Assembly: GCA_030522415.1 (NCBI GenBank)
Contig: CM060113.1
Coordinates: 5,924,967-5,988,966 of the forward strand
Reading direction: 5' to 3'
Length of the DNA: 64,000 bases
From: Channallabes apus
Taxonomy: Eukaryota > Chordata > Actinopteri > Siluriformes > Clariidae
The first letter of the stretch is position 1, and each line of letters begins with the position of its first letter. Both the position numbers and the translations under genes were made by a program. The notes below the pieces were generated by a model. That model was not told the DNA's origin. It searched no databases and worked only from the letters and a program-made list of their open reading frames with translations. Below are positions 1-64,000 of the stretch, piece by piece.

Positions 1-1463
1 GACCGTTTAGGGAAGTAATCCAACCCTACACCGTGAATATTGCATTCAGATGATGGGACGCTTTTTTATATATAACTCACCAGGCCGTCTGTACTCCCTG
101 CTTTTATTTTTTTATTGCCAAAGCCACATCGGATTGCACACTAAGAGTCAGAACAGTAAGAACCCTGGGGATAGATCATATTTACGACTTGTTTGGACAC
201 TTTGAGGGTTCTTGTAATAAGTCCTCTTAGAGATCCTTATTTCCGTGATGAGGCTCACAAAGGGTAGCAGATGGTTCCTGTTTCTTTGAGGCTTCTTCCA
301 CTGTCCCTTTAGTTTCACTTCATCAGTCATTCACCATAATTGCACATCTGCATGCAAGTAGAGCATGCTTAGCATCTGTTGGTGTGTGTGTGTGTGTGTC
401 TGTGATTTAGTGCAATAGGTTCTCAGGAAGGTTGATATTTTAAAAGAGCATCTGTAGCAGGTGGGCGCTCTACACCATCATCAACAAGCTAGCGTACTGT
501 AAGTACACGTCGATGACGGGAAAAGAGTTTGTAGAAATAGTTAAAAGGTTGAAGCTAAAAATAAGCTGATCAGCTTTAATGTAAACAGTGATACAGTGAT
601 GTCTGTCTGTCTGTCTTGAAAAAGTAGATCGCATAAAGATTAACTTTCGTCTTTAAAATTCACTTATACCAATTTATGAAACGTAAAGATATCACTGGAA
701 GAGCGAGTTCTGACCAATGTACAGACAGAACCTTTCTCTTCTTTATATACATAAAGTTTAAAGTTTCACCTACTTTAACTTACAAGTAGGATTATGTGTG
801 ATGTGTTATTTGGCAACCAGTTAGAAGTCAAACAGCTTTATTAGTGATTGTGCAGGAAAAAGATCACGTGACCGTGTGGTTCGATATCAATTCAAACTTC
901 ATGTTGAGCTGAAACTACAAAAACACAAAAAAACAAGCTTTTTTTCTCAACTTCCAGGCTCGCATTAAGAGTTTAATCCCCAATATAGTACACATCAAAA
1001 ACCCGAGACATTCCCAGTATGAACCTAAGCTATGTGACACAAGCTGTGTGAACTCTCACACTACACCAGAAGCCCAAAACTTGCTCCCTGCAGGCTTCCT
1101 GACTGGCCTGAAATCCCTCTCTATTGTCCATGGATGTTCATTTCCTGTCCCTGCATCCACTCGTGGATCCGGACCTGTGGATTTTGTCCCCCTCGCCGTT
1201 CCCCCGCCCTGTGGGTAAACTGTTTCGGGGTTAGCTTGGTAGCCACCGAGGTCAAAGGCCGCCTTGTTCACAGGAGGAGTGTGTCCTGGTGAAAAGTGTG
1301 AAAGGGTTTGATTGTGAGTCGATGGTGGTTTAGTTAATGCTGTTGAAGGCAGGGTTGAGAGACAGGCTTAAGGGTTGTGTGAGGTCGTCGCAGTCAGCAT
1401 GCGGGAGGAGGAAGTGTACTTACTAAATGACCAAGGACTGAGGAGTTACAATACAGATCATTG
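1..1463. other. Non-coding stretch, no gene recognised
   Basis: No ORF here resembles a known protein. The only structure seen is a short GT run near 380-400 and one TACTGTA heptamer near 495. The longest minus-strand ORFs overlap the SINE that follows and show no domain. Confidence 0.5.
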
Positions 1464-1702
1464 CGGCACGGTAGCGTAGTGGTTATTACTGTCGCCTTGC
1501 ACCTCAAGGGTGTGCGTTTGGTCCCATGAAGTTTGTGTCCATGGAGTTTGCATGTTCTCAGGACACTAAAGACACTAGGCGGATTTTTCTGTGAGCTTAA
1601 ATTGCTCCTAGCGTAGATTCCCTCTTTGCCTCTTCGACTCCTGACTCCACCCGACCAAGATAAAGTGCTTACTAGGGATGAACGAATGTCTGAATGAATG
1701 GA
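1464..1702 (+). repeat. Degenerate tRNA-derived SINE copy
   Basis: The head matches the better copy at 51811-52163 (GCGGCACGGTAGCGTAGTGG, then the 'ACTGTCGCCTTGCACCTC' block), followed by the 'GGAGTTTGCATGTTCTC' block. The middle is deleted. The tail resembles the family end 'GATAAAG...GATGAA...GAATGAATGG'. The TA at 1472-1473 in the head matters because the sibling copy at 60538-60871 has TACAGTA at that position. Confidence 0.75.
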
Positions 1703-2614
1703 GATATAGATCTCCGCAGTCGCGCCTAAACCATGTGTCACATGTAAAGTCAGCGTTTCCGTCTCCAGGTTCAGCCTGATAGAAGCGACAGGTTGAGCTC
1801 TAAATCCTAGAATTAAGACTCGCTTGTCTGCACCTCTAGAGCCGTCCTTCACTCCTGCTGCTTCCTTGTGCGAGTCAGGATTACTGGATAAGCTGGTTAA
1901 TTTGATCCACATCTCTAACCAGATTTCTAATCTCTCTCTCTCACACACACAGATTTAGATTTAGTCCGAAATGTCACATTCAATCGCTACGATCCACAAT
2001 AACGTCTCTCGTAATTACATTCAAACATGAACTTCTTAAGAAAAACGTCGAGACCGTCCTTAACGGCGCGATTACTCACTTAATGAGATTCAGAATCCTA
2101 ATACTCGTCTATCTTTTGTCTCTTAACTACAATCCCATGTGCTGTATATACTGTACGGCTGCTGATGTGATGTTGCACAGCTGTGCCTCTGCGTGTTCCA
2201 GTCACGATTACTCCGTGTTTACTCCTCTCGCTAGATCATCGTCCAGATGCTGAACTTTAAGAGGGATTTATCTTGCTCTCTGTCAGGCATGCGGCGTGTC
2301 TTCTGAAGAACTTCTGAAGAAGCTGCGCACCTGGAGAGCTGTCCCGTGTCCTACGGGTTTCACTTATTCGGACTTTAAATGGACTTTGGGATGCGGTGTT
2401 GATGTTGCTCAGTGAAGTGGTCTCTGTGGATGTTAGCATTTGATGCTAAATACAGATTAATTTACCAAAACCTAAACATCCGAAATGTGTTTAGTCCTGA
2501 AAATTTCTTAGTCAGTTCGCTGTTTATTTCAAACTCGCATATGAAACATTCAGGCTTTTTATATCCAGACCAGTTCTTGTATAATTTATCTTGTATGTAT
2601 AATTTATATTAAAT
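1703..2614. other. Non-coding stretch, nothing recognised
   Basis: No coding sequence, RNA gene or repeat recognised. One TACTGTA heptamer lies near 2148. Confidence 0.4.
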
Positions 2615-3770
2615 GATCTGTAGAATTACTATAAAACTCTATGCAGTTTCAGTTTTGCCATGAAATGCACGTGCTGTAGAAGGTTTTGCTTTGAGATGCA
2701 TGTTCAATAGAATTTTTACATTGTTCTGTAAAACTCTATAGACTTACATCATGACTCTATAGAACCTTTAGCTTCATAATGCATGTTCTATAATAATTTT
2801 AGTCAGTTCTATAGAGTGATAAAGACCTGCAACAGGACTTTATAGAATTTTCTCTTTGAGATGCATCTTCTATGTAATTTTTACTCAGTTTAGAGGAACT
2901 TATAAACCTGGAATATGATTCTATAAAATTTTTGATTCGAGATGAATGTTTATAGAATTTTGACTCTGTTCTATAGCACTCCATAGACAAACAACACGTC
3001 TCTATAGAACTTTTCCCTCGAGATCCATCCTCTATAGAATTCAGTCCTATAGACCTCTATAGACCTACTGTACCTGCACATCAAGACTCTATAGAACTTC
3101 AAAGTGCATGTTCTATATAATATTAATAGTTCTATAGGACTCCATAGATGTACAACAGGACTATACAGAACTTTAAGCTTTAGAATTCTGGTCTTATATA
3201 ATTCTTACTCAGTTCTATAGAACTCCATGGACCTGCAAAAGTAATCTACAGAAATTCTGCTTTAAGGTGCCTGTTCTAAAAAGAGTGACTCAATTCTATT
3301 GAATTCTATAGACCTGCAGTAGGACTCTACAAAAATGTCTATGTTGATATGTATGTTCTGTAGAACTTTAGAACTCTAAAGATGTACAACAGGACTATAA
3401 ATAAAGCTAATCTAAAGAATTCATGTCCAATAGAGTTTTACTTAATTCCTTTCAGTAGGGTTCTATAGAATGTTTGCTTTGAGATGCGTCCACTATTGAA
3501 TTTTACCAAGTTTTATAGACTCTACAGTACAGCAGAATATATAATTTTACGTAGTTCTATAAAACTCTGTCGATCTGCACTATGACTCTTTTGAAATTCT
3601 GCTTCAAGATACGTACATGTTCTACAGAATTTTTTATTTCTATTAAGCTCTATAGACCTGCAGTAAGAATCTACAGAACGTCTGCTGTGACATCGATGCT
3701 CCACAGAACCGTGCTTTAGTTCTATTGAACTCTAGGGAAATTCTGAGAAAGCTTGTTTATAGAATCTTTC
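2615..3770. repeat. Degenerate ~81-bp satellite array, about 13 units
   Basis: The stretch is built from a repeating unit containing TTCTATAGAACTCTATAGAC, CTGCAACAGGACT, then TTTTGCTTTGAGATGCATG. Landmark 'GAGATGCATG' variants start near 2693, 2779, 2858, 2940, 3021, 3100, 3262, 3341, 3416, 3482, 3607 and 3692, giving a period near 80 bp that shortens towards the right end. Each unit carries two or three short palindromes of type TTCTATAGAA. Units differ at many positions, so the array is old. The short ORFs crossing it (for example 2799-2990 and 3522-3704, minus) are translations of the repeat and not genes. Confidence 0.85.
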
Positions 3771-6401
3771 CTTTTCAACAAAATCCCTTCCGTTGTTTAG
3801 AATTTTCTTATTTCTTCACTGCTATAAAACATCCACGAGTTACACAAACTTTTTTTGGTTCTTGCCAACAATTAAAACACATTGCTGTGTCTCTGGTGGA
3901 TTATAGATTCTCTTTAAAACCAATTTGTAAAATTGCAAAATATCATTACAGCTGAGAACTCGTCCTTGAATTTCGTCCTGCAGAACTAAGTGTATTTTTT
4001 ATATGAAATTTTTAAATATGAAATTTGGGTTAAATTCATTAAATTAGGCATGAGAGGCAGTTGCCCTGCTCCTAAAATCCAGAATGACCTCTTTAAGGTC
4101 TATCTTTTGCCCTTTGACCCTTTATTCTTGCCAGAAAGGTTTGCAAGAGCTAATAATTTTACAGCCAAATTTACATCATGTGTTTACAGATTTTCTTATA
4201 CAAATCGTTCCAAGATGCAGATTATATAAATAAGTGGCAACGAGTTGCTCTTCAGCTGGACGTTAAACATCCACTCCGCATGACTCAGAGCTTCCAGGAG
4301 TGATACTCAGAGGCTTTTCAGGCGGAAGACGAGCGCTGCTTTATCTCGGAACGCGTTGTCTTCTTTATTCTTCGCGGCACAATTCCCTGCCGCTGCTAGC
4401 GTGTGCTAACGGTCTGTACGCGATATCGGATTGGGAAAGTTGACCTGGGGAACGTCTGTCGTTTTCCGTGACTTTCTTTGTGTTTGCGTGTCTGCGTTGA
4501 GGTTCTCCTGCGCTGTTGTAGAAACAAACGAAAGTGTCCTGTTGATGTTTTTAGACCAGCAGCCGTGTGGGAAAGTTCTCGTTGTTTGTAGTCTGTTTAT
4601 TTAGATGAACTGGACTCTAAATAAGACCTCGCAGTCTGACTTTTTTTTTTTTTTTTTTTAATGTGTTTGCATTTTGTTCACATTTGTCAGACCTCTGAGA
4701 CAGAAACACAGATGCTCACAGATGTTTCACGTACACAAAATCTGAAGCGTTTCACATGACGAGACGATAATACAGCGTCAACTCATGTGTAACACATTGT
4801 ATTAAATAATTCTGACTTGTATTATTACATGCAAGGAATAACACACTTCGGGTTGTGATGTTGTATGAAAAACTTGCCGTGAAGACGAGCGGTTTGAAGA
4901 CGATCGCGACGTTACTCCACTGAACATAACTGTTTTACTTACGGACAGAGAAAGCTCCCGTTGTGTTTACTCACGCGTTAAACAATCCGTAACGTTCTAA
5001 CATTATATATCTAATGCAGAACTCGTTATATAACCGCCAGCGACTGATTATAAAAACATCATAAATCTGCCTGCACAGGTTGTTTGATGATGTCATTGTG
5101 ATTCACTTCTGTCTCTTTGTAGGACCGCGCCGCCGAAAGTGAGGACCAAAACCCACTTAGTGTTAGAAAGCTGGTGTTATGATTCAGATAAGCAGACGGG
5201 TGGATTAGAGACCTTCCGCTCTCGGGGTCAGTTTGTTTAACGCTGTCTAAACTATCCAGTCTGTACCTCGTGAAGTTAAAAACAATGGGTTTCAGGATTT
5301 GAAGTTTTAGTCTGAGTTTCAGAATCCCACCACATGCAGAGCTACGTACATCGGCTTAGTTCGTGTTCATGTCCGTAGCCGTTAAAGCTCAGAGCATTTT
5401 AGCCATTTAGATGTTTTGGTGTTTTTTAATAATCTGCCATATACAGGGCTCGTGATTGTGCAGTGTAGAGTTACGTGTCCTTTTCAACACAAAATAGGCA
5501 AAATGGTTAACGGAATTTTTTATCTTTTTTATTTTAACCAACTAGCACACACACATTAACTAGTGTTTTTATGCTTGTTTTTGACAAAAACCTAATAATA
5601 TGCTCATTTTGAGAGTTCTACATTTCGCAACGTCATTCCCATATCCAGGTAGTGGTGACATTTACACATTATAAACGTAATGAACTTGTTGTTCTACTGT
5701 ACCTGACAAATCCAAAAACCCTGCAAGATTTCCATGTACGCACATACTGTATATATTTTTCATCGTGATTGACCTACGCTTTGTTGCCGGCACTATCTAC
5801 AGGTACTAGCTTGTTACATTTGCTAACACGGCACACAAAACATAGTCCTGAGCAAACACACGGCGTTTTCACTCCCCGGATTTTGTGCTAAATCCACTAG
5901 AAATCCACTTTCGCTGAATTCATACATTTAGTTTTTTTCACAACATCAGTTTCTAAAGACATGAAGGAAGTAAAGTGTGTTTTGTTTTTCCCTTGATGGT
6001 AACTAACTGGTTAATTAGTAACTGCATTATTTTCCTAATAATTTAGCATAATTCATCTAAATCCATCTTGGCAATCTGTTTTTGATTTCTATTCCTTCAC
6101 TGGCAAAGTTGTAAAGCACGAAGTCAAGACGTATCAGTGTCATGCGTCTGAAAGTGTACAAAATATTAACAATATTTAGCAGATCTGAACAGAACCGCTG
6201 TGAAATGTGCTGACTCATGTGCTAGCACTCGCTAAAGGGAAAACGAAATCCAGATTTGTACCGTTTTTCTCGTTCTTTATTGATCGTGTTGTGACATTTT
6301 GTGGTGTGAACAGGGCAAAAATGAAAATCAAAGAGCTCTTTACAAAACATGAGAAAGACATTAGACAGTTGGGGGACATGGCTGGTACGTCTGTGTACAT
6401 C
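3771..6401. other. Non-coding stretch, no gene recognised
   Basis: No ORF with a recognisable domain. A T-run lies near 4641-4660. TACTGTA heptamers occur near 5697 and 5744. A possible acceptor-like TTTGTAG near 5122 is not followed by a convincing exon. Confidence 0.45.
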
Positions 6402-7303
6402 GGTTGGTGGAGGAGTGTCTGGTGGAGGAGTGTGTCATGGAATGGAATAGTGTCTGTTAGTAGAGGTGTATTAGTAGAGGTATGTCTGCTGATTCAGCAG
6501 TGGAGGAAGTATATGTGGTGGTGGAGGAGTGTCTAGTGGTGGAGGTCTATTTGGTGATGTGGTGTCTGGTAGTAGAGGAGTGTCTGCTGATGAAGGTGTA
6601 TCTAGTGGTGGAGGAGTGTCTGGTGATGGAGGTGTGTCTGGTTGTGGAGAGGTGACTGGTGGGTGGTAGTGGTGTGTCTGGTGATGGAGTGGTGTATGGT
6701 GGTGTATGGTGGTAGTGGTGTGTCTAGTGGTAATAGTGTGTCTGGTGGTAAAGAAGTGTCTGGTGATGGAGGTGTGCCTGCTGGTGGGGAAGTGACTGTC
6801 TGGTCATAGTGATGTGTCTGGTGATAGAGTGGTGTCTGTTAGTAGAGCAGTCTGGTGAGGGAGATGTATCTGGTGGTAATAGTATGTCTGGTGGTAGTGG
6901 TGTATCTAGTGATGGAGGTGTGCCTGGTGGTGGAGAGGTGTGTCTGGTGATGGTGTGGTGTTTGGTGGTAGAGTTGTGTCTGTTTGTAGAAGTGTATCTG
7001 GTGTTGGAGGAGTATTTGGTAGTGGAGGAGTATCTGGTTGTAGAGGTTTATTAGTAGAGGTGTGTCTGCTGATTCAGCAGTGGAGGAAGTATATGTGGTG
7101 GTGGAGGAGTGCCTAGTGGTGGAGGTGTGTCTGGTGGTGGAGGAGTGTCTGGTGAAGGAAGGTGTGTCTGGTGATGGAGGTCTATTTGGTGATGTGGTGT
7201 CTGGTAGTAGACTGCTGATGCAGGTGTATCTGGTGATGGAGGCATGTCTGTTAGAGGAAGCAGGTCTAAAGATGGAGCCACTTCTGGTGGTGGAGTTGTG
7301 TCA
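6402..7303. repeat. G/T-rich minisatellite (TGTCTGGTGGTGGAGG type)
   Basis: About 900 bp of almost C-free top strand made of variants of GTGTCTGGTGGTGGAGGTG, roughly 18-21 bp per unit. A longer block (TAGAGGTGTATTAGTAGAGG, TGTCTGCTGATTCAGCAG, GGAGGAAGTATATGTGG) occurs at about 6461-6600 and again at about 7041-7220, so the array also contains a duplication offset by 580 bp. The ORFs that cross it (6207-6536, 6809-7054, 7062-7448 plus; 7051-7281 minus) consist of low-complexity Val/Glu/Gly or Pro/Thr/His runs created by the repeat and are not genes. Confidence 0.85.
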
Positions 7304-8142
7304 GGTCGGCTTCGGTTTTGGGCTTCAGATGTTCATCTACTCAATAAATAAGTTAGACAATAAACAAGTTAGTGTTCATCGGCTTCTAACCGTGATGAAG
7401 GTGCTAATCGGACCAGTGCAGTTTTGTTGTCTCAGGGTTAACAAATGATACCTTTTTATAAATATTTCTGAAAGCCTTGTATGTACAGAAGGTGCTAAAG
7501 GAAGTCGGGTCATGAGCTGGTATTTGTAATACATTTTGCCACCTTTTTTCTTCAGAAAGTCATTTCTCTGAGGCATTTCATGAACCTGTGCTTTATTATC
7601 CCACCATAATTTGATGGCACAGTTTGTTCACTTCGTGTTCAGGGACTGGAGGCAGACCGGAAATATGACCATGCCAATTTATTCCTCAAATTTACCTTTA
7701 ATAGGAGGCAGGCTTCCACATCTCCTTTGCTCTCAGTGCTTTATAAATTTGTATTTATTTATTTTTTGCCACTGGCACATATTATTATAAGGGGCAGATT
7801 TTATAGACTGACTCATATATGCAGTTTCGTCCAATAAGTCACTGATAGTGTTTTTGATAGATATGGCACAAATCAGTAAGCAGGTCATGTGACCAAGCCG
7901 ATAATATTGAATATTGATCAAGGGGTTTGGGAAAAGGTTTATGGGTTCTGAATATTTTTTTCTTGTTGATGTGGAACGCTCTTTATGACTTATGTATGAT
8001 TTTATTTATTTCTGAAAAATAAGACGTTTTCAGGCAACATGTGCTTCTGGGAAAACAGAGAGATGATAAACTGTGTGAGATAAAATAATTCAGGAAGGTT
8101 AAATGCGGGGTGTGTGGATTTTGAGCCATGATAAGGAATGTG

Positions 8143-8178
<36 letters not shown>

Positions 8179-9440
8179 AATAATAGATATTTACATATTT
8201 ACTTTGAGTTTGACGAACTGGAATAATGTTAACTCTAACAGTGCTGCATAAGCAAGTTATTGCAGACAACCAGAACTAGCCAAGACCAAATCGAAACAGA
8301 ATTTTAAGATCAGTCAAGATCAAGTCAAGGCGGGTCCACAATGAATGTTAGACAGAGAAGATGACACAAATATAATTTTTACAAACTTTCAGTTCAGTAC
8401 CTGAGACAAGAGACAAGTCCAAATATGCTTTCAAATGCAGTACATACAAGATGAGTCCAAGTCAAATTAGACCATTTCTGGAACTCAATAATAATCTAGA
8501 CTAGTATATAATGATTTAGGTCACAGGTCCAACACAAGCCAACACAAATTCAGACACGAGATCAAATCAAAGCGTCTGATGCACGAATAAATGAGAATAT
8601 AAATGAGGACTTGAGCGGCTATCAGTGTGTATCAGTATGTAGAAGTGTGTGTGTGTCCCTGCTCTGCTTCTCTCTGCTTTGCATTAAACCCCCTCGTCGG
8701 GTTCGAGCATCATCGGCCCACAACAGACCCGCCTCAATGGGACGCAGATTGTTCAGTGTTGTTTTAGCCCATTGGGGAGAGGAACCGCTCGCGATAAAGA
8801 TCTCCAGGACCTGCTTTAGTTAGAGTTATCGTACCCGTGCAGTGGAACGGGGAAGCGTGTGGGTGTGCACCTACTGTAGGTGACTAGATGTTGGTGTGTG
8901 TGGGCAATGTAAATATCATTATAAGTCTGTAGTTGACGTTACTTTTTTTTTTAGATCGGAAGTGTTCATTATTGGTGGTGATTAGACACATGCAGCAGAG
9001 CAGAGTAGAACCAGGATTCGTGCCAGAATCATCTGTATGCAGAATTTTAAATCGTCATGACCTCATGTGTACGCACGCACATGTTTGGGAAGAATGAACC
9101 TACCAGCTTTGTAGTTGCAGTCTGCGAAATATAATACACCGAACTAAAAGGACAAGATGAAGGAAGTGTGTATCTGTGTGTCATCGGATGATTAGAGAAC
9201 TGAAAGCATGAATGAGAAAATGTTCTGCTGTTGAATACGTTAAACCGAAGAGTTTAACAAATCAGGAGGAGAACCTCTTCTGCTGTTGTAGAACGTCCAC
9301 CTGATCATGAGATGCTTTTCTTCTCACCATGGTTCCTTCTCATCACTCTGGCTGTCGCATCTCACTTGTTAGATTAAAAACGGATTCACCATGTAGTGGA
9401 TGTTTTTTGTTTTAACGCACCATTCTCCTTAAGTTCTCTT
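7304..9440. other. Non-coding stretch with one GT microsatellite
   Basis: A (TG)n run lies at 8143-8177. From about 8270 to 8575 there are scattered CAAGTCCAAG/GTCAAGATC motifs that may be a decayed tandem repeat. TACTGTA occurs near 8872. No gene recognised. Confidence 0.45.
8143..8177. repeat. (TG)n microsatellite
   Basis: Uninterrupted TG dinucleotides, about 17 units. Confidence 0.95.
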
Positions 9441-9887
9441 TACTGTGGTACCTCGGCGTACGGACGCCCCGCCTCAAAAATGTTTGCCTTAAAAACTGAA
9501 ATTTTGCAAAGCAATCTGCCTCGGCATACAAAGTATTTTCGAAATTCGAGCAAACAAACCGAGCCGAACCGTTCAAAGTTCAAAACTTGTTTGCGTCAAT
9601 GGAAACATGACGGGTCTCAAGAATGTTAGAAAGGAAGTCGCTTTTAGTTTTGTTTTTAAAGCAGCCGGTGCCAAGTGGAGCCAAGACTTACTGTCGAAGA
9701 ATGTATACATGTATTTAGGGCTGCAACTAACGATAATTTTGATAATCGATTAGTTGGCCGATTATTGTTTCGATTAATCGATTAATCGGATAAAAGCTAA
9801 ACGCTTCTTTAATTTGATGTTTTGCTTATAATTATATATAACTATTATTTATTTATATATACAGTATAACACTGTCAACTTGCCATC

Positions 9888-9890
<3 letters not shown>

Positions 9891-9962
<72 letters not shown>
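9891..9962. repeat. (AT)n followed by (GATA)n microsatellite
   Basis: AT dinucleotides at 9891-9922 run into about ten GATA units to 9962. It lies inside the hAT MITE, next to the fold-back point. Confidence 0.95.
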
Positions 9963-9963
<1 letters not shown>

Positions 9964-10183
9964 TCTCAATTAATTGGATAAAAGCTAGACGCTTTAATTT
10001 GATATTTTGCTTAACTATAGAAAACCATAAATCAGGGTATTATTTATGTATAAAAGTAAACTTTAAAAAATGCAATAGCCACATAGAGTTTAATTATCTT
10101 TAATATTGACAATTAAACCTTATTTTTTGTAAATCAACATTTTTTTTTTCACAGTAATTGCAGATGGCAAGTTGACTGTGTGT

Positions 10184-10188
10184 ATATA

Positions 10189-10263
<75 letters not shown>
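10184..10263. repeat. (TG)n-(TA)n microsatellite
   Basis: A short TG run leads into about 30 TA units (10204-10263). It lies in the right arm of the hAT MITE. The small ORF at 10191-10406, with an alternating Tyr-Ile stretch, is an artefact of this run. Confidence 0.95.
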
Positions 10264-10266
<3 letters not shown>

Positions 10267-13101
10267 TAAAAAAAAAAGTTTATACTATATATAAATACAC
10301 TGACATTCAGTTGTTAAGAATGACCTCAATTTTAAATTCTCTTAAATTAATTCAACTTAATAAGAATAATAATAGACTTCTAGATTATGATATTATTTTT
10401 AATTGAAGTGTCTACTACATCCTTTTCACGGGTTACACGGTTTATTTTATTTTTATCCTCTCATGTGTATTTTATCCTTTTTTTTTAATCGATTTTATCG
10501 ATTAGTTGTTGCAGCCCTACATGCATTGCATTTCAATAAATTAAATAAATAAACTTTTGATGATATTCTAAGTAAATCAGTTCAAAAAGTGAAACTCGTA
10601 TATTATATAGATTCAGTACACACAGACTCATATCTTAAGTGTTTGTTTCTTGTAAAATAACATTTTTGATGATTATGACTTACAGCTAATCAAAACCCAA
10701 AATTCAGTATCTCTGAAAAATGTTTATATATATATATACTTAATATATACTTGTGTATATTACTTCATTTACATGTATTTTCCAAATGTTTTGATTATAG
10801 TGTTGGAAATTGGTAACGTTGTTAATATTTTTCAGTGGCTGGTGGATTATCTGCATTTACATTATTTCCGAGGGGAAAATGACTCCAGGGAGGATTAAGT
10901 TCATATGCCGAGGTGCCGCTGTACATTTAAGGACAAAAATACCATTACATCATGAGTTTCCTTGTTCTGTATTTGCTTCTGTGTGAAATTTCCTTACGCT
11001 AACAATTTACTGGTCAATTAAAAAAGAAAGAAATTACAAAGATTTATGAACTCATATAATGTAATCCATCAAACTACAGATTGGGATAGCAGCAAAGGAA
11101 AAAAAGTTAATAAAAATATAAAAAATCATCATAAGGAAAAATAAATTGCATGTTTTTATATCTTGTTAGGGAGCAAATAAATCCTGCAGCGTTTATTACA
11201 AAGGAAAAAGTCTTAATAGTTTCCATTCGGTTACAGAGATTAAGGTTAGGATTGGATTTACGTTTGGTGTGTGTGTGTGTGTGTGTATGCGTACAAATTT
11301 CTCTTCAAACTCAATAAAAGAAAAACATTTGAAAGAGTAAAAGTTTAACCATGTGTTTGAGGTTTTCAAACCAAAAGCCATGTGCAAAAGTTTCTGAATA
11401 TTCAAAGAGTCAAAGAGGGAAACGGAAACGTTCTTAATGCCGCTTTTGAAATAATAAAAAATAACTGATCCTGCGTACCCAGTGCGCTTTAAAGCAGTTT
11501 TGGAAATAACTTGTCCCTTTTCATCTAAATTAATAGAACTTTTCCTGACAAATATTTGGCCAGACCGATAACTACAGCCAGACTTCACATTCATTTACTC
11601 TGAATCGCTCTTATTGAAACTGACTTACAGCTGAGAGAGAAAGTATTAATGTTTTAAGCCATTTCTCAGGGGTTTCTCAACTTAAAAGAAATATATATTA
11701 ATAATATTAAACTTCCTATTATTGTTCGTTGTGTCGGATTTCACTCACTCTCGCACGTTTCTACATATCGTAGTGTTGAAACCTGAAAGGGAAGATTTTT
11801 GTCCATTTGATTTACACAAAACGGATAACATTTAACACTGACAAAGAGTTAATAAGCAAAAACTTTTTCATATTTTTGTTAATGGTGCACAAGTATTCAC
11901 CCCCATCACACACACACACACATTCAGGAGCTAACCTGCTTGCTAATCTTAATAGTCAGAAAGCCCCCCAGATTTGCAGTTGAGGGACGTCCCGTGCTAA
12001 TCTGACTCACACGGGGCAGCAGAATGTCGGCGATGATCTCACCCGAGTCTGGCTGCCAGAACACATCCGCAGCTCAGCTTCGATAAAACCACACGATTAA
12101 CCAGAGCCCTTAAAATCGACATGGCTTAGCGTTAACAGTTTTACGCTTGGTTCTTTTTTTCCTTTTCGTAAAGCGTAAAAAAAAAATCGCCCACTCTTCC
12201 AAAACACTTCCTTTAAATCTCTACACTGTGTTGATCCGTGAACCATAGCTTATTAGTAGCTACCCATAATGCATCAATCTAAACGTCTGATTAAAAACAG
12301 CCAGCAGTACCTCCCTTACTGCGATCTAACCAGCGTTTTCAATTTCCTGCTGTTTGTATTCATTATGCGTTAATCCTTTAAACATCAGACTTCCTGGAAG
12401 TATGTTCAAAATAAAGGAATGTCAGGCCAAGTACAGTATATAGGAAGTAGCCTGAAGGCAGGGGGAAGTACAGTACGTCCGCTGAATGGATTTAAAAGCT
12501 TCACCACAAGAGGTCAAATTTTCAGACAATGTTCCAAGTGATATCTTGACCAATCACTGCGCTTCCTGTGCAACAAATGTAAAGCAACATCATGCAAACA
12601 GCTCTCTTGATTCGAAAGAAAATGAATATTCTACTAATAATTATAAAAATAGTTCAATAGGAATAAAAATGCATCATTTCGAACAGTCTGACTCGATAGG
12701 AATGAATTTCAATCTGATTTAAAGGGTTGGTGCAACAAAAAATGGTGAATCGTGAATTTTTGATAAATTAGTCTAATTATTATATCAGAAAATTGGAGGT
12801 GGGCGTGGCTACATGAGTCCCTCAACAGAGCCAATCAATGCAATAGTTTACCGTGTATTGACAGAATGTGCGGAAGACATAGAACAAACAAATACATCAT
12901 AGCTTATTCCAAAAAAAGTAGACTATGAAAATTAAACCTTCAAAGATGAGTGAACAGATGTGTTTATTCTTCCTGCCGGAAGTTTAAAACCAGTTTGTCT
13001 CATACGTTCTGAAACCGCGGCGATAATAACGTAAACCTGTAAAGCGAAAAAGTAATGTAAAGCGCAGCTATGAGATGAAACACGGGACGTTAAAGCAGAC
13101 A

Positions 13102-13113
13102 TACAGTACAGTA
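13102..13113. other. Chained Tc1 excision-footprint candidate
   Basis: The sequence TACAGTACAGTA is two overlapping TACAGTA heptamers sharing a TA. Excision of a Tc1-type element with CAG...CTG ends leaves TA-CAG-TA. The new TA can be used again, which would give this chain. The match to the expected footprint is seen directly; its origin is inferred. Confidence 0.55.
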
Positions 13114-14271
13114 TCCGCAGCGGTCCAAGGTGAGGGTGTGTAAAGTACCTGAACTGAGAGCCCGGTGTGACAGAACAACCAGAGCGCTTTCACATTCATC
13201 TACAGCCCAGCAGCGCGCAAATGAAGATTCATCAACAATTAATTAAAGATTGTTGTTTGTATTACGTACTGTACAAATACAAGGAGGTCATAGATTGAAC
13301 TGTCCACATGTTTATTGTACAATAGTTAATGACAATTGGCAATCAATATATTATTGAGATGCTATGGAAATTTTTAATTGCTTATTTTTTATAGACATAC
13401 ATTAACTGCATGTAGAGATCTGAATCCTAACACAAACATGAAATTCTGACCTCGGCTCAAATAAAAAAATTTTGTCCAGACCTTTTAAATTTTAATTCGG
13501 TACCCCTGGTGTTTACCTTTGATAATCCGTACAATAGGTAAATATTAGTAATCCGATGAGCTACTTGTTTCTCTTATATGTTATAAGAATACTGATTGGC
13601 TCATATTTCATACAGAGTAAAGCATTTAACCAATCATAGATGATAATTAGTTCTTTTAACAATCATAAGGAGAAGGCAGGATTTATCAGAAAAGATGGAA
13701 ATCTTGAAATTGAAATAACCTCAAAGTAGAGGGAAAATTTCTTCTTCTTCTTCTCCTTCTTCCTCTTCTGTTCTATTTCTGGCAGATTAAACCCTTCGCT
13801 GCGAACAAACCACTTTGCTCATGTCAAAAACGTTACATTCTGATTAAATGCACATGTAAACATAGCGTGACTGGTGATGTAGACAGACGGCGGTGATTTT
13901 CTGTCGTCAAAAGATCTGCATGCTGTAATTAGACGCGGAGAACATCACACATTTACATATTTGTCTGTATCGCGACAAGTACTAATCTTAAGAGACAGCT
14001 GAAAGTGCATCATTTAATCCAGGAATGCCCTCACGCAGAGTTACAGGACAGCTGAACAAGCTCCGAGGAGACGAGCGCCTCTGGTGTGTGTACACGAGCA
14101 GACAGACGTCTGCGGTTCGCGAGTAGGACCCTGACTGACGAGCGAGAGACACCTGGAGAGCAGGGCTAATTACACCCGTGTGGAATTCAGACTATGATCG
14201 AGTGTGACACTATCAGGATTCCTCTAGTCTTGGCGCATGTGTTGCGCATCAACGTGTTATTAATGTTAACA

Positions 14272-14283
14272 TACAGTACTGTA
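14272..14283. other. Chained Tc1 excision-footprint candidate
   Basis: TACAGTACTGTA: the two alternative footprint forms (CAG and CTG) share one TA. It is a perfect palindrome, so chance origin as a simple palindrome cannot be excluded for this site alone. Confidence 0.5.
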
Positions 14284-14910
14284 TATGAATGTGTGTTCGT
14301 ACTGTATAGAGAACAGAATCTATTCAGTTCTAACGTAATAAATGTTGTATCGTTACATCACTGTTAAATTCTCAATTCCGCCTGGTCAGAAGACGTTGAT
14401 TAATTTTCTGCCGTAGCGGTCCTGGTAGGTGTATATTATGGCGCTCATTCGAACACTTTATCGTTTCTATAGTAACAGATAATCCATATAACCTAAACTT
14501 TGATATGGAGAAGTTTTTTGTAAGAAGATGTGTTCCTTTTAAGGAGCCTCCAGTTATCAACAATTAAGCAGAAATTTTAAAGGTTCCATATATTACTGTT
14601 TATAATTTATATTATAAAATATAAGTAATATATTAACACAGATCAGTGTTCCCTAAAGTGTGTGTGTAAAATACCCCGTAGATACCAGCAGAGCTAAAAA
14701 GCAAGTGTGTGTGGGGTTGGGGGGGAGGGGACTTCTTATATGAGGTCACAATAGGGGAAAATCTAATCAGCTTGTTTAAACCCGACCATACAGGGTGTAC
14801 CCCGCCTAGCACCCGACCATCACCGAGCCAATCCATCACCGCGCACACAAGCACACACACACACACACACTGACACTGATTAGCATACTCTGCATGTCAT
14901 CGGAATGTAC

Positions 14911-15014
14911 CCTGAGGAAACCCACCAAGCACAGGGAGAACATGTAAACATACAGACCTGAAGGTGGGATTTGAACCCTTGACCCTGCTGGTGCATGGAT
15001 GCAGTGCTACAGCA
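14911..15014 (-). repeat. SINE fragment
   Basis: CCTGAGGAAACCCACCAAGC and GGGAGAACATG match the reverse complement of the 'GCTTGGTGGGTTTCCTC...CATGTTCTCCC' block of the SINE family. They are followed by a decayed head (GGATTTGAACCC as a weak B box). Both ends are lost. Confidence 0.6.
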
Positions 15015-16162
15015 TTATTCAAGGAATTAAAAAAGTCGTTTAATTTAGTTTAGCGTGTTAACTAGATAAAAGTCCAAACAAAGAACATTCAGTGTTGGGG
15101 AAAATCAGTCACTCATTAAAAAGAAAAAAGAAAATCTTTGTTACATCATCATATTTTTAAAGCTGTGTTTTAATACGTGATTAAATAAAATAAGTAAAGT
15201 ATGTCGAGATGTGTTTAGCTGTAAAGTGAAGCGCCGAGTCGTGTGTGTGTGTGTGTGTGCACGTGAGTAACTCTCACATGGACTCGACCTGAATGGCAAT
15301 TCGGAACCGGGCGATGTTATCGTCTGTGGTTATTGGTTACAGTTGGGACGCCGTAATCACATTAACCAGACCTTTCCTGTTCTCACAGGATCCATTCCGC
15401 CTGTACTGCTTACGCCCTGCATCTGACCTGCGCTTTCAATTTTAGAAACATTTGTAGGAATTATAATGAATGAAAGCAGCTGATTAAAGTCATATGGAGG
15501 TTAACCCCGCCCCTCGATCTCAGCCTAACTTGCGTCTCCGTCAGTCGAGAGCGTCGCAGCACCACAGAATTAAGAAAGTCGACTTTGGGCTGCAGTTGAG
15601 TCGTTACCATTTAACACGACGGATGATTTTGATTTATACAGTAATTTGTGTCCTGTTTCATAAATAATCTGGGTTTGTGGGGGTTCATAACAAATAGTCT
15701 ATAGAAATAAAAACAGTAGTTAGTTGCAACTTTATTTTGCAAAACATTTTTAACTTTATATACAGTATGAGTGAACAAACCAAAAATGCAAAAGGCGCTC
15801 GAGGCTAAATCTGCACTGCTGGTGATCGAGCTCAGGTTATGTTCCACTACGATGTGCTCGGGATTAAAGCTTTAATGACAGGTGATGATGATCGGCGTGA
15901 ACCGGGTGTCTCCGCCTGTGATCCTGTGTACACAGTAACGTGTGAATGCGTGCCGTCCGTGGCGTCGGCTTACACGCACACAGCATGAACCGGAGAGCGG
16001 ACAGACAGGGGTAGATCACTACAGACATGTCAGTGCCTGAGGAAGGTTTGGGACCTGTGTTCACACACACTTACATATTTACACACTTACACACACAAAC
16101 ACCTGACACACTATGTTATGAGCTGAGCATTAACTGCCAGCTGGAGGAAGGTGGAGGCTCGA

Positions 16163-16193
<31 letters not shown>

Positions 16194-16436
16194 CGAGAGA
16201 GAGAGAGCGAGAGAGAGAGAGTGTGTGTGTACTGTATGAGTGTGATTGATGGCCAGGCATGCGCGCATATCGTGAAACTGAATCTCACGGAGCAGAGAAG
16301 CCGGAGGGAGTTCGGTCTGAGGGTACGGGCCGGGCATTACTGACCACACTGTCACATCTATTCTTTGCCTCTCACTGTGCATCTGTCTATCTATCTATCC
16401 CTCAATATTAGGATATTATTGATTTTATTAATATGC
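15015..16436. other. Non-coding stretch with simple repeats
   Basis: GT runs lie at about 15240-15260, and a compound GT/GA run at 16163-16231. TACAGTA/TACTGTA heptamers occur near 15648, 15762 and 16230. No gene recognised. Confidence 0.45.
16163..16231. repeat. Compound (GT)n(GA)n microsatellite
   Basis: GT units, then GA units interrupted by GAGC, then GT units again. ORFs crossing it on both strands (16027-16239 plus, 16116-16382 minus) are low-complexity artefacts. Confidence 0.9.
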
Positions 16437-17470
16437 GGAGTGTTCAAGTCAAACCGGGACTTTTGATTGTACTACACAGTTATGAAAGTATAAACTCTCC
16501 TTATTTCTCTATATACAGTGGAACCTCGGGTTATGAGCGTAATTCGTTCCGGAAGCGGGCTCATAAACCAAATTGAATTGTCTCATAAGAAAGAATGGAA
16601 ACTCAATTTATTCGTTAATACATAAATACATAAAAATTATTAATATAAAATAAAAATAAAACAAATTAACCTGCACTTTACCTTTAAAAAAAAGTAAAAA
16701 TAAATCCTGACAGATAAGTGTTTCCGTTTGTGCACGCAGGCGCTGTGTGTGTGTATAATGTACGTGCACACACACACACACATTAACGGAGAGACTGTTT
16801 TATCTGGAAAATTAGCAAGGAACATTGTTAATCACACTCGCGTGAGCACATTCTAACGGAATCACTGCTGTAAAGTAAAAAAACAAAAAAATTAACCTGC
16901 CCTTTACCTGTGAAAAGAATCGCGACAGAGCAGAGTTTCTGTGTAAGACAGAGAGTGTGTGTGTCTGTATGTGTGTGTGAAGCTGAGAGGAGGAGAGGGT
17001 GGGAGGGGGTCTGTAAAGGCGAGAGAGTGTGTGTGTGATCACGTGACGCTCGGTGTCAAAACAAGATGCGCATGCGTGATAGATGGTACCAAGACAATGC
17101 TCGTTTTCCAAATCAATATTTATAAAAAATCTTTGCTCGTCTTGCGGAACACTCGTAAACGACGTTACTCGCGATCTGAGGTTCCACTGTAATCCCATAA
17201 TGCACTTATCCCAGTGTTTCACTTGTGCTTGGATACCATCAAGGTAGAACGTTTTCTCAGTACATCAGAACCAGGATCTGACTGCCTGCGTCATCTATGA
17301 AACACTGGCCTCCCAGGAACTCCTCGAATGCCTCAAACATGTGGAAATGGATTAGAGTGAATCCAGGACTGTGCTGTGGATGTGGTGCTAACTCCCAGCC
17401 AAATTCCTGTAATGTGCAAGTGGTGTTAGTGAGCAGTGAGACATCTTGCATTGTCCTGCGATAACAGAAC
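16437..17470 (-). pseudogene. Decayed mariner element with transposase C-terminal remnant, split by a MITE
   Basis: The left end carries GTTCAAGTCAAACCGGGACT, the terminal repeat also seen at both ends of the copy at 58848-59443. On the minus strand, 17257-17451 still translates to a mariner transposase C-terminal stretch, including LQEFGWELAPHPQHSPG then FEEFLGGQCF. In active mariners this region reads roughly 'HPPYSPDLAPSD..LF..L..FL.G..F'. Here the SPD aspartate is Gly and the final catalytic Asp position is lost, so it is dead. A separate 674-bp MITE (16516-17189) interrupts it. The right (5') end is missing. Confidence 0.75.
16516..17189. mobile_element. Tc1/mariner-type MITE, 674 bp, inserted in mariner remnant
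   Basis: The ends are CAGTGGAACCTCGGGTTATG on the left and, on the minus strand, CAGTGGAACCTCAGATCGCG on the right, flanked by TA at 16514-16515 and 17190-17191. No transposase is present. The interior holds CA/GT runs. The mariner copy at 58848-59443 keeps the uninterrupted target 'TTTCTCTATATAATCCC' (TA at 58913-58914), which joins the two flanks here exactly. Insertion at TA with duplication is thus shown within the window. A second partial copy lies at 35045-35515 (-). CAG termini are the type that would leave TACAGTA footprints. Confidence 0.9.
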
Positions 17471-17514
17471 GCAGTTTGTCATCAATCCAGGTTGTTTTTC
17501 CATTAATGGAAAGG

Positions 17515-17605
17515 TCCATTACAGGAGTTCCTGGGAGGCCGGGGTTTCAGACATGAAGCAGGCAGTCGGATCATGGCTCCGGTGTACTGAGAAAACTTTG
17601 TTCAT
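17515..17605 (+). repeat. Inverted fragment of the same mariner family
   Basis: Read on the minus strand, this stretch (TTTTCTCAGTACACCGGAGC ... CCTCCCAGGAACTCCTGTAA) matches 17252-17330 on the plus strand. The two fragments form an imperfect inverted repeat about 180 bp apart. It may be a rearranged part of the neighbouring mariner or a second truncated copy. Confidence 0.7.
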
Positions 17606-18742
17606 AGTAGTAGTGATTGTTCATGAAGTCAGAAAGTCCTTCTGCATTACAAAACCCTGACTAATTTAACATTATTGCTTTTGTAACCTAAAAGTATATG
17701 AATATGAATATAAAATACACTGACTTATTTTGAGTCTTAACATTAACTGATTCTCTCTCTCTCTCCCTCTCTCTCTCCCTGTCTGTAATGTCCCCGTCCC
17801 ACCTGCTGTCCTCCATCAGGTACGTCCCTCATTTCTTATCTCTAGCTCTCAGTCTCTTTCAGCAGCTGCCTATCAGTATGAGTTCATAACGCCGAGATCC
17901 AGAGCATCCACTCGCCATCTGGACTCTGTCCATGACCTCGTCACCACGCTAAAGGTCCTCCAGCATGTGAACGAGGGCAGAGATTCTTACAGTGGTCTCA
18001 CCCCGTGTGTTACTGACATTAGAACACTGACCTGTTACAGTATGTACACTGCGTCAAACACTTCTCACAGTCCTGAGGAGCGCTGACGCTGAAAGCACTC
18101 AAGATATTAGTTTACAGTTCTCCGTTGTTAACTGAGAGAAATGCTAGGTTTAAAAACTGGTGACATTCATAATAATAATAATAAAAAAAAACCCCGCTAA
18201 AATATATTTAATAATAAGGTTGTGTAATTCTTGCTGGTTGTTTGGAAAACTTGTATTCATACACAATTCCGTCTCATATCTAGAACAGTGAGACTGAGTT
18301 AGGTTTATTAGACCTTAACAAGAATTCAAGATCATCATTAAGACATTTTATTGCCTAGTAACTAACTCAACTAGCTCAAACCCAGATCCTCAGATCAACA
18401 ACCTCTACAGCCTCAGCTTAGTAACTACTGTAGGTTTACGGTCCTGAGTTTATTTTACTGTATGTTGAAACCTGGGCGACCTTTTAATAGTTATGAGACA
18501 ATAACTTCTTTAAGACGACAGATTTTAAAATCATTCGATGGGACAAGATTAGAACTTTTATCATGATGGTCCAGGGTCAGTGTACTGTATCTGACACCCC
18601 TGATCTCTAAAAGAAACGCTAGCAAACTTAAGGCTAATCACGCTAGACATGCTATCTTTAACAGAGCAGCTGAACACGCTTGGAGGAGACACAAACAGAC
18701 ACCTGTGATTGATTAGCGTCATTGTGACAAGTGAGGGAACAT
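17606..18742. other. Non-coding stretch, no gene recognised
   Basis: A CT-rich tract at about 17752-17815 ends in CATCAG followed by GTACGT, which resembles splice signals, but no coding exon fits on either side. TACAGTA/TACTGTA heptamers lie near 18032, 18427, 18458 and 18582. Confidence 0.4.
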
Positions 18743-19392
18743 TTCAATTCAATTCAATTTTATTTGTATAGCGCTTTTAACAATTGACATTGTCGCAAAG
18801 CAGCTTTACACAATCAAAAGAATTATTTAAGTTTGTATGGAATGTGAATGTGTATGAATCAAAATGTTCAGATAGTCGCTGGTGAGCAAGCCGAGGGCGA
18901 CAGTGGCAAGGAAAAACTCCCTGAGACGGTAATAGGACGAAACCTTGAGAGGAACCAGACTCAACAGGGAACCCATCCTCATCTGGGTGAAACAGAAGCT
19001 GGAAATGATCTGCATTTATACAGTGTTAAGTGTTAGGTTCAGCTATAATAGTTGATGTTAATTGATGTTATAATAGTTGATGTAAAATGGAGTCCAGTAG
19101 TTATTGGAGACTCAGATAGACTTGTAGGAAGTTCCAGTCCTGAACTATCGAACTGTCAAGTCCTCAGAGAAACAGCTGCCAACACCAGTCGAGGCCAGAA
19201 CCGTCTTCTAGGTAGAGAGAATCATCCCCAGACACCAGACGCATCCCAAAGAGACACACGGGGCATCCATGTGACGAGATCTCCAACCAGAAGTAGGGCG
19301 CCATTTCAGTTCTGTTGTCCATCAGTGGAAGCGTGTGGCCTGGTCTTCACCAACAGGGTGGACTCCCATGCCATGCTGTTAACGTCATCATG
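18743..19392 (+). repeat. Long copy of an unclassified dispersed repeat ('GCGCTTTTAACAATTGACAT' family)
   Basis: It starts with ATTCA repeats, then TTATTTGTATAGCGCTTTTA and GCAAAGCAGCTTTACA. Further along it carries GGCGACAGTGGCAAGG, AAAAACTCCCTGAGACGG and GAGGAACCAGACTCAACAGG. The same landmarks in the same order occur at 28966-29505. A third copy starts at 49168, and a minus-strand fragment lies at 26774-26848. ORFs within it (18848-19036, 19052-19393) have no recognisable domain. Similar sequence is widespread in teleost genomes; I cannot assign the class. Confidence 0.8.
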
Positions 19393-19864
19393 AAAACAAT
19401 GACAAATGTTTTTTATAGAGTAATTCTTTGTACATGGTTTTCTTAATTTCTTAGATATAAACGATTCCGCACTGAAGCTTCCGCATGGTTCAACAAAAAC
19501 GCATTTTTATGGTGCTACATCTGTCACTCAACCGGCACGCTCACTGTCAAGTTGAGGTGTTTAAGGGCGGTAAAACATCGCCGTTTCTTTATAATCCTAC
19601 AGGTGGCGCTCTCTGAACTATTTATGCTTTAATACCATGTGGTAGGAGTGAATTATTGGTTAAGTTTGATTAGACATAATAATTATGGATTACAGAGATA
19701 TGCGCTGCTCAGTTAAATGTTAGACTTGTGTATTTGAAGCTAATTTGTTTTGTTTTTAATTGAGAAAACGAATGTTATAAAGAACGGACTACATTTAATT
19801 AAACATTAACTTTTTCCAAAGGTTTAAAATTATAACAAAATCTGTTTTTAATAATGAATCAGGA
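19393..19864. other. Non-coding stretch, nothing recognised
   Basis: No coding sequence or repeat recognised. Confidence 0.4.
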
Positions 19865-20165
19865 TTTTTCTCAGATTTTCTCCCTAATTTAGTTGTATCC
19901 AATTCCTCCCCGCCACTAGGGGGCTCCCTATTAAGGCTACTACTACCACTCAGTCGGGAGCGCCTAAGACTATCACGTGTTTTCACAGACGCCCCTGATT
20001 GGCTGAAGAGCCGTGATTAATGTGGGAGCACTAAGTACCTCTCACCCCTCCCCTCTGAGAGAGCTCGGCCAATCAGCTCTCTCGAGACCTCCGGCTGTGA
20101 GAGGTTACAGTATCGCTCTTACTCGCGATTTCCAGATGACAGGACGAGCACTTTACCACTGCGCA
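19865..20165 (-). repeat. Putative tRNA-derived SINE of a second family
   Basis: On the minus strand the sequence starts GCGCAGTGGTAAAGTGCTCG, resembling a tRNA A box, followed by a weak B-box region (GCGAGTAAGAGCG). It ends with GGGGAGGAATTGGATACAAC and AGGGAGAAAATCTGAG, a tail type common in fish SINEs. The TACAGTA near 20107 lies inside it. Family assignment is inference. Confidence 0.5.
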
Positions 20166-21099
20166 GAATCAGGATATTTATAAAATCGTGATATTTATGA
20201 ACCGGCAGGGAGGTATGGTGATAATATGGTGATTCCCATTCCTACTTACTGCACTAATTAACATAAACAAATCATAATCTTCAGCATTAATAAGCTATAA
20301 GTATGTGTACATCTGCCTTAAAACATCAAAGGTTAGAGGTGAAACGGTTGGCCAGCCAGTAGCTCCGGTACGGCGAGTAACCGCTCAGTGAAGTCCATGT
20401 GACCTGATCATTAGGAGTTTCATCTATCTGGTGGCATGATGATGGTTCAGGAGCGCCGTGCACTCTGTTTACAATCTTCACTACTACAGAATCCGTGTCA
20501 TCACATTCAGGCTGATGTCAACTAACTGTCAGAGCAGAGCGAGCGTCGATCCTCGTCTTGTGTTCCTGCTGCTCCATATGGGAGTGATTTCTGCTGCTAG
20601 ACGGGGTCAGGTCTCAGCCGTGCCTCTGTTATTCTGCTCCGCTCAGAGCTGCGGGTCTGTGTGACTCTACAGTTGTTCACCCTCTGCTTAGGGACCAACA
20701 TTTCCTCTGCCCTGTGACTCATGGGAAATTAATCATGCTCTGAAAGCAACATGGATCTGTCTCCTTAATGAGCATGAATCATAGTTAAACGTGCTGCACA
20801 CACACTGCCGCCGTTAGCACACACTGCCGTTTTCCTACTCACTGGGTAATGGAGGGAGGGGTTTTTGTTGTTGTTGTTGCTTTGAAGAGGATAACATTAA
20901 TATAGAGAGGATCATGTCAGTCATGGAGCAGCTGAAATGAATGAGTTCCCATCATGAACGATTGGAAATTTTAAAGGTTGTAAAATAAACAACAAAAAAA
21001 AAAACTCAATAGTTGTAGAAAGACTATTTTTTTACAACCATTATTATTATTATTATGATTATTATTATTATATATTTATTGAGTGAATATTGGGTTAAT
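20166..21099. other. Non-coding stretch with short trinucleotide runs
   Basis: A GTT run lies near 20867-20879 and an ATT run near 21040-21075. No gene recognised. Confidence 0.4.
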
Positions 21100-21420
21100 G
21101 GCTCTTTGGTCTCAGAATACTGACTTTAAAGGTCAACTTAAGTCGTTTCACTTTAATCTGACTTTTGAATCTGATTTAACTTTTTTTTTTGAGCTCTGAC
21201 TTTAATTTCAGAATTTCTAACTTTCTTCCCTAGAATTATGACTTTATTCTCAGAATTCTGAATTTAATTTAAAAATTGTGTCTTTTTTTCAAAAAAACTT
21301 TTTTTTTTTCTTCAAAATTTTCACTTTATTATTCTCAGAATTTTGGAAACAACTTCAGTGAAAATCATCTAACGTTGGTTCCTTACAGGCAACACATACT
21401 TCTGACTTTAAACTCAAAAT
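21100..21420. repeat. Degenerate ~20-bp minisatellite
   Basis: Repeated variants of CTCAGAATTCTGACTTTAAT, for example CTCAGAATACTGACTTTAAA, CTCAGAATTCTGAATTTAAT and CTTTATTATTCTCAGAATTT. Strongly decayed. The ORF at 21276-21476 overlaps it and is not a gene. Confidence 0.65.
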
Positions 21421-23190
21421 TCTTTATAGATTTAAAAATGCAAATAAAGTTTCCTAATTCTAATCCTCTTCAGTAACCTTTAAATGTTTTAAAATAGTGT
21501 TGTTAAAAAAATTTAATAAATATATATAAAATCATTAAGATATATAAACGCTTATTATTATTATTATTATAAAAGAAGATACAAGAAGGCGTATAAATAG
21601 ACAAACTTATCTAGAGATAAATAGAGAACGCCTGAAAACCATCACTAGTGACATGAAGTGGCGGAGACAAGACCTGATTCTCCACTAAATCACATCACTG
21701 TAAAGATACTGTACAGATAGTAAAGATAGATAGATTGTAAACATATTACCTATATTTTTTCTTAATTAATTTGGAAAAAAAACAAACCCAACAACAACAA
21801 CAAAAAACTTTGCATTAGTTATTTTATTTCCATCAAATTAGTGATGTTGTTTTGATCTGCACCTGTGTTCTGGATTCTGATGATGGTTTAGTCTTGGATT
21901 ATTTCGGGTGTCTGTCTGCAATATGGATAAAATGGGTTGATGGGTTTGGCAGCAGGTGAAACTGATTTATTCGATCCGTTACATTCCACACACATTACAT
22001 CAGGAACCCGAGCTCGAGCAAGTACAAACAAGTAGCGATGATCTGGTTCGGAGTTTGATTTCATTAGTACGAATTCTAACCCCGTCTCTGGCCTTGACCT
22101 TTTCGCGCATACGGAGCCGTGTGAACTGTTACCAGGTTAACGGTTTAGGGTTACAGGGCTGGACAAACTGTGAGGTCATCTTTCTTTCTGTGCGAGTGCC
22201 AGTTAGAACATGAATCTCCACTGTTCCGGACCCGTGTAATGGCAGGCTGTCAAGGACTTATAGGGCTTTTGACCTTGTCAGTGGTGACAGGATGTCAGTC
22301 CTGAGCATGTCACGACTCACGAGGCAAGCTGCGCACCGGTTGCTTTTCAGCCAGGGGCTTAATTTGGCTGAGACTAATTGTGTGGTTTGCATATGGTGAC
22401 CTGCGATGGAATTAACAGGCCGTGTGTTTTCTACAAACATTCGCTCTGGAGTCAATCTGCGTTCCTTCTTAGAAGTCGTCGTCCCCCTGAGACCTCGATT
22501 GCACTTAAGGGCTCGTAAGTGTCCGCGACCTCATTCTGTCAGCGTGACGAGGTTTAAACCGTGATTACAGAGACAAGCTGTCTGCTGGCTGATGGTATAC
22601 ATACTCTCACCCGAAGGCGTAAGACCTCGGCATACTTCATGCGGCGACGGCGCTCGGCTGGCTTCCACAAACAATACGAGGCTTCGCTCAGTATGTTTTA
22701 ATCATTGCAACTGGGCGAACTTCATACTGTACTGTAGGTGAACACGCTACACAACCAAGCCTTTGATTGTTCTAAATGAGGTGTGTCCAAAAACGATTTA
22801 TTTTCACTACCCCAAAGGTTTCACCAGGACGCTAACCTCAACTTGCGTTTCCATCCTGGATTTATTTAGCGATCTCACTCGCGTACCACCTGTGACTACT
22901 TTGAATGATTTTTTGTTCTCTTGTTAGTGAAAAACAGATCTTTCTCTTTATGTTTTACCCGTTTGTGTACTTATTTCTAAAAACACTTCCATCACTGTAA
23001 TTAAGGGTGAGTTCTTGTTATCATGGAAATTGCTAAATTTTATAGCGCCACCTGCAGTGCTGGAGCAACATTATTTCTGCATAAAGTGTGGCTAAGGCCT
23101 TTAGTACGGCTACGCCATGAGGTTTCCTTCTGGCGAGCTCCAGTTTTCTTTTAATTGACGAGGTTTTCTGCAAACTGTTAAAATATTTTT
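21421..23190. other. Non-coding stretch, no gene recognised
   Basis: A TTA run lies at about 21553-21570. TACTGTA lies near 21708, and a chain TACTGTACTGTA at 22725-22736. ORFs 21956-22213 (+) and 22258-22455 (-) show no domain. Confidence 0.4.
22725..22736. other. Chained Tc1 excision-footprint candidate
   Basis: TACTGTACTGTA: two TACTGTA heptamers sharing a TA, as expected from insertion and excision twice at one site. Origin inferred. Confidence 0.55.
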
Positions 23191-23548
23191 TTGTGGTGTA
23201 GTGGTTAGCACTGTCGCCTTGCACCTCCAGGGTCCGGGTTTGATTCCCGGCCAGGCTCAGTTCCTGTCTCTGTGTGCATGTTCTTCCCGTGCTTGGTGGG
23301 TTTCCTCCTGGTACTCCGGTTTCCTCCCACAGTCCAAAGACATTCAGATTAGGTTAATTGGCGTTCCCAAATTGCCCAAAATGTGTGAATGAGTGTGTAA
23401 GTGTGTATATATGTGTGTGTGTGCCCTGCGATGGATTGGCACCCTGTTCAGGGTGTACCCTGCCCCGTGCCCTAAGCCTCCTGGGATGGGCTCCAGGTCC
23501 CCGTGACCCTGAATACAGGATAAAGCGGTATAGAAGATGAATGAGAGT
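23191..23548 (+). repeat. tRNA-derived SINE, nearly full length
   Basis: The 5' end is slightly truncated and joins a T-run. The head GGTGTAGTGGTTAGCACTGT (A-box region) and GGGTTTGATTCCC (B box with one change) are clear. The body carries TTTCCTCCCACAGTCCAAAG, GATGGATTGGCACCCTG and GGGATGGGCTCCAGG, and the tail reads AAAGCGGTATAGAAGATGAA. The ORFs at 23201-23392 and 23358-23540 are translations of the SINE. Confidence 0.9.
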
Positions 23549-25085
23549 GAGTAATGATGACTCTAGTCTTGCTACACAAACCTCTTAATCCCAATCCACT
23601 TTGTGAAAAAAGTGGGGAAAAGAGCCAACATTAGTAGTAACAACCAAATTTCCCTCCTTCCAAAAGCAGCCAGCATGAAGCTTGGCCTTCTACCAAACCC
23701 ACAGGCTGTCCTTTGCCAAACACCATCAATTTGAGGAAAATGAGAAGCCAACTTCAATCTGTAAAAACATTTGAAACCAGTCTGAGACCAGGCAGTTTTT
23801 TCCCTCATTATTGGATAAAACTTTGCATCATTATACAACCAGCTTCCGACGCTATACAGGAAGTTTAATGCTGTGTACAGAAGGTTTAGTTCGCTCTTCG
23901 TGGTGAGAACACTTCCACTGAGTAAGTGTTTAAACCTTCTAAAGGGGTTCTTCTTGAATCTGATGGGATCTCCTTAGAGGACAAACCCAAACGACAATTT
24001 TTCTTGCCATAAAAATGGAAATGCAAATAAAATCTGAAACCAGAATTTAGTCTGTTTTTTTTATTTATTTAAATATTTACTTTACTGTAATGACACTGTA
24101 AAGAGAAAGACTTTCACATTAGTTTCTGGTGGATTTTGCCAAACCCACCGATTTCCTGCTATGACCCCTGACTTATCCTTTCTCATGAACATTTGAGAAA
24201 TGCTCTCTCGCTGTCGTCGTCTTGACCGTAAGGTCCCTTGTCACATGTTTGAGGATTGTTACAGTCTGCCCTCGTACTGATCTTCATAAGCCGTTTTCTT
24301 TTTATGGCAAGACAAATCGCCGGGGTGTTGCTGTTTAAAGCGCCTGATTCTAATTAGGCCTCCTTTCAAGAAGTCTTTATCGCGATGGTTCTCATTTTTT
24401 CTTCCATTAAAGACATTAAAGATAAGGCACTGTAAACCGTTTGTGCGTGTTAAGTAACACAGTCATTGCCATGACTTGGATGAGGATCAGATTACATTTT
24501 AGGATTTTTCTTTTTTCCTTCTCCTCGCTAACAGAAACAGCTGTAAAAACGAGACGAGAAGCCGTCAGCTTGGAGTGTTTTTTATGAGCCGTTATTGCGC
24601 GGCCGTTGAACATCGCTGGGATATCGCAGTTGGAAAGTGTACGGTATGAGATCAAACGCTGAAGTGTAGCATTGCATAATAAACCTAAGGACCTCTGAGC
24701 ACACAGGCTTCTCAGGCTTGAAGCTAGCGAGAGCTGAAACTGTGTCGAGGAGTGTCGAAGTCTTCGCACTCAGCAGTGGAGGAATTTCGGGTCTTTCAAC
24801 ATACAACACAGTCAAGTGGAAACACAATGTGCCCTTGTTTCCATTTTGGCGTTCTCATAATGAATGATCTTATATCTTGAACTGAAACGGGATGCTTATT
24901 AGCCATCGGATTGTGACGTAAGAACATCTTCCGAACACCTTGCTCATGAGGCAGTGTTTTACACGGCAGGACTTTGAAATTTCCCAAGGCTAATTCATCA
25001 AAACATGATATGAGACTCTTCAAAGGTAGCAGTAGATTCCACTGTTAACAGGATACAAACTAATGAGTTGGAGATAAAAGGGTGA
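23549..25085. other. Non-coding stretch, no gene recognised
   Basis: Minus-strand ORFs at 23572-23838, 24416-24769, 24582-24827 and 24796-25023 show no recognisable domain or splice context. TACTGTA lies near 24083. Confidence 0.4.
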
Positions 25086-25330
25086 AGAGTGTCACCTCAC
25101 GCCTCCAGGGTTGTGGGTTTAAATCTCACCTCCTGTCTGTATGCATGGCGTTTGGCTGGTTTCCTCCAATTATAGTCTCACACGAAGAGTATCTTGTATG
25201 ACTGGGTGTGTGAATGAAACGTGTGTGCTTGTCGCTTCATCCAAGGTGTACCAAGACTCTGGATCCAATTCTCCAGTTCCCCACTCGACCCTACACAGGA
25301 TAAGCGGTGTGGAAAAAGGATGAATTCCAA
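25086..25330 (+). repeat. Strongly decayed SINE copy
   Basis: GTCACCTCACGCCTCCAGGG, TTTGGCTGGTTTCCTCC and, at the end, CACAGGATAAGCGGTGTGG follow the order of the SINE family. Much of the middle is lost or changed. Confidence 0.55.
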
Positions 25331-25344
25331 TGACACCTTTATGG

Positions 25345-25480
25345 TTTCAGGTTCGATCCTGAATAAACTCGGGTCACTGCCCGTGTGGAGTGTTGCATGT
25401 TCTCCTCGTGTCCACATGGGCTTCATCAAGGTTCTCAAGTTTTCCCCTACCTTCCAAAAACATTCCGGTATGCTAAGTGG
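25345..25480 (+). repeat. Second decayed SINE-like fragment
   Basis: GGTTTCAGGTTCGATCCTGA resembles a B box, followed by TGTTGCATGTTCTCCTCGTG and ACCTTCCAAAAACATTCCGG. It directly follows the previous copy in the same orientation. Confidence 0.45.
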
Positions 25481-26264
25481 TTCCTGGATCTGAGTGAGTG
25501 TACAGTATGTGTGCATGGTGCGTTGAACTGGACTGGTTTCCTCTTCAAGGTGATACCATTCACATGGATGTGGATAGAGTGATTGATGATTGCTGGAGAC
25601 GGATGAAACTGGTGATATTCAGACACGATTTTCGGCCAAAGTGGCATTGATGCAGGAGATCAAAAATGTTCTCAAAGATGTTTTCAAGGTGGTGAAGGTG
25701 TCAAAACCTAATGTTCCAGAATAAAGAGTGATTTCATTCTGCTCTGGACTTTTTTACCTGTAAGTTTTTTTTTCTTAAAAGAATTGTCTTCTTCTCAAAA
25801 CATATGAGTACCATATGAGGCAGCAGCAGAACAAATTCAGCATTTTTATTTTAGTTTTTGCATAATCTTCCCACAATGCCTTTGCTCAGGAACGCCACCT
25901 CCACATTCACATGTCTTTTCAGGTCAGAAGTTACAATCACATTTAACATCAAACCCCACTGCTCAATTTTATTGTGCTGGAAGAAACTGGCGTAGGCTTA
26001 GGCTTATGTCCACACAAAGGAGTTAAAGCAGCACAAATCAGATTTTTTACCCCTAATGGGAACCAGATAATTTAATTCAGAGCTGTTTGAACACAAATAT
26101 TTTAAATCATATCAAGTCTTTTATGTTCATATCTGGCCAGACGACTGTAATGAAATTCGTCAGGTCACACTTAACAATCTATCGCTCTGGTCTTTATGCA
26201 GCAGTGACTGAAACTCAACACAGATCTGTCTGATATTCTGGGAACGAGATCATTTAATCATAAA
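25481..26264. other. Non-coding stretch, nothing recognised
   Basis: No coding sequence, RNA gene or repeat recognised apart from one TACAGTA near 25501. Confidence 0.4.
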
Positions 26265-27735
26265 AATGAGACAATTAATTTGTATCCAGGAGTCATTGTG
26301 TTGTGCCATGAAATGAAAAATAGTTTTGTACAGTAACTGCAGCATATCGAATAACTGTACTGAATCATCTGTTCTCCTCATGTTATTTAGTCTTAATTAC
26401 CTCATTCTCATGAATTTATTAAGATGTGAGAATGAGATAATTATCTTTTTCTCATGACATCACATGTTATACAACTTATTTTTCTTGTTCCAATGGTTTA
26501 GTTCTTTCATTCACATGATTTGATTATCTTGTTTTCTTTCATTTCTCATGTTACTTTATCATATTTATTATGTCATACATACAGTATCTCATTTTCCCTA
26601 CTCAGCATATTACCAAATTATAATTTAATTCCCATGTCTTGATGATCTCGTTCTCATGACCCATGTCCATGATTTAATTATCTTGCTCCCATAAATTAAT
26701 TACCGTAAGTTGAGTTTTATTTACAGTAACTGTTCTTCCCTTGCTTGGTGGTTTTCCTCCGGGTACTCCGGTTTTGATTGTGTAAAGCTGTTTTGCGACA
26801 ATGACAATTGTTAAAAGCGCTATACAAATAACATTGAATTGAATAACTTAATTATGATAATTATCTAATTCATAATTTTATGCTATTTAATTATCTTGTT
26901 CAAATGGCTAGAGCCATAATGGAATTATCTTATTTCCAAAACTGAATTATCTCATTCTCATGACTTTAATTTAGCATATTTACTATGTCATAATTATCTC
27001 ATTTTTACCCAGCACATTAACAATCTACTTATCATCTTATCATAGAACATAAATGTAGCCATGCCTCAGTTATCTCATTCTCATATTTTAATGGCTCACT
27101 CCAGTGCTTTTCTTATTTTCACACATTAAATTATCCTGTTTCCATGTCATTAATACCCAATAATTAATTACCATGTTCTCATGACTTGTCATATTTCTTA
27201 GTTCATACAGTAATTATCTAATTTTTCAAATTATTTAATTATCTTATTCCAGTGTCTTATTGTGTCTTGTACTACATGCTTAATTATTTGGTTCCTTGTT
27301 TAGTTATCTCATTATCTCATGATACAAATCATGATTTCAGTGATCTTATTCTCACAACTTCACATTTAGTTGTCTACTTATGTCCCTTTCAAAAATTAAC
27401 ATATCATGTTACCATGTCCAAATTATCTTGTTTTTACTAGTTAGCACATTTACATATCATATCATAACATGTCTTAATTATCTTGTCTTCATGTTTCCAC
27501 AACCTAATTATCTTGTTCTCACAGCTGAAGTCGTCTCATTATCACAATTTAATTGATCGCATTATTTTATCATAATTATCTCATTCCCACAACTTGATTA
27601 TCTCATCCTCATGATGCAACTGAAAGAACTTAATTACCCTGTTTCTAAATGTTAATAGTATTGTTTCCAGGCCTTAATTATTCTCTTCTCATGAGTTAAC
27701 AAAGAGAAAACATTATTATCTTGTTCTCTTTACTA
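26265..27735. repeat. Degenerate minisatellite (AATTATCTCATTCTCATGAC type)
   Basis: Nearly 1.5 kb of repeated variants of TTAATTATCTCATTCTCATG, with TTAATTATCTTGTTCTCATG and similar forms. Spacing is irregular, about 20-35 bp. A small insertion or chimera (26735-26848) interrupts it. The ORF at 27252-27440 is a translation of the repeat. Confidence 0.75.
26735..26848 (-). repeat. SINE fragment joined to a fragment of the dispersed repeat family
   Basis: The first part (26735-26773) matches the plus-strand SINE body (TTGCTTGGTGG...CCTCCGGGTACTCCGG). The second part, read on the minus strand, gives TTATTTGTATAGCGCTTTTA and continues to the AAACAGCTTTACACAATC landmark. The two families meet without a visible gap inside the surrounding minisatellite. 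The strand given is that of the second part. Confidence 0.7.
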
Positions 27736-28965
27736 AGTCATGGCCATGCAATATTTTGTATTTAATAGTGACGCAACCATTTGGGTTCTGTACTGTATGT
27801 CAAAAAAAACAAACAATAACCTGCAAATCTCAGCTTTTCATTCAGCTTTTCCTCTCCAAAGCGAACCACCTCTGCATCTCTAAGATGAAGGTGTTGTTCG
27901 TTTCATGAATAGCAAAATGATGAAATTCAGAACACCCTTGATGTTCAGGTCACGTACAGGTAATCATTCACAAACTGATTCTGCAGCAGACATCTGTTTA
28001 CTCTATATGGTTAGTTAACAATGTTAATTTAAACTGTCCAGGCATATTCTGATCTAAAGAAAAGAGAGGGCAATATTAAGCACAATTTAGAATAAAGTCT
28101 TTTCTTCTGGCTCTTAGCCACAATCCAGTGATAAACATCTGGCTTTCTTTTTAACGTGTTTGTTAATTCAGATTTACTAGTCAGTATTTTTTCATGCACG
28201 CTAAAATTATTTTATACAGAACGTGCAGACACGTTTTTCCAATTCTGCGCTAACAATTGGCAATTATCTCACTCTGTTTCGTTCTCTTGAGAATTGCAAA
28301 TTGTTATGTTATTTTAAACAGAATCTTTGAGCTCGGTGTAATTAATACTGGTGCTTAGCATTTTGTCCAAAGTCGCCTTTGATGTTGTCTGAGCTGCAGG
28401 CTATAAAGTTACAGAGTTTAATGAGTGTTGTTATAATTTGGGAATAATAGAAGGTAATTCCTGTGTGTAGCAATCGTTCATCTGGATGGTTGTGTGTTAA
28501 GAAGTTCGAGAAACTTAAACGGAGAAAAGTGCGTCTGTTTAGCTTTGGACTGCAGTTCTACGATGATGGAAATATGACTAATATTGTCAAGGTTTTCTCC
28601 AGCAAGTCATCTAACGGCGTTCATCTAATTTAATTAATGAGAACAATGCTGAGCATTTCATCCAAGCTGTTTTTATTGGCAAAAGACAATTTGGCCCAGC
28701 TAAGAAGAGTATAGTTGTGTTAACACCTCATAAAGTGAAGTCATCCTACAGTATATGCTTTTCATTTGTTGGACCTCCAAAGTAGCACTTTGAATAAAAT
28801 TTATAGCCTTTTTTTTTTTTTGCTTTAACAAGCCCAGAATTTAGGAAAGGCACCTCAAACATCTTTCCTTACTGAAGCAAAGCAAAGAGAACTGAGACTT
28901 GATATTGATATCTGATATGAGGAGCTCAATCAAGGTCTAAAGGATCAAAGGATTGTATACAGTAG
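27736..28965. other. Non-coding stretch, nothing recognised
   Basis: No coding sequence or repeat recognised. TACTGTA/TACAGTA occur near 27790, 28747 and 28959. Confidence 0.4.
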
Positions 28966-29505
28966 TGCTTTTAACAATGTCAGTGTCGCAAAGCAGCTTT
29001 ACAGAATTAAAAAATGTATATGTTGACGAGAAAAAAGTAGGAATTAATTATCATCAGTTTATCCCTGTTGAGAGAGATGGGGGCGACAGTGGCTCGCAAA
29101 AACTCCCTGAGTGAACAATAAGAGGAAACCTTGGAACCAGACTCAACAACTCGTCTTCATTTGGTTGAGATTTTATGACCATAAATCAGTCCCTGCTACT
29201 GTATATCTGTGTGATATGAAGCTGGGAGTTCAATATAAGAGGGAAAGGTGTTAGAGTTGATATAAAGTCCACTTTCGTTGTTGGAGACTCTAAAAGCGGT
29301 ACAATGAGATTTTCAGTCCTAAACTATTTAGCAACTGCAGTCACACATCATCCGAGACAAACTGCCTAAATCAGCCGAGTCCAAGACCATCTTCATGGAC
29401 ATCAAGTGGAAACACCTTCAGTCACCACACACACACACATTCCACGCAGACATGGACATCCTCATCAGCGAGCCACAGGACGGTGAATTCAAAGCTTTAA
29501 CAGTT
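28966..29505 (+). repeat. Second long copy of the dispersed family seen at 18743-19392
   Basis: Shares GCTTTTAACAATGTCAGTGT, GCAAAGCAGCTTTACAGAAT, GGCGACAGTGGCTCGC, AAAAACTCCCTGAG, AACCAGACTCAACA and GTTGGAGACTC in the same order. It lacks the far left ATTCA repeats. No coding potential. Confidence 0.75.
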
Positions 29506-30207
29506 AGCCTGATGTCACTTTCTAGGAATTATAACAAGCATAAAATATTGGATTTAATATAAATACCACTATAACTAACACTATGAAGATTACTGAGGAA
29601 CGTATAATTATTAAGGTACTTACACTCTAGACTTGAGTCATATACTGTACGTTTGATGTGGAAACATCTATGAATTCTTACAAATTTATTTCCAATTCTG
29701 AGACCTAATCTAATCTTAATCCTAACACAGTTCAGGATCAAACTTATTGACAGAGTTAAGTTCACAGAGTTTTAACAGATGCTCCAAGACGTGTGACTGG
29801 CCGATGTAAATGACCACGTTGTGCCACTTCACACTTCAAGGGGTCACTGAGCAGCACCGTGGTTCACCACAACCACTTCTGCACTCCAGGGATTCTTGGT
29901 AACCATGGTAACGCTACTCAAACAGGAACTATAAAGAGTCTGAGGGCAAACCCATAACAACGATGTACATTTTTTAAGCACCGTCCTAGTTAGACTTTAT
30001 TAGGTCTCATTAAGGGCTGACTTTAATTCATAAAATAGTTCCAAAACATGTTTAGTTTATCACAGTTACATCAAAGCCATACAGTACATATAGGCTTAAT
30101 GTCATTCATCTTTTATTTATTATATATATACAGTCATTTATATAAATATGTAGTATAATAACAGGCAAACACAAGGCTGTCATCAAAAAACTAAACAAAA
30201 ACCAAAC
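29506..30207. other. Non-coding stretch, nothing recognised
   Basis: No coding sequence or repeat recognised. TACTGTA near 29644 and TACAGTA near 30081. Confidence 0.4.
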
Positions 30208-30972
30208 TACAGTGCTGTGTAAAAGTATTTGCCCCTTCCTGATTTTCTTTTCCATATTTGTCACGATTAAATGATGCAGATCACCAAACAAGTTTTAATA
30301 TTACTCAAATATAAATACAAAACGCAGTTTTTAAATGATGAATTTAATTTATTAAGAGGGAAAAAGCTGTCCAAACCTATTTGACCCTATGGGAAAATGA
30401 AATTGCCCCCTTGCTAAATCATGAATGAACTGTTTTTTATTTCACTTGCCACACTCAAGTGTGATTACTGCCAGACCTGTTGAATCAGGAAATCACTTCA
30501 ATAGAACCTGGAAAGGGTTATATAAGAACTTTTCTAAGGATCACAGTGAGATCTAATTACAGTGAGAGCCATTATCCACAAATGGAGAAAACCTGGAGCA
30601 GTGGTGAAACTTTCCAAGAGCGGCCGGATAAAACTCCTCCAAGAGCACAATGATGACTCAGCCAGGAGCTTCAGAATAACATCTAAAGAACTGCAGGACT
30701 TACTTGCCTCAGTTAACGTTATTATTCATGATTCAGCAATAAGAAAGAGACTGGGCAAAAATGGCATCCATGGGAGAGTTACTAAGCCACCTAAGCCACA
30801 GCTGACCAAACAATACACAAAGGCTTGTTTCACATTTGCCAAAAACATCTTGATTATCCCCAAGACTTCTGGGCAGATATTCTGTGGACTGGTGAGACAA
30901 AAATTTTACTTTTGGGAGGTGTGTGTCCCGTTACATTTGGCGTAAAACTAACACAGCATTTCATAACAATAT
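30208..30972 (+). pseudogene. Truncated Tc1-like transposon with dead transposase
   Basis: It starts TA-CAGTGCTGTG, followed by AAAAGTATTTGCCCCTTCCT, matching the left inverted repeat of the element at 55015. The ORF at 30562-30945 translates to transposase pieces (AIIHKWRKPGAVVKLSKSGR; SKELQDLLASVNVIIHDS; IRKRLGKNGIHGR). The first part of the transposase is missing. A frame change follows near 30830. In the next frame the first catalytic motif reads WTGETK, so the Asp has become Gly. Similarity stops near CACAGCATTTC at about 30964, with no right inverted repeat, so the second Asp, the Glu and the 3' end are gone. Confidence 0.9.
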
Positions 30973-31582
30973 TATTGTCAGAAGACAATAATAACTTGCT
31001 TGCTATTTTTGGTGGCTACCACGTTTTAATCTAAGAATAAGGTTTCCGGGAATCTACAACATACATGTTTAGTATATCATCAATGTACATGTAGTATGCG
31101 TAGAGGAAAATGGAGGCAGTGTAGGAACGAGAGATGGATGGATTTTATGAATTTGTTCCTGTCTTAACATTAATGTTACCTTATTTTCCTAGTCAGCCTG
31201 TGACGTTCAAGAATCACAAAATAAAATCATTTACTCACAACCTGGAGAGGATCTTCCTGCAGGGATGGATATTGACCGTTGACAAGTTATCTATGTGTTT
31301 GTTAAGCGAGGAAATCTTGGCTAGGTCGCGTGCAGGAAATTAGACGGAAGCGATCTTTCAGACACCTTCATGCTTTCAGCACTTTGCCAGATCTCTGTCA
31401 TGGAACAGCACATGTTCGGATCTGTTGGAATATTTTGCTGTTTCCTCTCAGACAAGGACATTTTATGTTCTAACAGTTTTTAGGACTGAGTTTCCAGTTA
31501 ATGTAATTTTGTTAAAGCGTTCCTTGGGGCATGGTCTGTGTTTGCTAACAGTAAAGTTGTGTAGGTGCAAATAAGGTCATAT

Positions 31583-31639
<57 letters not shown>

Positions 31640-31764
31640 CATGCACATCTGTCAATCTGTCAGCATGCCTTTCTTACCCTTGGCAGAAATAAGGAGAGTT
31701 AATGTGAGCCTATGATGGGACCCGTTGTTATTCTTGACAATAATTGAGTCCATGTGTTTGTACA
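30973..31764. other. Non-coding stretch with long GT microsatellite
   Basis: Contains the GT run at 31583-31636. No gene recognised. Confidence 0.45.
31583..31636. repeat. (GT)n microsatellite
   Basis: About 26 uninterrupted GT units. Confidence 0.95.
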
Positions 31765-32026
31765 GGGCAGCACGGTGGTGTAGTGGTTAGCACTGTCGCC
31801 TTACACCTCCAGGGTCCGGGTTTGATTCTCGGCCAGGCTCGATTCCCGTCTCTGTGTGCATGGAGTTTGCATGTTCTCCCCGTGCTTGGTGGGTTTCCTC
31901 CGGGTTCTCCGGTTTCCTCCCACAGTCCAAAGACATGCAGGTTAGGCTAATTGATGTTCCCAAATTTCCCTTAGTGTGTGAATGTGAGTGTGTGTATGCT
32001 CTGTGATGGATTGGCACCCTGTGTAA
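31765..32026 (+). repeat. tRNA-derived SINE, 3' truncated
   Basis: The head is GGCAGCACGGTGGTGTAGTG with TTAGCACTGTCGCC and GGGTTTGATTC. The body agrees with the full copy up to GGATTGGCACCCTGTGT, then stops at an A-rich stretch and a TA microsatellite. ORFs 31744-31950 (+) and 31787-32107 (-) are translations of the SINE. Confidence 0.9.
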
Positions 32027-32033
32027 AATAAAA

Positions 32034-32037
<4 letters not shown>

Positions 32038-32066
<29 letters not shown>

Positions 32067-32224
32067 AGAAATAAATCAAGATAATAAATAAATCTTGAAC
32101 TAAGCAATTATAGAAAACAAATGAAAATAAATAAATAAATCTTGAAATGTAATCTGAAAGATAAATCTTGCACTAAGCATTAAAAGAAAAATAAATCTTG
32201 AACTAAGCAATTATAGAAAACATT
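32038..32224. repeat. (TA)n microsatellite followed by AAATAAATCTTGAACTAAG repeats
   Basis: TA units at 32038-32066, then three irregular copies of a 50-60-bp motif containing AAATAAATCTTGAACTAAGC and ATTATAGAAAACA. Confidence 0.7.
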
Positions 32225-32869
32225 GTACATATTTTCCACATTAGTCATATAAAATGTAAGAAAAGAAAATGATATCGAAGTGTTCAGGTTAGACGTGCAG
32301 GTGTGAAAGCAGCTAATGTGAAGTAGGCTAAGCTAATGCTAATAAACAATGGAAATAATTACTTTTAATGAAAAACATTAACTCCTAGTTAATCATTTTT
32401 GAATATTAATATAATTGTTTCAAACCTTATTAGTATTAAGATCTGTTTTTCTTCCTTCCATGGTAATGCTACTGCAGTTAGCATCTACAGCAGGACGTAC
32501 AGTACTAGCATGGACTTTCCACAGATAGCTAGCTGGCTAAGCACTAGCTGAATCATTTATTTGTCTAAATGATTATTCAGGAAGTAGTTTATCAGCATTT
32601 TCTACTGTAAATGACATTTTTAATGTAGGATACGATTAGAACAAAATGTACCCAGAGAGAAAATGATTTATCTCTATTAGCTAACTTATAGTTATCAGGA
32701 TGCAGTCTTCTAGTGTTGTGTTCATCAGTTTTTGTTTGTTTGTTTGTTTTTAGTTACATAGGACCTTTTTGATATTATTTCTGACATACACTGTTTAATT
32801 GCTTTATTTACTGTCACACTTTATATTACAACTTTTTTGTTTAGGAACCCCCCCCCCCCCACATCTGTT
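32225..32869. other. Non-coding stretch, nothing recognised
   Basis: A GTTT run lies near 32732-32750 and a C-run near 32848-32861. TACAGTA/TACTGTA occur near 32498 and 32603. Confidence 0.4.
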
Positions 32870-33198
32870 TCTGAATAGCAAGAATAAAGTGGAGCTGCTT
32901 TCAGTTTGGTGTTTAAAGCAGCCGGTGCCATAAATTAAGGTTAAGTGACGTTTAACGTCTATTTACAGTATTTCATATTTTACTTAATTCATTTTCTAAA
33001 TATTTTTGTTAGTTTTTATATGCAAAAATCTGATTATAGTGTTGGAAATTGGTAATGTTGGTATTATTTCTGTGTGGCTGGATTGGATTATCTACATTTA
33101 CATTAATTCCTATGGGAAAAGTTGTTTCGCAATATAAAATTACACCTTAAGAACTCGCCTCCGGAACGGATTAAGTTTGTATGCTGAAGTACCATCTA
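32870..33198. mobile_element. Partial copy of the Tc1/mariner-type MITE at 9441-10923
   Basis: Shares AAAGCAGCCGGTGCCA with about 9659-9675 and the run ATTATAGTGTTGGAAATTGG onwards with 10792-10923. It ends in GTATGCTGAAGTACCATCTA, which corresponds to the right terminal repeat. It lacks the left terminal repeat and has no hAT insertion. Confidence 0.7.
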
Positions 33199-35044
33199 TA
33201 CAGAGATTTCATGCATATTGTACATATTTCCTGCAGACACTTGTGCAGTTTTTTTGTTTTCTTCTGTTCTACCTCTGAAGCCCACGAGGCTCTTGCTGCA
33301 CTGCGGTCAGTAAAACCTTGGCCTGGAGGTGGTGGAGGTAGTTTTGGGGCTCCTACCCCACCTTAGGCCTGCAGATCTCCATGATATTTGTACAGCTGTC
33401 CTGCAGTAATAGAAACGTAATGGCCTGTCATGAGATGTGAGAACTAATCCAGGTCTGAATGTGATCCAGACTGTTTCTGCGCTCCAGTGGGGAGGTGTAT
33501 GAATAGCCTCGTAATGATGACTAATTCTATACAAATACATTATTTGGAATAAACAGATAATGTGGTCTGAACAGATACGAATGTGGACAACCGGTCAGAT
33601 ATAAAACTTGCATGACAAAGAAAGATCCGTCTGACAAATTTACAGCATTAATTTTTTTTCATCCTCAGCAACTGCCTGCTCAGGGAGGTTGTTATTTTGG
33701 GTATTAGTTTATGTATATTTGTTTTAAAATATTGGAGATATGAATAAACAAAAATAATTATAAATAATAAAAATAATTTAGGGTTTAATGGGTCATATAT
33801 CTATATATATATATCCTTCTGTATTAGGCCACACCCACTCCATATTTAATCCAGGACCCATGATACAGATATGACTAAATGAAGCACTAAACAGATTCAG
33901 ATCCAGGTAAAGATAGTGGCGTTGGGATGCATAGACAATAGTTTAAGATTTGTTAGATTAAAATCGAGGTAATAAGTTGAAAAGAAACGTGATGAGAATT
34001 TACATATGCTTATATCCCTGTGTCGTCTGCATTGGTGTCATTAGTCCTGTCTGTTATACTTGATACTGCTGATCCTAAATGGGTAAATAACATCATATGT
34101 AATCATTGTAGAATGTTTATATGGTTATAATAATCATAGATGGGTTGTATTGATAGAATGAAAGAAAGCAAGAAAGACAGAGAGAAGAAAGGAATAAAGT
34201 ACGCACATGTTTTTAAGAATGCCTGTGTAAAAGTTGAGGAAGAGGCATGTCATGGTTTGGCAATATGAAAAACAACGGCCATAACAGAATCCGGATGCGT
34301 TGGACATACTGTAGTGCTTTACTTTCAACACTGTTATACTGACAACTTTTTTGTTATATTTCTGTTGTCAAGCCGCTAATTAGCCTTAAACCTGGTACGG
34401 TCTGAAGCGAATGCTCAAACTTGTCATTTTAACAAAAGCCTCCTTACTGTGAAGCACTCATTTGATTGACATATGCAACTAATTTTCCCATGTTCCCCCT
34501 GCAGCAGGCATGGATCACTCAAAGTGGTCTTTATATCCTTAATATCTTCTTGACATTACATGCATGCTTGATCTGCACTGTCAACATAACCCACAAGAAC
34601 CGTATCCACTCGTATAGTCACTTATTGTTTGTGTTATAACTCCCTTTTTGCTTCAGTGTGATGAATAACAGATGGAGTTTTTTATCCTGGAGTCTTTAGT
34701 GAATATACTGTATCCTGGTTGTGTGTGTGTAGTATTAGTTATATTTGAAAATAAATTTATTTGACAAGCATTTGCCAAATTTTAATGTAATTTGTTTGGT
34801 CAAGCTGCAAGTTTAAGGAATTCCTGAAATGGCACTAGCTAGTCAAAGATTATTTAACATCAGTTACTATACATAACCAATGCGAAAGGGGCAAACATTC
34901 TCATCCTGTTGAGAAGCAATAGCCCTTTAAGGAAATGATGCACACACACCAAACAGGAAGTAAAAGTGTGTGTGTGTGTGCGTGCAATGCATGTGTGAAT
35001 GGGAGTTTTATGCGCGTAATATTACGTTGCCAATGTTGTTACCG
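33199..35044. other. Non-coding stretch, no gene recognised
   Basis: ORFs 33307-33540 (-) and 34134-34331 (-) show no domain. TACTGTA occurs near 34308 and 34706. Confidence 0.4.
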
Positions 35045-35168
35045 CTAATGTGGTATACATTACAGCAGTGATGCCGTTAGTATGCGCTCACGCAAGTGTG
35101 ACTAGCGATGTTCCTTGCTAATTTGTAAACACTTAATTTTTAAACGGTTTTAAAAATTGTCTCTCCGT

Positions 35169-35207
<39 letters not shown>

Positions 35208-35515
35208 GATACACACACACACACACACACACACACAGCGCCTACGTGCACAAACTGCAACACTTATCTGTTGGGATTTATTTTTACTTTTTTTTAAAGG
35301 TAAAGTGCAGGTTAATTTTTATTTATTTATTTTTTTACTTTATATTAAGAAGAAGAAGATTTTGTTAATTATTTTTATGTATTTATTTTTTTGGAATGTA
35401 GAATGAATAATTAGAGTTTCTATTATTTCCCATTGGAAAATTTAATTTGGTTTACGAGTGTTTTGGAATACGAGCCCGCTTCCGGAACTAATTATGCTCG
35501 TAATCTGAGGTTCCA
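35045..35515 (-). mobile_element. Partial copy of the 674-bp MITE seen at 16516
   Basis: Read on the minus strand it starts AGTGGAACCTCAGATTACGA and passes GCTTCCGGAAC...AAACCAAATTAAATTTTCCA. It then shares the CA-run, ACGGAGAGACAATT and AGCAAGGAACATCGCTAGTC with 16516-16870. The far end of the MITE is not found, so it is truncated at about 35045. Confidence 0.8.
35170..35237. repeat. (CA)n microsatellite
   Basis: About 33 CA units with one interruption (ACATACAGATAC). It lies inside the MITE copy, at the place where the sister copy (16516-17189) also has a CA run. Confidence 0.95.
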
Positions 35516-36489
35516 CTATATACAGTAACTTTTGACTTGAAAAGACTTTAATGGACGTAACAGTCCAAAGTAAAGCTGTAACTTTACATTTTACATTACG
35601 GGAAAGTCTTCAGGACAGGCAACATTAAATGTTATGTCTTGGTAATATGACGAGATGTGTTTTATGTATTTATGTGTGTGTGCTTATAAGGTATTAAACA
35701 CGCTTATTTTTTAAATTTTAAATGTACCTATAAATTGATAAAAAGCGTGATGTTTAATTATTACATAAGAAAAAAAATATGATATATTTATATAGCAAAA
35801 TAATTAACTTTCAGAGGAGAAGGGGTAAGAGTTGTGTTGGGGCGCATCACATTACCCCACTGTTGACCCCTATAGTGTTTTATTCTCCACGGTGCTGGGT
35901 TTCTAACATAACTAATAATATTTACATCCTGGTGATTCATCTGTACAAGTTCAGAACACTAAAGGTGATGTCATAAGAAAAACTATAAATACAAGCCCCA
36001 CCCACTGTTTATGTTTTCATCATACTTTGAAAACTGATGTGAGACTTGTAACGAATTTGTTGTGAATACATGAATTGTTTCTGACCTCACATCTGACCAC
36101 CCAGGCACAACTCCAGATGTGCACTCCTCTTCCACATCATTCTTATCATGCTGTCACATAATTTTTAAGCACATATGGAAAATTAAAAGAGATGTAGCCT
36201 GATCCTAATGTAGCTCATGACTGGAAATGATTGTTTTCATTACCCAACAGAGCGGTGCTGCCTTTTGTCACGACCGCACGCATCTGTCAGAATCTTAATC
36301 CCATCCATCTCGTCCTGTCCTCCCATCCTGCTGCCTCTCTGACCTTTTCCACGTCCACTTTCACCCCCATCATTTTTTATTTGGATGATGAATTATGTAA
36401 GTCATATTACTTCTCCTGACTGTGGTAACCTTGCCCTTTGGTAGAAGTCTAAGTACGATGTAATGGATAACACATTATAATAGACATGA
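35516..36489. other. Non-coding stretch, nothing recognised
   Basis: TACAGTA lies directly after the MITE end, near 35521. ORFs 35779-35976 and 36231-36419 have no recognisable domain. Confidence 0.4.
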
Positions 36490-36806
36490 GGATCACCAGG
36501 GATCACCCGATACAATATTATCACGATACCTGGGTGCGATTCAATTTGTACTGTTATTCTTGATTCGATATTACATTTTTTTAAAGATTTTGTTCTAATT
36601 CTAAATAAACTTTGCAAATAATTTGAACCTGTGTGAGTAGTGGACAGCACCATCTGTAGGATTCTAGAGGTACAACACTTAATGCACCACCTAAAATATA
36701 TATACATAAATGTTTTTTTTTTTTTTTTAATTAAATCAATTTTGGAGTTAGATTGATGATACATGATTAACCACACAAAAGAATCATGATACATAATTGA
36801 ATCATT
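36490..36806. repeat. Dispersed repeat, uninterrupted copy of the host of the 44.7-kb Tc1 element
   Basis: GATCACCAGGGATCACCCGA, TATCACGATACCTGGGTGCG, TTCAATTTGTACTG, GCAAATAATTTG and CACACAAAAGAATCATGATA occur in the same order at 44590-44690 and 46276-46545, where a Tc1-like element splits the copy. Here the matching point reads GATTCGATATTAC without interruption. Class not recognised. Confidence 0.75.
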
Positions 36807-37689
36807 GTGTAAAAAATATAGACATAATTAAGACGTTATAAACCATAAGTAACTGACAAACTAATATTTTCAGGGATTTCTGCTTAAAGCTCTTGTTTAA
36901 TCAGCTTTATGGTAATATAAATGTTATAAAATAAGGATTCTTATAGGCCATGTATTTTATTAAATAATCTATAAATGGTATTATATGGTATATAACATGC
37001 ATCAATAAAAATGGAACATGCTTAAATTGTATACATTTTATAATCATTATAGTTTAAGAGGTACATTTTTAATTAACAAAAAAATCTTAAGATATTAAAA
37101 AAAAAATTTATCCTAGAAATCATAGTAGAATAGTTTTATAATTTTAAGTTGTTTGTAAATTGAAGTACATCTGAAGCATGAATTAATAGTGTTGGTTTGA
37201 ATATGTTTGGCTATTTGGATGTTTAACACAAGTGTACAGCATTAATATGTAAGAAATTAAACATTTCAGGAAGTTTTGATCTAGAAGTAAAAAAAACATG
37301 ATGCAGATGTTAATTTTTTATTTGCCTGTACAGATTTATCTGATCACTGTTCCACAAAAAGAGTACGTGTGTGTTAATACAGTACATATACGTACAGTAT
37401 TAATACACACACACACACACACACACAGACACACCTTTTCCCCATGGCAATAAGACCAAAGTGGACTGAAGTCACTTTTTCTAAATATTAGATTTGTTAA
37501 ATTAGGGCACTTCAGGATCGGGGCACATTTTCCGATCCGCCATAATTGATTGTTTAAGAGAGAGTAGTTGCGTAACGGACGTTTCATCTTTTTTCATGGC
37601 AGCTGGAGCGCTTGTTTATTTTGTTATTTATCTCTGCGGCCTTAATGTGAAATGGCTGGCGACAGTGGAGATTTAGGACAACTCGGCTG

Positions 37690-37733
<44 letters not shown>

Positions 37734-38689
37734 CAGATGAAAAGCAGACTCCTTTGATCTTCATCCTTCTTTTGTTCTGTTTCATTTCTCTCTTTCGAGA
37801 ACCCTGTCTTGTTGTCGTGATCACACACATGCAGTACACACACACACATGTACAGTCTACGTATGAGATCAGCTTCACCACTACATGAGAAGATGCTACG
37901 CGTCTTTGATGGATGGTGTTTTTGATTCTTTACTTCGTTCACACACATCGCCACCTTTGCCCCCCTGGCTGGCGTTCCTGAATGCCCTCTTCCTGTGACT
38001 GGGGCTTTTATGAGAGATCAGATCACCAGGTCATGTGACCTCTATAGACCATTTCTCACGGCTGTTTTCCTTTCCTTCTGCATGTTTCTTATGAAGTACG
38101 GTGACACGAGCGAGTGTATTTGGGGAAAACGTTGCCAGCTAAGATAACGCTGGCTGAAGGATGTTGTGTTCCTCTGAGTGATGAATTTGTCCAGCTTGGT
38201 TAGTAGATCTGGAGCGGATTTGTTCCTGCAATGAATATCGTTTTTGTGTGCGACTTTCCCCCCTGGCTAGACTCCCTACTGGACATTTACTGACCTTTGA
38301 CCCTGACCTTGCTCCTTTTGAGTGTTGTTTTTGACTAGACTTTCCACTCGCTTTCAGGTGCTGACTCACTGCTTTAGGCAACAATCTCAGATGATACATC
38401 ACGCAGCAGAACTGATCACTAGTTCTCCAGTTACTGAGCTCGCTTCTTACAGTACAGAGCTCAGGTCCAGTCCTAATGAAACCGAGCAGATTGGTGAATT
38501 ATATAAACATGAACATCTGCAGGAGGAATTCATGATCAAAGACGAGACTGTTTCAAATACACTACATACCCTATACACTAGTGTACTATACTGTAATAAA
38601 TATCATTTATAATATAAAGTTAGTTTTTATTTTACTCGACGTAGTAACATGAGGATTTTATTTGATAACAGAATGTTTAATTTTGTTTT
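36807..38689. other. Non-coding stretch with CA/TG runs
   Basis: A CA run lies at 37405-37430 and the TG run at 37691-37731. TACAGTA lies at 37378-37384, 37393-37399 and 38448-38454. The ORF at 38322-38612 (+) has no recognisable domain. Confidence 0.45.
37691..37731. repeat. (TG)n microsatellite
   Basis: About 20 uninterrupted TG units. ORFs on both strands here are artefacts. Confidence 0.95.
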
Positions 38690-39930
38690 TTAATAACTAG
38701 GAAATTGTTAAGAGAATCTGTAGAAATGTACCATATAGCTATCCTTAAACTATACAAATGGACTTTTATAAACATGAAAACATTTATTAATAAATGTAAA
38801 AGTATCTACACAATCTTTCTTTGGTAAATACAGAAATTTACAACTAAGGAAACTTTTCAGCGACACTTCACCAATTTCTGTTTTTACCAAAACACAATAT
38901 TGTAACTGAATTGACCCCCCCCCCCGCCCCCCCCCGCCTCTACTTTATAATAACCACACCTTATAATGAGCTCAAAAATTATTAATAAATAATATTTACT
39001 TTATTTATTAAGGACTGAGACATAATTAAGACATTATAAACCACAAATAAAATTAAATAAATTAAAGGAATTTACAACTAAGGAAACTTTTCTTTGTTTA
39101 TAGAAACAAACAGGAATTTAATTTAAACAATGGAAAAACTTTGGAATACCTGGAACTATACTTACAGAATCTTTATTTGGTAACTATACAGATTAATCTT
39201 TTTATATTTATTTTAAATTAAATATACTTTTTAAAAACGTTTTAGTAATTGAAAAATTACTTATTGTTAGAATCTTTTTAAATAACTATAGAAATGTATT
39301 TAATGACTATGAAAACTTTATTAAATTGCTATAAAATATAACTACAGTAATAATATTTCAATAATAAATATAGAAGGTGTTTAGAAAACTTAAATTACTT
39401 TTATTGTTTTAGTCTTTCATAACTGGAAATATACTTTTTGTTTAAAAAAACAGTAGAAATTGACCTTATAACTATGAAACTTTTATAGCAACTGTGAAAG
39501 GTATCTGGAATCTTACGTTTATAGATATAACATTAGTTAACATTAATACCTGAAATTTGGTTTAATTGAATTGAAATTTAATTTGTGGTTAATACAGAAA
39601 TGTACCTAATTACAAACTGTCTCAGATGGAAAATTTTACAATCTTCCATAATAATTCTAAAAACATGAATTAATACCTGCTAATTTGTCATGTTGAAATT
39701 AACCTGATATTGTGACTATGAGAACATAATTAGGGCTTCATATTGTAACTGGTATAACAAGTATGGAATATAAAAAAATAAAATAATGTAATAAAAAAAA
39801 ACTACTTTTGTAACTATAAAAACTAAAAATAGAATTTGTATTTGTTACCTATAGAAATGTAACTCAATTTACCAAAGTAGGGAAAAGCTAATTTTTTATT
39901 TTGAAGATTAGTAATCATTTAATGTTTATA
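38690..39930. repeat. AT-rich, weakly repetitive stretch
   Basis: Motifs such as TTTACAACTAAGGAAACTTT (38838 and about 39071), AACTATAGAAATGTA and AACTATGAAAACTTTTA recur irregularly, suggesting a decayed tandem repeat. A C-rich run lies near 38914-38938. No ORF of interest. Confidence 0.45.
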
Positions 39931-41090
39931 AAATATGTACAGTAAAAGGTCTAAACCACGGTCGGTGTACAGTAGGAAGTGCTTGTTAAATCTCCAGATG
40001 TGAACACCCTGCCTACGTTTAAGGACCAGCATGTACATCATTTGACAAATACAGTATCTATAGGCAGATTTTATAGAGCAAATCATTTGATGAGTGCACC
40101 TTCAAATAGAGTCCTATTCTTTACTTTTATAGTTTCTACATCAGAAAGAAATACCGTTTTTAGCGTTTTTATACTGTGTCTTCATTCAACACAGAGATGC
40201 ACCACATATTGCTTTGGTTATGTAAAAAAGCAGCCAGTTTGGGTCATCGACCTAAGTATTGTACAATGAACGAGTCATAAATAACGTGCAAAATAAACGT
40301 TAACCTCACGCAAACGATGTGTTTCATAAGCTCAGTTGAGGAAGTTCAGCTGCTTCTCCTTGACCTCTCTGATTCTCTGCGTTTCCTGTACAGACTCCAG
40401 GAAACATGAGCCGTGTGTGCATCACAAAGTGACGATGTTCTCCTCCTGACCTCCTTCTCCTCCTAATGTCATCTCACGCAGACGTTTAGAGATTATTATG
40501 AGCAAAAAGCTTAGAGGGATTTCAATCATAAATCACTTTGTTCGGAAACCAGTATAAATCTGAGCCAGGTGTAGAAGAAAACATCTGTTTGAACGATATT
40601 CGTACAGCATCATACACACGTTATACTGTAGGTATGACTACATGAAACATGACTGATTCTCATTAATAGTTGATGTACGTTTCTATAAATTTGCTACTGG
40701 GAGGTTGTATTAGTCTCATCTCTCTATTTCTCTGCCAAAACTTTCTTTTGTTGTTGTTGTAAGATTAGACGGGCCTGATCATCGAGACACATTCAGTCTG
40801 CATTCTACATGGTTGCAATGACGGCGTTTTACTCCGATAAATAATAAATCATGATTATGGATGTCTAATCTTTAATCTCTGGTGTTCTGTTACTGTAGTC
40901 TTCTTTTATAAGCCTGGATTACATGCCTGTATAACCCGGCTTAGTGTCGAACACACAGCATCAGCACGTTGGCTGAGGTTCAGTTCTGACATAAAATGCT
41001 GTTTGACTTTTTTGCACTTGTTTATTTTTACGGTCTGGAAGGTCTGTTAAACAGTTCTGATTGTAAAGGTGCCGTATTACAGTATATTCC
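39931..41090. other. Non-coding stretch, nothing recognised
   Basis: TACAGTA/TACTGTA occur near 39939, 39967, 40049, 40628, 40892 and 41072. The ORF at 39979-40269 shows no domain. Confidence 0.4.
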
Positions 41091-41256
41091 GGTGGCACAG
41101 TGGCTTTAGTGGTTATCACTGTCGTCTGGCACCACTACGATCCGGGTTCGATTTCCGCCTCGGGTCCGTGTGCTCGGAGTTTGCATGTTATCCCCGTGCT
41201 CGGTGGGTTTCCTCCCACAGTCCAAAAACATCAGATTAGACTAATTGCCGTTTCAT
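41091..41256 (+). repeat. Decayed SINE, 5' part
   Basis: GGTGGCACAGTGGCTTTAGT, TTATCACTGTCGTC and GATCCGGGTTCGATTTCC (B box) are followed by GAGTTTGCATGTTATCCCCG and CCCACAGTCCAAAAACAT. Confidence 0.8.
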
Positions 41257-41439
41257 TGTAAAATGATCAAAAACTGAATATTGCATAATTAAATACGTAT
41301 GCTGCAAAAACGATCTCCCTGCAGCATGGTGGAGTCGCTCGTACTCTAGTGGAGCTGCGTCCCTACAGCTCTCGTCTTATTTTCAGGTTTATTGTTTTTT
41401 TTCTCCCACTTCCCATAAATCTGTCGTTAGTTAAATTGT

Positions 41440-41560
41440 CTACGCCAAATTGTTCCGCAAATGTTTGTGCACGGTGCCTGATGTACTGGTTTCCATCAGG
41501 GGTGTATTCCCAGCATGTGCCCAATGTTCCTGGGATTGATAAAGCTCTGTGTGCTGAGTG
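41440..41560 (+). repeat. SINE/LINE-tail-like fragment
   Basis: GGTGTATTCCCAGCATGTGC and CCAATGTTCCTGGGATTGAT resemble the tail region shared by fish SINEs and L2-type LINEs. The ORFs here (41349-41648 plus, 41363-41563 minus) contain this fragment and are probably not genes. Confidence 0.4.
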
Positions 41561-42404
41561 CAAAAGAACGAGTTATACTGTATTATTGGCTTGTAATGGG
41601 TTCTGTGTCAGCATTTGGGTCAGTTTTAAAAAGTTAAGTATAAATTGACTGTATGTATGTCTTTATTCAAATGTGGAAATTGTTCTGCTTTTAACTGCCG
41701 TACTGTAATAAGATGTAAACAGCACCAGCACATTTATTGCCCTTGGCGAGCTTTAACCGTTTTTAACCCTCCTCAACTCCCACCACAAATAATAATAATA
41801 ATAGTAATAACAACCAATATGTATCACCCGCAGGGGTTCGACAGCGATCTCATGACAGTCATGTATGCGGTTTTCTTATCTCATGTCCAATACAGATATA
41901 CAGTACAAGGAAGCATACAGTATAATGTTTGTTTACTCCGATGTTTGACTCTTATTTTACATAAAAGCTTGTTTAGATGTAAAGTCACGTGGTTTAACAG
42001 TACTTTAACTTTTACAATACTGTAATTCTTGGCTACACAGCTGACTTTTTTGTTCACGCTTTCCTTTATTTTCTGCAGATTATCCAATGCAGATCCTCTA
42101 ACAGTTAAATTGATACATTTTGCTTAGATTTAAATCAAACAGAAAACAAACCAAAAATCTCCGAGTTCTAAAATAAAAGTAAAAAGTTGCCATGTATCTT
42201 TAACATATAAAACCCCTTAAAATTTAAATAATGTTACGATGAAAGGTACAGTTATGAACATGAATGAATCTCTTAAACTTAAGAAAGTTAGACATTTGAT
42301 CAGACAGTTAATAAAAAAAGCCGGAACGTTTGACTGTGCAGCTGCAGGTGTTGGTGAATGATCATGTGTACAGTCCCACAGATCTTTTTTCCTCCACAAA
42401 TTCT
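41561..42404. other. Non-coding stretch, nothing recognised
   Basis: An AAT run lies near 41788-41805. TACAGTA/TACTGTA occur near 41577, 41700, 41897, 41916 and 42018. The ORF at 41645-42025 shows no domain. Confidence 0.4.
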
Positions 42405-42638
42405 GGCGATTTTCACAGATCAGGCGTGTGAATATTTCACGCTAACGACTGCAGCGGGCCCCGAGCCTCCTCCGCTGGGATTGTCATCCACAGATCTACG
42501 GCCTTCTTTAGAAAGTTTTCACCGTTCAGATGTTTAACTGCAGCGAAGAGTCTCATCATCGTCCCGTGCTGGAAGTCTTCTTTAAACGTCAATCGAATTT
42601 ACACCTTCATTCCTGGTTTGACTTGAACGTCCTTCATA
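42405..42638. repeat. Right-end fragment of the mariner family
   Basis: CGGCCTTCTTTAGAAAGTTT, GAGTCTCATCATCGT and TTCCTGGTTTGACTTGAACG match the right end of the copy at 58848-59443. The terminal repeat is followed by TCCTTCATATA. No coding frame survives. Confidence 0.7.
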
Positions 42639-42639
42639 T

Positions 42640-42770
42640 ATCCGGGCAGTTAAGGGATTACAGATCTTTCTCAAGGGCTCAGCTTGGTGGATCTGGGGTT
42701 TGAACTTATAACCTTACAAATACTGTCGAAGTCCAACACCTGCGCCACTGAGCTACAGTAGCGCTGAGGT
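42640..42770 (-). repeat. tRNA-like SINE fragment of another family
   Basis: On the minus strand: CTACTGTAGCTCAGTGGCGC (A-box-like), then GTTCAAACCCCAGATCC (B-box-like), then GCCCTTGAGAAAGATCTG. A related plus-strand copy lies at 52395-52490. I considered a true tRNA gene but the boxes are decayed and no cloverleaf closes. A TACTGTA lies in its head. Confidence 0.5.
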
Positions 42771-44589
42771 CACCGCTGAGGTCATCGGTTCATTATGAAG
42801 CAACACCTCAACCGTGTGGAAGCATCATCTACTGGGATATGTTTACAAAAACAAAACAAAAACAAACAAACAAAACCTTTAATTGTTGTTTTTATTTCAT
42901 CAAAGGAAATCAAAATACAAAAGAAGAAAAATCCCATTGCTTTTTTTTTTGCGTAATTGACGAGGTTATTAAAGGGTGATGATCCAAATCAGAATGATGG
43001 AAAGTTAATCTAACGCGGGTTCACAAGGTTCAAGCTTTACAGCCAATCACCGCTTTAAAGATGAACATAAAAACTGCAGGCTTCCTTCAAATGAAATCCA
43101 GCAAGTAAAATATAAAACTCATGCAGTTTATTTAACCGCGTGCAGGAATACTTTGGCTAGCGATTAGACTCCTTTATTCCTGAACATTCTGGAAGAAGGT
43201 TGACGTTATTTATAGGTTGAATGCTTTGTTATTGTGGTTTGGATTAAGACTGTTTCAAAAAAATATCTTCGTTTCATGAACAACTGGTTTAAAGCCATAT
43301 TTATGAAGAAGCCGCGCTAACGGCTGAAGCCTTCCAGGTTAAAGGTTCATCTTTAACAATTTCCCATCATGCCATGTTCAATCAGGATTTCAAAGCCTTT
43401 ATATTTCTTCACCTCTCCAATGGCATCACTCGCAGGAGTTAGTTACGACTGCTGATTCCAGTTACGAGTCCCATCAGTCTGCAGAGATGCTGTGGAGCCG
43501 TCGCACGATATTAACGGCCGCAGTAAAGCGAGTCAGATGTGTTGCAGTGGTGTGGAGCGCTCGGGTTCTTCAGGGTGGAGGACGAGGTCATCTGGATGAC
43601 GTTCACGCTCGGTGTGGAATACGTAACTCGGGGTCGATTGGAGAATTCCTTCAGAATCATGGGTTGATTATTTAGTTATTTCATGCGTCGCTTGAGCACA
43701 AAATGATAGACATCAGTTTCATCCATTTGCTTTTTAAAAAATTATTAGATGCTTTTTGGAAGAACCTTCCTGAAGTCGGACTAAAATTTAGGAATCTTGC
43801 AAATGAGCAGCCGTTCTCCTAGGAGATGTTCTGTTGTGCATTGATCTGTTCTGTTGTTTCATGATCAGTGCTAATGAACATGTGCGGCACTTCATCTCTT
43901 TTTTTCACTTTTGTCACAAAATGTGAAACAGGAAGTAACGTGGCGAGTGGAATCAAATCACTTTACTTGGCATAACAACACAAACCATTGTTTAAGTAGG
44001 ACTTGTCTCAGGTTCTCTGGTCCTGTCTCCGGTTCGAACACTCGAGGGCAAAAAAAGAAAAAAAAAAGTGAAAGTTTTTAGGAATTACACTTTAAAAAAT
44101 TTCTAAACTGTTTCTTTAAATTAAACCGCATATACTGTACCACTTTAGGACGAATATCTGAAGTTTACACAGGTGTTAGCAAGCCACTCTGCTGCATGTG
44201 GATATATGGTGTGTGTGTGTGTGTGTGTGTGTTAAATGAAAACACTGTTGTGTCTTTACATTCCTGACTTGAGCTGGAGATCACATGATATTACTGCTAT
44301 TCACAGCCTGCAACATTAATAAACATGGAGAAGGTTTCACCTGCGATGGCGAAACAGCCGGAGTGTTTCATCACCGTTCGACTCTCTGTCATTAAGTGGA
44401 GATTAAAAAAAGAAATGAAGCTTTGAGGTTTACGGTGTGCAACAGATTGACAGAAACAGGATGTTGGAGAGAGAGAGAGAGATTTTCTTAACAGACAGCA
44501 GTGTTTGAGATGCGTCTCACCTCCTCCTGGATTTAAACAGACTCGAGCAGCTATATAAGGAAAAGAGTTTGTATGTATTCATGGGACGG
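42771..44589. other. Non-coding stretch, nothing recognised
   Basis: A GT run lies at about 44208-44232 and a GA run near 44470-44481. TACTGTA occurs near 44145. No gene recognised. Confidence 0.4.
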
Positions 44590-44690
44590 GAATCGCTAGG
44601 GGTCACCAGGGGTCACCCGATGTGATTTTATCACGATACCCTGGTGGCGTTTCAATTTGTATTGCGATTTTTATAAACATCACGATTTGA

Positions 44691-46275
44691 TACAAACCGG
44701 ATTACAAAAAAGTTGGAACACTAAACAAATTTTGAATAAAAACTGAATGCAATGATGTGGAGATGGCAAATGTCAATATTTTATTCAGAATAGAACATAA
44801 ATGACAGATCAAAAGTTTAATCCGAGAAAATGTATCATTTTAAAGGAAAAATATGTTGATTCCAAATTTCATGGTGTCAACAAATCCCAAAAAAGTTGGG
44901 ACAAGTAGCAATAAGAGGCTGGAAAAAGTACATTTGAGCATAACGAAGAGCTGGAAGACCAATTAACAGTAATTAGGTTAATTGGCAACATGATTGGGTA
45001 TAAAAAGAGCTTCTCAGAGTGGCAGTGTCTCTCAGAAGCCAAGATGGGTAGAGGATCACCAATTCCCACAATGTTGCGCAGAAAGATAGTGGAGCAATAT
45101 CAGAAAGGTGTTACCCAGCGAAAAATTGCAAAGACTTTGCAGTTATCATCATCAACTGTGCATAATATCATCCGAAGATTCAGAGAATCTGGAACAATCT
45201 CTGTGCGTAAGGGTCAAGGGCGTAAAACCATACTGGATGCCCGTGATCTCCGGGCCCTTAAACGACACTGCACCACAAACAGGAATGCTACTGTAAAGGA
45301 AATCACAGAATGGGCTCAGGAATACTTCCAGAAACCATCGTCAGTGAACACAATCCACCGTGCCATCCGCCGTTGCCAGCTGAAACTCTACAGTGCAAAG
45401 AAGAAGCCATTTCTAAGCAAGATCCACAAGCACAGGCGTTTTCATTGGGCCAGGGATCATTTAAAATGGAGTGTGGCAAAATGGAAGACTGTTCTGTGGT
45501 CAGACGAGTCACGATTCGAAGTTCTTGTTGGAAATGTGGGACGCCATGTCATCCGGACCAAAGAGGACAAGGACAACCCAAGTTGTTATCAACGCTCAGT
45601 TCAGAAGCCTGCATCTCTGATGGTATGGGGTTGCATGAGTGCGTGTGGCATGGGCAGCTTGCATGTCTGGAAAGGCACCATCAATGCAGAAAAATATATT
45701 CAGGTTCTAGAACAACATCTAGTCATCTCTTTCAGGGAAGACCCTGTATTTTTCAACAAGATAATGCCAGACCACATTCTGCATCAATCACAACATCATG
45801 GCTGCGTAGGAGAAGGATCCGGGTACTGAAATGGCCAGTCTGCAGTCCAGATCTTTCCCCTATAGAGAACATTTGGCGCATCATAAAGAGGAAGGTGCGA
45901 CAAAGAAGGCCCAAGACGATTGAACAGTTAGAGGCCTGTATTAGACAAGAATGGGAGAGCATTCCTATTTCTAAACTTGAGAAACTGGTCTCCTCGGTCC
46001 CCAGACGTCTGTTGAGTGTTGTAAGAAGAAGGGGAGATGCCACACAGTGGTGAAAATGGCCTTGTCCCAACTTTTTTGGGATTTGTTGACACCATGACAT
46101 TTTGATTCACCATATTTTTCCCTTAAAATGATACATTTTCTCAGTTTAAACTTTTGTTCCATGATTTATGTTCTATTCTGAATAAAATATTGACATTTGC
46201 CATCTCCACATCATTGCATTCAGTTTTTATTCACAATTTGTTTAGTGTCCCAACTTTTTTGGAATCCGGTTTGTA
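44691..46275 (+). mobile_element. Nearly complete Tc1-like transposon, 1.58 kb
   Basis: Flanked by TA at 44691-44692 and 46274-46275. The ends are CAAACCGGATTACAAAAAAG on the left and, on the minus strand, CAAACCGGATTCCAAAAAAG on the right. Each inverted repeat is about 210 bp and carries a second direct repeat of the 'AAAAAAGTTGGGAC' motif at its inner edge (about 44887-44903 and 46064-46080). This is the IR/DR design of many fish Tc1 elements. It encodes one transposase (45044-46053), broken by a small deletion. It is inserted in an older repeat with an empty-site counterpart at 36490-36806. Its ends start CAA, not CAG, so it would leave a different footprint from the common heptamer. Confidence 0.95.
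45044..46053 (+). pseudogene. Tc1-like transposase, frameshifted
   Basis: DD34E transposase of the Tc1/mariner superfamily. In its intact form it binds the inverted repeats and cuts and pastes the element at TA. I start it at 45044 (MGRGSPIPTMLRRKIV); an upstream Met at 44990 is in frame but probably belongs to the leader. The N-terminal paired-like HTH reads RKIAKTLQLSSSTVHNIIRR, followed by the basic hook KGQGRKTI. The first catalytic Asp is in VLWSDESRFEV. After LEQHL at about 45721 the frame changes. The coding sequence resumes as FQGRPCIFQQDNARPHSA (second Asp) and SPDLSPIENIW (Glu, 34 residues after the second Asp). A few residues usual between LEQHL and LFQG are missing, so a small out-of-frame deletion, not a single-base error, is likely. 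It ends ATQW-stop. Confidence 0.92.
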
Positions 46276-46545
46276 TTTTGTTACAATTTTGTTACAAACA
46301 GAGCAAATAATTTGCTTCTACCACCTACTGTATGATGATGTGGTGTCTGGCAGTGTGTGAGTAGTTTAGTGTGCGCCACCTGCAGGGTCATAGCAGGACT
46401 GCAACATATTACAACCTCAAAACATATAAAGAAAAAATATATTTATTGAAAAATCTATTCTGGAGTCAGTCTGGCGATACGTGAATTGACACACAAAAGA
46501 ATCGTGGTTTTGTAATTGAATATTTTTTCCCTGTATGTCCATCAG

Positions 46546-47811
46546 TTATGCTCCTCAACTAGAATTCTGGCCTTTTGTAGTTTCAAATCTAATATATCGA
46601 TTCCCAGCATGTGGGGGAAATGTGTTCCTTTAAACAACATCATTTAAAAACATTTAAAAAGCCCAACCTCATGGACATCATTGTATAAATTTACAATGTA
46701 CAAGTGTTGCGAAAACCCCCCACAGAAGAGCCTTTGTCTGAGTGTTTTCATATAATCGGCTTTGGCTGTTATAATTAAGAAACAAAATTGCAAATAAAAA
46801 ATAAACTTGTATTTTGAAATCACTAAAGGTTGTGGATTCGTGTTTAGTGGAAAATTATAAACTCCACTAATTAGAAACTCCAGTGAATTATTAATGTTCA
46901 GGGTTTTTGATTGTTCATCCAGATGTTACTGTATGTTCATGCATGTCTAATATTCCCCTTTGATATGAAAATATTCTCCTCATCACACCATATTTTCACC
47001 AGAACAACACATCTGGGCCTCGACAGTTTCAGGCCCGGGACAGTGAGAGCGTTCTCACAGGAGACCAGTTTTAAACAATGCATAAAGTGTCTGACAAAAA
47101 AAAAAAGAAAAAAAATGTATTTAGAAATGAGTTTTAGTGGTGGATAAACATATACATAAATTTGGTTCGGTTGCAATTCAACATGCATGTAAACAGCAAT
47201 TTTTCAACGGAGTGTTTTGACGTTCGAGTACATAAACGTATAAACAGATTGCAACAGTTCGAAATAGACGCATTTGGCTCACATTAGGAAATGTTGCTTG
47301 TATCCTCTGTGTGTATTGACGACAGAGGAATTCTATAGACGCGATGAAAAAAAAACATGACCGGGATATCGATGACCGTCCATCAGACGTCAAATCTAGA
47401 CATACGGATGAGACGTTGCGCTTTCGGCAGACGGGTTCGTCGTGAGACTCGCCAGGTTGCCGTGTGGATCTGATTCTTTGCAGACGGTGCCTGTGGGACA
47501 TAATTAGCTCGGGCCAGTGAGCTGACCTGCGATAAATAGGATGAAACTGTAGATGTCACATGGGAGAACCGTTCTGCCTGAGTGGATGAAGTCAGATTGT
47601 CTGCAGAGTCGTAGGGTTTCGGCCTCGAATCCTTGAGCTTTAGAAATCTGATGATGGAAATCCAGGCTAGACAGAGGGAAAGACGTGGAGCTTTTGGTAA
47701 ATGTTTGTAGATATTCTTGCAGCAAGCATATAGAAGATTTGATTTAGTATTAATGTATATAGAGCAAATTAAGAAAAGCTCACCCAGTTTTCCAAAAGAC
47801 GCTGTTGACGT
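46546..47811. other. Non-coding stretch, nothing recognised
   Basis: ORFs 46911-47147 (+), 47178-47501 (-) and 47383-47859 (-) show no recognisable domain. TACTGTA near 46928. Confidence 0.4.
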
Positions 47812-47850
47812 TACTAACCACTGAGCCACTGAGCCACCGTGCAGCCTGGT
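47812..47850 (-). repeat. SINE head fragment
   Basis: On the minus strand GGTGGCTCAGTGGCTCAGTG and GTTAGT resemble the tRNA-like head of fish SINEs. Only about 40 bp are recognisable. Confidence 0.4.
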
Positions 47851-49167
47851 TTGGGTCAATGAGGTTTAAATTAAGCTACACGTTTGGGAAATACAATAGA
47901 ATCGCCCACAGTTGATTAGATGTTTGAGTGAGATCGAAAAATTGAGTCACGTATACTTAAATTTATGCTAACTTGGGTGATGTAGCTGAGGTCGAGGAAG
48001 TCTTAGAGCCAGAATTCACACATTATTCAAAAAAAACATCTCCCCGTCTCGTTATTCACTCTCACTCGAATGTACAATATTATACATGGGGTGAATCTTC
48101 TTCAGAATGTGTGTGTGTGCGTGTGTGTGTGTGTGTGTGAGACTCAGGACAGTCCGCATTCCTGATAGGAAGCAGCAGCAGGGGAGCTTCCTTTGGTCTG
48201 CAGTATAGAAAGCAAATAAGTTAATCAAACGCAGCAAGCCTCTCACTTTCAACTCGGCAGTCGTCAGACAGACGGAGGGGGTGTCGAGGACACGCTTCCA
48301 ACCTCGGGGTGAGGAGACGGAGCAGCTGCTTTCCCAAGGACGTGAAGGTCGCTGATGGAAAAGGCACACGGGCAGCCGTCCAACGCTCAGGGTTCATACG
48401 GAACAATGTGAACTGTACACGCTCCGATGTGACACGACAACGCGAGCAGATGCACCTGCTGCGCTTCACCTGAATGCAATTCCCTCTCTCACCAGGATGC
48501 TTCGTTCAGCCTCAGTCATCACAGAATCATCCGGGTGACGTCCTCGGCTGCGTAGTTACTTTTCATGGCATTAGACCTGAGGACTGAATTCATGTTCTGG
48601 CAATACCCTGAATATCCATGCTTTTTTTTTTTTCTTTTCAGTTTTTGGTCAGGTGTACAGTAGGCTTACATGCTCAAAGGATTGATCAGTAAAAGTAAAG
48701 TATCTGTGCCTGCTGTGAGGAGTTTAATCTGCTGGATCTACAGTATAGCAGAAGAAAAGGTTTTCCCAACAAATCCCGCCGTTTGTGTTTTGATTGGTTA
48801 GAAGGGTTCAGTCTCAAATATAATTGGTTATACGCATCACGATGTCTGAAATGTGAGCCAATCGGCACCGAGTTTACCGATCGAGACTAGGAGATGAATT
48901 TCCTTTCTTTCCTCTACATCACCTTACGTTATCTTGAGATAAAATAGAAAAATAATATATTCATTCTGACGGGAGAGAAACAATCAGGTCAGGTGTTTGC
49001 ATGGCTATTATTTACATTTAAACAAATATCAAAGGTTTACACACCCTTCCATTTCCATTGAAAATTCTGATCGGACTGGATGTATTTTTACTCTGATTAG
49101 GTTATTTGGATTATTATTCCCTTTACTAGTGGAATATTAGTATATTAGCCCATGCAAGCGTGGCTGA
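47851..49167. other. Non-coding stretch with GT microsatellite
   Basis: A GT run lies at 48105-48139. The stretch 48515-48555 has an acceptor-like CTCTCACCAG and a donor-like CGG-GTGACG around 39 bp, but the peptide resembles nothing I know. TACAGTA occurs near 48657 and 48740. Confidence 0.4.
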
Positions 49168-49189
49168 TATCTTCAATTCAATATTTGTA

Positions 49190-49589
49190 CAGGTAATCTC
49201 TGACTTCTGAATAAGTTACAGTAAGTTCCAGGGCCATGTTTGTAAGTTGGATTTGTTCTTAAGTCAGACAAAGTGAGTCTTATACACGTTTGACACAAAT
49301 ATACAATGTAAAGCACCAATCCACGTGATTAAATCTGTTCCCTTTCCTCACATTGCCATCATGTGGCCAAAAACCATAACCGAAATTAATCTCACACATG
49401 TCTAATGTAACAAATGTGATGCCAATTTGTCTTAGAGCTGTTTTTCACTGTATTGGTCTGTTTTGTTGAGGATTTTCCAAAATTGGGATTATTCACCATC
49501 AGCACAGCTTTACAGGACAGATATTTCCTATCATCGTGCTCCCGGACTGATTCATTGAAACCGCTGAGGCTGACTCATTTCTCCCGCGT

Positions 49590-49657
<68 letters not shown>

Positions 49658-49882
49658 ACACTGTACATACAACTGGACTTTAAATATTTTATACATTTAC
49701 TTACACACTGAAAATATTGTATATAATTGGAAATCTTGGTATCTGGTGTGTCTATTTTTTGTATAATACAAACTTCCGCCATTTGTTCGCACCTACTGTA
49801 TGAATGTTACCGTAGATCCGCAGTTTTGTTCGTATCTGCAGAAAGTTCGTAACTCGAATGTTTGTAAGTCGAGGACTACGTG
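49190..49882. mobile_element. Tc1/mariner-type MITE inserted in the dispersed repeat
   Basis: The left end is TA-CAGGTAATCTCTGACTTC, and the right end on the minus strand is TA-CACGTAGTCCTCGACTTA, with further inverted similarity (AAGTTAC / GAGTTAC). TA dinucleotides flank it at 49188-49189 and 49883-49884. The 18743-19392 copy provides the empty site (TA at 18767-18768). No transposase is present. It contains a long CA microsatellite. Confidence 0.75.
49590..49661. repeat. (CA)n microsatellite
   Basis: About 35 CA units with one interruption near the right end. The ORFs on both strands here (49453-49683, 49499-49696, 49552-49782) are artefacts of the run. Confidence 0.95.
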
Positions 49883-50080
49883 TATAACGCTTTTAACAAT
49901 GGCCATTGATGCAAAGCAGCTTTACAGAATCGAGAGAAAATTATGGAAATTAGTATGAAATGTGTGATAATATATGTATGGACCAGAATGATCAGATTGT
50001 CCCTGATGAGCAAGACAAGACCGAGTGAATATCTTGACCATAAATAGATTAAGTGTGATGATTTTTTCATGTAAAAAAAC

Positions 50081-51602
50081 CACAATATAATGGCGAGTCA
50101 GCATGCTTCTTACTGCACAATAATAAAATATATACAAAACAAATAATGTAAACTGGGAGCTGAGATCCAGGCTAGAATTCGAGTATGTTTAATAAACCAT
50201 GTCACTTTCCAGTTCCATCAGTTACACTATCCTGTATCTGCTTTCCTGTCCACACATTTAGTCCTATTCCTGTTCCCTTTAGATTTTCTAGCATAAACAC
50301 AATCATCACAAATATCAGTTTCCTCTTGAAATTAATCAGATGCTCTCAGCTGCTCGTTACTGTAGACTCGCGGGTTTCAGGATTCTGAGTTTCCATTCTG
50401 GATTGTTGAATTGAGAAAATCTAAACATCAGAATGTTTCTTGTCGATGCAATTGTGTCTCCGCTTACATAAAAAGTAGAATAAAATTTACTATCAAAAAA
50501 AATAATTTGTCTCATAATGAGCTGAACAAGCAATGGTACTGTTCTACAGTCTACTGTTTATTAAGAGGCGACTGTTGCTGTCCAATCAATTGGATTTCAT
50601 GGAAGCAATTGTGCTTTGTAGGGATTTAATGCCACAAAGAAATGCTTCATCATCATCGTCATCATCATCATCTTCATTGTCATCATCAAATATCATCTCT
50701 AACCCACCTCACATATGCTTTTAATCTCCGCTTGGCCCTGTCTCACAGAAAGAGCTGGAACATGTGCACATGTGTAACGCGGCGTACTGAAAGTTTAGAG
50801 TTCCTGAATAAATGTCGGCTGATTATCTGGTTCTGCTTCTGAGTGCTGTGTATAAGTGTGTATATGAGAGTAAGCACCAGAACAGGAAGAGAAATGCTCC
50901 GCCTGGACGGCTTCAGAGAGACTCAAACTGGACTGTATGTTGTATGTAGGAAGACGTTAAATATAAAAACTGGGATATCAGATTGCCTCACTTTATTGCA
51001 GACTGAAGTTTTTCACTACTAAGACCACTATTATTAAGGTTTTCACAATAGACCTTCTGCATGTGATGTCACAACATCTGTCTGCGATGGTCCCACCCAC
51101 ATCTGGAAAACTGGTTGGCCTTACCTGTCGGATGTCAGTGTCACAACTCACAGTCACAGAAGAAGTTTCAACAAAAAAACACAGTTCTGACAACGCTTTG
51201 TCGTCTTCAACAACACATTGTCTGCTTAGTAATTCTAAAATTCTAAACTTCTAAATCTTTCTGAATTGCCTCTGAACTGTCTGTGTTTCAGGGCTAACTA
51301 CAGTACAGTGCTAAGTAGCTTATAACGCAATGTTGAATCCCAAATCCCTCTCTAACCACTGATCAAGGGCACTACTTGTTGTACACAGGATTGTACACCC
51401 TACATAGAGCACTAGCTTTCCATTTGACACTATTTGAGATTCAATACCAGAAGAGTTAGTTATTTATTAATAAGAAAGATTGAAGGAAAATTTATGAAGT
51501 ATAAGGAACAGAATATTCCACAGAATCACCTGATTTGCAGCAGGAGCACTGAATGAAGGCTAGCAAACGCCACCATGTCCAGGTGGATTCACATTCACAA
51601 GG
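50081..51602. other. Non-coding stretch with an ATC run
   Basis: CAT/TCA trinucleotides lie at about 50647-50697. TACTGTA near 50360 and TACAGTA near 51299. ORFs in this stretch show no domain. Confidence 0.4.
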
Positions 51603-51760
51603 AAGTTCAAGTTCAATTAGGCTTTATTGTCACTTCAACCATATACAGTTAGTACACAGTGAAACGAAACAACGTTCCTCCAGGACCAAGGTGCTTCATG
51701 CAACATAAAGTTACAACATAAATTAACAGAAAAACTAAACTAGTTAACTTAGAGCCCATA
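51603..51760 (+). repeat. Dispersed repeat fragment ('TTTATTGTCACTTCAACCAT')
   Basis: AAGTTCAAGTTCAATTAGGC, TTTATTGTCACTTCAACCAT and GAAACAACGTTCCTCCAGGA resemble a repeat I know from many teleost genomes. The class is not certain. Confidence 0.5.
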
Positions 51761-51810
51761 TAGTCACCAGAAGAACAAGTGAAATTTGTCATATACTGAA
51801 AACTCAGGAG

Positions 51811-52163
51811 GGCGGCGCGGTGGTGTAGTGGTTAGCACTGTCGCCTTGCACCTCCAGGGTCCGGGTTCGATTCCCGTCTCTGTGTGCATGGAGTTTGCAT
51901 GTTCTCCCCGTGCTTGGTGGGTTTCCTCCGGGTACTCCGGTTTCCTCCCACAGTCCAAAGATATGCAGGTTAGGCTAATTGGCGTTCCCAAATTGACCAT
52001 AGTGTGTGAATGAGTGTGTGTGTGTGTGCTCTGCGATGGATTGGCACACTGTCCAGGGTGTACCCTGCCTCGTGCCCTGAGTCTCCTGGGATAGGCTCCA
52101 GGTCCCCGCGATCCTAAATACAGGATAAAGCGGTATAGAAGATGAATGAATGAATGAATGAAG
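51811..52163 (+). repeat. Full-length tRNA-derived SINE, best copy in the window
   Basis: It has an A-box region TGGTGTAGTGG (51821-51831) and a perfect B box GGTTCGATTCC (51864-51874), the internal RNA polymerase III promoter of a tRNA-like head. The body reads TTTCCTCCCACAGTCCAAAG, GCGATGGATTGGCACACTG and CTGGGATAGGCTCCAGGTCC, and the tail AAAGCGGTATAGAAGATGAA is followed by GAAT repeats. The tail resembles L2-type LINE ends, which would supply the reverse transcriptase in trans. Similar SINEs (Mermaid-like) are known from catfishes; the exact name is inference. ORFs 51764-52000 (-) and 51786-52013 (+) are translations of it. Confidence 0.93.
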
Positions 52164-52394
52164 ACTCAGGACTCAGGGTTGAAAATTGAGATCTGAGGGG
52201 ATAACACCATGTTCCATCACCATGACGCCCACAATACAACCTCATGTGGTCCAAATGGCTTTAAGAATTCTTCAGAAATTAAAAGGCTGTTCATATGGAG
52301 CACCCATCATACAAGTCCTAGGGTTAGCAATTCAGCAGAAACTATAACACACTTTTAACCAATCAGAATCAAGGATTCAATAATTCTGTACTTA

Positions 52395-52625
52395 GGATGT
52401 GGGTTACTTAGGTTACTGGTCGGAAGGTCGGGGGTTCGAGCTTAAGCACTGCCACTGTTGAGCCCTTGAGCCAGACCCTTAACCCTATCTAGTACCATAG
52501 TACCATGATACTACAGTATATACTGTACAATGGTACCGTTACTATTGGACCCTAATGGCACCGACACCAGGGGAAAGTGTCTTCTTGTTAATCAGCTGAG
52601 ATTGCCAGTCTATGGCAGGCCTGAA
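52395..52625 (+). repeat. SINE-like fragment of the second tRNA-like family
   Basis: GGTTACTGGTCGGAAGGTCG, GGGGTTCGAGCTTAAGC (B-box-like) and GCCACTGTTGAGCCCTTGAG match a widespread fish repeat. It is related to 42640-42770. A block of footprint-like heptamers (52512-52527) interrupts its 3' part. Confidence 0.6.
52512..52527. other. Double Tc1 excision-footprint candidate
   Basis: TACAGTATATACTGTA: TACAGTA and TACTGTA separated by two bases, making a palindrome. Origin inferred. Confidence 0.45.
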
Positions 52626-53064
52626 ACACTACTGTAAGCTAAATGATGTAATGTGTTTCTGTCACTCAGTGATATATCTCTCAGTAAATATCATTTAATG
52701 GTGACAATTTGCACATCACATCGAGCTGATTGTGTTTAAATCTGCGTTCCTGGCAGCAGCTGAATACTAATTTACATGCTGAAAGTGGTTTAGTTGTTCT
52801 GCGGAATGTTGTTTGGAATGAAATCAAAGGAAGTGTGCTGTGGAGAGACTTGAACCTGGTCCTGGTATGCGCAGTGATTTATTCCTTCGTGAACTGTTTT
52901 CACTCTGAGAGACTTTAAAGCAGAGATTAGCGCGACGTTAACAAACTGACTTACACGTAACCAAGTCCAGGAGAAACGAGTCGAAATGATCGACTGCAAA
53001 ACATAAAAGCGGCGAAAATGTTCAGTGTTTGAGGTGTTTGTTAATATGATTTTTAAAATATATA
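52626..53064. other. Non-coding stretch, nothing recognised
   Basis: No coding sequence or repeat recognised. Confidence 0.4.
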
Positions 53065-53130
53065 TACTGTGCTGTGAAAAAGTATTTGCCCCTTCCTTGT
53101 TGCATTTTTGTCTTATGGACTGCTTTAAAT
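53065..53130 (+). mobile_element. Solo end fragment of a Tc1-like element
   Basis: TA-CTGTGCTGTG followed by AAAAAGTATTTGCCCCTTCC matches the left inverted repeats at 30208 and 55015. Similarity fades after about 65 bp. No partner end is found. Confidence 0.7.
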
Positions 53131-54028
53131 GTGAGTCAGTACCATACACTGGACTTTTCTATACAGTACAAAGCCACGGATGCAACATGACACACTTCAA
53201 ATAAACAGCTTTGATATTTAAGAAAACAGAAAAGAGTTGATTTTTAGGATTTCTGTTAATATACAGTAGAATTCATGGAAGGAGTCTCCAGTGTTAGTGT
53301 CATGTACAGTAAGAGTTTTTTGCAGGAAATTGTCAGGGTTTCTAACTACACAACCTGTATCTTTTTGTCTTATAACTTGAAGACAGATAAGTTTTGTGGT
53401 CCAACAATATGGAAGTCCATCTCTTTCACAGCGTAACGCCTCTAGTGTTTTCTTTCTGATGGGTTTGTTTTTCCATGTGGTATAATTATTACTGGTTATT
53501 AAGGGGTACTATACAGTATACAGTAAGTGGCCTAGCAAAGTTATCCTGGTACTGAGTCAAACTCTACAGTACATCGCCATTCTCTTTAGTTTTAGTTTTC
53601 TTTTTTAGTGCTTAATATCTTTGTTTGTAGCCAGAGATATTTTTTAAAAATCCTGCTCGTGTGGATGAAATCTTTTGGGGAAAGTAAAAACCATAGACTA
53701 TTTATATACATGTGGCTCAGGGTGACCTTGGTTCAGGGTATCTCAAAAAGATCTTACCACCAGATTAAAACAGTGCATGTAACTGACCTTAAGAAGCCCT
53801 TCTTGCTTTATACTGTAGACCCTTTTAAAGGCAGCACTTGGACCACTTCTACCCCATGTCACATCGTGTCCAAGTCCTTATCACCACTGACCTTCTTGCC
53901 AAAAGAACATTAGAGACAGAAATAGGGGACATGGACGGAGTGTTGGAGTAAACCCATGTTGCTCAGTAAACCCATGTTACTCGAGTTACTCCACTGTCAT
54001 TAATTAATGTACAGTAGTTATTTTAATT
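53131..54028. other. Non-coding stretch, dense in footprint heptamers
   Basis: TACAGTA/TACTGTA lie near 53164, 53262, 53306, 53512 and 53519 (adjacent pair), 53566, 53811 and 54010. The ORF at 53608-53913 (+) shows no domain. Confidence 0.45.
53512..53525. other. Adjacent pair of Tc1 excision-footprint candidates
   Basis: TACAGTATACAGTA is two TACAGTA heptamers placed head to tail. Origin inferred. Confidence 0.5.
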
Positions 54029-54130
54029 AGGGTTTCCTCCGGGGAATCTGGTTTCCTCCCACATTCCAAAGACATGCAGATTATGCTAAATAACGTTCTC
54101 AAGTTGCCCGTAGTGTGAATGTGCGGTTGT
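54029..54130 (+). repeat. SINE body fragment
   Basis: GGTTTCCTCCGGGGAATCTG, CCTCCCACATTCCAAAGACA and GTTGCCCGTAGTGTGAATGT match the SINE body. Head and tail are missing. Confidence 0.8.
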
Positions 54131-55014
54131 ATAAATGGGAATAAATACAATGGTAATCACCACTGGCCTCCACGATTCCTAATTGGTCTACAGATACAGA
54201 TTGGTACAGATAGCACCTTTCTGAACAGTCATAGTTAGATCCTCTCTAGCATAGATTGATTGCTGGAAGACTTTGACATTTGCAATGCATTTTATTTAGG
54301 TTTTTCATGCTTCCTCTTTAATTCCAGTTTGATGTAGCTGTGCTGTAGGTCTCAGCAGGTTTCCATAAACCCATGGACAGCTTTGTTTGTCTGCAATCAA
54401 CTGCCACAAGTGACCATGAATAGGCAGTCATAAAAAGTTGCATGCTCAAAACATACACGCCCATTGCATGCCCACACCGACAGGCTACAAGTCACTGAAT
54501 CACCCTGAGATATTCCCCAGCAAACCAAGCTCTTGGTGGTCATACAGTAGGACTACCCCAAGCTCAAGCTCATCATGACTGAATTTGCAGCCATTTGTGG
54601 AGAAAAATCATAAGCAGTTTGGGTGTAACAGCAATTAAGTTTTTTGAACTGACTGGCATGTCTTCTCCAGATATACAGTAGGCATTCCTATAGAGTTCCC
54701 GTGACTCCAGACATTGGAGGCCTTGTACAGTATAAAATAATCTTGCATCATATGAAAAGAGAGCAAAGAAAATGGACTAAAGCAGGTGCGTAACACGATT
54801 CTGAATACACAGAACTTGACCTAACTTTTAACCTCTAACTCTAACTTTCACTCTCTTGTAATGATTTATATCTCTCTCAATGATTCTTCCTTATGTTTGT
54901 CTCAGGACGTTTTCCGTGATCACTGTTGTTGGTTTGTTCATTATAGAGTTTCAGTTCCTTTTTTAGTTTCTGAAGAAATGAACCTCTTAGATGTGAAACA
55001 TACATCAGACAAAA
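54131..55014. other. Non-coding stretch, nothing recognised
   Basis: TACAGTA heptamers occur near 54543, 54674 and 54726. No gene recognised. Confidence 0.4.
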
Positions 55015-56637
55015 TACAGTGGTGTGAAAAACTATTTGCCCCCTTCCTGATTTCTTATTCTTTTGCATGTTTGTCACACTTAAATGTTTCTGCTCATCAA
55101 AAACCGTTAACTATTAGTCAAAGATAACATAATTGAACACAAAATGCAGTTTTTAAATGAAGGTTTACGTTATTAAGGGAGAAAAAAACCTCCAAATCTA
55201 CATGGCCCTGTGTGAAAAAGTGATTGCCCCCCTTGTTAAAAAATAACTTAACTGTGGTTTATCACACCTGAGTTCAATTTCTGTAGTCACCCCCAGGCCT
55301 GATTACTGCCACACCTGTTTCAATCAAGAAATCACTTAAATAGGAGCTACCTGACACAGAGAAGTAGACCAAAAGCACCTCAAAAGCTAGCCATCATGCC
55401 AAGATCCAAAGAAATTCAGGAACAAATGAGAACAAAAGTAATTGAGATCTATCAGTCTGGTAAAGGTTATAAAGCCATTTCTAAAGCTTTGGGACTCCAG
55501 CGAACCACAGTGAGAGCCATTATCCACAAATGGCAAAAACATGGAACAGTGGTGAACCTTCCCAGGAGTGGCCGGCCGACCAAAATTACCCCAAGAGCGC
55601 AGAGACAACTCATCCGAGAGGCCACAAAAGACCCCAGGACAACATCTAAAGAACTGCAGGCCTCACTTGCCTCAATTAAGGTCAGTGTTCACGACTCCAC
55701 CATAAGAAAGAGACTGGGCAAAAACGGCCTGCATGGCAGATTTCCAAGGCGCCAACACTTTTAAGCAAAAAGAACATTAAGGTTCGTCTCAATTTTGCTA
55801 AAAAACATCTCGATGATTGCCAAGACTTTTGGGAAAATACCTTATGGACCGACGAGACAAAAGTTGAACTTTTTGGAAGGTGCGTGTCCCGTTACATCTG
55901 GCGTAAAAGTAACACAGCATTTCAGAAAAAGAACATCATACCAACAGTAAAATATGGTGGTGGTAGTGTGATGGTCTGGGGTTGTTTTGCTGCTTCAGGA
56001 CCTGGAAGGCTTGCTGTGATAGATGGAACCATGAATTCTACTGTCTACCAAAAAATCCTGAAGGAGAATGTCCGGCCATCTGTTCGTCAACTCAAGCTGA
56101 AGCGATCTTGGGTGCTGCAGCAGGACAATGACCCAAAACACACCAGCAAATCCACCTCTGAATGGCTGAAGAAAAACAAAATGAAGACTTTGGAGTGGCC
56201 TAGTCAAAGTCCTGACCTGAATCCTATTGAGATGTTGTGGCATGACCTTAAAAAGGCGGTTCATGCTAGAAAACCCTCAAATAAAGCTGAATTACAACAA
56301 TTCTGCAAAGATGAGTGGGCCAAAATTCCTCCAGAGCGCTGTAAAAGACTCGTTGCAAGTTATCGCAAACGCTTGATTGCAGTTATTGCTGCTAAGGGTG
56401 GCCCAACCAGTTATTAGGTTCAGGGGGCAATCACTTTTTCACACAGGGCCATGTAGGTTTGGATTTTTTTTCTCCCTAAATAATAAAACCCCTCATTTAA
56501 AAACTGCATTTTGTGTTTACTTGTGTTATCTTTGACTAATAGTTAAATGTGTTTGATGATCAGAAACATTGTGTGTGACAAACATGCAAAAGAATAAGTA
56601 ATCAGGAGGGGGGCAAATAGTTTTTCACACCACTGTA
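55015..56637 (+). mobile_element. Nearly intact Tc1-like transposon, 1.62 kb, with CAG termini
   Basis: TA at 55015-55016 and 56636-56637 flanks ends that start CAGTGGTGTGAAAAACTATT on both sides (right end read on the minus strand). Inverted repeats are about 210-220 bp with an inner repeat of the TIR motif (GTGTGAAAAAGTGATTGCCC near 55209; complement near 56425-56447), again the IR/DR design. One transposase ORF (55396-56417) has a single apparent one-base deletion. Relatives in the window are the truncated copy at 30208 and the end fragment at 53065. Elements ending in CAG are expected to leave TACAGTA or TACTGTA on excision. Confidence 0.96.
55396..56417 (+). pseudogene. Tc1-like transposase, broken by one apparent 1-bp deletion
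   Basis: DD34E transposase of the Tc1 family, about 340 codons, the usual family length. It starts MPRSKEIQEQMRTKVIEIYQ, with a paired-like HTH (GYKAISKALGLQRTTVRAII) and the hook motif RSGRPTKI, then a second HTH (TSKELQASLASIKVSVHDST). The frame is lost near 55752-55760, just after GRFPRR. One base fewer than the expected codons explains it, and the rest runs open in the next frame to the stop at 56417. The catalytic residues are all present: Asp in LWTDETKVELF, Asp in LQQDNDPKHTS, and Glu in SPDLNPIEMLW 34 residues later. The glycine-rich box KYGGGSVMVWGCF is intact. Apart from the deletion there is no visible stop codon, so this copy is young. Confidence 0.95.
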
Positions 56638-57415
56638 TATAAAACACTTTTATATATTCTGTTAGTCGTTACCACGGTAATGCGATAGGTCTCCGGGGGA
56701 AACGACGGAAACGGCTGAAGCCGTCGTCCCGCTGACTCGACCTGATTTGTGGTTAAACATCCTCTTAGCTGGTTTTGCTTGCCATGGACCATAGTAATGA
56801 CCCTGTAACGGCTGTGCCACCCAGCACGTGTCGCTGGAGCGCGGCGTCCATAAACACCACCACTTCCAGCGTCAACAAACACGTGGAAACATTTCACCGC
56901 GGGGCAGCTGGTGCGAGGGCGGTCCGTCGCGTTTATCTTGGGCATCAAGTGAATTAACACACCGTCATGCAGAGGAGAGCTCAGATACGCTAAGACAAAC
57001 AGCTTAACAATGCTGTACAGACACACAACCATATGGTGGAATAAGTTCATCTGTACCTACAGAGTGTGGTCTTGTTACAGTATGTGGAATGTTTGTGTGT
57101 GTGTGAGTATTTTTACTAGAGTGTAATTACATGTCTTTAGAATTGCCTCTCAAAGTGTTTTTTTTTTTTTCCCCCTGAAGAAAAATCTGTTAAAATGTTG
57201 GAGCATTATCCTTATTTATTCTAACAAAGAAATTTCATATCCATGTCGAAACTAAGAAAAATGCTACACACTAGTCAAACAGCATGATATTAAATTATTC
57301 CATCCGTCCATCTACTGTAGGAACCTCTGTAGTCCAACTAGGGGCCGGGGACGCCAATGGTGATTAACATTGTGTTTATTTCCACTTTTACAAGCGTGGT
57401 AGAACCTCTGGTCAA
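56638..57415. other. Non-coding stretch, nothing recognised
   Basis: GC-rich patches near 56690-56720 and 56815-56940, no recognisable coding. The ORF at 56625-57050 (-) overlaps the Tc1 end. TACAGTA near 57078 and TACTGTA near 57313. Confidence 0.4.
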
Positions 57416-57561
57416 CATCCACACACTCATTCACACACTACAGGCAATTTTGGAACACGAATTAGCCTAAGTCTTTGGATTGCGGGAGGAAACCGGAGAA
57501 CCCCGGAGGAAACCCACCAAGCCCTGGAGGTGCAAGGCGACTACTAAGCCACGGGGCTTTT
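57416..57561 (-). repeat. SINE fragment
   Basis: The reverse complement carries GGTTTCCTCCGGGGTTCTCC, GGTTTCCTCCCGCAATCCAA and AATTCGTGTTCCAAAATTGC. The head is reduced to TAGTCGCCTTGCACCTCCAG. Confidence 0.8.
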
Positions 57562-57991
57562 TAATAATTTTTTTCATAATACATTTATAGTATTCTAAAA
57601 TTATATGCTGTTCTTTTTAGCACAGATATTCCCTAATGCAAAGATCGAGTGACTGAAAAGCGTCTAAAAGCTGCAGTAAAATTAGCTTAGTTATTCCCGA
57701 AGGTATCACTGAACAGTATGATACGCATATATTAATAATATAACCACATGTCAATTAGATTACACCAGAGGAATGCTGCTAACATGCTGCTAAAATACTC
57801 GACGGTATACTTTAAATAAAGGCGGAAAAAAAAATAAAACGTGGGTTCCTAGAAGAAGCTCAGCCTCTGCGTGACGTTCTGCAGTAACCTCAATAAACCT
57901 GAGAACATGTTCAGCTACCCGAGTTGTATTTTGCATTAATTAAAGCAGCTGTCGGTTTGTTTCTCCTTATAGGGAGCGCGTTAAAGATCTG

Positions 57992-58032
<41 letters not shown>

Positions 58033-58230
58033 GTGATAAATTGAATTTCTGTCCACCTCGTCAGGAAACGGGACGCAAGAGTATCGGGTTCTGTGTTTTG
58101 ATTCTGCACAATCACTGCAGACATTAGTGTGGCCGAAAAAAGAGATGTCCAGACGTCTCGGGCAAATTAGTTTTAGAGAAACTGTCACAGTAGCTAAACC
58201 AGCCGGGTGGGAAATCCAAGCCAGGTCAGC
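57562..58230. other. Non-coding stretch with CA microsatellite
   Basis: Contains the CA run at 57995-58031. No gene recognised. Confidence 0.45.
57995..58031. repeat. (CA)n microsatellite
   Basis: About 18 uninterrupted CA units. Confidence 0.95.
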
Positions 58231-58322
58231 CCGGGAGGGGGTGAGGAGGGGGTGAAGGGGTACGAGGAGGGGGTGAAGGGGTACGAGGAGGGGGTGAGGA
58301 GGGGGTGAAGGGGTACGAGGAC
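58231..58322. repeat. G-rich minisatellite
   Basis: Four or five units of GAGGAGGGGGTGAAGGGGTAC, purine-rich on the plus strand, with many runs of four or five G. It could form G-quadruplexes. The proline-rich ORFs on the minus strand (57967-58395, 58226-58456) are its translation. Confidence 0.85.
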
Positions 58323-58848
58323 AGCCATGTCGTGTGTTTGTGGTTAAATTGTAATTTAATGACATAATTAGAATGCATCCGTATTTGAAATGCACTGCAC
58401 ATGGCTAACGGATGCGTGCAAAAGTTTGTACACCCTTGCAACAAAGTAAATTTCAATTGAGTCCATTCTCTGTCCTATGCACTGAGTGTCTTTTAGATCC
58501 TCTAACATACAAATTCCCTTTATATTGTTTTTGACATATTGGTTGTAACTGTGTCAGATGTCGGACCCTGTTGTTTTAAGAGCCTGGATACTGAGAGGTT
58601 TATGGACAAAATTTGACATTCATCATTTAGTTAATTCAAATTGTTTCTGTTCGTCCTTTTTTTATCCTTTAAATATTTAAATCTAGACTTTACAGTTGTG
58701 GTAACAGAGTCATGTGATTCAGGTTAATGTCTGGAAAATAACCAGGCTTAAAGGTTATATGGTTCAACTGGATTCAGAGTGGTTGCGAGGTGGAATCCAG
58801 ACTACACACATACTGTAGTAGAAATGTTTGCTTAATATGAAGGACGTT
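58323..58848. other. Non-coding stretch, nothing recognised
   Basis: TACTGTA near 58811. No gene or repeat recognised. Confidence 0.4.
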
Positions 58849-59443
58849 CAAGTCAAACCAGGACTTTTTGGTTGTGCAGAATAACAAAACTCCCTTTATT
58901 TATTTCTCTATATAATCCCCTGATACACTAATACACTTATCTAACACACTAATACACTTATTGTATCTAATACACTAATACACTAATACACTTATCTAAC
59001 ACACTAATACACTAATACACTTACTGTATCTAATACACTAATACACTTTTCTCAGTACGCCGGACTGCCTGCGTCACATCTGAAACACTGGCCTATCAGG
59101 AACTCCCTTAATCCTATAATTAAACGTGTGGAGCGAGGTCAGGACTGTACAGGATATGGCAATAACTACCAGCTGAGTTTCTGTAATGTGCAAGTGGCGT
59201 TGATGAATGCGTGTGTGTCTCTTTCTCAAGTTGGAGACAAGTCATGGATTAATTTTCAAGGATCAGGCGCTCTACTCGCTGAATGTTAACGGGAACGACT
59301 GCATGTCGCATGTCGTCACTCACGGACATGCGACCTTCCTTAAAACATTTACACCATTCAAATACTTTACAGCAGTTATGAGTCTCATCACTGTGCGCCT
59401 TCATTCACCAGAAAGTTTATCACAAGTCCCAGTTTGAATTGAA
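58848..59443. mobile_element. Internally deleted mariner copy with both ends
   Basis: The left end carries CGTTCAAGTCAAACCAGGAC, and the right end on the minus strand CGTTCAATTCAAACTGGGAC. TA dinucleotides flank the ends a few bases outside. The interior shares the 'ACTGCCTGCGTCA...ACACTGGCCT' stretch with 17280-17310 and GAGTCTCATCA with 42560. It gives the empty site (58913-58914) for the MITE at 16516. A tandem repeat (58925-59047) lies in its left part. No transposase frame survives. Confidence 0.75.
58925..59047. repeat. CTAATACACTTATCTAACAC tandem repeat with footprint variants
   Basis: Units alternate between ACACTTATCTAACAC (TA at 58938-58939 and 58993-58994) and ACACTTACTGTATCTAATAC (TACTGTA at 59022-59028). 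A third form has TATTGTA at 58959-58965. The longer units equal the short unit with CTGTA or TTGTA added after TA. Confidence 0.85.
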
Positions 59444-59735
59444 CGCCCCCTATATAACTTCTAGCACATGTAGTGTTAAAAAAAAAAAAAGTCTGGTTAA
59501 AATGTCCCTGGGGCGCAGGCTTGGACATTCGTGTTGTCCGATACACTCATTATACGTAAATTATAAAACACAGCCGATATTTTTCCCATTTCAAAAACCC
59601 AGGGGTGCGCAAACTTTTGCACTTCATTTTCCAGTTTGTACTGCATACAGTATGTTATCCATATATTAATTACATACGAGAATGTAATATTAATAATAAA
59701 CATAACACTAAAACAAACACAGTGGTCCGCTGTGT

Positions 59736-59771
<36 letters not shown>

Positions 59772-60537
59772 GCATGTTGCAGGAGGTTGTCGATATTGAG
59801 CCGTCAGCTTGCAGCCCCTTTTCCTTCCCCCTGCGGTGTTTACGACTGTGGCTCAGGAAGGGAATCTGTTCTACAAGGGTATATTTTTACCTGCGTTGTC
59901 GGCTTGGGGAGAAGTTTGTAAGGAGACACCGGTCGCTACAGCGAGCTGGCGGAGCTCAAAGCCCGAGCCGCGTGGAGCGATGCGGAGTATGTGGGCAGAG
60001 TGGCAGCTCCTGTGTCGCTGTACATGTATGCTGGAACATGCATCCGTCATTATGATACCCGAGCGGAGAGACCAAAGGAGAGAGGTGTTATGGGAAAAGG
60101 GAAAGGTCAAGCAGAAGAGAAGTGGGGATGAGTTCGAGGAAGTAAATCAATCCTAAAAAAAAAAAAGTGATGTTTTGAGATATTGCTTGACCAACACTAG
60201 CATGTTTAATAATGTATTCAGGAATAAAACACAAGGGGGGGGGGGGTTGGTTGTTCCCTCACAAAGATTTAAAAACCTGTGATGGAAAAGTTACTCAAAG
60301 TTTCAAAGCCTTGACATTGGAGTCTAAAAGACGATTGACGTTACACTAGGGGGCAGCGTAACCCACTCAAAGAGAATGTTATCCACCCTCTTCCGCCTGC
60401 GTGAGCATGCAGATGCCCATGATTGGCTATTACTGTATCTTTGTGATTGATCTGAAAGAGGGATTTGATCTTGTGATTGCCGGATAGTAATAAAAAGACA
60501 AACCCTTTTTTTGTGGCACCACTTGGAACTAAACTCG
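59444..60537. other. Stretch without a recognised gene; one GC-richer patch
   Basis: An A-run lies near 59478-59489 and the CA run at 59738-59770. From about 59800 to 60150 the sequence is GC-richer and holds two overlapping ORFs (59636-60055 and 59809-60156, plus) without a known domain. A G-run lies near 60235-60247. TACAGTA near 59648 and TACTGTA near 60433. Confidence 0.4.
59738..59770. repeat. (CA)n microsatellite
   Basis: About 16 CA units. Confidence 0.95.
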
Positions 60538-60871
60538 CTGCTTTATCCTGTATACAGAGTCGTGGGAGGGATGGAGCCTATTCCAGGAGACTTGGGCACT
60601 AGGCGGTGTACACCCTACACCGGGTAGCCAGTGCATCGCAGGGCACACAAACACACACACACACACACTTTGGACAATTTGGGATACCGATTGGTCTAAT
60701 CTGAATGTGTGTGGACTATGAGATGAAACCGGAGTACCCGGAGGAAACCCACCAAGTGCCGGGTGAACATGCATACTCCATGCACTCAGACCCGAGGTGG
60801 AAATCGAACCCGGACGCTGGACGTGCAAGGCGACAGTGTTAACCACTAAGCTACTGTACTGTGCCGCCTCG
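60538..60871 (-). repeat. tRNA-derived SINE, nearly full length, with a footprint in its head
   Basis: The reverse complement begins GGCGGCACAGTACAGTAGCT, then TAGTGGTTAACACTGTCGCC, CGGGTTCGATTTCC (B box) and GGTTTCCTCCGGGTACTCCG. It ends in CTGGAATAGGCTCC and a short GGATAAAGCAGC tail. In the copy at 1464-1702 the same place reads GCGGCACGGTAGCGTAGTGG, with TA where this copy has TACAGTA (60852-60858 on the plus strand). ORF 60529-60846 (-) is a translation of the SINE. Confidence 0.9.
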
Positions 60872-62366
60872 GAGCAAATTCATTCATTTTCATTTGTCTT
60901 AAATGTCCTGAAGCTTATGATTCTTTACTTTAAGTGTGAAATGTAATTAACTCCACCTTATTGGAACTGCTGCCTGTTTCTGTTATGGAAAATGAATCAA
61001 CCCCTTCTGACCAATCAGACATGAGATTTTGAGAAGTGCTGGGTCAGGAGTTCCCCCTGGTGCCTAATCGGGGGGGGATTTGACCTCTGTCCAGTTATAG
61101 CATGAGGATAATATCTTGAGACGCTGTGATGCAACAGTCCACAATCTCTAAGTTGTATCTGTGTAATAAGAGAGAAAGCCCAGGTCATGCATGTCGTGTT
61201 GGGGTTATGGGTAAATCCTCCTTTCCTGCCCATGGGGGGGCTTTAAGGCAGCAGGAGCTGATTAGCTTAGTTTAATAACACTCATTTTACAAACACAGGG
61301 AGCTTTTATGCCACTTAAGCCACCAAAGCTCATTAGAAACCCGGCGGCCTCGGCAGGTACTGTATGGTTCCTATTTCACACTGCAGTGGAAGTCAGGCGC
61401 TGATCAGTCAATGGAAGTGATTTAGCGCAGAGGAAGGAGACAAGGTCGACTTCATTCATGAGCAACAAATGCAGAGGGATCTAGGCTCGGACAAATGAGT
61501 CTCATCTGTGGATTTCTCTAAGTGATAATAAATGATTGTGTGGAGGTTTGGAGGCGGAAAAAAAACGTCATGTGGTCAAATTCAGACGTTTTCCAAAAAT
61601 TTGACCACATGATAGTTTCCTCCCCCTAAACCTCCACACAAATGAAATTGGTGTTTTCTTTGCAAATTCAATAACTCAATCACAAGTAACAGTATAAAGT
61701 CTGGTTTCTCCAAGAATAAGAGACAAGCTGGAATGTTAAGACTTTTCATTCCAGTAAAGTTAAATTGAAAAACCAAGAGAAAAATAATCATACGTTTACA
61801 ATCGGGAAATCTGTAATTCTCAGCCTCGTCCACATCAGTGTCTGTCTCTTCATCGTCTCGATCCCCCGAGGGTCTCTCCTAATGCTCACATCAGGGAGAA
61901 AATAATCACTGTAATAATTCACTCGGCTCTATTCACTACCTTCCTTTTTATTAATGTATTAAGCCTTTAAACATTTTGAACATTTACATTTTTTGTTGAC
62001 ACGATGCTCCCAAAGAGCTTTGGGAATATTTTCCTGTTCAAATTACATATTGAATTATATAATAATGAAAAGTTATTAATTATTAGGCAAAGTTTTAGGC
62101 ATCTTTAAACAGACTAGACTGTTTGTTAAACTGCTTCCTTTCTTATTCTGCTCCATTTTTATATCATTTTGACAAAATGTGAATATGTTTTCTTAAAATC
62201 AAGAAATCAAAGTATGATCTTAGCATAAACACAAGCTTGGTATCCGTATTACTGAAAAAAGACACAGGAAAGAGGCAACACACTTGACATAAAAGGCTTT
62301 AGGAATAATGAAATAGATTGCGTGAAATAGATTCTCTGCTACAGTGACGTATTCGTCTCGTTTCAG
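60872..62366. other. Stretch upstream of the collagen exon, probably intron
   Basis: Contains the hairpin at 61537-61640. ORFs 61015-61233 and 61582-61833 (-) show no domain. TACTGTA near 61358. Assignment as intron is inferred from the exon at 62367. Confidence 0.4.
61537..61640. other. Strong inverted repeat (hairpin)
   Basis: The left arm 61537-61581 (TGTGTGGAGGTTTGGAGGCG ... GTCATGTGGTCAAAT) and right arm 61599-61640 (ATTTGACCACATGATAG ... CTAAACCTCCACACA) are complementary with few mismatches. The spacer is 17 bp. It could be a short MITE remnant or a transcribed hairpin; the sequence alone cannot decide. Confidence 0.8.
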
Positions 62367-62411
62367 GTCCTCCAGGAAAGCGTGGCCGGATGGGAAGACA
62401 AGGAAATCCTG
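62367..62411 (+). CDS. Single exon of a collagen, probably a membrane-type collagen (XIII/XXIII/XXV-like)
   Basis: The 45-bp exon is framed by an acceptor (TCGTCTCGTTTCAG) and a strong donor (CCTG-GTGAGT). It encodes G-PPGKRGRMGRQGNPG, five Gly-X-Y triplets, the first and last Gly codon each being split after the first base. Triple-helix exons of 45 or 54 bp are typical of collagens. A Gly codon split by the intron is a feature I associate with transmembrane collagens XIII, XXIII and XXV rather than fibrillar ones. The basic stretch (KRGRMGR) resembles the first collagenous segments after the membrane-proximal region of types XXIII and XXV (GPPGRRGKPGRR / GPPGKRGKRGRR, from memory). No other collagen exon was found in the window, so flanking introns would be large. 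The family is well supported, the type is not. Confidence 0.75.
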
Positions 62412-63087
62412 GTGAGTTCGACTGAAAATTCTACTCCAGCCTTCTGGTATTGTTTAAATCTCATTGTGATTCACTGGTGAAATCTCTCACATCACATTCT
62501 CAATAAATATCTCTCTTAAAAAAAAAAATCAAAGGGTTCGATGCTGTGATGCAGGATTTATAAACAAGGATCTTCCAAACATCATTCAGGCACTAATTAA
62601 GACCAGAATGAGTCAGGTGGAGAGTAAATCGTCTCATCTCACACAGACACTGAGTCAGACGGCCCAATCTGCTTTAACTATCCAAACACACTCTTCCTCA
62701 CTGCTTTCTCTTTGAGATAGACATCGTCGTCGTGGTTACAGATCCTGCACGGTAAGGGGATGAGACCTCAGTGAGCGCTGAGACACGCATGCTTCCTTTC
62801 CCACTCCTCAGGGTGCTGGTACTGTACTGTAAACTCTCTTTGATGTATCAATTAATAAAACATTCTATTTGTAATAATGAGATATTTATTAACAGCTAAA
62901 TATGAACTGATTTCCGCATTTGGTCGTTTACTTGGGTGCTTACGAACGAGGAAGTTTATGCAACTGATTAGGGCGATTCCAAACAGCGGGCAGCTAAACC
63001 ATGGGGAGAAACCTGGGCCTTAAAACATCTACCACATCTGCTTACAGTGTGAACATTGACTTTTAAATTAAACTGTAAAGTATTCAT
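62412..63087. other. Stretch after the collagen exon, probably intron
   Basis: Starts with the GTGAGT donor. TACTGTACTGTA lies at 62820-62831. No further exon recognised. Confidence 0.4.
62820..62831. other. Chained Tc1 excision-footprint candidate
   Basis: TACTGTACTGTA, two heptamers sharing a TA, as at 22725-22736. Origin inferred. Confidence 0.55.
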
Positions 63088-63372
63088 TCAAGTCTCTTTC
63101 ATACTACAGTACGAGTGTGATTCTTTCTGCAGCTGTCTCTCATTAAAGTTAGTCCGTTTCAATGTTTCATCCAGAACACCGAGAAAATGCCGTATATTTT
63201 CAGGACGTAAATGATTAAATGCATTTTGAAGTTTGCTTTTATCTGCAGAGTTTATATTAAAAGTTTGCATTATAAGTAATAATTCACTGATAGTAAGCTT
63301 GTCCATGCTCTCAGGCTTTTTGTTCATCAATATGCGTCTCACCACCACATCCATAACACTGGACCCACTCAT
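63088..63372 (-). CDS. Hypothetical 94-codon ORF of protein-like composition
   Basis: It runs from MSGSSVMDVVVRRILMNKKP through KLTISELLLIMQTFNINSA, KSKLQNAFNHLRPENIRHFL and LDETLKRTNFNERQ to a stop at 63088-63090. The composition is balanced, with charged residues and amphipathic leucines, unlike the low-complexity ORFs elsewhere. An in-frame stop (TAA) lies a few codons upstream of the Met, so it is either a small first exon or ORF, or part of an exon entered by splicing. I do not recognise a family. It could be a host gene on the minus strand or a decayed transposon protein. The C-rich fold-back 63412-63545 lies just upstream. Confidence 0.3.
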   Translation of the reverse strand: MSGSSVMDVVVRRILMNKKPESMDKLTISELLLIMQTFNINSADKSKLQNAFNHLRPENIRHFLGVLDETLKRTNFNERQLQKESHSYCSMKET

Positions 63373-63411
63373 TATATAATCGCTTGATTACGTCGTGCTA
63401 TAAGCCATGAG

Positions 63412-63545
63412 TTAGGCTGAATCCCATTTCTATTTTCTACCCCTTCCCCTTCCCCTTCCCCTACCCCTTCCCCTTCCCCTTGTCCCTTGAAACGAAGTGG
63501 AAAGGGGAAGGGTTTAAATTTTTCCCCTAAGAAATGGGACACCAC
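63412..63545. repeat. C-rich fold-back with (CCCCTT)n run
   Basis: GGCTGAATCCCATTTCTATT on the left and, on the minus strand, GGTGTCCCATTTCTTAGGGG on the right are similar inverted ends. Between them lie about seven CCCCTT/CCCCTA units (63440-63481) and AAAGGGGAAGGG. It looks like a small fold-back element or one end of a larger transposon. The ORF at 63372-63569 (-) is mostly its translation. Confidence 0.55.
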
Positions 63546-63559
63546 TACAACACTGTTAT

Positions 63560-64000
63560 ACGTCATCATACGTTGTCACTAGTTCCTAATGTTACGTTAA
63601 AGGACATGCGCCGATGTTTATCACACATTGCAATAAGAGAGAGATTACTCACTCCCAAAGTATTTTCGCGCCGTATTTCATCCCTATACATAATATAAAT
63701 TATAAAAATATATAAAAATAAAATATATATTTGTAATATCGTGCAATCGGTGCTAGCCGCTAGCAAACTTTAGCGATTTTTTTGCAAACATTTCTTTACA
63801 GAACATCACCATAAACACAAACACAAGACTAGAGGTAATATACATATAATGAAAACTTGTCATAAAAATCTTTATTTATGGCAAAAATTTACATTTATGG
63901 GTCTGTTTGCTCGAGTGAGCCGCCATGTTGAAAATTTCTCTTAGCCCTTCGTTTGAAGTGAGGTCCTGAAAAATCTTCGTTTGAAGGGCTATCTGGCCCT
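63560..64000 (-). other. Right end: possible 5' end of a minus-strand transcript
   Basis: On the minus strand CAACATGGCGGCTC (63918-63931) has a good start-codon context and matches the ATGGCGG core of YY1-type promoter elements. The frame from this ATG stops after 16 codons at 63876, unless spliced at AAAT-GTAAAT about 30 bases in. Repeated motifs CCCTTCGTTTGAAGTGAGG and CTTCGTTTGAAGGGC near 63944-63987 echo CCCTTGAAACGAAGTGG at 63484-63500, so this end may instead belong to a repeat. Weak evidence. Confidence 0.2.

Follow-up and report, generated by a model that had tools for sequence, protein, structure and literature searches.

The 64,000-nt stretch of Channallabes apus DNA analyzed here (the window) raises the question of why it holds so many copies of the heptamers TACAGTA and TACTGTA, and whether these are marks left by departed transposable elements. 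The initial annotation had counted about 90 copies by eye, in all parts of the window, where about 13 would be expected, and had read them as a fossil record of excisions. We consider it highly probable (roughly nine chances in ten) that most TACAGTA/TACTGTA copies are footprints of cut-and-paste, TA-targeting elements with CAG ends, most likely the resident young families of Sleeping Beauty-like Tc1 elements.

Excess of TACAGTA and TACTGTA

A program count gave 51 copies of TACAGTA and 46 of TACTGTA in the window, 97 heptamers in all (first to last, 495..63111, no strand assigned), with about 9 expected by chance. The count by eye was therefore close; the expectation proved lower than claimed, at 8.4 to 11, and the excess as strong as described. 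An order-2 Markov model of the window predicted 11.1 copies, the same order trained on masked sequence with the heptamers collapsed predicted 8.4, and 100 dinucleotide shuffles gave 10.66 (standard deviation, 3.07; maximum, 20). When the 32 strand-merged TANNNTA classes of the window were compared, TACAGTA/TACTGTA reached a z score of 25.7, with the runner-up at 2.7. Among all 7,110 heptamers of the window it ranked fourth at Markov orders 1 and 2, behind CACACAC, ACACACA, and ATATATA, and first at order 4. Composition-matched control words were without excess: TAGACTA and TAGTCTA together occurred 6 times in the window versus 8.32 expected, TACGATA was absent, and TATCGTA occurred twice. The heptamers were indeed present in all parts of the window, at 2 to 14 per 4 kb, a spread that departs slightly from that of the TA dinucleotides (chi-square P = 0.017). 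A tandem array on C1 with 25-base spacing was rich in heptamers.

The excess extended beyond the window. A 200-kb sample from 20 contigs contained 155 heptamers versus 23.1 expected, and in both window and sample the excess persisted when simple repeats were masked. Genome-wide (1,164,683,209 bp), we counted 979,603 copies (489,770 forward and 489,833 reverse), against 130,018 plus 130,514 for the same word read backwards; the window, at 1.5 heptamers per kb, lies above the genome mean of 0.84 per kb. Composition, microsatellites, and dinucleotide bias were ruled out as a cause by the shuffles, Markov models, masking, and control words.

In window and sample alike, CAG/CTG was the sole enriched trinucleotide, identical to the terminal bases of resident elements, and the 31 other TANNNTA classes lay near expectation. 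Nematode Tc1/Tc3-type elements leave a 2-bp footprint and Minos-type elements a 4-bp footprint. Neither was in excess in the window: TACATA/TATGTA occurred 54 times versus 53.3 expected, and the top TA-NNNN-TA classes were AT-rich simple words.

Resident elements as the probable source of the scars

Elements with CAG ends had been placed at 55015 to 56637, at 30208, and, as a MITE, at 16516, and we saw such ends at all three. A TA-flanked Tc1 element occupies 55015..56637 (plus strand), with matching CAGTGGTGTG ends; its TA duplication, inverted ends, and HTH_SB and DDE_3 domains identify it as a Sleeping Beauty-like Tc1. Because its transposase frame is broken, this copy cannot stand as evidence of present activity, although an intact frame matters for activity and not for membership, and it is likely the kind of element behind the scars. 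A second TA-flanked element, at 16514..17191 (no strand assigned), has CAGTGGAACCTC ends and is presumably pogo-like; no transposase was detected in it, and a Pfam search in six frames of 15001 to 30000, which include it, gave zero matches. It is a possible second source of scars. At 30208..30979 (plus strand), a single CAGTGCTGTG end is accompanied by transposase remains at about 30559 to 30979.

Three of the ten long open reading frames in the window matched transposases, and seven were without a family. The nearest named transposases, among the best 120 of 5,139 matches, were from Hemibagrus, Polypterus, Oryzias, Erpetoichthys, and Xenopus. A PDB search with a single frame of 47001 to 62000 matched the SB transposase, and one with a single frame of 1 to 15000 found no match. 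Rfam at gathering scores likewise gave no match, and viral and prokaryote DNA collections held no related DNA.

In the window and sample combined (264 kb), five CAG-ended Tc1 copies were present versus about 220 excess heptamers. With the scars collapsed, their flanks displayed a palindromic AYR-TA-YRT preference (P = 1e-13; 95 of 498 arms fitted it, versus 2,936 of 34,920 arms beside the remaining TAs), which was found in the window, in the sample, and in the pooled set. By comparison, a CAA-ended Tc1 at 44690 to 46276 has the predicted footprint TACAATA/TATTGTA, which occurred 14 times versus 12.6 expected in the window and 46 times versus 28.8 in the 200-kb sample, at sites without target preference (AYR in 4 of 92 arms).

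We infer that the family responsible is Sleeping Beauty-like Tc1. The pyrimidine-purine flanks fit Sleeping Beauty-type targets, as characterized in the cited passages (PMC7827188), and CAGTGGTGTG is the commonest CAG start, with 8 ends at 5 places in the 264 kb. It is unlikely that the scars derive mainly from other CAG-ended, TA-targeting elements, either the pogo-like CAGTGGAACC family, whose ends occur at three places in the 264 kb, or families since lost. Passer, a fish element of the pogo superfamily, does leave footprints of 0 to 4 bp according to the text cited (PMC9976928). The resident Tc1 copies, 97.8 to 98.8% identical within subfamilies, are perhaps younger than many scars if pooled decay of about 6% is the guide, but the scars of one repeat, which look about 1.4% old, agree with them in age.

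Empty sites and insertions in repeat copies

The pre-insertion state can be read from repeat copies inside the same genome, and among these a plain TA, five bases shorter, was confirmed as the pre-insertion site. In the window, heptamer-free copies aligned better after collapse of the scar to TA in 4 of 5 cases versus 3 of 30 controls; in the 264 kb, the ratio of copies better collapsed to copies better with the heptamer kept was 9:13 at heptamers and 16:170 at controls (P = 2e-4). A scar in a tandem array at 59022..59028 (plus strand) faces a plain TA in another unit, the 5-base gap being exactly CTGTA. Across a scar in a tRNA-like dispersed repeat at 60852..60858 (plus strand), four other window copies align only once it is collapsed, with TA itself at the site in only one of the four. 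In a local repeat, the scar at 26580..26586 (plus strand) is absent from the copy at 26955 to 27023, and a weaker case at 27206..27212 (plus strand), removed by the low-complexity filter, lies at another TA within that repeat. The heptamer at 45289..45295 (plus strand) belongs to native transposase sequence and is no scar: the copy at L015 9452, 99% identical over 127 bases, has it too.

An unbiased gap catalogue was poor in 5-base insertions, which we counted against the scar reading. A catalogue of the window alone listed 11 distinct 5-base insertions, none script-scored as a footprint, although one of these, at 26578, lies at the 26580 scar in another register. In the unbiased catalogue, covering the 264 kb, 2 footprints were found in nine 5-base rows outside low-complexity sequence, three rows being one locus in different registers.

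The decisive test of the insertion pattern, a genome-wide tally of 5-bp insertions of any sequence, covered one insertion length at one place of one dispersed repeat tail: 59 copies carried an insertion, of which 52 were exact TACWGTA, 5 were one base off, and 2 were unlike it, and 6,473 copies were empty at that place. The exact footprints comprised 23 CAG and 29 CTG.

These data also bear on whether most heptamers are simply parts of element ends, satellites, or repeats that have multiplied and do not record separate events, a reading we regard as very improbable. Only 25 of the 236 heptamers tested in the 264 kb had a spanning paralogue (it was absent for 211), and 13 of these 25 matched better uncollapsed, which marks them as native or as carried along within repeats. 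The 25-base-spaced array holds many heptamers, and TTTACTGTAGAG occurs inside one terminal repeat; yet 249 of 254 heptamers have distinct 6+6 flanks, the excess survives masking, and the 59 insertions are spread over many contigs in four main states. The description of the heptamers as excision scars was upheld by the excess, by the CAG/CTG specificity, and, in three independent tests, by the target preference, the empty paralogues, and the 52 of 59 exact insertions, for most copies if not for all: about 9 of the 97 are attributable to chance, and the 13 of 25 are native or repeat-borne. A conserved protein-binding or signal motif under selection is barely credible, for although TAC-W-GTA is a near-palindrome with few one-mismatch forms, it recurs at about 0.84 per kb genome-wide, arrives as five extra bases in dispersed-repeat copies, and has transposon-like flanks.

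Mechanism, age, and known systems

For the excision scars, we propose a chemistry modeled on published Sleeping Beauty work. An element would insert at a TA, which is duplicated, and transposase would later cut it out three bases in from its ends, so that overhangs of 3 nt remain. The outer overhang bases would pair during end-joining, presumably in germline cells, and the mismatch left at the center (A.A or T.T) could be repaired to either base pair, with TA-CAG-TA or TA-CTG-TA as the product. The old TA would gain five bases (CWGTA) per event, to be inherited thereafter. CAG and CTG outcomes were near-equal in the one repeat.

As few decayed forms are present, the record is young, at about 1 to 10% divergence, and not ancient. 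One-mismatch forms numbered 214 in the window versus 188 expected, where control words vary by 14%; their summed count showed no excess over a model fitted with the heptamers left in place (216 versus 222.5). The pooled decay from 7-mer counts, d = 0.06 (bootstrap, 0.02 to 0.10), is weakly measured because one-mismatch forms barely exceed expectation and transversions among them equal transitions in number. Scars in the one repeat tail look about 1.4% old.

In the passages cited, footprints equal the 3-nt overhangs (PMC7827188), and the typical Sleeping Beauty footprint at its TA target is TAC(A/T)GTA (PMC3432063, PMC4378557). The same form, three terminal element bases between two TAs, occurs here, where the same transposase family is resident. 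Those footprints come from work on engineered elements mobilized in cells and in mice, whereas the scars here are natural, inherited, and near a million. ZB, a zebrafish Tc1/mariner element (footprint, 0 to 3 bp; PMC7913693), and Passer are also TA-targeting fish elements, but their footprints come from human-cell assays, and the cited text describes no genomic scar record for them. Inherited DNA-transposon excision sites have been read from genomes in rice and for Triticeae Stowaway elements (PMC4423477, PMC1925063); as reported there, they emerged from comparisons between genomes or genes, and most are irregular (in rice, 8 of 94 were perfect), while the scar here is uniform enough to appear as a k-mer excess in one assembly. 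In Caenorhabditis elegans, according to the cited portion of PMC13148408, Tc1 breaks are repaired in the germline by homologous recombination, restoring the element, and empty sites accrue through somatic end-joining. In C. apus, by contrast, the scars are inherited, and no 2-bp class is enriched in the window; a genome with near a million inherited end-joining scars would represent the opposite regime.

We lean toward the broader view that canonical scars are a leading source of new 5-bp insertions in this genome, with some 0.8 million inherited events at a few per cent divergence, about 40 for each element that survives from the most common family with CAG ends. In that case, end-joining would seal excision breaks in the germline with almost always the same exact outcome, and transposon traffic could be counted and dated from its scars alone. 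Surviving copies are the usual basis for inferring such traffic; here, past jumps are countable even where the element is gone. A uniform scar in one assembly would directly tally departed insertions, their target preference, and, by decay, their age, and exonic scars, which shift the reading frame, would offer a test of selection.

Some heptamers overlap, as if a second event had hit a scar: TACAGTACAGTA at 13102..13113, TACAGTACTGTA at 14272..14283, and TACTGTACTGTA at both 22725..22736 and 62820..62831 (all plus strand). These four pairs in the window compare with 4.1 predicted by random TA targets, and the pooled set contained 9 versus 7.3 predicted.

Abundance of TACAGTA and TACTGTA in the window and the assembly

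The window contains 51 copies of TACAGTA and 46 copies of TACTGTA (together TACWGTA), while 100 dinucleotide shuffles of the window yielded 10.66 heptamers (standard deviation, 3.07; maximum, 20) and an order-2 Markov model predicted 11.1, or 8.4 when trained on the window with simple repeats masked and each heptamer replaced by a plain TA (“collapsed”). The strong excess claimed in the initial annotation is thus confirmed, and the comparison it had named, with TAGACTA/TAGTCTA, revealed no excess of these words (6 observed versus 8.32 expected), with controls at or under expectation. Among the 32 strand-merged TANNNTA classes in the window, TACWGTA reached a z score of 25.7 and the runner-up 2.7. 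When TA..TA words with two or four intervening bases were ranked in the window, only AT-rich simple sequence occupied the top positions. CTATAGA and TCTATAG were clustered at 2735-3656, which holds 12 of 20 and 13 of 18 of their window copies, respectively, and a minisatellite of about 38 copies of an approximately 18-base unit, with superimposed 140- and 146-base periods, occupies 6516-7194.

The excess extends to the genome. The assembly (1,164,683,209 bp, 93 contigs) contains 979,603 heptamers, 489,770 forward and 489,833 reverse. In a sample of one 10-kb stretch from each of contigs C1 to C20 (n = 20; 5,000 bases of one stretch are N), we counted 157 heptamers, or 155 with masking, versus 23.1 expected, and TACWGTA was again the outstanding TANNNTA class (z score, 27.4; next, 4.2). 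Scaling these counts to the genome gives approximately 0.14 million heptamers by chance and 0.84 million in excess, the latter adding some 4.2 Mb of sequence, or 0.36% of the genome. Density was uneven, ranging from 1 to 16 heptamers per 10 kb across the sample stretches, with 15 in the window. The mouse genome measures 2.7 Gb, and at this size the mouse density is equivalent to about 7 heptamers per 64 kb. This density derives from a count of more than 300,000 such words in mouse (PMC4378557). Our literature search, which covered few subscription journals or preprints and mostly titles and the starts of abstracts, found no account of excision scars making a word overrepresented throughout a genome, which is weak evidence that none exists; in the literature found, TACAGTA and TACTGTA appeared together only in work on engineered Sleeping Beauty. 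In tandem arrays at 247718-251841 of contig C1, TACAGTA recurs mostly at 25-base spacing; here, a satellite has amplified a word that resembles a scar.

Five-base insertions in a dispersed repeat tail

The nicks made by Sleeping Beauty transposase lie three nucleotides within the element, leaving breaks with 3-nt 3′ overhangs, and end-joining of these breaks produces footprints identical to the overhangs (PMC7827188), typically TAC(A/T)GTA (PMC3432063). The decisive test of whether the heptamers are such scars was provided by a repeat tail, GCGCTATATAAATAAAATT, with 6,473 exact copies in the genome. We queried the genome with GCGCTATA-NNNNN-TAAATAAAATT, which retrieves any insertion of exactly five bases at one place in this one tail between exact flanks. 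The complete listing comprised 59 insertions, and the reversed pattern gave none. Exact TACWGTA was created by 52 of the 59, at one TA in 28 cases (14 CAG, 14 CTG) and at the next TA in 24 (9 CAG, 15 CTG); five were one base off (TACATTA, TGCTGTA, TAAAGTA, TACTTTA, and TACTATA), and two were unlike it. With repeat orientation fixed, the overall split of 23 CAG to 29 CTG agrees with the prediction that, once the overhangs are joined, their central mismatch may be resolved either way.

In this repeat tail, the ratio of 5 one-mismatch to 52 perfect scars corresponds to a divergence of approximately 1.4% per site (0.5 to 3.2%). Counts of 7-mers across the 264 kb of window plus sample gave 6% (bootstrap, 2 to 10%), a value partly inflated by true element ends and based on a weak decay signal that disappeared under one background model. 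By both estimates, the bulk of the scars is young.

Target-site preference and paralogous empty sites

The flanks of collapsed heptamers read A-Y-R|TA|Y-R-T. In the window, 42 of 194 arms of collapsed heptamers are AYR, compared with 785 of the 8,974 arms flanking other TAs (P = 6e-8); YR arms number 92 and 2,305, respectively (P = 1.5e-10). The AYR preference was reproduced in the sample (55/314 versus 2,151/25,944; P = 1.7e-7) and in the pooled 249 heptamers with distinct flanks (95/498 versus 2,936/34,920; P = 1e-13). The Sleeping Beauty target consensus is AYATATRT. According to a review, alternating pyrimidine-purine bases are often enriched at the sites of transposase insertion (PMC7827188). 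Scars formed at random TAs should sometimes fall on the TAs of earlier scars, which would give overlapping pairs; we observed 4 in the window versus 4.1 expected, and 9 versus 7.3 in window plus sample.

Several scars could be compared with paralogous sites. Another unit of the same tandem array lacks exactly the CTGTA of the scar at 59022. At 60852, in a tRNA-like repeat, four other window copies align across the collapsed site and none with the scar kept, the TA itself being present in one of the four. One repeat is scarred at different TAs in two of its copies (at 26580 and 27206), and both scars are absent from the copy at 26955-27023. A usable paralogue existed for 5 of 97 window heptamers and 30 of 352 control TANNNTA words, and collapsing improved the alignment at 4 of 5 versus 3 of 30; here, control 60847 and the heptamer at 60852 share a locus, and 27206 was removed by the low-complexity filter. 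Of the 254 heptamers in the window and the sample, 236 could be tested (the others were close to ends or N, or of low complexity); 25 had a paralogue, with 9 better collapsed, 13 better full, and 3 ties, versus 16, 170, and 12 for the 198 of 1,070 controls with one (P = 2e-4). The 13 better full indicate that some heptamers are carried inside repeats, including the one at 45289, which is native transposase sequence.

The target preference, the paralogue alignments, and the exact repeat-tail insertions support the excision-scar interpretation of the initial annotation, with two corrections, namely, that the record is young and that it is partly repeat-borne. In two paralogous pairs (57313 with position 331 of sample stretch L011, and positions 5770 and 6825 of L014), the heptamer differs only centrally, TACTGTA in one copy and TACAGTA in the other, as if each had perhaps been freed of an element separately.

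Candidate source elements

Elements with CAGTGGTGTG ends occur at five places in the 264 kb, namely, 55015 in the window and, in the sample stretches, L009 7356, L017 383, L016 8819, and L019 5565; both ends lie within the retrieved sequence for three. They form two subfamilies with internal identities of 98.2 to 98.8% and 97.8%, and we consider these Tc1 families the likely source of the scars. The heptamer excess of 220 in the 264 kb amounts to about 44 per CAGTGGTGTG element, a ratio that drops if CAGTGGAACC and CAGTGCTGTG elements are also counted. The DDE part of the window element (55015-56637) matched Sleeping Beauty SB100X (5cr4) with an E value of 4.4e-84. Among the best 120 of 5,139 matches, its transposase part (55680-56414) was 95 to 98% identical over 86 to 89% of its length to Polypterus, Oryzias, Erpetoichthys, and Xenopus proteins, which suggests that the family may have spread horizontally in recent times.

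A second Tc1-type element, at 44690-46276, has 216-base inverted ends (94%) that start with CAAACCGG. Its predicted scar, TACAATA/TATTGTA, was not enriched in the window (14 versus 12.6 expected); the sample contained 46 copies versus 28.8 expected.
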